Virus record (IMG/VR): IMGVR_UViG_3300021076_000058
Span: 1-29,948 of that record
DNA: 29,948 nucleotides
Reading direction: 5' to 3' (one strand)
Source of the DNA: a virus
The translations under genes were made by a program, and so were the position numbers. Under the pieces are notes generated by a model, which was not told the origin of the DNA, searched no databases, and worked only from the letters and a program-made list of their open reading frames with translations. Within the stretch, counting starts at the first letter, position 1, and each line of letters starts with the position of its first letter. This document shows positions 1-29,948 of this stretch, piece after piece.

Positions 1-2
1 AT

Positions 3-164
3 TGGGCACTTTTCAAGATAGAATCTGGTACTTTAGTTTTTAAAGAATGGGATGCAATTCTAGCTGATGATCCAAATTGGGGGCATCTATACGGCGACGA
101 TTGCATTAACGTAGTAGTTTCTAAATGGCGTCACAAGCAACTAGAACAGGCTCACAAGGAGTAA
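3..164 (+). CDS. C-terminal end of a hypothetical protein (5' truncated by window edge)
   Basis: The frame is open from the first bases to a TAA at 162-164 and gives about 53 residues beginning WALFKIESG and ending LEQAHKE. The start lies outside the window. The fragment is rich in Trp, Asp and Lys with no motif I recognise. Its last codons contain the AAGGAG that serves as ribosome binding site for the next gene (GTG at 168), so the two are translationally linked. That it is coding is likely from context; its function is unknown. Confidence 0.6.
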   Translation, partial: WALFKIESGTLVFKEWDAILADDPNWGHLYGDDCINVVVSKWRHKQLEQAHKE

Positions 165-167
165 GCC

Positions 168-800
168 GTGGACCCGGAAATCAATTACGGACCAAAGTTT
201 TACATAGGTGACAAGGTTAGAATTCGTGCGTCTCAGCAATTGTATTGGAAGCTAGGATTTTGCACTTATGGTGCAGAGTCGATATTCGTAAAAAATACCG
301 GGATTGATTTTATAATTGTCGCCATCAACGAGATTCCACACATCAAATTTCCAGTTGTGTTGAACTGTCACGCAGTTGGATGTGATAATCATACTACACT
401 TAATGCGGCATATGTAAATTGGGCATTAGAAGGCGACCCATCTAGTGATTTTGCTAGAAAAAGCGGTAAGTATAAAACCTACCTAGAAACTTATCCACGC
501 TGCAAATGGTGCCATGAACCGATTAGACGCCGCGAATCAGGTGAGTATAAAGGCCATTGGGAACACGAAGCTATACAAGGAAGTGTTACGTTTGGAGCAG
601 TTAATTATTGGAATTGTTCTACTAATCATACTATCGACGGTGAATGGCATGTTGCCGAGCACCCAATAGAGAAGCCTTATACTCAGAAATACATTATTCT
701 AGCAAGTAACCGGAATGAAGCAGAATACCCCATTGAAAACGAACCTCAAATGGATGTTCTGGTACTTCCTCAAGGAAGAAGGTTTAAGAATTTATCATGA
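168..800 (+). CDS. Hypothetical zinc-ribbon-like protein with LPxGRxFK C-terminal tail
   Basis: 210 aa. The GTG start is chosen because AAGGAG lies 6 nt upstream, overlapping the end of the preceding gene. The C-terminal half has a CxxCHEPI motif (YPRCKWCHEPIRR, about residue 108 on) followed by His-rich segments and another Cys (NCSTNH), suggesting a small metal-binding fold. The protein ends LPQGRRFKNLS, a tail shared with three other proteins in this window. The next gene starts at 797, a 4-nt ATGA overlap, and looks like a shorter relative of this C-terminal half (CxxCGRPI, later Cys/His, same tail). Function unknown; no signal peptide or TM segment. Confidence 0.8.
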   Translation: MDPEINYGPKFYIGDKVRIRASQQLYWKLGFCTYGAESIFVKNTGIDFIIVAINEIPHIKFPVVLNCHAVGCDNHTTLNAAYVNWALEGDPSSDFARKSGKYKTYLETYPRCKWCHEPIRRRESGEYKGHWEHEAIQGSVTFGAVNYWNCSTNHTIDGEWHVAEHPIEKPYTQKYIILASNRNEAEYPIENEPQMDVLVLPQGRRFKNLS

Positions 801-1078
801 ACTGTGCTAATTGTGGGCGACCTATTTATTGGAGTCATAATCATGAGTATTATAAACACACAGAAGATGCAGAGTTTGCCGGTTGCCATTATTATGATAA
901 AAATTTACCTTATAATGATGATAATGGCACTTATCTTTGCGCCTCATTAGAAAAACAACCTTTTACAATTGGAAAAAAGACATTTGATAAACCTATTCCC
1001 AAAACTAATAGCAAACCTATTATCGATATTGATATAATTGAAATGCCTACTGGAAGAAAGTTTAAACAAGTATCTTGA
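797..1078 (+). CDS. Small CxxC zinc-ribbon protein with MPxGRxFK C-terminal tail
   Basis: 93 aa, coupled by ATGA to the gene before it. It opens MNCANCGRPIYW, a CxxC knuckle, followed by CHYYDKN and CASL, so four cysteines could bind one zinc ion. The C-terminus EMPTGRKFKQVS repeats the tail of the upstream protein after an unrelated linker. Its TGA stop (1076-1078) lies inside the -35 hexamer TTGACA of the promoter for the next gene. Probably a paralogue of the C-terminal half of the 168-800 product. Function unknown. Confidence 0.8.
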   Translation: MNCANCGRPIYWSHNHEYYKHTEDAEFAGCHYYDKNLPYNDDNGTYLCASLEKQPFTIGKKTFDKPIPKTNSKPIIDIDIIEMPTGRKFKQVS

Positions 1079-1103
1079 CAAATCAGCGATTCTATGGTAC
1101 TAT
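1075..1103 (+). promoter_or_regulatory. sigma70-type promoter, TTGACA-17-TACTAT
   Basis: -35 TTGACA at 1075-1080, a 17-nt spacer ending ...TATGG, and -10 TACTAT at 1098-1103. The TGG before the -10 gives a TGn extended -10. The ATG of the next gene is at 1110, about where transcription should begin, so the mRNA is predicted to be leaderless. Confidence 0.8.
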
Positions 1104-1109
1104 AAGACT

Positions 1110-1292
1110 ATGACATTGTATAATGTACGTTTCGGACTAGTAGGATCGAATGAAGTAAAGGAATATCGCCTATCCAGTGACAACATGTATCGAGCAGAAC
1201 TTATAGCATTAAATTTTCTACAAGTTAAGGATAACATTACAGACCCTGTACAATATACAGCAGTAAGTATTTTAGCAATTGATGAAGAATAA
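1110..1292 (+). CDS. Hypothetical 60-aa protein, predicted leaderless
   Basis: Start placed at the ATG at 1110 (MTLYNVRFG). The frame is open further upstream, but that part merely reads through the promoter at 1075-1103. The -10 box ends 6 nt before this ATG and no Shine-Dalgarno sequence lies between. The product is a small mixed alpha/beta-looking polypeptide with an acidic C-terminus (AIDEE). No recognisable family. Confidence 0.65.
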   Translation: MTLYNVRFGLVGSNEVKEYRLSSDNMYRAELIALNFLQVKDNITDPVQYTAVSILAIDEE

Positions 1293-1294
1293 GC

Positions 1295-1323
1295 TTGACA
1301 AACAAACAAAAGTGTAGTATCAT
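1295..1323 (+). promoter_or_regulatory. sigma70-type promoter, TTGACA-17-TATCAT
   Basis: TTGACA at 1295-1300, 17-nt spacer, TATCAT at 1318-1323, starting right after the TAA of the upstream gene. The expected start near 1330 leaves a short leader carrying GAGGA before the ATG at 1346, unlike the leaderless examples nearby. It lacks the TGG before the -10. Confidence 0.7.
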
Positions 1324-1345
1324 GTAATTCAAGAAATGAGGAATT

Positions 1346-1597
1346 ATGGCTTTAGAGTTTAGTGAAGTTGAAGAAGTACCGATTCCAACACCCAAGCGTC
1401 GTGGGCGTAAGGCCGTTCTGTCTTATCCTATTGCTGGCCTTACGCCCGGTACTGACGAGTCTTTTCTCGTTGATGTAGCTCCTGAATCCGTGAAGAAGGT
1501 AAGCATGAGTATACGCACTTTTGCATATCGTCATGGAATGCGCGTTATCATTCGCCCCGCAGAGGATTGGGGTATTCGAGTTTGGAGAAAGGTGTAA
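1346..1597 (+). CDS. Hypothetical basic protein, possible DNA-binding fold
   Basis: 83 aa with a GAGGA ribosome binding site 6 nt before the ATG. The N-terminus is Pro/Lys/Arg-rich (PTPKRRGRKAV) and looks flexible. The C-terminal part (SIRTFAYRHGMRVIIR, then GIRVWRK) has the alternating basic/hydrophobic look of small phage nucleic-acid-binding domains; I infer this and recognise no named family. First gene downstream of the 1295 promoter, followed 5 nt later by the 1603 gene. Confidence 0.7.
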   Translation: MALEFSEVEEVPIPTPKRRGRKAVLSYPIAGLTPGTDESFLVDVAPESVKKVSMSIRTFAYRHGMRVIIRPAEDWGIRVWRKV

Positions 1598-1602
1598 ATA
1601 AA

Positions 1603-1866
1603 ATGGCTAATTGGATTACTATTAATGTGACTAAGACCGGGATCAAGAAGGGTACATCTAATTATGCAAGTTGCCCTATTGCTCGTGCATTGAGGGCAAA
1701 AGGTTTTAAAGACGTAGGAGTTGGCGCTGTGTACGGTTGGTTTGTATACAAAGGTATACGCAACAATGCGTACTATTATTGGCCTAAGAAAGTCACAGAA
1801 TTTATTAGAAAGTTTGATTCAAATAAACAAGTAAGTCCCTTTACGTTCAAAGTGAAGGTTTCGTAA
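1603..1866 (+). CDS. Hypothetical protein, paralogue of the 10903-11169 product
   Basis: 87 aa from the ATG at 1603 (MANWITINV), with an AAAGGTG sequence upstream. The shared pattern with the gene at 10903 is clear: NVTKTGI(K/R)KG, CPIARAL(R/K)AKGFK, a Trp/Tyr-rich centre, then (K/R)FI(R/E)(K/R)FD(S/T)NK and PFTF at the end. The two copies are 9 kb apart with different neighbours, so they arose by duplication or separate acquisition. One conserved Cys lies in CPIAR. No known function. Confidence 0.8.
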   Translation: MANWITINVTKTGIKKGTSNYASCPIARALRAKGFKDVGVGAVYGWFVYKGIRNNAYYYWPKKVTEFIRKFDSNKQVSPFTFKVKVS

Positions 1867-2005
1867 CACAAGTTAGTAAATAGTGAGTCCAAGTTTTAAC
1901 TGTTTACTGCGTGTTCTCATAGTAACTTGGGGTGGCCTACGGACTCGCGGTAGGGCCAATAACCATGCGGCATCTAGCCGAAGTGAGTACAGTTTAAAGG
2001 AGAAA
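1867..2005 (+). ncRNA. Structured intergenic RNA / 5' leader (candidate)
   Basis: Non-coding stretch that folds well on paper. GAGTCC (1885-1890) pairs with GGACTC (1941-1946) around CCAAGTT (1889-1895)/AACTTGG (1924-1930). GGCCTA (1934) pairs with TAGGGCC (1951) with one bulge as an alternative, and CGGC-ATCTA-GCCG forms a hairpin at 1968-1980. It ends in AAAGGAG in front of the ATG at 2007. It could be a regulatory leader or a small RNA. I recognise no riboswitch class. Confidence 0.4.
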
Positions 2006-2006
2006 A

Positions 2007-2402
2007 ATGGCAGACGTATACAGTTTTACCACAGTGGAAGAAGATCGATATATGGACCGGGTAGCAGAAGAAGCCGATCCTGATAAGAACTTCTTTTTTG
2101 TTAAAGAGACAAACACAGGCAACGAAAGTGCTAACCTGTATTTGCTAATCCGTGAAAACTATCTTGACGAACTATCTGAGAACTATCCTAATGAGAAGCT
2201 TGGTGGACGAACTCTTGGAGAGATTCGCTTAATGGGTCTAGAGACTACCTTTAGATTGCTAGATGGGTTCCGCGTTCTTATCATCCCTGACCTGACTAAG
2301 CAAGAGAAGAATCACTGGCTTGTTAGATTGCATAATGAAGTGCGCCGTTTGAAGAATCTAGCTGAAGGCCGCACACTTCGCGTGCAGGTTGAAAGTTTAT
2401 AA
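2007..2402 (+). CDS. Hypothetical protein, 131 aa
   Basis: Strong AAAGGAG ribosome binding site 6 nt before the ATG. Acidic N-terminus (VEEDRYMDRVAEEADPD), a middle alpha/beta part, and a basic amphipathic C-terminal helix (VRLHNEVRRLKNLAEGR). No signal peptide, TM segment or metal motif. It lies between two structured intergenic RNAs. Function not recognised. Confidence 0.8.
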   Translation: MADVYSFTTVEEDRYMDRVAEEADPDKNFFFVKETNTGNESANLYLLIRENYLDELSENYPNEKLGGRTLGEIRLMGLETTFRLLDGFRVLIIPDLTKQEKNHWLVRLHNEVRRLKNLAEGRTLRVQVESL

Positions 2403-2510
2403 TCTCTAGTCGGTAGCACCAGCAGTGCGGTGGAGCCTTATAAACTCTAATAAACGCCAGATTAGCGTACCGGGAGGGGGCAGCACCCTCACTGACTACC
2501 ATCTTCATGA
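2403..2510 (+). ncRNA. Structured intergenic RNA / 5' leader (candidate)
   Basis: Several self-complementary elements: TAGTC (2407-2411) with GACTA (2494-2498), or in competition GGTAG (2412-2416) with CTACC (2496-2500); CACC/GGTG around 2417-2432; CGC-CAGATTA-GCG near 2455-2467; and the hairpin GAGGG (2474)/CCCTC (2486). The mutually exclusive closing stems could allow switching. An AAAGGAGG site follows for the gene at 2526. Family unknown. Confidence 0.4.
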
Positions 2511-2525
2511 AAGGAGGATAAAACG

Positions 2526-2741
2526 ATGAAGTATCTATTAGTTGCGCTAGGAATTGTTGCATTAATCGTGGTAATCGCAGTTGTGATTGCACTTCCTGTC
2601 ATGTTAATTGTTAATTATCTGTTCGCTCCGGCTGTTCTTACAGCAGTGTTTGGAGTTTCACAGTTAACTTTTTGGAAAGCATTTTGGCTTGCGATTTTGA
2701 CGGGTTTGCTATTTAAATCTAGTAATACAAGCACGAAGTAA
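2526..2741 (+). CDS. Small inner-membrane protein, two TM helices
   Basis: 71 aa with a strong AAAGGAGG site. Residues 3-32 form one long hydrophobic helix and residues about 38-64 a second one containing Trp/Phe (FWKAFWLAIL). The short polar C-terminus (KSSNTSTK) suggests a helical hairpin in the host inner membrane. Topology is predicted from sequence only. Candidate roles in such phages include superinfection exclusion or membrane remodelling, but nothing here decides that. Confidence 0.75.
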   Translation: MKYLLVALGIVALIVVIAVVIALPVMLIVNYLFAPAVLTAVFGVSQLTFWKAFWLAILTGLLFKSSNTSTK

Positions 2742-2746
2742 CAGGC

Positions 2747-2829
2747 GCGGGTATGGTGAAATTGGCAAACACGGTGGATTTAAGACCCACTGCTTAGGCT
2801 TGGGGGTTCGATGCCCTCTACCCGCACCA
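2747..2829 (+). tRNA. tRNA-Leu (UAA)
   Basis: Class II tRNA with acceptor GCGGGTA/TACCCGC, a long variable arm, a GGTTCGATGCC T-arm and encoded CCA. Anticodon loop TTTAAGA gives TAA. The pair next to the loop is A-C, a mismatch. Starts 6 nt after the membrane-protein gene. Confidence 0.93.
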
Positions 2830-2847
2830 CAAAATTGAAAGGATCAT

Positions 2848-3165
2848 ATGAGCAAACCAGCAGGTTTTGAACTAGCAGGACATATCGGAGTAGACGCAGG
2901 GTTGTGCTGGATTGGCGATCCATGTTATATAATCCACTCAACTGATGATAACAGTGTTGCATTAGGTAAAGATTGGGGCGAATTCTGTGATAAAACAAGT
3001 GATGGACGTTTAGACCACGATGGCTATCAATCTTTTAATTACCCCGCAGGGCACGAAGGATTAGGCGTGGTCACATCTACAGGTTGGGGTGACGGTACTT
3101 ACCCCGTCTACGTGAAAAAGAATAAAGAAGGCCGTGTAGTTGAAGTAAGAATTAAGTTTGCTTAA
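2848..3165 (+). CDS. Conserved-type hypothetical protein (GDPCYI...GDGTYPVYV)
   Basis: 105 aa; GAAAGGATC precedes the ATG, 18 nt after the CCA of tRNA-Leu. The motifs IGVDAGLCWIGDPCYI and GWGDGTYPVYV, and the tail GRVVEVRIKF, give an all-beta look. They resemble a small family I associate with phages and bacterial accessory regions (DUF4241-like), recalled rather than tested. No signal peptide. The TAA stop directly abuts the first base of tRNA-Lys, so message and tRNA are probably cut apart by tRNA processing. Confidence 0.8.
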   Translation: MSKPAGFELAGHIGVDAGLCWIGDPCYIIHSTDDNSVALGKDWGEFCDKTSDGRLDHDGYQSFNYPAGHEGLGVVTSTGWGDGTYPVYVKKNKEGRVVEVRIKFA

Positions 3166-3242
3166 GGGATTGTCGTATAATGGTTTATTATATCGGACTT
3201 TTAATCCGACTGATGAAGGTTCAAGCCCTTCCGATCCCACCA
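3166..3242 (+). tRNA. tRNA-Lys (UUU)
   Basis: Acceptor GGGATTG/CGATCCC, anticodon stem TCGGA/TCCGA with loop CTTTTAA (TTT), T-arm AAGGTTCAAGCCCTT, encoded CCA. It starts at the base after the upstream stop codon. Confidence 0.95.
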
Positions 3243-3259
3243 CACATTAGAAAGGTTAT

Positions 3260-3508
3260 ATGAAGCGCATTATCCTAACAGCACTAGTTTTGGTACTTAG
3301 CGGTTGTAGTCAACACTCATCGCAAGACTATTATTCCAACTATTTCTATGTTACATCCACTTACTATGGCTACGTTTGTCGCATCAACGAGACTGATGTT
3401 ACCGATCACCATTTATCACTAACAGATGCAACACGAATTTGTGCAACTTTGAACAAAGATATTGCAGGTAATGAGGATATACGAGAACACGATCTTGGTA
3501 GTTACTAG
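3260..3508 (+). CDS. Small lipoprotein
   Basis: 82 aa with AAAGG before the ATG. N-terminus MKRIILTALVLVLSGC is a type II (lipoprotein) signal peptide with lipobox LSGC and Cys16 as the predicted lipidated residue. The mature part (about 66 residues) is rich in Tyr, Ser and Thr and has two further cysteines that could form a disulfide. Predicted in the host envelope, membrane-anchored. Phage lipoproteins often act in superinfection exclusion; that is only an analogy. Transcribed through tRNA-Lys. Confidence 0.8.
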   Translation: MKRIILTALVLVLSGCSQHSSQDYYSNYFYVTSTYYGYVCRINETDVTDHHLSLTDATRICATLNKDIAGNEDIREHDLGSY

Positions 3509-3590
3509 TTTTATCATGGATGGCCGTGAATAGGGCAGCGAATAAACGGACACGCCGGGTGCGTGGTTACCAGCATCCATAGCCCACTAC
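3509..3590 (+). ncRNA. Structured intergenic RNA (candidate)
   Basis: Nested complementarity: outer stem ATGGATG (3516-3522)/CATCCAT (3574-3580), inner CCGT (3524-3527)/ACGG (3546-3549), and hairpin CACGC (3551-3555)/GCGTG (3561-3565). It ends just before the -35 box at 3591, so it lies at the 3' end of the upstream transcript. There is no U-tract, so not an obvious terminator. It may protect the 3' end or be a small RNA. Confidence 0.4.
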
Positions 3591-3619
3591 TTGACAAACC
3601 AACGATCTTGTGGTACTCT
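3591..3619 (+). promoter_or_regulatory. sigma70-type promoter, TTGACA-17-TACTCT
   Basis: TTGACA at 3591-3596, 17-nt spacer ending TTGTGG (TGG extended -10), TACTCT at 3614-3619. The recombinase ATG is at 3626, 6 nt after the -10, so the mRNA should be leaderless. Confidence 0.8.
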
Positions 3620-3625
3620 ATAAAC

Positions 3626-4141
3626 ATGCAACACTTATCCCAAGACGAGATGAAGGCGCTGCTCATGGCTATTCCCAATAGTCGCCAGCGCCTGATGCTT
3701 AAAGTAGGTCTATTACATGGCCTTCGTGTTTCTGAATTAATCAATCTTAAAAAAGAGAATATCAGAGATGGATATATCAAAGTTCAACGTCTGAAGGGGT
3801 CTGAAAAGACTACTCAGCGTTTTGTTCCAGATATTGCAGAAGAGTTAAACGCTCTTTATATCGCGGCTAAACCCAACGAACGCCTGTTTCCTATGACTCG
3901 TAGCGGGGTTTACAAGCTTATGCAGCGTGCCGGACAGCGTGCAGGTATTCCTGTTCACAAGCTGCATCCTCACATCTTAAAACATACTTGTGCCATGAAC
4001 CTTATCAAGACATTAGGCATTCATGAAGTACAGGAATATCTAGGGCATCGTTCTCTTAGCTCGACTGGTGAGTATCTTAACCCGGACGAAGAAGAGGTAT
4101 CGATTAAAGCCAGTGCCGCTCTGTCGGGAGTTCTTGTATGA
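3626..4141 (+). CDS. Minimal tyrosine recombinase (catalytic domain only)
   Basis: 171 aa from the ATG at 3626; more upstream starts would lie in the promoter. It is a phage-integrase/XerC-type catalytic domain with almost no N-terminal core-binding domain (usual enzymes are about 300 aa). Visible residues: Arg34 in GLRVSEL, Lys in KGSEKT, HPHILKHT in place of the usual HxLRHT (so the second catalytic Arg is Lys), LGHRSLS, and Tyr150 in GEYL as nucleophile. It probably cuts and rejoins DNA, perhaps resolving genome multimers; no attachment site or repressor is visible, so lysogeny is not supported. Coupled by ATGA to the PRTase gene. Confidence 0.85.
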   Translation: MQHLSQDEMKALLMAIPNSRQRLMLKVGLLHGLRVSELINLKKENIRDGYIKVQRLKGSEKTTQRFVPDIAEELNALYIAAKPNERLFPMTRSGVYKLMQRAGQRAGIPVHKLHPHILKHTCAMNLIKTLGIHEVQEYLGHRSLSSTGEYLNPDEEEVSIKASAALSGVLV

Positions 4142-4620
4142 TTAAAAATTATGACAAATATATGGGTTGCGCCCCCATTACAAAGTTTTTAGTAGCACCT
4201 GAACGTGATAAACATGTTAAAGCAGCCATTAAAGTTTTGGAGAAATTTAAAAAACAATTCGATACGATTGCATTTTGCGGTATGTCAGGAGCCTTAATAG
4301 CTCCACAAATTGCCGCTCATCTTAAAAAAGAATTAATAATGGTTCGCAAAAAGGGCGATAAACGCCATTCTTATCATAGTGTAGAAGGTTATGCAGATGT
4401 TAAAAAATACATTATTGTAGATGATTTTATAGATGAAGGTAAGACGGCCAAGCACATTCAACGCATGATTTTTGATAACGTTAATCAAGATGCTAAATGT
4501 TTAGGCTTGTTACCTGTGCAAGAATTAGCAGGAACTGGATCGGGCTACCAAAAAACCGAACTAGAAACATATATTATCCTAGAAGCATGTAAAGTAAAGG
4601 ATAAAAAGAAAAAAGGTTGA
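4138..4620 (+). CDS. Phosphoribosyltransferase-like protein
   Basis: 160 aa, start overlapping the recombinase stop (ATGA). Type I PRTase signature: YIIVDDFIDEGKTA with the acidic pair Asp95-Asp96 and the EGKTA phosphate loop that binds PRPP. The upstream FCGMSGAL is the PPi-loop region. PRTases of this fold act in nucleotide salvage or other base transfer; the base specificity cannot be read here. C-terminus is Lys-rich (KDKKKKG). The TGA stop lies in the -35 box TTGACT of the next promoter. Confidence 0.85.
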   Translation: MIKNYDKYMGCAPITKFLVAPERDKHVKAAIKVLEKFKKQFDTIAFCGMSGALIAPQIAAHLKKELIMVRKKGDKRHSYHSVEGYADVKKYIIVDDFIDEGKTAKHIQRMIFDNVNQDAKCLGLLPVQELAGTGSGYQKTELETYIILEACKVKDKKKKG

Positions 4621-4645
4621 CTTTCAAAGAAAGCTATGGTATAAT
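4617..4645 (+). promoter_or_regulatory. sigma70-type promoter, TTGACT-17-TATAAT
   Basis: TTGACT at 4617-4622 overlaps the PRTase stop. 17-nt spacer ending CTATGG (TGG extended -10), consensus TATAAT at 4640-4645, ATG of the next gene at 4652, again 6 nt after the -10 (leaderless). Confidence 0.85.
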
Positions 4646-4651
4646 GTACAT

Positions 4652-4915
4652 ATGAAGCGTTATAATAAACAGAAACCACATTTCGTTCAAGGAATTATTC
4701 TCACCACTACAATCAATAGCGCACCTAATAGTGTCCGTGCAGGTGAGAGCGCCTTTAAAGCTAGGATTCCGTTCTACAACAATCCTTATAAAGAGAACCC
4801 CGGCAAGTCCGGCTGGATTCGTGGATTCAAACGTGCAGAACGCGAATTCTTTGAGGCTCAAAAACGAAGCCAGAAGATTCTTGAAGCGGTTGGCTTTGAG
4901 GAAGTTGAGGCATAA
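4652..4915 (+). CDS. RMF-like (ribosome modulation factor-like) protein
   Basis: 87 aa. Residues about 29-65 fit the RMF pattern: GESAFKARIP then NPY, spacer, SGWIRGFKRAEREF (RMF: G-x2-A-x3-G, CPY, SxWLGGWREAM). In bacteria RMF binds the 30S near the anti-Shine-Dalgarno and silences ribosomes by dimerisation; a phage copy might slow host translation or protect ribosomes. A leaderless mRNA, as predicted here, needs no anti-SD contact, which would suit such a protein. Family assignment is by eye; the known relatives are short, so matching is delicate. Confidence 0.6.
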   Translation: MKRYNKQKPHFVQGIILTTTINSAPNSVRAGESAFKARIPFYNNPYKENPGKSGWIRGFKRAEREFFEAQKRSQKILEAVGFEEVEA

Positions 4916-4916
4916 T

Positions 4917-5144
4917 ATGGCCGATAATGTTTATACACGTCCCATGCCGGACTATGGCGATGTTTTCACTGTTGAAGAGTTTAAAGAATGCGTAAGAACA
5001 GGCGCATTTATTGATTATGACGGTAGCGCACATCCTGCCAAACTCATTGATGGAAAAATCATGTTATCGCATGAGTATATCAAACCTTCACGCATTCATG
5101 AACTCTCTGAGGATGCAACACACATAGCATGGTTTAACCGTTAA
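4917..5144 (+). CDS. Hypothetical acidic protein, 75 aa
   Basis: Start at the ATG at 4917 (MADNVYTRPM), 1 nt after the upstream TAA, with TTGAGG as ribosome binding site. The product has VFTVEEFKECVRTGAFIDYDG followed by a beta-rich part and ends HIAWFNR. No motif identifies a family. Neighbour of the RMF-like gene and probably co-transcribed from the 4617 promoter. Confidence 0.75.
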   Translation: MADNVYTRPMPDYGDVFTVEEFKECVRTGAFIDYDGSAHPAKLIDGKIMLSHEYIKPSRIHELSEDATHIAWFNR

Positions 5145-5153
5145 AAGGAAAAA

Positions 5154-5387
5154 ATGATTAAAGCAAAGAAAGAACGTAAGAAATTCTTACCTTTACCCGA
5201 AGGTATAGAAGTCGGCGGCTTAGTTCGATACTATCGACGTGGATGGCATATAGGGCATTTGCGCCAAGTCCAAGGCAACAAAGTTGCCGTCATGCCAATA
5301 GGCTATATCGGAACAGACACGCAAAATGATAATAAAGAGAAGAGAGGGAAGTGGATTCCCATTACCAGTATTGAAAAAGTACTTTAG
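5154..5387 (+). CDS. Hypothetical small basic protein, possibly SH3-like
   Basis: 77 aa; AAAAGGAAAAA leads into the ATG. A basic N-terminus (IKAKKERKKF) is followed by a likely small beta-barrel: VGGLVRYYRRGWHIGHL, NKVAVMPIG, GKWIPITSIEKV. The Gly/Trp/Val pattern is like nucleic-acid- or ribosome-binding barrels, an inference only. Its TTTAG stop is 4 nt before the next coding region. Confidence 0.75.
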   Translation: MIKAKKERKKFLPLPEGIEVGGLVRYYRRGWHIGHLRQVQGNKVAVMPIGYIGTDTQNDNKEKRGKWIPITSIEKVL

Positions 5388-5393
5388 GAATTG

Positions 5394-6569
5394 ATGGACA
5401 ATTTAGAAAGCTTTATACAGAAGTTCGGTGGACTTACTGAAGAATATGTTTTTTATAATGGTGAAGTCACCTTACGCTACGACCCAAAGGATCACGTATA
5501 TCTATTAGTAACTCCTGATGGTACTTTAGAAAAGGTACTAGGAGTTACAAGTGTTTCACACATCATTGACAAATCGATGATTCTGATTCCTTGGGCCTGT
5601 AAAATGATGCAACAGAAGCTTGTACCAGCTATCGTTGCAGCGGCTACACCAGTAGAAGGTACTACAGCAATTCAAATAGACTACCCGGTACTTGAGACTA
5701 TCATAGCTGACAGTAAACGGGCACACAAAGAGAAGCTAAACGAAGCCGGAGACATTGGAAGCATTGCCCATGCGTGGATCGAACAGTATATTAACTGCAA
5801 ATTAAACGATGATCTTTTAAAATACAATGAACTGTTACAAGCATTTCCACAAGATGAACGCGCTAAGAATGCTTGTCTAGCTGCTCTAGATTGGATGCAC
5901 TATCACAATGTTCGATGGATTCATACCGAGCGCAAGATATACAGCCGTAAACATAAGTATGCAGGAACAATGGATGGTCTGTGTTTAGTAGACTCTTGTA
6001 AAGACCCACTTTGTTGCCCGCATCCATTTAAGGATCGACTGTCTATCGCAGACTGGAAAACCAGTAATTACTTGTATCCAGAATATCTATTACAAACAGC
6101 CGCATATGAGGCAGCTTATGTAGAGGAGACACACCAAAAAGTAGAGGATAGATGGATCATTAGATTAGGTAAAGAAGATGCTAAATTTGAACCGTGGCAC
6201 CTAGAAGCCGAAACCTTTAAAGATGATTTTGATGCATTTCTTGCGGCCTTGAATTTACGCCTCAAGTTTGACATAATAGAAGAAAGAATTAGTAATATTA
6301 AGGATTTAAGCAAACAGAAAAAGAAACAAGATAAAGTAAAATCATTACTTCAAAAGTGCAAGAAAGCCGATACTTATAAAGGTATTCGCAAACCTAATTG
6401 TAATAAAGGCAATCCATGTGAGTACTGCTTGGCTAAGTACAAAGAGGTTCAAGATGCCAAGGCCGGAATAAAAGTTAAGGTTCAAGCGACCAAGAATGCA
6501 GGTAAGCGCAAAAGACTAACACCTAAACAAATCTTAGAAAGTTTGTCAAAAATAGCAAAAACATCTTGA
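5394..6569 (+). CDS. PD-(D/E)XK nuclease (RecB/Cas4-like exonuclease)
   Basis: 391 aa from the ATG at 5394 (AGGA upstream; a TTG three bases earlier is possible). Motifs: GSIAHAWIEQY (motif I His), GTMDGLCLVD with Asp194, ADWKTSN with Asp220 and Lys222, and an LLQTAAYEAA helix. Two Cys clusters (CKDPLCCPH about 203-211, and C-x-x-C near CEYCLAKYK) suggest a bound metal or Fe-S cluster as in Cas4/AddB relatives. Likely exonuclease for end resection, working with RecA and the helicases. Its TGA stop lies inside the -35 box at 6566. Confidence 0.8.
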   Translation: MDNLESFIQKFGGLTEEYVFYNGEVTLRYDPKDHVYLLVTPDGTLEKVLGVTSVSHIIDKSMILIPWACKMMQQKLVPAIVAAATPVEGTTAIQIDYPVLETIIADSKRAHKEKLNEAGDIGSIAHAWIEQYINCKLNDDLLKYNELLQAFPQDERAKNACLAALDWMHYHNVRWIHTERKIYSRKHKYAGTMDGLCLVDSCKDPLCCPHPFKDRLSIADWKTSNYLYPEYLLQTAAYEAAYVEETHQKVEDRWIIRLGKEDAKFEPWHLEAETFKDDFDAFLAALNLRLKFDIIEERISNIKDLSKQKKKQDKVKSLLQKCKKADTYKGIRKPNCNKGNPCEYCLAKYKEVQDAKAGIKVKVQATKNAGKRKRLTPKQILESLSKIAKTS

Positions 6570-6594
6570 CAACCTGATACTTTTGTGGTACAAT
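6566..6594 (+). promoter_or_regulatory. sigma70-type promoter, TTGACA-17-TACAAT
   Basis: TTGACA at 6566-6571 containing the upstream TGA, 17-nt spacer ending TTTTGTGG (TGG extended -10), TACAAT at 6589-6594. The expected start near 6601 leaves about 15 nt before the ATG at 6616, with no clear Shine-Dalgarno. Confidence 0.8.
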
Positions 6595-6615
6595 GTACTT
6601 GAAAGTTGAATATAA

Positions 6616-6849
6616 ATGGCAGATAAACGATTTATATATAAGCGAATAACTTCACGCAGTAAAAGCCTATCTTCTATTCAAGAAGATTTTGAAAACGAAT
6701 TAAACAATATTCCATTGGGTTATGATTTTCATAGTTGGCAAGTTAATCCCGGCACAAACGATACTTCTGCATCATATCATGTAGTATTTGAAAAAAAAGA
6801 AGAAGTACATTCATTACCGTTCGGTCGTAAATTTAAAAAAGGAGAATAA
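6616..6849 (+). CDS. Hypothetical protein with LPxGRxFK C-terminal tail
   Basis: 77 aa. The body (FENELNNIPLGYDFHSWQ) resembles nothing I know. It ends VHSLPFGRKFKKGE, the third copy of the shared tail. The stop TAA overlaps the next ATG by one base (TAATG), so translation is coupled. First gene of the run from the 6566 promoter. Confidence 0.75.
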   Translation: MADKRFIYKRITSRSKSLSSIQEDFENELNNIPLGYDFHSWQVNPGTNDTSASYHVVFEKKEEVHSLPFGRKFKKGE

Positions 6850-7688
6850 TGGGAAGTGAGTTAACTGTATTAAATCCTAATGTAGCCGTTCAGCAAGGCG
6901 GATTAGGTGTAAATTTTGAAAGCAAGCTATTTAAGTTGAAACCGGCTACACTGACAATCGTGCAGCCTCAGAGTACGATTGCAGACGCAATCAAGGGTAA
7001 TCTTCGCATCTCAGAAACTGGTGATGAATTCAAGGAAATGCATGTAGCCTTATTGGTCATGCCTCAAGAACAACGCCAGTGGCACATTGGGGAACCGGGG
7101 GAGTTAAACCGTATTCCTGAGAATCTTATGTGCTTTAGCACAGATATGATTAAGCCCCATGTGAAAGCCAAGAAACCACAAGCCGTATATTGTGCCAATT
7201 GCAGCAGAGCAGATTGGGGTCCATATCGTGAGTATAAAGACAAGAACGGAAAGGCTAATAAGCAGCTTATTCCTACGTGCGATGCCTTCTATGTAGCCCA
7301 TTTGATCGACACTGTTTATCAACTGCCATTGAAGATGTATATTCGTTCAAAAGCAAAGCAACACTTTGAACAAGGGATGCAGAATGTAGCCCGTGTGATT
7401 GCAATGGCAAAGGCACAAAAGAAGAACCCAAACATTTTCGATGTGAAGTTCAAATTGACTACAAAGCTATTACAAGATGGCAAGTATTCATATTATGTTC
7501 CGACTATTTCAGAACCTAAGTTAATCAATGACGAAGAACGTGAAGTATTCGGAGCCATGTATTTGGCATTTAATGCTAAATCAACTCAGCAACAGTTAGC
7601 AGCAGATGAAGAAAGCACTATCGTAGACGCACAATCCACGGTTGATTCAGCCGTAACTGATGGTGTAAATGAGGAAATCAATATCTAA
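6849..7688 (+). CDS. Hypothetical protein, possible phage ssDNA-binding/recombination accessory
   Basis: 279 aa. A CANCSRADWGPY zinc-like pair (about residues 115-118) with a later Cys, then FYVAHLIDTVYQLPLKMYIRS and FDVKFKLTTKLL...KYSYYVP. The last ~40 residues are acidic (EESTIVDAQS...NEEINI), like the acidic tail of phage single-strand DNA-binding proteins. The fold and the tail are my only hints, so the role is a guess. Stop TAA overlaps the next ATG. Confidence 0.7.
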   Translation: MGSELTVLNPNVAVQQGGLGVNFESKLFKLKPATLTIVQPQSTIADAIKGNLRISETGDEFKEMHVALLVMPQEQRQWHIGEPGELNRIPENLMCFSTDMIKPHVKAKKPQAVYCANCSRADWGPYREYKDKNGKANKQLIPTCDAFYVAHLIDTVYQLPLKMYIRSKAKQHFEQGMQNVARVIAMAKAQKKNPNIFDVKFKLTTKLLQDGKYSYYVPTISEPKLINDEEREVFGAMYLAFNAKSTQQQLAADEESTIVDAQSTVDSAVTDGVNEEINI

Positions 7689-8107
7689 TGCGAACATTTA
7701 TATTAACAATTTTACTTACTTTCGGACTAGCTTTCTCTGCTAAAGCGGTAGAGAAGGCGAAGCCGCCTTCCACAAATCCGCAGCAGGTTTACGACGCGGC
7801 GTTTGCTACTCAAACAGATGTAGTCAATCAAGCTATTAACGCCTACATTGACCTACCTTGCTCTACTGACGCAACAACTGTTAAAGTAGCCTATGAAAAA
7901 GTAGGTGATGAATTAACCAAGTTAATTTCTTTGTCACAGCACGCACCTGACAACGAAGATGTAATAGATCAGGCAAAACAATTGGAAATTGTTTATGGCA
8001 TTCTTTATCTATTTCCAGAATGGGATAAAAAAAGCAAAGTTATGTGCGGTATCACAGAACCAGATACCGAGAAGCCGAACCCTAATACTACATCTAGTTT
8101 AAAATAG
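7688..8107 (+). CDS. Exported hypothetical protein (Sec signal peptide)
   Basis: 139 aa, coupled by TAATG. N-terminus MRTFILTILLTFGLAFSAKA is a classic Sec signal, cleavage likely after AKA at residue 20. The mature part is helical with two Cys (LPCSTD, VMCGIT) that could pair in the periplasm, and a Pro/Asn/Ser tail. Sits with another exported protein, forming an envelope pair within a DNA-metabolism region. Confidence 0.8.
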   Translation: MRTFILTILLTFGLAFSAKAVEKAKPPSTNPQQVYDAAFATQTDVVNQAINAYIDLPCSTDATTVKVAYEKVGDELTKLISLSQHAPDNEDVIDQAKQLEIVYGILYLFPEWDKKSKVMCGITEPDTEKPNPNTTSSLK

Positions 8108-8115
8108 AGGAGAAT

Positions 8116-8406
8116 ATGAGAAACACAATATTAGTAGTAACTTTAGCACTTGCAGGTACTATGATGTTTGCACAAACCCCTGTACCACAATTAACCAAGA
8201 CAGAGCAATTAGCAGTTCGCGCCCTAGATAACGAGTTAAACTCTGTACAGGGAGATATTAATGCAATTCAAGAAGAAGTGGCTTTAGCACATCCGGGGTA
8301 TCATGTTAATTTAATGACCGGACAGTTAGAAGCTAATCCACCTGCACCTAAACCAGAAGCACAACCAGCACCAAAAATAAATCCAGCGAACACGGAGAAG
8401 AAATAA
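8116..8406 (+). CDS. Exported hypothetical protein, helical with Pro-rich tail
   Basis: 96 aa; GAGGAG precedes the ATG. Hydrophobic N-terminus (LVVTLALAGTMMFAQ) reads as a signal peptide ending near residue 20. Residues about 28-60 are an amphipathic helix (ALDNELNSVQGDINAIQEE), then a low-complexity Pro/Ala/Lys tail (PAPKPEAQPAPK). Likely periplasmic. The stop overlaps the next gene start (TAATG). Confidence 0.75.
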   Translation: MRNTILVVTLALAGTMMFAQTPVPQLTKTEQLAVRALDNELNSVQGDINAIQEEVALAHPGYHVNLMTGQLEANPPAPKPEAQPAPKINPANTEKK

Positions 8407-9437
8407 TGAGATTCGTTGACTACATCGATCCACAAAAGTTAGCACGAAATGTTAGCCGTGGTTACGTTCGTATCCAGCATCATAACACACTGCCGTTGAG
8501 TATTTATACTTACAGCAGGAAAGCAGTATTTGATAATGAATGGAATGAAGTAACGACTAAGACTCGTGGATTAGTAGTTCATGGACCGACTAATGAAATT
8601 ATTGGCCGTCCGTTTGAGAAGTTCTTTGGTTATAATACACCGGGCATACCTGAGACATATCCGCGTAGTGTAGAGAACGTAGAAAAGCTTACAGGACCGC
8701 CGTTACTGTTAGAGAAGGTGAATGGGCATCTTGGTACTTTATGGCGTTATGATAACCATTGGGGAATCGCTACTAAAGGATCGTTCCATTCGCCCCATGC
8801 AGAGTGGGCTAATAATTGGTTTGCCAATCACTTTGATGGTAACATTGGCATCTTCCCTACAGGTTTTACTCCTGTATTCGAGATTATCTGTCAGGATATT
8901 CAAGCGCATCCCATTAGATATGAATACGATGAGTTAGTACTTCTGGCATTGGTCAAGAACGAAACAGGTGAAGAGATTAATTATGATACCTTAAATGAGA
9001 TTGCCAAGAAGAATAAACTACGTGTAGCAAATAGATTTGGGTTCTCTTTGCAAAGGGCATTAGAGTTAGATACCACAGTTATGGAGGGATTTGTAGCTAG
9101 TTATCCAATAGCGGGTAAACCGCCACTCAAATTGAAGATTAAGTTTCCAAGTTATCTTGAGCAACGCAAGAAATTCTATGCCGCATTAAAAGATAAACAA
9201 TTTGCAGAACAACGTGCTAAGAATGGGCCGGTTTATCAGCTTATTTTTGAGAGAGTTTCCAGTATCATGATGGAAGCCTACACGCGCTGTACTACAAAAA
9301 AGGAATTTATTGAGTATTTTAGCACAGAAGAAAAGAAGCCTTATTTTGATATTTTAGTATCTTTGCTAGATTATCCAGATTCGGGCAAGTATAAAGAGTT
9401 GATCTGGAGGAAGATTGAACGTGATAACAAGAAGTAA
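8406..9437 (+). CDS. RNA ligase, T4 Rnl1 (RnlA) family
   Basis: 343 aa, close to T4 Rnl1 (374). Nucleotidyltransferase motifs in order: TRGLVVHGP followed by GRPFEKFFGY (Rnl1 N-terminal signature), motif I EKVNG with Lys104 as adenylated residue, PVFEIICQ (IIIa), EGFVAS with Glu227 (IV), LKIKF with Lys244/Lys246 (V). It joins 5'-phosphate and 3'-OH RNA ends with ATP; in T4 it reseals tRNAs cut by host anticodon nucleases. The many phage tRNAs make the same role likely. The HAD gene overlaps its 3' end. Confidence 0.88.
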   Translation: MRFVDYIDPQKLARNVSRGYVRIQHHNTLPLSIYTYSRKAVFDNEWNEVTTKTRGLVVHGPTNEIIGRPFEKFFGYNTPGIPETYPRSVENVEKLTGPPLLLEKVNGHLGTLWRYDNHWGIATKGSFHSPHAEWANNWFANHFDGNIGIFPTGFTPVFEIICQDIQAHPIRYEYDELVLLALVKNETGEEINYDTLNEIAKKNKLRVANRFGFSLQRALELDTTVMEGFVASYPIAGKPPLKLKIKFPSYLEQRKKFYAALKDKQFAEQRAKNGPVYQLIFERVSSIMMEAYTRCTTKKEFIEYFSTEEKKPYFDILVSLLDYPDSGKYKELIWRKIERDNKK

Positions 9438-9783
9438 ACCGATTGCGGCGTGGGTTGGCGTAGACCTTGACGGAACATTAGCTAGATATGATAACTACAT
9501 TAGTCACGATACCATCGGGGAACCTATTGCGTTAATGGCTGATCGTGTTCGTGACTGGATAGACCATGGGGTAAATGTTAAAATCTTTACTGCTAGAGTC
9601 GCAGAACCAGACCCGCGTAGAAAATTGGAAATCATTACTGCAATTGATAATTGGTGCATGGATGTATTTGGTAAAACATTACCGATTACTTGTATTAAAG
9701 ATTATGGATGTATACAAATTTGGGACGATAGAGCTATTCAAATAATCCCTAACACTGGTCGTAGAGCAGATGGAAAAGACTAA
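9421..9783 (+). CDS. HAD-superfamily phosphatase
   Basis: 120 aa from a GTG (9421) with GGAGG 10 nt upstream; a TTG at 9415 is an alternative. Motif I VDLDGTLARY (Asp15 nucleophile, Asp17), motif II KIFTARV (Thr), and IWDDRAIQI as acidic motif. It is a short capless HAD. Lying right behind an RNA ligase, it could process 3' phosphate ends as the phosphatase half of T4 Pnkp does, but it might also be a nucleotidase. The context argument is inference. Confidence 0.8.
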   Translation: MITRSKPIAAWVGVDLDGTLARYDNYISHDTIGEPIALMADRVRDWIDHGVNVKIFTARVAEPDPRRKLEIITAIDNWCMDVFGKTLPITCIKDYGCIQIWDDRAIQIIPNTGRRADGKD

Positions 9784-9792
9784 TGGAGGCAA

Positions 9793-10200
9793 ATGATTAA
9801 GAAATTTTACCTTGCGGCTCGATATGATCGCAAAGAAGAGATGAAGAAATATCGAGAACTATTAAAAGAACATGGTGTGGAAATCACTTCACGTTGGTTA
9901 GAAGAACCTGATAACGCAGCCGCATTAGGTAATTGGGATGCTGCCACAATCGATTTAGACGATGTGCGTGCGGCAGATGGTATGATCTTCTTTAGTGAAA
10001 ATCCGACTGAAAGATGGCCGCGTGGAGGGCGTCACGTAGAATTCGGCTATGCACTGGCACTTAATAAGACAATCGTAGTAATTGGTCCAAAGGAGAACGT
10101 CTTTCACAATCTAAAAGATATTACGCACTACGAATCATTCGATAAAATGTTACAGCATTATTTAGAAGTACTTGATGAAGAAGCATATTTTGGAGTCTAA
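9793..10200 (+). CDS. Nucleoside 2-deoxyribosyltransferase-like protein
   Basis: 135 aa. Rossmann-like start FYLAARYDRKEEM, centre ADGMIFFSE, then GGRHVEFGYALAL, whose Glu in HVEFGYA matches the catalytic Glu region of the family. Such enzymes exchange or remove bases from deoxynucleosides and are common in phages with altered nucleotide pools. TGGAGG ribosome binding site; its TAA overlaps the next ATG. Confidence 0.75.
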   Translation: MIKKFYLAARYDRKEEMKKYRELLKEHGVEITSRWLEEPDNAAALGNWDAATIDLDDVRAADGMIFFSENPTERWPRGGRHVEFGYALALNKTIVVIGPKENVFHNLKDITHYESFDKMLQHYLEVLDEEAYFGV

Positions 10201-10913
10201 TGGGAATAGAAATTATAAATCCTGTGCCACAGCAACACGAAGCAGTTATCGTAGGCGAAAAGGTAGCAGGTGAAGCAGCAAAAGCTAGAAAGGAAGTAGA
10301 GAAGGTAATCAAGAGCGCGAACAGTTCTATGTTCGATCTTGGTGAATTACTATATAAAATTAAATCTCAAAATTTGTATTCAGGATATACAACATTTTCT
10401 GAATATCTTACTAGTTTGAAATTTAAAAGACGTAGATTGGACTATCTAGTTAAAATAGCCGAAACTATGTCAATTTTAAATATCAGTCGTGAACAGTATG
10501 AACCACTTGGTTTATCAAAATTAAGGGCGATTACATCTTTCAAAGATATTAATGAAAGTTGGATTAATCCTGATACTAAACAAGAAATACCTTTTAAATC
10601 GTTTATTATAGGATTCGTTGAGAAAGGGTTGCAAATGACTCTTTCTGAGATTCAACAACACGTTCGCACACTCAAAGGCGAAGTAGGAGATGAATCTTTC
10701 GTAATCACTCACGTAAAAATAAAGCAAGGAGCACTTGACAAAGTAGTACGTCCTGCGTTAGAATTAATGAAAATGAAGTTGGGATCAAGCGGGAAAGATG
10801 ATGAGGGCAAGTCATATGATGCATCAGATGGTAGGGCATTAGAAATGATTTGTGCAGATTTTCTAAGCGATCCGGCTAATTTAATAGAAGGAGAGGAGAA
10901 AAATGAAAACTAA
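10200..10913 (+). CDS. Hypothetical protein, possible DNA-binding (HTH-like) region
   Basis: 237 aa, coupled by TAATG. Residues about 20-40 are a charged helix (AAKARKEVEKVIKSA), followed by FDLGELLYKIK and KFKRRRLDYLVKIAETM. These look like a DUF3102/ParB-type helix-turn-helix: 'short region binds, adjacent helix contacts DNA'. The acidic C-terminus (EGEEKNEN) overlaps the 10903 gene by 11 nt. Not assigned more closely. Confidence 0.7.
   Translation: MGIEIINPVPQQHEAVIVGEKVAGEAAKARKEVEKVIKSANSSMFDLGELLYKIKSQNLYSGYTTFSEYLTSLKFKRRRLDYLVKIAETMSILNISREQYEPLGLSKLRAITSFKDINESWINPDTKQEIPFKSFIIGFVEKGLQMTLSEIQQHVRTLKGEVGDESFVITHVKIKQGALDKVVRPALELMKMKLGSSGKDDEGKSYDASDGRALEMICADFLSDPANLIEGEEKNEN
10735..10764 (+). 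promoter_or_regulatory. Possible intragenic promoter, TTGACA-18-TAGAAT
   Basis: Inside the 10200 gene: TTGACA at 10735-10740, 18-nt spacer, TAGAAT at 10759-10764. It lacks the TGG preceding the -10 in the strong set. It could drive 10903 and downstream genes, or be a chance match in coding DNA. Confidence 0.3.
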
Positions 10914-11169
10914 GACTGTTAAGGTAAACGTAACTAAAACCGGCATCCGTAAAGGTGAGCAAGGCTCAACTGAATTTTGTCCTATTGCTCGTGCATTAAA
11001 GGCAAAAGGTTTTAAGAGCATTTGCGTGCATTGTGATAATGTTGAATTTGATGTTTATGGTCAAACTTGGTATATTAGCTTGCCCAAGCTTGCTCGTAAA
11101 TTCATCGAACGCTTCGATACTAACAAAAAGTCAGTAAAACCGTTTACATTCACTTTGAAGCTGGTCTAA
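10903..11169 (+). CDS. Hypothetical protein, paralogue of the 1603-1866 product
   Basis: 88 aa; GGAGAGGAG lies 4 nt before the ATG. Shares NVTKTGIRKG, CPIARALKAKGFK and FIERFDTNK...PFTF with the 1603 gene; the central part differs (CVHCDNVEFDVYG) and adds two cysteines. A small conserved fold of unknown role, present twice in this genome. Confidence 0.8.
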   Translation: MKTKTVKVNVTKTGIRKGEQGSTEFCPIARALKAKGFKSICVHCDNVEFDVYGQTWYISLPKLARKFIERFDTNKKSVKPFTFTLKLV

Positions 11170-11235
11170 TATGAGAAATCTAATAATCAACATTCAGTGG
11201 TTTGTCGTTAACTATGGGGCGTACTTGCCTCTATT

Positions 11236-11511
11236 TTGGAGATAAATACGCCTTTGAAATCTGAAAGCTTAAGTTGTTTTATTAGAGATGGGTGGAAATG
11301 CCGTCACTGTAATGATAGAATGGGCATTCACCCACATCATGTAATTTATAAATCCCAACAGGGGCCGGACGATCTAACTAATCTTCTGACCCTTTGTTGG
11401 CAATGCCACCATGCAGCACATGAAAAGAAATTACTAATAGAAGTAGTAAAGTTATTAGAGAACGATCTAGAAGTCAAATTTATTAGAGTAAAGGGTTGGC
11501 AACCAAAATGA
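11236..11511 (+). CDS. HNH endonuclease-like protein
   Basis: About 85-91 aa. HNH motif WKCRHCNDRMGIHPHHV, then LTNLLTLCWQCHHAAHE: two CxxC pairs and His residues binding zinc with HH as general base. No ATG: starts could be TTG at 11236 or TTG at 11254, the latter with GGAG at a long spacing of 12. Short compared with homing HNH enzymes; phage HNH proteins of this size may help packaging terminases or act as free nickases. Overlaps the next gene (ATGA at 11508). Confidence 0.8.
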   Translation: MEINTPLKSESLSCFIRDGWKCRHCNDRMGIHPHHVIYKSQQGPDDLTNLLTLCWQCHHAAHEKKLLIEVVKLLENDLEVKFIRVKGWQPK

Positions 11512-11702
11512 AAAAAGTACCTTGTAGTGGTCCCGGTTGCGAGAAAAGACGAATACACTATGAGCGTCCTGATACACCTAGAGGAACTGTGTTAGTTGAA
11601 GTTCCAGATACCTACGAAGGGAATGCTTTTTGCTCCATAGAATGTTACAACTATTATAAGACTGAAAATGCCACTACGTCCATACCAAAACAAAGCGATT
11701 GA
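11508..11702 (+). CDS. Hypothetical small zinc-binding protein
   Basis: 64 aa from the ATG at 11508, overlapping the HNH stop. VPCSGPGCEKRR and AFCSIECYNYY give two Cys pairs about 35 residues apart, typical of a treble-clef zinc finger in protein- or nucleic-acid-binding phage proteins. The 3' end overlaps the helicase start by 35 nt. Function unknown. Confidence 0.7.
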   Translation: MKKVPCSGPGCEKRRIHYERPDTPRGTVLVEVPDTYEGNAFCSIECYNYYKTENATTSIPKQSD

Positions 11703-13320
11703 AGCTATTCGATCTAACTACATTGCCGGGATCAACCGGCAATTGTTGTGTATGTCAACAGGGACGGGAAAAACGGAAGTGTTCTCTCACCTTCCAGAAC
11801 TCCTAAAAGACATTCTACCCGGTAAGACTTTAATACTAATTCATCGGGACGAACTCGCCAAGCAAGCCTATAAAAAAATCCTATTACGCAATCCATCGTA
11901 TATTGTACATATAGAGGCTGGTCCTTTGTATGCCGATCCTAAGCACGCCGATGTTGTCATTGCTAGTGTTCAAACATTAGGGAGAACAAATAGCGAAAGG
12001 GCTAAGAAATTCGATTTTAGCGGCTTCGACAAGATAATAGTAGACGAAGCCCATCGCAGTATCACGGATAGCTACAACAACGTTTATGAGCTAATAAATA
12101 TCACTTCTGAGAAGCTACTTCTAGGTTGCACAGCAACCCCTACTCGTGGGGATGGACAAGGATTAGGAACTCTATATAAGAAAATTGTATACGACTATCC
12201 ATTAAGAAAAGGAATTGAAGAAGGTTATTTAGTAGATATAAAGGGAATCCGTGTTAATACTTCTACTTCGCTAGATGATGTTCATACAAAGGGCGGTGAG
12301 TACGATCAAAAAGAATTAGCCGACACTGTGAACAATCCTACTAGAAATCATTTAGTTTGTACTGCTTATAAGAAATACTGTGCCGGACGTCAAGCAATCG
12401 GTTTTTCAGCAAATGTGCAACATGCCAAGGATTTGGCTAAAACGTTCCAAGATAACGGAATAAACGCAGAAGCTATATGGGGTGCCGATCCTGATAGAGT
12501 CAAAAAGCTACAAGAATTTAGAGATGGCTATATCGAAGTATTGTTTAACGCACAATTACTTGTAGAAGGATTTGACTTATCCACAATAGAATGTGTCATA
12601 TTAGCCGGTCCTACTAAAAGTCCTGTTGTATTTGCCCAACGTTGCGGGCGTGGCACTAGATTGCATCCGGGCAAGAAAGACTGTATCGTTCTGGATGTTG
12701 TTGATAGTACAACACGTCACAGCCTTATTACTATTCCTACTTTACTTGGGATGCCAGCAGGTTTGAACCTTCAGGGTCAAAGCTTGGTTCAATCGATTAA
12801 AAAGATTGAGGAAAAGTTAAAAGAGTATCCACATTTAGATTTTACCAATCTTAAAGACATTGATAAGATTGACCAATTCATTGAAGAAGTAAATCTATTT
12901 GAGGTTAAATTTCCACAAGAAGTTGAGAAACACAGTACTTTTACATGGCATCCAGCTTACACTGGTGGTTATGTCTTGATGCTACCGGATAGAGAAGAAG
13001 TAAGAATTCAGCAGAATTTGCTTGACAAATGGGAAATTCGTGGTATAGTAAAAGGAAAGAAGTACAAAGGCGAACGTGAGAGCATGGCAGAGGCGTTCTC
13101 AGCAGCCGATAATTTGATTAGGGAAAAAATACCGGAATGTTTGACGATTGTAAAACGGGAAGCGGAATGGCATAAGTTACCGCCTACTGAGAAACAAATG
13201 AAGCGTATCAAGAAAATCTATAAGGGAAAACAAATTCCAGCAGACCTATCAAGAGGGGCAGCACATAAAATTATTGGGTTATATTTTGCTGGTAAGGAGA
13301 AAAAGACTAATGGAAAGTAG
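11668..13320 (+). CDS. SF2 DEAH-type helicase (UvsW/type III-res-like)
   Basis: 550 aa. Walker A STGTGKT (residues 30-36), DEAH 126-129, GCTATPTRGD (III), LLVEGFDLS, and QRCGRGTR from 324 (VI), so both RecA-like domains are complete. The C-terminal ~130 residues are specific to this protein and end in a basic segment (KEKKTNGK). Like T4 UvsW it may branch-migrate recombination intermediates or unwind R-loops. Contains a possible internal promoter near 13022. Start supported by continuous homology (MPLRPYQNKAI), although the Shine-Dalgarno is weak. Confidence 0.9.
   Translation: MPLRPYQNKAIEAIRSNYIAGINRQLLCMSTGTGKTEVFSHLPELLKDILPGKTLILIHRDELAKQAYKKILLRNPSYIVHIEAGPLYADPKHADVVIASVQTLGRTNSERAKKFDFSGFDKIIVDEAHRSITDSYNNVYELINITSEKLLLGCTATPTRGDGQGLGTLYKKIVYDYPLRKGIEEGYLVDIKGIRVNTSTSLDDVHTKGGEYDQKELADTVNNPTRNHLVCTAYKKYCAGRQAIGFSANVQHAKDLAKTFQDNGINAEAIWGADPDRVKKLQEFRDGYIEVLFNAQLLVEGFDLSTIECVILAGPTKSPVVFAQRCGRGTRLHPGKKDCIVLDVVDSTTRHSLITIPTLLGMPAGLNLQGQSLVQSIKKIEEKLKEYPHLDFTNLKDIDKIDQFIEEVNLFEVKFPQEVEKHSTFTWHPAYTGGYVLMLPDREEVRIQQNLLDKWEIRGIVKGKKYKGERESMAEAFSAADNLIREKIPECLTIVKREAEWHKLPPTEKQMKRIKKIYKGKQIPADLSRGAAHKIIGLYFAGKEKKTNGK
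13022..13049 (+). promoter_or_regulatory. Possible intragenic promoter, TTGACA-16-TATAGT
   Basis: TTGACA at 13022-13027, spacer of 16 ending TTCGTGG, TATAGT at 13044-13049. It carries the same GTGG-TAT signature as the strong promoters, though it lies in helicase codons. It would serve genes from 13310 on. Confidence 0.45.
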
Positions 13321-13618
13321 CGAACTCACACAAGAGCAATTTGAACTGATTAAGGCTTTTTGTTCTAATAAAAGTATTATTGTATTTTGTCCACATCCTC
13401 TTGGTACAGAATCTCAAGAGGAAATAGAAAATCATGATAAAAATCTAGCTAACTTACAGGCTCTTGAAAAAGAAGGATTTGTTAAGAATGTCACAGAAGA
13501 GTGGAAAGCCGGTATGGAATTTAACCGCAAACAAGGGCAGCGAGATTTTGACGCTTATGCGCTGACAGAATTAGCATATAAGATGTTTAATCCTAATGCA
13601 GAAGGGTTGCCAAACTAA
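13310..13618 (+). CDS. Hypothetical protein, 102 aa
   Basis: Start at the ATG at 13310 (MESSELTQEQF) with AAGGAG 10 nt before, inside the 3' end of the helicase gene. N-terminal FELIKAFCSNKSIIVFCPHPL and the helical part NLQALEKEGFVKNV look like a winged-helix-type small domain. The stop overlaps the next ATG by one base (TAATG). No family recognised. Confidence 0.75.
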   Translation: MESSELTQEQFELIKAFCSNKSIIVFCPHPLGTESQEEIENHDKNLANLQALEKEGFVKNVTEEWKAGMEFNRKQGQRDFDAYALTELAYKMFNPNAEGLPN

Positions 13619-13833
13619 TGATTAGAAGTGATCCAACACTAACTAATTTTATCCAGTATTGCCAAGACCACCCTGAAGAACGTTTTTGGCAAGCACTGAG
13701 GAATTGGAGCGGCTACTATGCTATAATGGCAATTAGTAAAGTAGCCGGGATAGGCGGCGGTGGTGAAGTTCGACAAACACATGACACATTTTATATAGAA
13801 GGGAAAAGACATGACTACCACAAAAAAAGCTAA
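13618..13833 (+). CDS. Conserved-looking hypothetical protein (RFWQALRNWSG)
   Basis: 71 aa, coupled by TAATG. The core QDHPEERFWQALRNWSGYY is a pattern I have seen in many phage/bacterial small proteins of unknown role. Ends in HDYHKKS and overlaps the ligase gene start by 23 nt. No metal or membrane feature. Confidence 0.75.
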   Translation: MIRSDPTLTNFIQYCQDHPEERFWQALRNWSGYYAIMAISKVAGIGGGGEVRQTHDTFYIEGKRHDYHKKS

Positions 13834-15007
13834 CCATCAAGCAAACATTGTGCGCGTGACTGAGATTAAACCGCACACAAACGCCGATACCTTAGAGATT
13901 ATTCCCATAGGTGAATATCAGGTTGTGTCTAAGAAAGGCCAATTTCATGTTGGGGATTTAGCCGTGTATATCCAACCTGATAGCGTGGTTCCTCAGACAG
14001 AGCCTTTTAAGTTTATTTGGGAACAATATATGTGCGTTCCAGAGCCGGGAGTAGATGCTGAATTTGTTGTCCCTGAAAAACGCAGACGCATTACTGTGCG
14101 TAAATTCAGGGGAGAATGGTCTGAAGGTTTGCTACTTCCTGTTAAGGATTTTGGAATCTCTGATAAAGGTGCGTACTGTGATTATCTAGAAACCTATTCG
14201 TGGAAAGAAGGTGATGATGTGTCTGACTTTCTTGGTATTACGCATTACGATCCAGATGCCGGTAAGGAAACTACTGTAGGTGAAAACATGCGTGCGCCAA
14301 AAGCGAGACGCAAGTATCCTAAATCTCTACGTGGATGGGTTACATATATCTGGAGACACGTCAAGAACTTATTTGGTCAATATGATGCCATCGGCGGTAC
14401 TGATGCTGGTATAAGTCTTGGTATTCCTACCTATGACGTTGATGCATTTAAGAATCACAAAGGCGTATTCCAACCTGACGATGTAGTGTTTGTCACTGAG
14501 AAGATTCACGGCAGCAACGCACGTTATGTGTATCTAGATGGTATAATGTACGCTGGTTCCAGAACATTATGGAAAGCAGAGAACAGTAATTGCATTTGGC
14601 GTAAAGCGTTAAAACAGAATCCATGGATCGAAGAATGGTGCAAAGCGCATCCTAATCATGTTCTATGGGGCGAAGTTACGCCTACTCAGGGCGGTTACAA
14701 TTACGGAACAGATAAAGTACAATTCTTTATGTTCGATGTGTACTTACCTGATGGTAAATGGGCCGATGCAAACTCTTCTGGTGAATTGAATATCGGTATT
14801 GACAAAACTGTGCCTATACTGTATTATGGACCGTATGACGAAGAAAAGATTAAAGCTTTAGTTGATGGTCCGTCTACTGTAGAGGGCGCGAACCATATCC
14901 GTGAAGGTGTTGTAATTAAGACGGCTGTAGAAAAACATGTTCATGGATTAGGTAGAGCGCAGTTAAAGATAGTGTCAAATCGGTTTTTGGAGAAAGACAA
15001 TAAATGA
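13811..15007 (+). CDS. RNA ligase with N-terminal OB-like domain (DraRnl-like)
   Basis: 398 aa. N-terminal residues about 13-60 (NADTLEIIPIGEYQVV...GDLAVYIQP) look like the OB fold preceding the catalytic domain in the D. radiodurans-type ligase. Catalytic motifs: EKIHGSN with Lys231 (I), LWGEV (III), EGVVIK with Glu365 (IV), LKIVSNRF with Lys386 (V). Such ligases seal 3'-OH/5'-PO4 breaks in duplexes with RNA at the 3' side. A second ligase type next to an Rnl1 enzyme widens the repair range. The SD-less start overlaps the upstream gene. Confidence 0.85.
   Translation: MTTTKKANHQANIVRVTEIKPHTNADTLEIIPIGEYQVVSKKGQFHVGDLAVYIQPDSVVPQTEPFKFIWEQYMCVPEPGVDAEFVVPEKRRRITVRKFRGEWSEGLLLPVKDFGISDKGAYCDYLETYSWKEGDDVSDFLGITHYDPDAGKETTVGENMRAPKARRKYPKSLRGWVTYIWRHVKNLFGQYDAIGGTDAGISLGIPTYDVDAFKNHKGVFQPDDVVFVTEKIHGSNARYVYLDGIMYAGSRTLWKAENSNCIWRKALKQNPWIEEWCKAHPNHVLWGEVTPTQGGYNYGTDKVQFFMFDVYLPDGKWADANSSGELNIGIDKTVPILYYGPYDEEKIKALVDGPSTVEGANHIREGVVIKTAVEKHVHGLGRAQLKIVSNRFLEKDNK
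14799..14827 (+). promoter_or_regulatory. Possible intragenic promoter, TTGACA-17-TATTAT
   Basis: TTGACA at 14799-14804, exact 17-nt spacer, TATTAT at 14822-14827, in ligase codons. It lacks the TGG before the -10. It would serve the small genes 15004-15597. Could be chance. Confidence 0.4.
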
Positions 15008-15105
15008 GAGATAATATACCAATCCCAATACCGGGGTTTGAAGGAATACCCCCGGTAAAACCTAATAAGAAAGGAATAACATGCCTAGCAGCGGATACGG
15101 TGTAG
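15004..15105 (+). CDS. Possible small protein, 33 aa, with internal GC stem
   Basis: ATG at 15004 overlaps the ligase TGA (ATGA). The frame runs MRDNIPIPIPGFEGIPPVKP to a TAG at 15103-15105, overlapping the 15081 gene by 25 nt. Its codons include CCGGGG (15031-15036)/CCCCGG (15050-15055), a 6-bp stem with 13-nt loop. Pro-rich and too short for family signs. ATGA coupling is the main argument for it being real; the hairpin might instead be the function. Confidence 0.4.
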   Translation: MRDNIPIPIPGFEGIPPVKPNKKGITCLAADTV

Positions 15106-15305
15106 AAGATATTCCATTGAAAGATGTATTATCGTTCAAAAGAGCCTTGCGTCAAGCACCGGGTGCTAAAGTACCGAAGGGCACACCACCAGCAGGTAGG
15201 AAATACAGAGAATTAGAACTACTTTTTCAAGAATCAGCAAAAGCGCAAGGTAAATCAGTACGTCAATTAGATACAGAGGTTTGGCAATCATATGCACGGA
15301 ATTGA
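15081..15305 (+). CDS. Hypothetical basic protein, 74 aa
   Basis: AAAGGAA leads into the ATG. N-terminal VEDIPLKDVLSFKRAL, a Pro-rich middle (PKGTPPAGRKYR), and a C-terminal helix (ELELLFQESAKAQGKSVRQL). Overlaps the next gene by 14 nt. Not recognised. Confidence 0.7.
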   Translation: MPSSGYGVEDIPLKDVLSFKRALRQAPGAKVPKGTPPAGRKYRELELLFQESAKAQGKSVRQLDTEVWQSYARN

Positions 15306-15597
15306 ACAAAGACGGTGTAAAGGCGAAACACTTAAGACCGCATCTTGGGGTATTACCGATACTGTGTTTATGAAATTCTACCCGTTTGCAGGGAGCAGCG
15401 GGGTTAATGTAACAAATGTTTATAATAATTGGCAATACCGGAATGATAATATTTATTCTGGCATTCCTTTAGAAGAAACCAAATATATAAATAGTTATGA
15501 TCCAATTGATCCAATTAAAGAATCAATTATAATTACTAATGCTCCAAATGTAGACATAGAAATTCATCAATTACCTTTTGGGCGTAAATTCAAATAA
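15292..15597 (+). CDS. Hypothetical protein ending in the LPFGRKFK tail
   Basis: 101 aa. Body (FYPFAGSSGVNVTNVYNNWQ) is Asn/Tyr/Ile-rich with no known motif; the last 8 residues are exactly LPFGRKFK, the cleanest of the four tail copies. No strong ribosome binding site; coupled by overlap to the upstream gene. A promoter starts 3 nt after its stop. Confidence 0.7.
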   Translation: MHGIEQRRCKGETLKTASWGITDTVFMKFYPFAGSSGVNVTNVYNNWQYRNDNIYSGIPLEETKYINSYDPIDPIKESIIITNAPNVDIEIHQLPFGRKFK

Positions 15598-15599
15598 TA

Positions 15600-15629
15600 T
15601 TGACAGAATATAAGAGTTTGTGGTATAAT
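15600..15629 (+). promoter_or_regulatory. sigma70-type promoter, TTGACA-18-TATAAT
   Basis: TTGACA at 15600-15605, 18-nt spacer ending TTTGTGG (TGG extended -10), consensus TATAAT at 15624-15629. The ATG is at 15640, so the leader is at most a few bases; GAGG lies in it. It drives the hypothetical and primase genes. Confidence 0.85.
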
Positions 15630-15639
15630 AGAGGCTATT

Positions 15640-15948
15640 ATGGGAAGTGAAAAGTATATTCTAGATAAAGACAATAATCCTGTGCTAGAAAAAAATGTGT
15701 TAAAATGGGGCATATGGCTTGAAAAGTCCGATAGGCATGTATCGTCTACACATATAGATACTGTACATGTATCTACCGTATTTCTTGGATTAGATCATAA
15801 TTATGGCGCTGGACCACCTATTCTATGGGAGACTATGATATTCGGTGGAGAGAATGATGAATATCAAGAACGATATTCATCATATTCCGATGCCGTGGCA
15901 GGTCATAACAAAGCAGTGAATGCAGTTTTGAATAACATTAAACTATGA
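15640..15948 (+). CDS. Conserved-type hypothetical protein (VSTVFLGLDH...GPPILWETMIFGG)
   Basis: 102 aa. The signature VSTVFLGLDHNYGAGPP and WETMIFGG, with a YSSYSDAVAGHNKAV helix, belongs to a small phage/bacterial family of unknown role that I recall as widespread. First gene behind the 15600 promoter and upstream of the primase. Cytoplasmic; no catalytic residues stand out. Confidence 0.8.
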   Translation: MGSEKYILDKDNNPVLEKNVLKWGIWLEKSDRHVSSTHIDTVHVSTVFLGLDHNYGAGPPILWETMIFGGENDEYQERYSSYSDAVAGHNKAVNAVLNNIKL

Positions 15949-15954
15949 GGAAAA

Positions 15955-17991
15955 GTGAGCAATATTCCAGAGAATTTTCAAGGAAGTCCTGCATTACAAT
16001 TTATTCAAAGTCAAGGTTGGGATTGGAAGGTAACGACAGAACCAAATATTATATTAGGTAAGTGCCCTCACTGTGAAAAAGAGAGTCACTGTTACATGGA
16101 GATTCATGGAACCAGTGATCCTCAAAAGAACAGAGATGGGCTATACCTTTGCCAGAGATGCGGCAAATCGGGCAATCTTTATTCATTAAAGCAGCATTTA
16201 GGTTTGACTAATCCTGAAGTAAGTTCACAGAAAGAGTGGGCGGCAGGGGCTAAGAAAATAGATCAATTGCCAGATGTAGATGCTTGTCATAATGCCTTAC
16301 TATCTGATGATGATGCATTAGAGTATCTGAACTTGGTTAGAGGATTTTCGCTTGATATTATCAAGCAACAAAAGCTAGGTTTAACGACTCGTTATTTCAA
16401 AGCAACTGGTGATAATACAAGAGCCTTAATTTACCCATATCTCGTAAATGGCAATCCCGTATGGGTACATTATAGAACCCTTCCAGACCCAAAGGATTTA
16501 GCTAAGATTCCTAAAGATTTTGCTAGTCCGTCCGGGTGGGATGCACAACTTTACAATGGAGAAATTCTTAAAGAAGGATTAAAAGAGATTATTCTAGTAG
16601 AGGGCGAAGCTAATTGCATTGCTTCGATGGATCATGGAATAGTTAACATCGCAGGAGTACCGGGCGCTAATATTAAGAAAGCCGAATGGATCGAAGCGAT
16701 AGACAAGCTAGGAGTAGAAAAAGTATATGTTTGCTATGACAAAGACAAGACTGGTCAAAAAGCGGCTCAAGTGCTTGCGTCACGCATCGGCATTGAGAAG
16801 TGTTGGAAAATTACGCTACCAGATTTTACAATCACAACAGAATCTGGAGAGATTAGAAAAGGGAAAGACCTCAACGAGTGGTTTGTCAATGGAGGCGGAA
16901 CAGAAGAAGCTTTTGATGAACTTAAGAAAAACTCAACGTTATTTGATGTTGACGGAGTATCTTCTGCCACTAACGCGCTTGACGAGTTTCAAGCAGAATT
17001 AGAAGGTAAAGGCGCTAGTCAGAAGTACAACTGGCCGCTATTAAACAACATTGTACAGTTTGATGAAGGCGATTGTATTCATATTCTGGCTGAAGAGAAA
17101 GTAGGTAAATCAAAGTTTGCCATGAATCTACTGGAATATATGGTAGATCATTATGGCGAAGATGGGATGTTTATCTGTCTGGAAATGACTCGTGCAAAGC
17201 TTGCACGTATGTGGTTGTCGCATAAAGCAGGAATTGCCGATAACATTCCTCATAATGCAGATGAAGCACTGGCACTGACAAATGTATTCTTAAATGCCAT
17301 ACCACAAGTAAAAGAAGCTGTGGCGAATAGAGATGGAGATATTTACTTCTCATATCCTAAATACCAAACAGCCGATGATGTAATCAAGGTAATTCTGGAT
17401 AGCATTAAGCGTTACGGGGTAAAATGGATCGTACTGGATAACCTGCAACGTTTATGCGACACTACAATTGGATCAAGAAATAGAACACAATATTTGTCAG
17501 AACTCAGCAAACGAATCTCACAAATTTGCAAAGATTATGGTGTACAAATCATTCTAATCTTGCAACCGAATAGAGTACATGAATCAAAACTTACTAATGT
17601 ACACAACGTAGACGGAGCCTCACAGGTAGCAAAAGATTGTGATGCGATGTTAATTCTCAATCGTCATAGAATAGGGGATGTAGATAAGGCTGTATTTGAT
17701 AAAGGCGGTTTCGTTCAAAGTGATAGTACATTCGCACCAGAGATGTTAGTAACAGCGGGATTATCCCGTTACAGCAGCGGTGGAGCAACCACTGTATACT
17801 TCGATGGGGCGACAAGTACGATATACGCTCTTACAGAAGGCAAGATAAAAGCAATGAATGACCAAGCCGGTGCAAACGTAGGTTACGCGAATCAGGCAGC
17901 AAAAGCAAATGTACCACTGCAAATGCTGCAAGAAGCTGTAGCCGGTGCGCCACAGCCATGGGAAAATATACAAGGGGATATACAAATCTAA
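15955..17991 (+). CDS. Primase-helicase (T7 gp4-like)
   Basis: 678 aa from GTG with GAGGA upstream. Zinc knuckle Cys37, Cys40, Cys66, Cys69 (CPHC/CQRC); TOPRIM with LVEGEAN (Glu216) and YDKDKTG (Asp262, Asp264); then a DnaB-like RecA motor with AEEKVGKS (379-386, Ala instead of the usual first Gly) and WIVLDN (Asp495). Architecture matches T7 gp4 and mitochondrial Twinkle: it unwinds the fork and makes primers. Pro/Gln-rich tail ends PWENIQGDIQI. Stop TAA overlaps the next ATG. Confidence 0.92.
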   Translation: MSNIPENFQGSPALQFIQSQGWDWKVTTEPNIILGKCPHCEKESHCYMEIHGTSDPQKNRDGLYLCQRCGKSGNLYSLKQHLGLTNPEVSSQKEWAAGAKKIDQLPDVDACHNALLSDDDALEYLNLVRGFSLDIIKQQKLGLTTRYFKATGDNTRALIYPYLVNGNPVWVHYRTLPDPKDLAKIPKDFASPSGWDAQLYNGEILKEGLKEIILVEGEANCIASMDHGIVNIAGVPGANIKKAEWIEAIDKLGVEKVYVCYDKDKTGQKAAQVLASRIGIEKCWKITLPDFTITTESGEIRKGKDLNEWFVNGGGTEEAFDELKKNSTLFDVDGVSSATNALDEFQAELEGKGASQKYNWPLLNNIVQFDEGDCIHILAEEKVGKSKFAMNLLEYMVDHYGEDGMFICLEMTRAKLARMWLSHKAGIADNIPHNADEALALTNVFLNAIPQVKEAVANRDGDIYFSYPKYQTADDVIKVILDSIKRYGVKWIVLDNLQRLCDTTIGSRNRTQYLSELSKRISQICKDYGVQIILILQPNRVHESKLTNVHNVDGASQVAKDCDAMLILNRHRIGDVDKAVFDKGGFVQSDSTFAPEMLVTAGLSRYSSGGATTVYFDGATSTIYALTEGKIKAMNDQAGANVGYANQAAKANVPLQMLQEAVAGAPQPWENIQGDIQI

Positions 17992-18494
17992 TGACCCGCA
18001 TTGAAAAAGTAGTACAACTTATTAAAGACAATGGCCCTAGTGAACTCAAGGATTTTAAGAAATTAGGATTAAAACTTAAGAGAGTCGGCATCGGGGCTTT
18101 TCGAAGCGTCTACAAAATCAAAGGCGTTTCACTAGTTGTCAAATTTCCATTAAATGAATCCGGTAAGATTCATTCTCGCGCCGAGTACGATGTAATATTA
18201 GACATTAATAGTTCATGGTCGCATAATAACAAGATTTTAAAACAATACTTACCAGAAATCTTTTACTTTGATCCTGAAAGCACAGTCATAGTAATGCATT
18301 ATTATAAAGAACTGTCACATGCCAAGGCCCGTTTAGTGGAAGGCGTTATAGATAATCTGGTTAAATTAACATGGCCGTTCGCAAAGGATGAAGATACAGA
18401 TATAGGCTATGCTAACTTAGGACTCAGCCCTGACGGTTCGCATCCTATATTTTTGGACTTAGGCTACTTTACGCCTGAAGGAAAATACTATTAA
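17991..18494 (+). CDS. Protein-kinase-fold protein
   Basis: 167 aa from the ATG at 17991 (TAATG coupling). Kinase pattern is complete in miniature: glycine loop VGIGAFRSVY (32-41), VVKFP with Lys51, hinge-like VIVMHYYKEL, DIGYAN (Asp137/Asn142, spaced like HRDxxxxN) and DLG 156-158 (DFG equivalent). The small size and missing HR before the Asp fit bacterial and phage atypical kinases. Substrate unknown: could be a host protein. Part of the replication operon. Confidence 0.75.
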   Translation: MTRIEKVVQLIKDNGPSELKDFKKLGLKLKRVGIGAFRSVYKIKGVSLVVKFPLNESGKIHSRAEYDVILDINSSWSHNNKILKQYLPEIFYFDPESTVIVMHYYKELSHAKARLVEGVIDNLVKLTWPFAKDEDTDIGYANLGLSPDGSHPIFLDLGYFTPEGKYY

Positions 18495-18931
18495 TGAATT
18501 CTAAACAACGAAAGGAAAAAGACGCACGGTTAAGACGTGAATATCAAATTACATTAGAAGAAAGACAATTAGTTTTTGAATATCAGAATAAGTGTTGTGC
18601 TATATGCGGAAAACCAGAAGCAAGCATGAAAATCAGTTTATCCGTGGATCATGCACATAAAGATGGGCTTCTACGCGGGTTACTGTGTCTTAGATGTAAT
18701 AAAGCGTTGGAGTTATTGAACAATAATCCCGTTGTTTGCTTTAATGCAGGAAAGTACTTGACAAATCCTCCTTTTGTGGTAGTATTAGGAGAACGGTATA
18801 CAGCAATCGGGAAAGTAGGAACTAAGATCAGACGTAAGCGATTGGCAAAACTAAAGGAAGAAAATGGGCAAAAAGAAAAAGCAAAGAAAAAAGATAACCA
18901 CAAAAGTAGCAAAAAACAAAAGAGCGTTTGA
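18494..18931 (+). CDS. Recombination endonuclease VII-type HNH nuclease
   Basis: 145 aa, TAATG coupling. Fits the Endo VII pattern: YQNKCCAICGK, VDHAHKDGLLRGLLCLRCNKALELL, i.e. two CxxC pairs and DHxH. T4 gp49 resolves branched DNA before packaging. The basic tail (RRKRLAKLKEENGQKEKAKKK) could bind DNA. Its 3' end carries a possible internal promoter and overlaps the next gene by 68 nt. Confidence 0.85.
   Translation: MNSKQRKEKDARLRREYQITLEERQLVFEYQNKCCAICGKPEASMKISLSVDHAHKDGLLRGLLCLRCNKALELLNNNPVVCFNAGKYLTNPPFVVVLGERYTAIGKVGTKIRRKRLAKLKEENGQKEKAKKKDNHKSSKKQKSV
18758..18785 (+). promoter_or_regulatory. Intragenic promoter, TTGACA-16-TAGTAT
   Basis: TTGACA at 18758-18763, 16-nt spacer ending TTTTGTGG, TAGTAT at 18780-18785. 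The conserved TTTTGTGG is the same as at 6566. It lies in the Endo VII gene and would serve the gene starting at 18864. Confidence 0.5.
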
Positions 18932-19310
18932 TGAAATTGTAGGCGATCCGTTTGCGTTTCCAGAACCGATTGATGGGCATTATTCGACACTTAAGAATCG
19001 AAGTTCAATATCCATCATAGAGCCGGAAAGACAAACGCAAACTACGGTTAATCCGGCAAAGCCAAATCCGTTAGACTTCTTTTGTGATGTAGAATCTGCG
19101 ATAGATGATGGTTTAAACACATATGATAAACATATAGAAAACATTGGCATGGATCGATTAAAATTGTTATTCGATAATACATATATATTTGTCAATGATG
19201 ATATGTTTTCGCAAGTAGCACGAGCAAAATTAGAACAGATTATAGGTAACATTTTGATTAGACGTGGGATTAGTCCCGTACATAAATACTTCACAACAAT
19301 ACGAAAGTGA
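18864..19310 (+). CDS. Hypothetical protein, basic N-terminus
   Basis: 148 aa; AAAGGAAG precedes the ATG. Residues 1-20 are almost all Lys/Arg (MGKKKKQRKK), followed by a flexible Pro/Thr part and an alpha-helical C-terminal domain (DRLKLLFDNTYIFVNDD). The first 68 nt share codons with the nuclease's basic tail, so both frames are lysine-rich there. No family seen. Confidence 0.75.
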   Translation: MGKKKKQRKKITTKVAKNKRAFDEIVGDPFAFPEPIDGHYSTLKNRSSISIIEPERQTQTTVNPAKPNPLDFFCDVESAIDDGLNTYDKHIENIGMDRLKLLFDNTYIFVNDDMFSQVARAKLEQIIGNILIRRGISPVHKYFTTIRK

Positions 19311-19314
19311 GAAT

Positions 19315-19500
19315 ATGAAATCAGACAACACAGTTACATTAATGCAGGAAGAACTTAGCACTGCTACAGAAGCTACGAAACAAATGCTTCTACAGAAATA
19401 CGGGATGATCCCGCCAAAACTAACCAAGTTGGAAACCTTTCTAATTCAATATGAAAGTTCTGGTATTCCAATGCGCTTGGTAGGACCGGGGGTAAAATGA
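19315..19500 (+). CDS. Hypothetical protein, 61 aa
   Basis: Start at the ATG at 19315 (MKSDNTVTLMQ) with GTGAGAAT upstream, 4 nt after the previous stop. Helical first half (LMQEELSTATEATKQMLLQKYG) then PPKLTKLETFLIQYESSG. TGA overlaps the next ATG (ATGA). Function unknown. Confidence 0.75.
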   Translation: MKSDNTVTLMQEELSTATEATKQMLLQKYGMIPPKLTKLETFLIQYESSGIPMRLVGPGVK

Positions 19501-19937
19501 ATGAATTCTATGATGTAGTAGATTCAGAGGGCAACGTTGTTGAAACCGCTGAAGAACAAAGGATTGAGGCAAATGAAAACGTTCCTGTTGAAATTCCTTT
19601 GGAGCGTCCAAAGCCTCAATTATCGCCCGGTGAAATTAAGAAATTACGTAAGCAATATGTTACTAGACGGTTGCCTAAAGTGAATATCTGCGGGCATAGA
19701 TTAGATTTAGGTAGCCAGCCGCGCCATCGGAACTGTCAGTACTGCTGGTTCGCTTGGTTCCAAAATCACGGGGAAATTGTGCAACAATTAGATGAAATGT
19801 TCGTAGCAGACGGTGGGAAATTAATTATACAGTTACAAGGAACAAAGTTCTTCCAGCGTTGGAGAATGTTCATGGCAACTGTAGCGCAATGGAAGAAACA
19901 AATGGAGGAAGCAAATGCCGAAACTAACAAAGAATGA
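19497..19937 (+). CDS. Hypothetical metal-binding protein, 146 aa
   Basis: ATGA coupling. Residues 1-45 are acidic and Pro-rich and likely disordered. ICGHRLDLGSQPRHRNCQYCWFAW has one lone Cys and a CxxC pair plus His, a zinc-site pattern with aromatic residues. C-terminal amphipathic helices end AETNKE. Sits before RecA; whether it assists recombination is a guess. Confidence 0.75.
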   Translation: MNEFYDVVDSEGNVVETAEEQRIEANENVPVEIPLERPKPQLSPGEIKKLRKQYVTRRLPKVNICGHRLDLGSQPRHRNCQYCWFAWFQNHGEIVQQLDEMFVADGGKLIIQLQGTKFFQRWRMFMATVAQWKKQMEEANAETNKE

Positions 19938-20223
19938 AGAAAATGCAATCGAAACTCTTATAGATACTTTCGATTTTGAAAAGGCACATGCCTTGTTTAA
20001 TACAATGGGGTGGACTTACTTCGATGGTCCTCCCTCTGTTGCACGATTGGAACAATCTGGACGTAAATTACTTGAACACGCTATTGAAATTGCTAATAAA
20101 AATCCTAACACTAATTGGGTTTCTTCTGGCAGATTTAGAGCTACTTATCATGTAGCGGATAACGAATTAGAGTTAGAATTGATTTTCGATAGTAAAGCTG
20201 TATATATGGAGACTAATGGGTAA
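19915..20223 (+). CDS. Hypothetical protein, 102 aa
   Basis: TGGAGGA lies before the ATG, inside the upstream gene (23-nt overlap). Helical FDFEKAHALFNTMGWTYFDG and a beta-rich RFRATYHVADNELELELIFD, like many small phage alpha/beta proteins with unknown role. Overlaps RecA start by 8 nt, so probably co-translated. Confidence 0.75.
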   Translation: MPKLTKNEENAIETLIDTFDFEKAHALFNTMGWTYFDGPPSVARLEQSGRKLLEHAIEIANKNPNTNWVSSGRFRATYHVADNELELELIFDSKAVYMETNG

Positions 20224-21322
20224 ATTAGCAGAACTAGCAGCCGCACTCGCACCGGAAATAGAAGAAAAACCAAAGAGTGCAGCCGCACCTAAAGCAGAAT
20301 CTAAAAAAGATAAGTTTGAGCAACTACGTGATGTAGAAAAAGCACTTAATAAACAATTAAACACAACCATGTCTATTGTGAGACTTGGTGATAAAGTAGG
20401 CGTACCTGTCCCTAGTATTAGCACAGGAGCACCTAGTTTAGATGATAACGTATTAGGTTGCGGGGGTCTGCCGAGAGGTAGACTGATTGAAATCTATGGA
20501 CCTGAAAGTAGTGGCAAAACAACCCTTTGCCTTCACATCATCGCTAGGGAACAGAAAAACACTGAAAACCTATGTGCTATCATTGATGTAGAACACGCCC
20601 TTGATCCTACTTATGCAGAAATGCTTGGGGTTAATGTTGATGAATTATTAGTATCTCAACCATCTTCAGGAGAAGATGCCCTTGAAACCGTTGAGGCGCT
20701 TATTGATTCGAAATTAGTAAGCCTTATAGTTGTTGATTCTGTGGCAGCACTCGTACCAAAGGCGGAATTAGACGGTGAAATGGGTGATTCAAACATGGGA
20801 TTGCAAGCACGGCTCATGTCACAGGCATGTAGAAAATTAGTAGGAAAGGCATCTCAAAACAATGTAACCGTTATCTTTATTAACCAATTAAGAGACAAAA
20901 TAGGGGTAATGTTCGGGAGTCCTGAAGTTACCACAGGCGGTAAAGCTTTAAAATTTTATGCCTCAGTGCGCCTTGATGTTCGTAGGAAAGAAGTTATAGG
21001 AGAAAAGGATCATCCTGTGGGTCACGTACTTAAAGTAAAAGCAGCCAAAAATAAATGCGGTTGCCCAATGCGTGAAACTTTTATAAACCTTATGTATGAT
21101 TCTGGCATAGATATATATGCAGATTTAATAGAAGTTGCTGTAAAATCAGGAGTTATTACTAAAAAAGGGGCTTGGTATTCTTTTGGTGAAATAAGTTTGG
21201 GAAACGGGTTGACAAATGCGGGAAATTATGTTAGAGTTAATCCATCAGTTGAAAAAGAGATACGAATTGAATATTCTAAAGCATTAGCAAACGAGACAAA
21301 GAATGAGCCAGAGTCCAGATAA
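20216..21322 (+). CDS. recA: RecA recombinase (bacterial type)
   Basis: 368 aa. Walker A GPESSGKTT (95-103), Walker B LIVVDSVAAL, L1-region MGDSNMGLQARLMSQA, FINQLRDKIGVMFGSPEVTTGG (L2 region). These match cellular RecA more than T4 UvsX. It forms filaments on ssDNA for strand invasion, needed for recombination-dependent replication. An extended Ala/Lys N-terminus (about residues 1-40) precedes the core. Overlaps the previous gene by 8 nt; follows a TAATG-coupled replication operon. Confidence 0.95.
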   Translation: MGKLAELAAALAPEIEEKPKSAAAPKAESKKDKFEQLRDVEKALNKQLNTTMSIVRLGDKVGVPVPSISTGAPSLDDNVLGCGGLPRGRLIEIYGPESSGKTTLCLHIIAREQKNTENLCAIIDVEHALDPTYAEMLGVNVDELLVSQPSSGEDALETVEALIDSKLVSLIVVDSVAALVPKAELDGEMGDSNMGLQARLMSQACRKLVGKASQNNVTVIFINQLRDKIGVMFGSPEVTTGGKALKFYASVRLDVRRKEVIGEKDHPVGHVLKVKAAKNKCGCPMRETFINLMYDSGIDIYADLIEVAVKSGVITKKGAWYSFGEISLGNGLTNAGNYVRVNPSVEKEIRIEYSKALANETKNEPESR

Positions 21323-21354
21323 CGATAATATTGGATGGAGAAAGAGCCAAAATT

Positions 21355-21618
21355 ATGAGCAATAAAAAGAAAAAGCACGTTAAGCCGCAAGTAGCCGCAT
21401 TTGTCTACACCAGTGTTTGTTGTGGTGCTAGAGCAAATAAAGAGGCTGTTCGTCGTAAGCCTGAAGATATTAAGGAAAACAAATTTAGCGAATGCTCGTT
21501 GGGACACTGGCATTGTGGACAATGTGGTAACAATTGCAAGGTCACACGCAGTCGCGTGAAAGAGGAAAACCATGGAGACTCAGGAACCGGAACAGAAACA
21601 AACACCGCAGGAGCCTAA
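21355..21618 (+). CDS. Hypothetical zinc-ribbon protein, 87 aa
   Basis: Start at ATG 21355 (MSNKKKKHVKPQ). SVCCGARANKE, then CSLGHWHCGQCGNNC: two Cys pairs of a zinc ribbon with a Lys-rich N-terminus. Similar proteins in phages bind nucleic acid or RNA polymerase, but nothing here is specific. The last 47 nt overlap the next gene. Confidence 0.7.
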   Translation: MSNKKKKHVKPQVAAFVYTSVCCGARANKEAVRRKPEDIKENKFSECSLGHWHCGQCGNNCKVTRSRVKEENHGDSGTGTETNTAGA

Positions 21619-21925
21619 GCCTACCGATGTGGGCACTCGATATGACCATTTGTACGAATACCGAGAAGCATTAGAGACATGTATTGGCATATTACAAGCA
21701 CGTCCTGCAAATCATCTTACTCAGGTAAGAATAGCTAAATTTAGTATAGCACATGAAATACTTACTGCAACATTAGATTCATTTAGTGGTTATAACGAAA
21801 CAGCAACTGAGTATGCACTATACAAACTCATGAAAACTGTTCCTACCACTAAAGATGGGTTAGCTGCTATTGGAGGGATACCACTAGATGAAGGAACTAG
21901 GAAAAATACTGATACTACAAGATGA
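21572..21925 (+). CDS. Hypothetical protein, 117 aa
   Basis: AAAGAGGAAAACC precedes the ATG. First 20 residues are Glu/Gln/Pro-rich and disordered, then helices (YREALETCIGILQARP, FSIAHEILTATLDSF). Could be a small helical adaptor. Overlaps the short 21888 gene. Confidence 0.75.
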   Translation: METQEPEQKQTPQEPKPTDVGTRYDHLYEYREALETCIGILQARPANHLTQVRIAKFSIAHEILTATLDSFSGYNETATEYALYKLMKTVPTTKDGLAAIGGIPLDEGTRKNTDTTR

Positions 21926-22064
21926 GGATAGCATTCGATTGAAAGTTGAAATGCTAGATTCTTGTCAGGTAAGTGTCTATGAAGGATTAGAAGCCGAAGG
22001 TGAGAAATTAAAAGAAGCCTTAGAGGATTTAATATTTAGTGTGGAGGTTATAGATGAGCGATAA
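21888..22064 (+). CDS. Small acidic protein, 58 aa (short overlapping gene)
   Basis: ATG at 21888 with GGAGGG 10 nt upstream; frame runs MKELGKILILQDEDSIRL to SVEVIDER, stop TAA at 22062-22064. It overlaps the preceding gene by 38 nt and the DHH gene start by 11 nt. Regular alternation of hydrophobic and charged residues (EGEKLKEALEDLIF) argues for a real helical protein. Without it a 130-nt gap would remain in an otherwise gapless operon. Confidence 0.65.
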   Translation: MKELGKILILQDEDSIRLKVEMLDSCQVSVYEGLEAEGEKLKEALEDLIFSVEVIDER

Positions 22065-22929
22065 GCCATTAGTTATTTATCATTATCCGTGCCAAGATGG
22101 TTTCACCGCAGCGTGGGCTATCTGGAAAGCGCATCCTGATTGGGAATTCTACCCAATGAAGCATGGTAATCAGTTGCCCGATTTATCAGGTAGAAAGGAA
22201 ATCTATTTCGTAGATTTTTCACCAAAGGCTATGGACATTTATAATCTGTTCCAATTGCCTATTCATCCTGAAAAGATTGTCATTCTTGACCATCATAAAA
22301 CGGCACAAGAGGAATTAGAAAAGACTAGACCATTAGACCCACAAGGTTTAGCTTTAGAGATTCGTTTTGATATGAATAAATCCGGCGCTAAATTAGCTTG
22401 GGAATGTTTTCATCCTGAGAATCCAGTTCCTGAAATAGTAAAGTATGTAGAAGATAGGGATTTATGGAAGTTTCAATATGCTCCAGAAACTCAAGCTATT
22501 ACTGCCGCTATATTTAGTTATCCATATGATTTTGAGACGTGGGACGCACTATCTAAAGATTTAGAATTTAGTGATGAAATGTTAGTAGGAGAAGGAAATT
22601 CTATATTAAGAAAACAGGCTAAAGACGTAGAAGAACTTTCACAAGGTAAGTTCCGCTATATTATCGGTGGACATGAGGTATGGTTAGTAAACGTACCGTA
22701 TACACTAGCCAGTGACATGGGACATTTGCTAGGAAAAGGTGAACCATTTGCAGCAACCTTTTTCTACGATGGTGAGGGTTATGTTTTCAGCCTTCGCTCT
22801 GATGATAACGGATTAGATGTATCTGAAATTGCTAAACAATATGGCGGTGGCGGTCATAAACACGCAGCCGGATTTAAACTTAAATCACCGTTAGTATTAA
22901 TTGATCCAAAAAAGGTAGGATTAGAATGA
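22054..22929 (+). CDS. DHH-family phosphoesterase
   Basis: 291 aa. Motifs: YHYPCQDGFTA (I), YFVDFS (II), ILDHHKTA (DHH, III), VEDRDLW (IV) and C-terminal GGGGHKHAAGF (DHHA1 substrate-binding). Two-metal phosphoesterases of this type, such as NrnA, break down short oligonucleotides or cyclic dinucleotides. In a phage it could recycle host RNA fragments or remove cyclic signalling nucleotides used in defence; which is not decidable here. Confidence 0.88.
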   Translation: MSDKPLVIYHYPCQDGFTAAWAIWKAHPDWEFYPMKHGNQLPDLSGRKEIYFVDFSPKAMDIYNLFQLPIHPEKIVILDHHKTAQEELEKTRPLDPQGLALEIRFDMNKSGAKLAWECFHPENPVPEIVKYVEDRDLWKFQYAPETQAITAAIFSYPYDFETWDALSKDLEFSDEMLVGEGNSILRKQAKDVEELSQGKFRYIIGGHEVWLVNVPYTLASDMGHLLGKGEPFAATFFYDGEGYVFSLRSDDNGLDVSEIAKQYGGGGHKHAAGFKLKSPLVLIDPKKVGLE

Positions 22930-23030
22930 TGTTTTATCTAATACCGTTTTGTATATTATACACAGGATTAGTATTAATCGTTGGGTACGGATGGGGAACA
23001 CAAGATGAAAGGAATAGGAGTAAACGATGA
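22926..23030 (+). CDS. Small membrane protein, 34 aa
   Basis: ATG at 22926 overlaps the DHH stop (ATGATG), ends with TGA at 23028-23030 overlapping the MazG start (ATGA at 23027). One hydrophobic helix (IPFCILYTGLVLIVGYGW) followed by a basic tail (DERNRSKR), giving N-out/C-in topology. Coupling at both ends and the AGG..GGA site support translation. Function unknown. Confidence 0.65.
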   Translation: MMFYLIPFCILYTGLVLIVGYGWGTQDERNRSKR

Positions 23031-23374
23031 ATTTTAACGAATATCAAGAAAAGGCAATGGCTACGGCTACATATCCCTCATTGGGTAGAAATCTAATGTA
23101 TCCTGTACTTGGTTTGATGGGTGAGGCAGGGGAAGTTGCGGAGAAGATTAAGAAGCTGTCACGTAATCAGAATATCGAATTACCTTCGTATTTTAATACT
23201 TCTGACGAATTTAGGGAAGCACTTGCAAAAGAGCTAGGAGATGTGTTATGGTACATAGCAGCGTTGTCTACAGAGCTTCGCTTGAAGTTGGATGATGTAG
23301 CTGCAATGAATATAGCTAAATTGCTAGATAGGCAGCAAAGGGGTGTAATTAAATCGGAAGGGGATAATCGGTAA
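23027..23374 (+). CDS. MazG-like nucleotide pyrophosphohydrolase
   Basis: 115 aa. Helical MazG core: GLMGEAGEVAEKIKK (ExxE half-site) and LAKELGDVLWYIAAL (ExxD half-site) bind Mg2+. It hydrolyses NTPs/dNTPs to monophosphates; phage MazG proteins may clear dUTP or modified dNTPs or alter ppGpp. Last protein gene of the plus-strand block, before tRNA-Arg. Confidence 0.88.
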   Translation: MNFNEYQEKAMATATYPSLGRNLMYPVLGLMGEAGEVAEKIKKLSRNQNIELPSYFNTSDEFREALAKELGDVLWYIAALSTELRLKLDDVAAMNIAKLLDRQQRGVIKSEGDNR

Positions 23375-23379
23375 ACAAT

Positions 23380-23456
23380 GGCCTTGTAGCTCAAACGGAC
23401 AGAGCAGGGGGTTTCTAACCCCAAGGTTTTAGGTTCGAGTCCTAACAGGGCCACCA
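23380..23456 (+). tRNA. tRNA-Arg (UCU)
   Basis: Acceptor GGCCTTG/CAGGGCC, D-arm GCTCAAACGGACAGAGC, loop TTTCTAA (TCT), T-arm TAGGTTCGAGTCCTA, encoded CCA. Last gene of the plus-strand block. Confidence 0.95.
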
Positions 23457-23478
23457 CAAGAAAGATAATATGAAAAAT

Positions 23479-23510
23479 AAAGGCTCCTAATATGGAGCCT
23501 TTTCTCTTTC
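23479..23510. terminator. Bidirectional rho-independent terminator
   Basis: AAAGGCTCC (23479-23487), loop TAATAT, GGAGCCTTT (23494-23502), then TTTTCTCTTT. Read from the other side it is followed by T-rich TTTATTTTT, so it ends both the plus-strand operon and the minus-strand HNH gene, whose stop codon lies in the hairpin. Confidence 0.88.
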
Positions 23511-23987
23511 CAATCTAATCTGCTTTAAAATCGGTGCTAATAATAAAAACTCTTTATATGTGAATTTATTACTTCGCAGCTTATTACAACTGGTGCAGCA
23601 TACAACACAATTATCTTTTAAATATCCTTGAGTATTATCTTTCCTATCTAAAAATCTGGCATGTGATATAAACTTACCATTTAAAGTGCCATATGGATGC
23701 CAAGGAATTTTTTCCTCACAATAATGACATTCTTTTATTTTTGTAAATTCTAAGAATTCTTCATAAGTTAATGCTATTTCCAAGTTTCTATAATCTTTAC
23801 AAAGTATATTATAAATACTCTCATAAGGTCTTTTTTGATGAGAATGCATTTGACACATACCTGAGTGCGATTTATTATCATCACGTATTTTAATTTCATT
23901 ATGACAGTCAGAAACCGAGCATGTGTAAACACGAACCGTTTTACTTGATTTCTGATGTGGCTCAACCCTAATTAACGTATTGGACAT
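23487..23987 (-). CDS. HNH homing-type endonuclease
   Basis: 166 aa. N-terminal Cys/His part (YTCSVSDCHNEIK, SGMCQMHSHQK) is a zinc finger; HNH core CHYCEEKIPW, ISHARFLDRKD, NCVVCCTSCNKLRS, with a C-terminal helix KFTYKEFLLLAP. Start ATG 23987 with AAGGCGG lies inside the RNR gene (16-nt overlap). The closeness to the RNR, a frequent homing target, suggests a mobile free-standing nuclease. Stop codon is in the terminator stem-loop. Confidence 0.85.
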   Translation of the reverse strand: MSNTLIRVEPHQKSSKTVRVYTCSVSDCHNEIKIRDDNKSHSGMCQMHSHQKRPYESIYNILCKDYRNLEIALTYEEFLEFTKIKECHYCEEKIPWHPYGTLNGKFISHARFLDRKDNTQGYLKDNCVVCCTSCNKLRSNKFTYKEFLLLAPILKQIRLEREKAPY

Positions 23988-25837
23988 GAACCGCCTTCAC
24001 ATTCCATACCTTCTATCATACTTCCTTCTCCAATATCCTCTAAATTAATAGATTTTATCTTACTAGATAATTTGTCATACTGTTCTTGAGAAATGGCTTC
24101 TTTCGGTGCTTGTTTAAATCCGTGATCGTTATGGCACAAAAAACTAATAGATTTTAGTGTAGAAAGATTATTAGCAAGCCATTCTTTTAATTTAGGTATA
24201 TCTTCTCTTTTATAATATACAGTAACAGATACGCTTTGATCGGCCCAATGCTTTTGAGCCATTTTTAAGACTTCCAATTGCTTCCACGTATCCCATTCTT
24301 CGTCTGCTACAGGGCTTCCTTGAGGCGCTTGCACATAGAAGTCTACTACCAGTGTCTGCGGGTCCAAAGTCCCGTCAAAACGAACTATAGGCTCCATATA
24401 ATGCCCTGCTGCTTTTAGTTTAGGAATCAACGGATCATTTGCGGCCATTCGAATGCGTTGTACAATATACCTACTATATGCGGCATGAATTCCTTCATAA
24501 CCGTTGCAATCCAAAACTTTACTCATTGTTCCTGATGGTTTGATTACAGTAGTTCGTTTACTTCTGCTGATTCCTAATTCTTTAGAGTATTTTTCATCTT
24601 CATTTTGAATAGCTAAATAAGCTTTATCTAATGTGTTTGGGTTAAATAACGGAGATGCCAAACATCCTGTAATACCGTTACCTGTGCGTCTATTACGTTC
24701 TATAACATTTTGTGATATTGAATGGTGATATTTCTCCATTGTAACACGTTTAGCGTAACGCTGCATTAATCGGGATGCTTTTATAAACTCTTCTTCAGAT
24801 TCCATATTACTTAAAGCCATTTCAGTTAAATTACAAGGTTCTCCGCTTTCTAATGTAGCTTCAGCACAAGGATTAACACCAATTGCGGTATCGGATTTTA
24901 ACTCACCCATACGCCCGTATTTTTGAATAGCAGTTCGGTTTACAATACCAAAAGGCTCTCCCTGTTCATAAGTTTTCCAAAATAAAGGATGTAAATCTTC
25001 TACATCTTCACAAATAACTGAATAATTAGCACAACTACGATGTGTGGGTATTGGTCCTAAATCCCATCGCTTCATTTTTAAATAATCCTTATCCCAACAA
25101 TCTCCTAATATAATTATAGCAGAACGTCGCACATTTCCTGCTACAACCATTTCACCAGTAGCGGTTAAAATATCTGCTGCATCTTCCGGTCGTAATTGTT
25201 TTCCTGCACGTAAATTTAGAATACTTGTGACAGTTTCAATAAATTTTAATAGTGGTATAGGACCGCTGGCAACGCCGCCAAATCCAACAATAGGCTCTCC
25301 ATAACCACGCAAGCATATCGTAGAATATGAAAACGATTTTCCGGTTTCGAAAAAACTTTCTAATACTCTTCTAGTTAACTCGCACCATCCTTCTCTACTG
25401 TCAGGTACGATAAAATCAGCATCTTTTGTAGCTTTATGTGTAATTACTACATCACGTTTAATTCGCGGTAATTTACTTGTGAACTGATGTTCTACAGACA
25501 ATCCGACTCCACCACCAAGCATTAGTAAATCTTGTGCTATAACGAAATGATTATAATCATTTGCTGTAAGAAACCAGCAATTATTTAAAGCCGCTCCTCC
25601 AAATCGTTCGTGTGCAGGAGAGCCTGAAAACCAATAACCTCTTCCCGCTGGTCCAGCTTTACGTTCTTTTGCTAATTTTAATAATTCTTTAATCTCTGAC
25701 TCAGGAACATTCTTACCTTTAACATTTCCTGCAATAGCTCTTTCAACCGTTTGGTTCCAATTTTCTAAAGTTCCGTTATCTTTGCGCGAATAAGTACGAC
25801 GATAAACAATACTTGCTAAATTACTAAATTCTTTCAT
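23972..25837 (-). CDS. nrdJ: Adenosylcobalamin-dependent (class II) ribonucleotide reductase
   Basis: 621 aa from the ATG at 25837 (AGGGAGAA upstream); an earlier TTG exists. Matches the monomeric class II (RTPR) type: RRTYSRKDNG and ENWNQTVERAI at the N-terminus, NNCWFL (Cys87), NPCAE (Asn322/Cys324/Glu326: radical Cys and partners), GEPCNL (Cys335, second redox Cys), PSGTMS, and a redox pair Cys613/Cys618 at the C-terminus. It reduces ribonucleotides to 2'-deoxy forms using B12 and works without oxygen. Host must supply cobalamin. Confidence 0.93.
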   Translation of the reverse strand: MKEFSNLASIVYRRTYSRKDNGTLENWNQTVERAIAGNVKGKNVPESEIKELLKLAKERKAGPAGRGYWFSGSPAHERFGGAALNNCWFLTANDYNHFVIAQDLLMLGGGVGLSVEHQFTSKLPRIKRDVVITHKATKDADFIVPDSREGWCELTRRVLESFFETGKSFSYSTICLRGYGEPIVGFGGVASGPIPLLKFIETVTSILNLRAGKQLRPEDAADILTATGEMVVAGNVRRSAIIILGDCWDKDYLKMKRWDLGPIPTHRSCANYSVICEDVEDLHPLFWKTYEQGEPFGIVNRTAIQKYGRMGELKSDTAIGVNPCAEATLESGEPCNLTEMALSNMESEEEFIKASRLMQRYAKRVTMEKYHHSISQNVIERNRRTGNGITGCLASPLFNPNTLDKAYLAIQNEDEKYSKELGISRSKRTTVIKPSGTMSKVLDCNGYEGIHAAYSRYIVQRIRMAANDPLIPKLKAAGHYMEPIVRFDGTLDPQTLVVDFYVQAPQGSPVADEEWDTWKQLEVLKMAQKHWADQSVSVTVYYKREDIPKLKEWLANNLSTLKSISFLCHNDHGFKQAPKEAISQEQYDKLSSKIKSINLEDIGEGSMIEGMECEGGSCPIR

Positions 25838-25883
25838 TTCTCCCTGTATAAGATACAATATGTTCTGTTCAAAGACACCAAAG

Positions 25884-25910
25884 GCAGGGTAATCCTAAAG
25901 ACTACCCTGC
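25884..25910 (-). terminator. Terminator-like hairpin between lysozyme and RNR genes
   Basis: GCAGGGTA (25884-25891) and TACCCTGC (25903-25910) form a perfect 8-bp stem with an 11-nt loop. On the minus strand it follows the lysozyme stop, and the bases after it (CTTTGGTGTCTTT) are only partly T-rich, so termination may be partial. A weak -35-like TTGAAC lies between it and the RNR. Confidence 0.6.
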
Positions 25911-25922
25911 GTTGTTAAAAAC

Positions 25923-26372
25923 TTATTGTTTTAAGAATAGTTCTACTTCTGCTGCGCGTCTACGAACTAATCCGGGTATTACACGTCCACCGGATTCATT
26001 GTAAAGCAGCATGTGATGTGATGCCTCAATATAACTACCCTGATTAAGTAATGTCAGAACAGTTGAATGTTCTAAAGTTCCTGCGCCAAGGTTGTATGTC
26101 CACGAAACTAAAGCATCAAATTGGTTTTGTGTTAGAGTAAATGTTACAAATGTGTTCACTGCGTGTACAGCACCGGCTGCATCTTGTCTAAAGAACGCAT
26201 AAGCTTGTGCTTGTGTGATTGATTGGTCGGTGGGAAGAATCGGGCCTTTGCGAATCAAGTGTCCAATTCCTATTGTAGCATAACCTGCGCTATCTAAATA
26301 TGGCGCAAGTTTCAATCCTTCGAATGAAACAATTAAATCAATTCCATTGTCACTTAATTGTAAGTTATTCAT
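25923..26372 (-). CDS. GH24 lysozyme (T4 type), endolysin
   Basis: 149 aa from the ATG at 26372 (AGAAGG upstream). A start 45 nt further upstream would run into tRNA-Trp. FEGLKLAPYLDSAGYATIGIGH holds the triad Glu18, Asp27, Thr33 with correct E-8-D-5-T spacing; WTYNLGAGTLEHSTVLTLL is the lysozyme helix region. It cuts peptidoglycan; no SAR/signal anchor, so it needs a holin, not seen here. Probably read from the tRNA operon, after tRNA-Trp. Confidence 0.9.
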   Translation of the reverse strand: MNNLQLSDNGIDLIVSFEGLKLAPYLDSAGYATIGIGHLIRKGPILPTDQSITQAQAYAFFRQDAAGAVHAVNTFVTFTLTQNQFDALVSWTYNLGAGTLEHSTVLTLLNQGSYIEASHHMLLYNESGGRVIPGLVRRRAAEVELFLKQ

Positions 26373-26389
26373 TATACCTTCTAAGAATT

Positions 26390-26464
26390 TGGCAGGAGAT
26401 GTAGGATTTGAACCCACAAGTTCGGATTTGGAGTCCGACAGTTTGCCGTTAAGCTTAATCTCCT
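26390..26464 (-). tRNA. tRNA-Trp (CCA)
   Basis: Acceptor AGGAGAT/ATCTCCT, anticodon stem TCGGA/TCCGA with loop CTCCAAA (CCA), T-arm GTGGGTTCAAATCCTAC, discriminator G and encoded CCA. The lysozyme start is 17 nt downstream. Confidence 0.95.
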
Positions 26465-26572
26465 GTAATGTGTAAGACCGATAATGGGCAACCCGATGCT
26501 ACTTAATAGGTTTGTTCAAAGTATCCTTACGCTTCATACGGAGTACTCCCTGAATTCTTACACAGTTTAAAA
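26465..26572 (-). ncRNA. Cloverleaf-like RNA element with mini-ORF (not a normal tRNA)
   Basis: Between tRNA-Thr and tRNA-Trp. A closing 9-bp stem (26469-26477 with 26556-26564) surrounds three potential hairpins: GGA-GTAC-TCC, TACTT/AAGTA, and GGG-TTG-CCC. There is no T-loop and no anticodon arm, so it is not a standard tRNA. On the minus strand GGGAG is followed 8 nt later by ATG of a 12-codon frame, MKRKDTLNKPIK. It may be a small RNA, a degraded tRNA, or a spacer for processing. Confidence 0.35.
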
Positions 26573-26648
26573 TGGCTCCGGCGACAGGAGTTGAACCTGC
26601 AACCTGTCGATTACAAATCGACTGCTCTGCCAGTTGAGCTACCCCGGA
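26573..26648 (-). tRNA. tRNA-Thr (UGU)
   Basis: Acceptor TCCGGGG/CGCCGGA with one G-G mismatch at pair 6, D-arm GCTCAACTGGCAGAGC, loop TTTGTAA (TGT), T-arm GCAGGTTCAACTCCTGT, discriminator G, encoded CCA. Confidence 0.92.
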
Positions 26649-26705
26649 ATAAACCCGCTTCCCTGAAGAAACGGGGGCTAGTCAATCTTCCGACTAGGGA
26701 TGAAA
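26649..26705 (-). other. tRNA spacer with two hairpins
   Basis: Between tRNA-Cys and tRNA-Thr: CTAGTC/GACTAG with an 8-nt loop and CCCG/CGGG with an inner CTTC/GAAG. These may be processing or protective structures for the polycistronic tRNA transcript. No coding signal. Confidence 0.4.
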
Positions 26706-26782
26706 TGGACGACCATAGTGGGTTTTCACCACTGCATAGCGATTTTGCAGATCGCCGCGTTAATTACCTTCGCCAATGGCCG
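26706..26782 (-). tRNA. tRNA-Cys (GCA)
   Basis: Acceptor CGGCCAT/ATGGTCG (G-T pair included), D-stem GCG/CGC, anticodon stem GCGAT/ATCGC with loop CTGCAAA (GCA), T-stem AGTGG/CCACT with the unusual loop TGAAAAC, discriminator T, encoded CCA. Its 5' end abuts the TAA of the next upstream gene with no gap. Confidence 0.9.
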
Positions 26783-27106
26783 TTATTGATAATCACTAAA
26801 ACTATGAGCTAGTTGCTCGAAATCAATATTTTCTGGTGTATTAAAGTTAGTGAAATCTGTTTCTTCAATTTCTAACTTTTTTGTATCTTCTTCGTGTTCA
26901 ATATCACAAGAACCACGACAGCTACAACCAGAGGAATAACATAAATACAAACGCCCTTCTTTATCTACACCGTAGCCAGAATAAGAATGATTCCCCCATC
27001 CTTCATCACTATCATATATAGAATGTACAAGCACAACTTCATCATTGTTGAAATTGCTTTTCGGAAGTTCTGCGTAATTTGCTTTTACATATTCTAGCAC
27101 GTTCAT
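26783..27106 (-). CDS. Conserved-looking hypothetical protein with Cys-rich patch
   Basis: 107 aa. GAGGAG ribosome binding site inside the end of the upstream small gene (TAAATG junction). DEGWGNHSYSGYGVDKEGRLYLCYSSG is followed by CSCRGSCDIEH, a patch of four cysteines that could bind metal. Acidic C-terminal half. I recall this Trp/Gly/Cys pattern from other phage small proteins but cannot name the family. Stop abuts tRNA-Cys. Confidence 0.8.
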   Translation of the reverse strand: MNVLEYVKANYAELPKSNFNNDEVVLVHSIYDSDEGWGNHSYSGYGVDKEGRLYLCYSSGCSCRGSCDIEHEEDTKKLEIEETDFTNFNTPENIDFEQLAHSFSDYQ

Positions 27107-27274
27107 TTAATTCTCCTCACAATAAAGTGCATTTTGCGGAACTAAACGATATGCAGTATACTCAATGTTCAATTTTTTAAACACTTCTATTTTTGCATTC
27201 GCTTCATCGGGTGACAATGTTTCTGTTACCCATTTAACCCCGTTATGTGTTATAATACTTACTTTATTATTCAT
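27107..27274 (-). CDS. Small hypothetical protein, 55 aa
   Basis: ATG at 27274 gives MNNKVSIITHNGVKWVTETL, ending NALYCEEN; the TAA sits directly before the next ATG. It fills the gap between tRNA-Gly(UCC) and the 107-aa gene and supplies that gene's GAGGAG. It has no Shine-Dalgarno of its own: the CCA of tRNA-Gly lies 7 nt upstream, so 3' processing of the tRNA would leave a nearly leaderless message. A helical part (PDEANAKIEVFKKL) fits a real protein. Confidence 0.7.
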   Translation of the reverse strand: MNNKVSIITHNGVKWVTETLSPDEANAKIEVFKKLNIEYTAYRLVPQNALYCEEN

Positions 27275-27281
27275 AATATTT

Positions 27282-27355
27282 TGGTTCGGGATAGCAGACT
27301 TGAACTGCTGACTTTTGGGTGGAAGCCAAATATGTTACCACTACACTAATCCAGA
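27282..27355 (-). tRNA. tRNA-Gly (UCC)
   Basis: Acceptor TCTGGAT/ATCCCGA with one T-C mismatch at pair 3, D-stem GTGT/ACAT, anticodon stem TTTGG/CCAAA with loop CTTCCAC (TCC), T-arm AGCAGTTCAAGTCTGCT, encoded CCA. Confidence 0.92.
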
Positions 27356-27359
27356 ACAT

Positions 27360-27435
27360 TGGCGCGGGACGCGAGACTCGAACTCACTCCATATGGTTGG
27401 CGACCACAGATGCTACCATTAAACACCAATCCCGC
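27360..27435 (-). tRNA. tRNA-Gly (GCC)
   Basis: Acceptor GCGGGAT/GTCCCGC, loop TCGCCAA (GCC), T-arm GTGAGTTCGAGTCTCGC, discriminator G, encoded CCA. 5' end is 2 nt after the stop of the release-factor-like gene and near the predicted start of the 27444-27472 promoter. Confidence 0.93.
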
Positions 27436-27437
27436 AC

Positions 27438-27768
27438 TTACTTAATATACTCTACTTTTAAATTCTTGTCAAGCATCATGGCGTCTACTGTTTGATCTAT
27501 TTCTTTAAGTTGTCCTAAACGCCGTAACGTTTCTATTTTGTGCCAAGCTTTAAATTCCTTAGACTCAACACATTTGCGAAACGCTTCTCGCTTGTTAAAG
27601 ATACTGCTCTCGCCCATCTCTATGCTCACCTACAGCATTAGAAGGTGGGTGAATGCAGCGTACTCCGTTTTGTTTAGCGTTTCTATGTTGACCGCCCTTT
27701 CCGCCTGTGCAGAAAGTTTGGAATTCAAAGTCTTTGGCAGTCAATGAAAACAATAATTGTTTTGGCAT
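27438..27768 (-). CDS. GGQ-domain release-factor-like protein, +1 frameshifted at CUU UAA C
   Basis: Two frames make one protein. ORF 1 (27768-27595, 57 aa) begins MPKQLLFSLTAKDF behind AAGGAGGG and contains TGGKGGQHRN (GGQ at 25-27, the ester-hydrolysis loop of release factors), then PSNAVGEHRDGREQYL and TAA. A +1 slip at CTT/TAA gives AAC and NKREAFRKCVESKEFKAW, which continues the family pattern (RSQHxNKxxAF): 109 aa in all. The site TAT CTT TAA C mirrors prfB TAT CTT TGA C. It likely hydrolyses peptidyl-tRNA on ribosomes; no codon-recognition domain is present. A start inside (ATG 27617) is possible. A T-insertion error in TTT would look the same. Confidence 0.75.
27444..27472 (-). promoter_or_regulatory. 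tRNA promoter, TTGACA-17-TATATT
   Basis: -35 TTGACA (27472-27467), 17-nt spacer, -10 TATATT (27449-27444), all inside the last codons of the release-factor-like gene. Start is expected near 27437, so the transcript would begin 1-2 nt before tRNA-Gly(GCC). Confidence 0.75.
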
Positions 27769-27797
27769 AGCCTACCCTCCTTTTTTAAAATCTAATA

Positions 27798-27871
27798 TGG
27801 CACCGGGTCAAGGATTCGAACCTCAATAGGCAGATTCAAAGTCTGCCGTCCTGCCGTTGAACGAACCCGGT
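27798..27871 (-). tRNA. tRNA-Gln (UUG)
   Basis: Acceptor ACCGGGT/ACCCGGT, anticodon stem GCAGA/TCTGC with loop CTTTGAA (TTG), T-arm GAGGTTCGAATCCTT, discriminator G, encoded CCA. Lies just upstream of the release-factor-like gene. Confidence 0.94.
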
Positions 27872-27875
27872 ATTT

Positions 27876-27949
27876 TGGCTCCCACATAATGAATCGAACA
27901 CCAGTTTGAAGGGTCAGAACCTTCCGTCTTACCACTAAACGATATGGGA
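27876..27949 (-). tRNA. tRNA-Gln (CUG)
   Basis: Acceptor TCCCATA/TGTGGGA, anticodon stem GAAGG/CCTTC with loop TTCTGAC (CTG), T-arm TGGTGTTCGATTCATTA, discriminator G, encoded CCA. Second glutamine tRNA, so both CAA and CAG are served. Confidence 0.92.
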
Positions 27950-27952
27950 ACA

Positions 27953-28138
27953 TTAACCGTTCTTGGGAACTAATAAAACCTCTACTCCATTTGAAACCAT
28001 TGTGAATACATCATTTGTATCTAGTTTGTGACCTACTTTAGTAGCAATATCTGTCACATCCGTTTCAACTTTAATTACTTCCAGTGTTGAGTAATGATAA
28101 CCCATTTTAACTGGTGTTATTGTAAAACGTGTTTTCAT
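27953..28138 (-). CDS. Hypothetical small protein, 61 aa
   Basis: ATG at 28138 with AAAGGAG 7 nt upstream (an earlier in-frame ATG lies in tRNA-Asp). Beta-rich sequence: RFTITPVKMGYHYSTLEVIKV, then HKLDTNDVFTMVSNGVEVLLVP, suggestive of a small beta-barrel. Sits between tRNA-Asp and tRNA-Gln(CUG); its stop is 3 nt before the latter. No family seen. Confidence 0.75.
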   Translation of the reverse strand: MKTRFTITPVKMGYHYSTLEVIKVETDVTDIATKVGHKLDTNDVFTMVSNGVEVLLVPKNG

Positions 28139-28149
28139 ATAAACTCCTT

Positions 28150-28225
28150 TGGCACTCCCGACGAGAGTTGCACTCGCATCTAACACCGTGACAAGGTGCT
28201 GCTCTCACTGTTAAGCTACGAGAGT
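28150..28225 (-). tRNA. tRNA-Asp (GUC)
   Basis: Acceptor ACTCTCG/CGGGAGT, anticodon stem GCACC/GGTGT with loop TTGTCAC (GTC), T-arm GCGAGTGCAACTCTCGT, discriminator G, encoded CCA. Confidence 0.93.
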
Positions 28226-28231
28226 GTAACT

Positions 28232-28307
28232 TGGTAGCGCGTGCGGGATTTGAACCCATCATTCGCGGCTTGAAAGGCCGCTGTCCTAACCGTTAGACGA
28301 ACACGCC
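28232..28307 (-). tRNA. tRNA-Glu (UUC)
   Basis: Acceptor GGCGTGT/ACGCGCT, anticodon stem GCGGC/GCCGC with loop CTTTCAA (TTC), T-arm TGGGTTCAAATCCCG, discriminator A, encoded CCA. Confidence 0.94.
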
Positions 28308-28318
28308 ACACTAAACTT

Positions 28319-28395
28319 TGGTTGGCATGAAAGGCATCGAACCTTTAACCTTGCGGTTATCAACCGCACGCTCTAGCCGTTTGAGCTACACGCCA
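28319..28395 (-). tRNA. tRNA-Ile (GAU)
   Basis: Acceptor TGGCGTG/CATGCCA, D-arm GCTCAAACGGCTAGAGC, anticodon stem TGCGG/CCGCA with loop TTGATAA (GAT), T-arm AAAGGTTCGATGCCTTT, encoded CCA. One base from tRNA-Phe. Confidence 0.95.
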
Positions 28396-28396
28396 A

Positions 28397-28471
28397 TGGT
28401 GGGATCGGATGGACTCGCACCACCATCGCCTACCTCTTCAGGGTAGCGTTCTACTTTGGAACTACAATCCC
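28397..28471 (-). tRNA. tRNA-Phe (GAA)
   Basis: Acceptor GGGATTG/CGATCCC (same as tRNA-Lys here), anticodon stem CTACC/GGTAG with loop CTGAAGA (GAA), T-arm GGTGGTGCGAGTCCATC, encoded CCA. Confidence 0.94.
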
Positions 28472-28500
28472 TAATTAATCTTCCCATCCCATCTCTAATA

Positions 28501-28529
28501 ATCATAACATATCTCCTTGTAAATGTCAA
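28501..28529 (-). promoter_or_regulatory. tRNA promoter, TTGACA-17-TATGAT
   Basis: TTGACA (28529-28524) follows the CCA of tRNA-Val by 1 nt; 17-nt spacer; TATGAT (28506-28501) with TGT before it (TGn extended -10). Start near 28494 gives a short leader to tRNA-Phe and the tRNAs behind it. Confidence 0.75.
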
Positions 28530-28530
28530 A

Positions 28531-28604
28531 TGGTTGCCCATGAGGGAGTCGAACCCACACAACCAGTGTGTAAAACTGGTGTTCTGCCGTTAAACTAACG
28601 GGCA
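28531..28604 (-). tRNA. tRNA-Val (UAC)
   Basis: Acceptor TGCCCGT/ATGGGCA, anticodon stem CCAGT/ACTGG with loop TTTACAC (TAC), T-arm GTGGGTTCGACTCCCTC, discriminator A, encoded CCA. Confidence 0.94.
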
Positions 28605-28675
28605 ATAAATCTATTCTAGCACGCCCCATTCTCGCAACGCATAGGGCAGTAGTTTAATGTGCTACTAGAAACTTT
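28605..28675 (-). other. tRNA spacer with a small hairpin
   Basis: AGTAG/CTACT with a 9-nt loop near 28650-28668. No tRNA, no coding frame with a start signal, and no well-spaced -35/-10 pair that I can find. Probably a processing spacer between tRNA-Ala and tRNA-Val. Confidence 0.35.
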
Positions 28676-28750
28676 TGGTGGACCGTGAGAGAATCGAACT
28701 CTCAACTTCGGCTTGCAAAGCCACTGTTTTCCCGTTAGAACTAACAGCCC
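28676..28750 (-). tRNA. tRNA-Ala (UGC)
   Basis: Acceptor GGGCTGT/ACGGTCC with the alanine identity pair G3-U70; anticodon loop TTTGCAA (TGC) on a stem with one G-A mismatch; T-arm GAGAGTTCGATTCTCTC; encoded CCA. First tRNA of the minus-strand cluster in the direction of transcription. Confidence 0.93.
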
Positions 28751-28799
28751 ACTATTCAAATACTAATCCAACTTCTCCACCACCCAAACCAAGTCCATT

Positions 28800-29540
28800 T
28801 TACCATATATGACCTGTAACAAATCCTATAATAAATCCCGCTCCAAACCACTTCAATTTGCTCTTAGTGGCGTTTGCTGTAACAGCAGCTACTTGTGTAG
28901 TACATGCTTTTTGCTGATCTTGTATCTGTAGCTGCAATCCGTCAACTGTTATTTTTCCCTTATCGATTAATTTATTTGCATCATCTATATTAGTTTGTAG
29001 GTTAGCTTCTTTTACAGTTTCGTCTTTCAAATTCTGTGTTAATACAGGAACTTGTTCAAGCTGTTGTACTGTATCAATTGCTGCATCATCTGTGACAGCA
29101 TAACCGTTCGCCGCAGTTTCAATCCCTGTGTTGTTTACTAAACCTTGCCATCTTATAGACAACTGCGATGGTGTTAACTTTGCATCTGTTGCTTGCTGCT
29201 TTGCTAGTTGTACGTTATTGGCCGCAATCTTTGCTACTAATTGTGCATTTTGTTCTTGGCTTTGCTGCAACGATTGCTCATAAGTAATTAATAACTGTTT
29301 GGCTTGCGCTAAATCTGCTTCATCTTTTTGTGCCTGTGCTTGTAACACAGTTTGAGCTACATTGTTCTTAGCATCGGCAATCTTGGCAGACAAATCAAAA
29401 TACTTTTGTGCCAGAAACGTCGCAAAGGTTAGAACTAAAAAAACTATAATCAAACGTTCGTGCTTCTGCAACCATGTCTTAACTTCAGTCGTTGCTTGGT
29501 TCAATTCTTGCGTAACGTTTGGCTGTGTCGGTATCGCCAT
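28800..29540 (-). CDS. Membrane-anchored coiled-coil protein, two TM segments
   Basis: 246 aa. N-terminal TM (LIIVFLVLTFATFLAQKYF, about 30-48), then a long Gln/Ala-rich coiled coil (about 50-120 and 160-215), and a C-terminal hydrophobic segment (KWFGAGFIIGFVTGHIW). Both ends in the membrane with a periplasmic coil resemble an inner-membrane spanin (Rz-like) arrangement, but a lone outer-membrane partner is not seen, so this is tentative. Driven by the 29614-29642 promoter; AGGAG lies 10 nt before the ATG. Confidence 0.75.
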   Translation of the reverse strand: MAIPTQPNVTQELNQATTEVKTWLQKHERLIIVFLVLTFATFLAQKYFDLSAKIADAKNNVAQTVLQAQAQKDEADLAQAKQLLITYEQSLQQSQEQNAQLVAKIAANNVQLAKQQATDAKLTPSQLSIRWQGLVNNTGIETAANGYAVTDDAAIDTVQQLEQVPVLTQNLKDETVKEANLQTNIDDANKLIDKGKITVDGLQLQIQDQQKACTTQVAAVTANATKSKLKWFGAGFIIGFVTGHIW

Positions 29541-29655
29541 GTTCGTTCTTCTCCTGTTCTAGTTTGCTAGGGAACCAAGAAGGGCCACCCCAAATTTCAA
29601 ACTCTATCCATGGATTATGACACAAATGATTCGAATTGTCAAGTGGTTTTGTCAT
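29485..29655 (-). CDS. Small hypothetical protein, 56 aa, overlapping gene
   Basis: ATG at 29655 preceded by AAGGAAAATAAT; frame runs MTKPLDNSNHLCHNPWIEF through WGGPSWFPSKLEQEKNEH to TGA at 29485-29487, overlapping the next gene by 56 nt. The promoter for that gene lies inside its first codons. The Trp/Pro core (WGGPSWFP) looks non-random. Could instead be only leader DNA. Confidence 0.5.
   Translation of the reverse strand: MTKPLDNSNHLCHNPWIEFEIWGGPSWFPSKLEQEKNEHGDTDTAKRYARIEPSND
29614..29642 (-). promoter_or_regulatory. sigma70-type promoter, TTGACA-17-CATAAT
   Basis: TTGACA (29642-29637), 17-nt spacer ending TTTGTGT (TGn extended -10), CATAAT (29619-29614). It lies about 75 nt before the coiled-coil protein gene start at 29540. 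Confidence 0.75.
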
Positions 29656-29665
29656 ATTATTTTCC

Positions 29666-29948
29666 TTAATGTGGGTAATGATATGAATTGGCTCCTAATG
29701 CCATATCAAGCAACCACCATTTCCCGGTTTGATCTTTTGCAAAATCTATAGACCAATAACCGCCAAGTGCTTTACCTACTTCAATTGCGTATGTTTCTAA
29801 CTCATTTTCAGTACTATCGCGCTCATTTAAAATTGATAGTTTTGATTCCCAATCTACACCATGGGCCATACGTGCTGGATGATTATTAAATGCACTAGAA
29901 GGCCAATAAGGATGCGAACATATTACCCTTCCGTCTTGTACAAAATAC
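29666..29948 (-). CDS. C-terminal part of an ATP-grasp family protein (5' end outside window)
   Basis: The frame is open to the window edge, giving about 93 residues; an internal ATG at 29869 is not the true start. VQDGRVICSHPYWP is followed by helix TENELETYAIEVGKALGGY and WSIDFAKDQTGKWWLLDM, the ATP-grasp metal/ATP region (family pattern: hydrophobic-Asp-Phe-Ala...Gly-x-Trp...E/D). Phage ATP-grasp proteins of the R2K type occur with RNA-repair genes. Substrate unknown. Confidence 0.65.
   Translation of the reverse strand, partial: YFVQDGRVICSHPYWPSSAFNNHPARMAHGVDWESKLSILNERDSTENELETYAIEVGKALGGYWSIDFAKDQTGKWWLLDMALGANSYHYPH

Follow-up and report, generated by a model that had tools for sequence, protein, structure and literature searches.

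Introduction

Portable short motifs that bring many unrelated partners to one hub include the sliding-clamp binding motif and the acidic C-terminal tail of SSB. The bacterial sliding clamp is a hub for partner proteins (PMC11139829). The C-terminal GQYL/HbYX motif docks the proteasome activators Mpa and Bpa, and Bpa was discovered via a C-terminal end that it has in common with an AAA+ ATPase (PMC4254994). In nucleus-forming phages, PicA-dependent import into the phage nucleus is reported to read a folded surface rather than a terminal signal (PMC11087766).

Here we describe a short C-terminal tail on four proteins encoded in a 30-kb fragment of a soil bacteriophage genome (IMGVR_UViG_3300021076_000058, positions 1 to 29,948; the whole stretch is termed the window), and its occurrence in related phages. 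As with GQYL/HbYX, where the known motif docks a common receptor, an AAA+ ATPase shares the tail with proteins unrelated to it; unlike GQYL, which stands at the extreme C-terminus, the phage core lies 1–42 residues inside, follows no tyrosine rule, differs in sequence and implies no proteasome, so that membership of the HbYX/GQYL class was rejected on terminal position. A match to ssrA-like degradation tags was likewise dismissed, the terminal residues varying freely around a core 1–42 residues inside. The tail resembles the clamp motif and the SSB C-tail in being a portable short motif on unrelated proteins, but its sequence is of a basic-aromatic kind, R-[KR]-F-[KR], where the known motifs read QxxLF or are acidic and DIPF-type; inspection of the tails for QxxLF or QLSLF-like sequences found none, and a clamp-binding motif was discarded. 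The PicA pathway also recruits unrelated phage proteins selectively, although by a folded surface and not by a terminal tag, and nothing hints at a nucleus in the present case. Finally, a DUF1257 protein and a weak DUF2997 match adjoin the phage ATPase, reminiscent of Ycf46, Ycf35 (DUF1257) and DUF2997 of cyanobacteria and plastids; the ATPase itself may resemble Ycf46.

Results

Gene calls were longest ORFs, and the four window ORFs and tails listed in the initial annotation were all recovered:

168–800, + strand: ORF for a 210-aa protein with the tail LPQGRRFKNLS
765–797, + strand: tag LPQGRRFKNLS ending the 168–800 product
797–1078, + strand: ORF for a 93-aa protein with the N-terminus MNCANCGRPI and the tail MPTGRKFKQVS
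1043–1075, + strand: tag MPTGRKFKQVS of the 797–1078 product
6616–6849, + strand: ORF for a 77-aa protein with the tail LPFGRKFKKGE
6814–6846, + strand: tag LPFGRKFKKGE of the 6616–6849 product
15292–15597, + strand: ORF for a 101-aa protein with the tail LPFGRKFK
15571–15594, + strand: tag LPFGRKFK of the 15292–15597 product

GR[KR]FK occurs within the last 20 residues of 4 of the 61 non-overlapping window ORFs, and the motif is C-terminal in four window proteins versus internal in none. When residues were shuffled within the tails 20,000 times, 19,951 rounds gave no protein with the motif and the other 49 gave a single one; the full 8-residue pattern did not occur. The copies use different codons (GGA AGA AGG TTT AAG and GGA AGA AAG TTT AAA in two, GGT CGT AAA TTT AAA and GGG CGT AAA TTC AAA in the other two), which rules out a copied DNA element.

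With the tails removed, the bodies of the four proteins gave no pairwise match at E ≤ 1, in keeping with the claim that they are unrelated; the exception claimed for the 168–800 and 797–1078 products shrank to a weak, zinc-site-like resemblance seen with the tails on (E 0.036). The body of the 168–800 product matched none of the other tagged proteins, neither this product nor that of 6616–6849 found a family in PHROG or Pfam, and direct searches for relatives of two of the tagged window proteins returned none. The MNCANCGRPI start of the 797–1078 product is a probable zinc site, and a similar N-terminal CxxC stretch is present in a tagged protein of relative G007. A tagged homologue of the 15292–15597 product (VRHGRKFKNIFL) holds the equivalent position in relative L009 (E 4.9e-4 without the tail). 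The 168–800 product was also considered as the positional equivalent of a tagged 260-aa protein of G007, for which BLASTP gave no support.

Among the relatives, which include Tunturiibacter phage Tunturi_3, the tag was detectable only after the pattern had been loosened to its core. The strict 8-residue pattern was absent from the seven relatives first tested, even with one mismatch allowed, and an exact-pattern scan of IMG/VR returned internal or non-terminal matches only. What the relatives conserve is a core R-x-[FIM]-x, which in the window's clade mostly takes the form GR[KR]F[KR]; of the pattern first proposed, [LM]PxGR[KR]FK, the [LM]P part is peculiar to the window phage. The expectation that further unrelated proteins would end in the same way was borne out by about 20 families in relatives. 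AlphaFold confidence is low in the tails and good in the bodies, the tails thus being predicted as disordered.

The tag is linked to a conserved phage gene cluster comprising a Cdc48-like AAA+ ATPase (77 of 80 loci), a DUF3150-like helical protein (69 of 80), DUF1257, DUF2997 and a protein of ~112 aa. The module was found in 291 viral relatives, reaching the cultured Tunturi_3 and, more distantly, phages of Rhodobacter, Rhizobium and Agrobacterium; within the genome collection, which was scanned with a 12-sequence ATPase alignment because a 60-sequence one was too diverse, it occurs in just 3 bacterial contigs. The ATPase contains an AAA+ domain (PF00004, 40.2 bits against a cut-off of 21.2) with the conserved columns G-x-P-G-x-x-K-[ST], DE-[IV]-E-K and RF (Walker A, Walker B and arginine finger), its first half being devoid of a Walker A motif by inspection, and its model has p97, Cdc48 and Rix7 as best Foldseek matches (E about 1e-11, TM 0.35–0.53). 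DUF1257 scores above its cut-off (PF06868, 33.6 versus 22.2 bits) and does so in 8 of 29 records, every one of which also has the ATPase; DUF2997 is a weak match slightly under its cut-off (PF11211, 21.8 versus 24.1 bits). The DUF3150 score falls below the cut-off (PF11348, 17.7 versus 24.9 bits), and the protein is therefore named 'DUF3150-like' only. A fold search with the model of this protein gave nothing significant and hence no function, although a missing match does not prove a new fold. Literature searches, whose coverage stopped short of subscription papers and most preprints, yielded nothing on DUF3150 in phages and, for DUF1257/DUF2997, papers on unrelated matters only.

Genes for the ATPase, the DUF3150-like protein and DUF1257 are absent from the 30-kb window. 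Synteny is informative here:

2007–2402, + strand: untagged synteny anchor, with orthologues in relatives G007 and G010 just beyond the AAA/DUF1257/DUF2997/DUF3150-like cluster

Since these orthologues border the cluster, it should lie leftward of the window sequence, and we infer that the window phage has it outside the 30-kb fragment. Relatives G028 and G019 have accessory tags without a detected cluster, and the contigs L064 and L225 of the same sub-clade have the cluster; in T3, G012 and G020 the cluster is present and a strict accessory tag absent. Tag and cluster were associated in only 7/10 versus 1/7 among contigs of at least 85 kb.

The ATPase and the DUF3150-like protein show no relation, yet both bear the motif at their end. 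The tail arginine is present in 59/59 DUF3150-like proteins, where it is the sole invariant alignment column at a mean identity of 21%, and in 58/60 ATPases, where it follows a variable linker. Its distance from the C-terminus is 1–21 residues in the ATPase and 3–42 in the DUF3150-like protein; a placement of the tag 0–4 residues before the stop, as originally described, is accordingly not obligatory. In a redundancy-thinned set, ATPase and DUF3150-like tails of the same genome had a mean similarity of 7.0, versus 1.85 ± 0.72 for shuffled pairs (0/5000), a matching that is partly inflated by shared ancestry and that persists when the window clade (p 0.0002) and the remaining genomes (p 0.0018) are taken separately.

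Small extra proteins share the genome-specific variant of these two tails. With ATPase and DUF3150-like proteins excluded, the AAA-bearing loci of the clade contain 21 C-terminal versus 7 internal matches to the motif, with 0.83 expected (p = 2e-15). In relative L234, GRKIR ends four proteins and the ATPase has GRKVR; in G015, [IV]RRFR is common to the DUF3150-like protein and two others. Three of the L234 tails are near-identical in codons, as a functionless spread of gene 3' ends via recombination would produce, but in the window, G015, G007 and L218 the tags differ in their synonymous codons, and tail conservation across ATPases of 35–55% identity requires selection, which leaves this explanation scarcely credible. 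The +3 position is K in 4/4 window tags and R in all G007 tags. Base composition was rejected as the cause, proteome K/R use not being followed: L218 has a K/(K+R) of 0.60 yet R at all +3 positions, and G017 one of 0.47 yet K.

Discussion

The tail had initially been read as a sorting or docking tag. Docking by partner binding is favoured here because the tail is common to an AAA+ ATPase and the protein encoded alongside it, predicted to be disordered, variable in its distance from the end and matched within genomes; there is no need to invoke import into a compartment, packaging into virions or recognition by a protease, any of which may still apply. Judging from sequence comparison, we consider it rather likely that the tail acts as a linear docking motif, of short length, by which the ATPase, the DUF3150-like protein and the accessory proteins bind one common receptor, as carriers of the same motif can occupy the same pocket. 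Its distribution among relatives probably makes it a portable docking tag, present as well on a protein-remodelling motor that the phages encode and on the partner of that motor.

Alternatively, the ATPase itself might read the tail and unfold or remodel the tagged proteins, its own variant tail acting as a gating pseudosubstrate. Its resemblance to unfoldases of the Cdc48/p97/Rix7 type, the mostly accessory nature of the tagged proteins and the systematic departure of the ATPase tail (GR[KMV][MIV]R) from the other tags at the aromatic position would fit. The DUF3150-like protein, as a near-constant partner with an invariant arginine, fits a subunit better than a substrate, and we saw no sign of degradation; we therefore regard a substrate tag as unlikely.

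More doubtful still is docking to a host hub such as a protease, polymerase, ribosome or clamp, with the genome variants tracking the host. Phage proteins often mimic host motifs and these phages may have different hosts, but the tag tracks a phage gene cluster that occurs in just 3 bacterial contigs of the genome collection, both the ATPase tail and the DUF3150-like one reappear where the ATPases of the loci share only 35–45% identity, and a related form is present in a contig labelled Flavobacteriales. A localisation or virion packaging signal appears very improbable: one tail on many unrelated proteins would suit a sorting code, but no tagged protein belongs to a recognised structural family among the families scanned, and no compartment or scaffold gene linked to the tag was seen. 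No virion proteomics was found, the text of the Tunturi virus paper containing no mention of mass spectrometry.

For docking to a common receptor, the following arrangement may be envisaged. The motif, with its core R-x-[FIM]-x, would sit on a disordered C-terminus and belong to a phage protein-remodelling module made up of the Cdc48/p97-like ATPase, the DUF3150-like protein, DUF1257, DUF2997 and the ~112-aa protein. Besides the ATPase and the DUF3150-like protein, its carriers are a variable complement of accessory proteins (four in the window), which the tag would in effect recruit into the machine. The putative receptor is probably phage-encoded, an untagged cluster member, most obviously DUF1257, being a candidate, and the ATPase would presumably remodel proteins. 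As a bolder and tentative proposal, these phages might possess a remodelling machine of the Cdc48 type and, specific to it, a portable recruitment code, in which R-[KR]-[FI]-[KR] at a disordered end enrols any phage protein and which drifts jointly in each genome. We found no earlier description of a link between such a tail and an unfoldase.

Should the proposed recruitment code be real, it would amount to a widespread phage system, hitherto undescribed, whose tag language is consistent within itself. One short motif ties orphan phage proteins, by the dozen, to an AAA+ module that is conserved across hundreds of viral contigs and still uncharacterised, a clue of the same kind as that which revealed the bacterial proteasome activator Bpa. 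Matching of C-terminal motifs within a genome can, in this way, suggest partners among non-homologous proteins, and a short tail peptide, which should capture the receptor, opens the module's function to experiment. DUF1257, named above as a candidate, was encountered among 14 control genomes only in Synechococcus elongatus.

A shared tail on unrelated viral proteins

The initial annotation had noted a common end, [LM]P-x-G-R-[KR]-F-K, on four otherwise dissimilar products of the window (168-800, 797-1078, 6616-6849 and 15292-15597), and had predicted, taking it for a sorting or docking tag, that further unrelated proteins would carry it. All four products indeed terminate in this manner, and no pair of them matched at E<=1 once the last 16 residues were removed. 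GR[KR]FK occurs within the last 20 residues of 4 of the 61 window ORFs (non-overlapping, at least 40 residues); 20,000 shuffles of the ORF tails gave no match in 19,951 cases and one match in 49. As the four tags also differ in codon use, the shuffle counts and the dissimilar bodies together show that the tag is a genuine feature at the protein level, carried by unrelated proteins. A look-alike, PPAGRKYRELELL, is located internally in a 74-aa ORF (15081-15305), about 32 residues ahead of its end; this ORF matches the C-terminal portion of a 196-aa protein of L009, the related contig whose primase is closest to that of the window. The L009 homologue of 15292-15597 resides at the equivalent place and ends in GRKFKNIFL.

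The exact window pattern was not found in the first relatives tested, where its core was present. With this looser core the predicted further examples did appear, amounting to about 20 tagged families by similarity grouping (BLASTP, which may split remote homologues). Across the fetched genomes, with longest ORFs as gene models, the strict [GSH]R[KR]F[KR] motif was C-terminal in 32 and internal in 8 instances (sums over per-genome rows), with about 3 C-terminal ones expected. Two of the tagged families are of particular note, namely an AAA+ ATPase (PF00004) and a helical protein that matches DUF3150 below threshold. Leaving these two aside, ATPase-bearing loci of the window's clade contained 21 C-terminal versus 7 internal occurrences (0.83 expected; p=2e-15). 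In the 99-kb relative G007, at least seven proteins end in [GS]R[KR]FR and the ATPase in GRMMR; two further relatives, G010 and G021, tag five and four accessory proteins, respectively, plus the ATPase and DUF3150-like protein. The L218 locus encodes about six proteins with the tag, several of which end in GRKFRDE and one of which has only 68 aa, and offers a compact setting for testing it.

A viral gene cluster linked to the tag

Between and around the ATPase and DUF3150-like genes lie those for DUF1257, a weak DUF2997 match and a protein of ~112 residues. Scanning with the ATPase alignment identified 291 viral relatives, and 80 of them supplied the loci for the cluster survey. There, the ATPase was recovered in 77 and the DUF3150-like protein in 69 loci. 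DUF1257-like proteins were present in 37 and possibly another 15, DUF2997-like proteins in 24 and possibly another 12, and the ~112-aa protein in 27. The cluster is essentially viral, as the ATPase is encoded by just three cellular contigs in the genome collection. In Rhodobacter, Rhizobium and Agrobacterium phages, more distant ATPases occur beside DUF1257/DUF2997-sized neighbours; the neighbours ending in GRKITI (RcTiptonus) and TGRKVIITSRKRRLRLS (JP1) are candidate kin of the tagged family.

The cluster is absent within the 29,948-nt window. The orthologue of 2007-2402 is located just past the cluster in both G010 and G007, so that the window phage probably had its cluster leftward of the fragment. 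Accessory tags showed a modest association with the cluster on contigs of 85 kb or more (7/10 with it versus 1/7 without); the cluster is present in the sub-clade (contig L064, L225) of G028, the one tagged contig of that size lacking it.

Conservation and within-genome matching of the tail

The tail arginine is the sole invariant column in the DUF3150-like proteins (59/59), whose mean column identity is 21%, and is found in 58 of 60 ATPases, where it follows a linker variable in length and sequence. It is typically followed by [KRA]-[IFM]-x-[FL]-[DE], with a basic residue at +3 in the window's clade. Its distance to the end varies from 3 to 42 residues in the DUF3150-like proteins and from 1 to 21 in the ATPases, which argues against recognition of a free C-terminus. 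One DUF3150-like protein (L125:15589-16584, contig G008) continues for some 40 residues beyond its tag VPGRKFRG, and an internal tag position thus seems to be tolerated.

Although ATPase and DUF3150-like protein are unrelated, their tails are most alike inside one genome. On a redundancy-thinned set, the same-genome tail score averaged 7.0 versus 1.85 ± 0.72 for shuffled pairings (0/5000), tails being aligned either with MAFFT or under an anchor rule that treated every protein blind to its partner. The matching holds inside (p 0.0002) and outside (p 0.0018) the window's clade. These p-values are inflated by shared ancestry; ancestry alone does not produce likeness of non-homologous tails. The choice of K or R at +3 does not track proteome composition. 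Accessory proteins conform to the same pattern: in the L234 locus, the DUF3150-like protein shares GRKIR with three others, and contig G015, which begins within a DUF3150-like gene (end PIRRFRD), encodes two more tagged proteins (HVRRFRDA, QPIRRFR).

AlphaFold predicted the ATPase and DUF3150-like bodies with confidence (mean pLDDT 94.0 and 91.4), their tails at about 59 and below 50. The ATPase model resembles p97, Cdc48 and Rix7; a PDB search with the DUF3150-like fold gave no significant match. The tail is strongly conserved, portable, genome-matched and predicted to be disordered, and it occurs on the motor, its partner and assorted accessory proteins; the best reading is that it serves as a docking motif and that these proteins share one receptor, for which an untagged cluster member would be the simplest guess. 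The main rival reading makes it a substrate tag that the ATPase itself would recognise. For a docking motif, the closest precedent of one end on an ATPase and an unrelated protein is the GQYL tail of the ATPase Mpa and of Bpa, both of which dock on one proteasome (PMC4254994).

Origin of the window and a second shared tail

The window, an IMG/VR virus record, has an exonuclease and a primase-helicase that point to Tunturiibacter phage Tunturi_3 as its nearest relative among named phages. Tunturi_3 is a podovirus with a host in Acidobacteriota and shares long-range synteny with the window in reversed orientation. A primase-helicase alignment search yielded 76 related viral contigs, many retrieved nearly whole and many being fragments. 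The window contains 16 tRNA genes (26390-28750 and 2747-3242), 13 of them in a minus-strand block; Tunturi_3 has three (PMC11924767). At 27438-27768 (minus strand), an RF-1-domain protein is broken across two overlapping frames, the counterpart in Tunturi_3 and Tunturi_4 being one intact gene (115-120 aa); a frameshift, a sequencing error or a programmed shift may account for this.

The 279-aa protein (6849-7688) and the primase-helicase (15955-17991) share another kind of end, an acidic stretch followed by I-x-I (NEEINI, GDIQI), that recalls SSB-type acidic C-tails. For orthologues of the former, the annotation is Cas4-like exonuclease or primase; similar ends recur on orthologues (EGDIII, DGDIVI, QGDIVI, DQEITI, VVTI).

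Follow-up and report, generated by a model that had tools for sequence, protein, structure and literature searches.

In the window, that is, the whole 29,948-nt stretch of viral DNA analyzed here (positions 1 to 29,948 of the IMG/VR record IMGVR_UViG_3300021076_000058), the gene of a soil-phage GGQ protein of the release-factor superfamily is split after codon 57 by TAT CTT TAA C and continues in the +1 frame. It is likely that a programmed +1 ribosomal frameshift yields the full-length protein (we put the probability at roughly 0.78, in the absence of expression data). In the literature searched, bacterial prfB is the only gene for which CUU-stop +1 sites are reported. The phage gene belongs to the same superfamily and has a reduced site, in another domain and with UAA as the stop; it offers a natural experiment on which parts of the prfB site are needed and on whether phages sense termination capacity during infection. 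Gene callers will list such a protein as a fragment of 57 aa and, separately, an unrelated ORF. The features are as follows.

27438..27768, minus strand: gene of the GGQ-domain (RF-1 domain) phage protein, 109 aa given one +1 step
27595..27768, minus strand: frame-0 part (from the ORF list), a truncated 57-aa product ending at the in-frame TAA
27438..27596, minus strand: +1-frame part, NKREAFRKC...VEYIK, covering the conserved helix that follows the GGQ loop as well as the C-terminal helices
27594..27603, minus strand: frameshift site TAT CTT TAA C, read from the sequence and identical in the related contig L025
27600-27598, 27597-27595 and 27594, minus strand: P-site CTT, stop TAA and +4 C of that site
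27774..27785, minus strand: Shine-Dalgarno region AAAAAAGGAGGG of the frame-0 start, read from the sequence
27798..27871, minus strand: tRNA-Gln(ttg), directly upstream of the GGQ gene (ARAGORN)
27360..27435, minus strand: tRNA-Gly(gcc), directly downstream of the GGQ gene (ARAGORN)

The ATG start of frame 0 is preceded by AAAAAAGGAGGG, a strong ribosome-binding site, and the motif GGKGGQHRN lies within frame 0 (27768-27595, minus strand). The 57-aa frame-0 product contains the GGQ loop and lacks the helix that follows it. With CTTT (within the natural site, GAGCAGUAUCUUUAACAAGCG) read as one leucine, the two frames join into an uninterrupted protein of 109 aa, ...GREQYL-NKREAFRKC..., without adding or dropping a residue. 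This joined protein matches Pfam RF-1 (PF00472) with 38.1 bits (E 1.6e-9), above the cut-off; the first half alone reaches 29.2 bits, below the cut-off, and the second ORF as listed has no Pfam match. A match to phrog_3122, "RF-1 domain peptide chain release factor," spans residues 3-106 of the joined protein's 109 (E 1.3e-21). Its AlphaFold model (pLDDT 84.9) resembles the catalytic domains of RF1/RF2 among solved structures, with weaker matches to PrfH and mtRF-R/C12orf65. An earlier note on this sequence had claimed a GGQ gene split at TAT CTT TAA C with the +1 frame continuing as NKREAFRKC, and that claim holds by translation and by Pfam.

The window protein is a stand-alone GGQ protein, probably a peptidyl-tRNA hydrolase of the release-factor type. 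Of the two features of class I RF1/RF2, the GGQ catalytic domain is present (PF00472 and the RF1/RF2 structure matches) and the stop-codon-recognition domain 2 is not, only positions about 210-284 of profiles of ~350 being matched. A stand-alone GGQ domain, with a weak fold match to mtRF-R (C12orf65), is shared with ArfB/YaeJ and mtRF-R. Unlike ArfB/YaeJ, the window protein has neither the basic C-terminal tail nor the insertion helix between strands 2 and 3 that are features of ArfB (PMC3950681): the last 25 aa have a net charge of -1 and the alignment with RF1 is gapless across the loop. PrfH (about 200 aa, NCBIfam cut-off 166.65) is not matched at the required level, with 33.8 bits over the GGQ part only. 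The protein is of the same family as, and similar in length to, the phrog_3122 proteins (mycobacteriophage, Tunturi phage "peptide chain release factor"), except that all inspected phrog_3122 members from isolated phages are continuous ORFs.

The gene sits inside a dense phage tRNA array, with 13 tRNAs within 26390-28750 (ARAGORN). The release-factor gene has the same tRNA setting in L025 and in a further related phage, L143. Small unidentified ORFs lie between tRNAs of the window array (26783-27106, 27107-27274, and 27953-28186). The putative host phylum, inferred from homologues in Tunturiibacter phages, is Acidobacteriota. For prfB of that phylum, the one Acidobacteria-labelled genome that could serve as a centre has neighbors of ~1.5 Mb, in which motif hits are mostly TTTTTGAC; these are unlikely to be of the right phylum, and the result was set aside.

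The break is conserved in a sister phage. The IMG/VR contig L025 has the same locus order (tRNAs, release-factor gene, tRNAs, lysozyme, RNR), and the 21-nt junction GAGCAGTATCTTTAACAAGCG is identical in both. The gene itself shows only 73% DNA identity; the two are therefore different phages, and the extra base is not one assembly error repeated. Between window and L025, pN is 0.087 and pS 0.73 before the break, and pN is 0.178 and pS 0.857 after the break (in the +1 frame), with synonymous sites saturated in both halves. A pN of 0.178 against a pS of 0.86 indicates strong purifying selection on the downstream half as read in the +1 frame (Fisher p 5e-12). This half is not more relaxed than in unbroken homologues, since the ratio of pN after to pN before the break is 1.86 for window/L025, not above the 2.57 of pairs of unbroken homologues. 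The conservation of codon runs at the site is weak: the six codons around it are all identical between window and L025 (6/6, p about 0.015, only mildly unusual), and the longest-run test of codon identity gives p 0.59. In L025, positions 1680-1730, a tRNA-like remnant (CACACCGGGTTCGTTCAAAGGCTAGGAC...CCTACCA) occurs just upstream of the release-factor-like gene; ARAGORN made no call there.

In the RNR protein tree, window and L025 are sisters (support 98/96), with the unbroken L143/L001 phage next, so that the +1 break is most simply one old event retained in both lineages. In the L143/L001 phage, AAG occurs in place of the CTT T of window and L025. The earlier note had proposed alignment with homologues as a check of the split and of CUU-stop-C, and both are conserved in L025 despite saturated synonymous divergence. 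Its refuting case, homologues with an unbroken frame and no CUU-stop, holds only among more remote members.

The split form is rare. Among 54 IMG/VR loci gathered by the family profile, the exceptions to continuity are L025 (L186), L198, the pair L188/L189, and one locus cut at a contig end; in the ~49 others the gene is unbroken, as far as these were inspected. A homologue occurs in 204 phage records, and in the rows inspected (the 60 best, plus 60 taken at even steps) the match is always in one piece. Scans of genome and viral contigs for CTT/TTT-TRA at the same position gave no further true case. A broad pattern (GGQH, 84 nt, YTTTRAYAAR) gave 68 matches in viral and genome contigs, all of which, except L025, are chance matches without the release-factor frame. 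No match to the GGQ gene is found in the records of the RNR-bearing relatives L134-L142 and L144, or in plasmids. Clean members of the split form are thus known only in the window and L025.

A second occurrence of the site is found in L198 (IMGVR_UViG_3300037258_000514), on a 176-kb contig, where CAT CTT TAA T is present at the same codon (region 1492-1770) and is followed by NRKEAFLKLIETPTFKAWHKAEVAR in the +1 frame. The gene is release-factor-like, with a GGQR variant, and also lies in a tRNA array. A tree test rejects the grouping of L198 with window and L025 (AU p 0.0056), and on that ground the CTT TAA site probably arose at least twice. Further frame breaks are apparent at the C-terminus of L198, which could be a decaying copy, and we therefore give it limited weight.

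The site has most parts of the prfB (RF2) cassette: CTT directly before the stop, TAT before it, C after it, the +1 direction, and a gene of the release-factor superfamily. The prfB-type arrangement of CTT followed by an in-frame stop read by RF2 (TGA or TAA) is met by TAT CTT TAA. In a 32-variant test with a 3′ stop codon, CUU U is reported to be by far the most efficient +1 string (PMC5009743). Most prfB sites have another stop, but 1.4% of the genomes that carry the motif have CTT TAA in prfB, as the window does in its GGQ gene (PMC12421855). The window site differs further in lying within the GGQ domain, whereas that of prfB is near codon 26, and the protein differs from RF2 in being phage-encoded and without a stop-recognition domain. 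The AGGGGG-type Shine-Dalgarno-like stimulator 3 nt upstream of CTT is absent, with GAGCAG there instead: the 9 nt upstream of the site pair with the anti-Shine-Dalgarno at -1.9 kcal/mol, against -10.3 for AGGGGGUAU. The site is therefore a reduced prfB-type site, a variant with one defining stimulator missing. Because AGGGGG is hyper-conserved in prfB, the efficiency could be lower here, or could be aided by an unrecognized element. The earlier note had seen no obvious AGGGGG, which holds, and had suggested that efficiency may differ, on which there are no data.

The motif alone carries little weight, about 47 YTTTRAY-like strings being present in the AT-rich window (both strands, any frame). 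The case rests on context: the site is in frame, at the exact break, and common to the diverged L025. The C after the stop is present in window and L025; L198 has T. Downstream RNA structure in the window gives z about -3 (simple shuffles) and is not found in L025.

Other ways of decoding through the TAA were checked. Among the phage tRNAs found, there is neither a stop suppressor nor one with an enlarged anticodon loop (four-base tRNA). In the window phage TAA is an ordinary stop and not a sense codon, as it ends 15 of 27 sampled genes. With suppressor tRNA, enlarged anticodon loop, sense TAA, and a conserved internal ATG all unsupported, +1 frameshifting is by far the most likely route to the protein, still without expression data. 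The earlier proposal of prfB-like +1 slippage at CUU UAA C is thus supported, all the in-silico checks proposed having been passed.

We found in the open-licence literature searched neither a CUU-stop site outside prfB nor a phage release-factor gene with one. Phage genes with +1 shifts do exist, as in cps and tsh of Listeria phage PSA, with the shift in tsh directly before a stop (CCC UGA). Unlike the window site, those are in structural genes, at proline codons, with two products per gene (PMC5009743).

The proposed mechanism is as follows. With CUU in the P site, UAA would stand in the A site, followed by the weak-context base C. Slow termination at UAA would let peptidyl-tRNA-Leu slip from CUU and re-pair on UUU; without slippage, the 57-aa fragment lacking the helix after the GGQ loop would be released. 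The data show the split itself, its conservation in the diverged L025, selection before as well as after the break, and a slippery codon in its stop context; slippage at CUU is inferred by analogy with prfB. More weakly inferred is a higher yield under slow termination at UAA, as when RF1/RF2 are scarce or ribosomes overloaded. The amount of this rescue or release protein would then depend on how much termination capacity the infected cell has. Any regulation of protein level by the site is an inference, and the earlier claim that low termination capacity raises the level has no data behind it. Because the GGQ protein lacks a stop-recognition domain, it is not expected to regulate itself directly in the way RF2 does.

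Two readings accept the frameshift and differ on its use. In one, it is a tolerated "saviour" frameshift: a T was inserted by chance, a leaky site suffices, and nothing is regulated. A T inserted beside CTT creates the site in one step, the related L001 is unbroken with AAG instead of CTT T, the clean form occurs in only one small clade, and there is no Shine-Dalgarno-like stimulator. Against this, the break is kept in two lineages through saturated synonymous divergence, though the loss of one T would remove it, and L198 probably acquired CTT TAA at that codon independently. In the other, the site is a prfB-like sensor: UAA C competes with slippage, so that an infected cell low in termination capacity makes more of the GGQ protein. 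In favor of this are the gene's own homology to release factors, a logic matching that of prfB, and the statement of the PRFect paper (PMC10885494) that RECODE has no CUU-stop +1 site outside prfB. Against the sensor, self-sensing of UAA is not expected without a stop-codon-recognition domain, the Shine-Dalgarno-like element is absent, and TAA is read by both RF1 and RF2. Both readings fall short of even odds and are about equally likely, the tolerated accident marginally ahead.

The remaining readings are weaker. That the extra T shields the gene from homing endonucleases targeting release-factor genes in tRNA/HNH arrays, with frameshifting rescuing expression, is unlikely. It parallels the model for the T4 gene 60 insert, L188/L189 have an HNH gene beside a 23-nt insert in the same gene family, and the window is rich in HNH-like genes (11236-11511, 18494-18931, and 23487-23987, by eye from the ORF list); however, some 80 nt separate the T from the point of insertion in L188, and the window gene has no endonuclease next to it. 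There is still less for two separate proteins, the second half starting internally and pairing with the first. The window does have ATG GGC GAG in the second frame, at about 27610-27640 (minus strand), a few codons before the site and with AGGTGA 8 nt upstream, but in L025 ACG stands there, the sequence upstream is weaker, and the one candidate start is a different GTG; moreover, the break would divide the release-factor fold within one structural unit. A sequencing or assembly error, or a pseudogene, could be invoked since homologues are mostly unbroken. This is made very unlikely by the same break in an independent contig, 27% diverged, by selection that persists after the break, and by large genes intact elsewhere in the window (an RNR of 628 aa and ORFs of 678 and 550 aa).

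A bolder reading, which we only hold possible, is that recoding arises again and again in phage genes for single-domain release factors. It joins, as a possibility taken together, CUU-UAA +1 sites of at least two origins at one codon and a T4-gene-60-like bypass in a third lineage. If true, phages would let the termination capacity of the cell they infect control a termination or rescue factor.

The third lineage is represented by L188 (IMGVR_UViG_3300031524_001640, region 1485-1868) and L189 (IMGVR_UViG_3300029908_000004), from two metagenomes and identical over the region read, in which a gene of the same family is interrupted. A 23-nt insert, TAGGTCGGGAGACCTATATTCAC, occurs right after the CAT codon of GGQH. 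It has an in-frame TAG directly after CAT and a perfect 6-bp hairpin with a GGGA loop, and it ends with CAC (the same amino acid as CAT), after which RNAKQNGVR... resumes. Immediately upstream lie a gene for an HNH-like endonuclease and a partial 5′ gene copy. Bypassing in T4 gene 60 presents parallels: a take-off codon followed by UAG, a matched landing codon, a hairpin, and a 5′ homing endonuclease (PMC5009743). On sequence alone, the pair is a candidate for translational bypass of the T4 gene 60 type.
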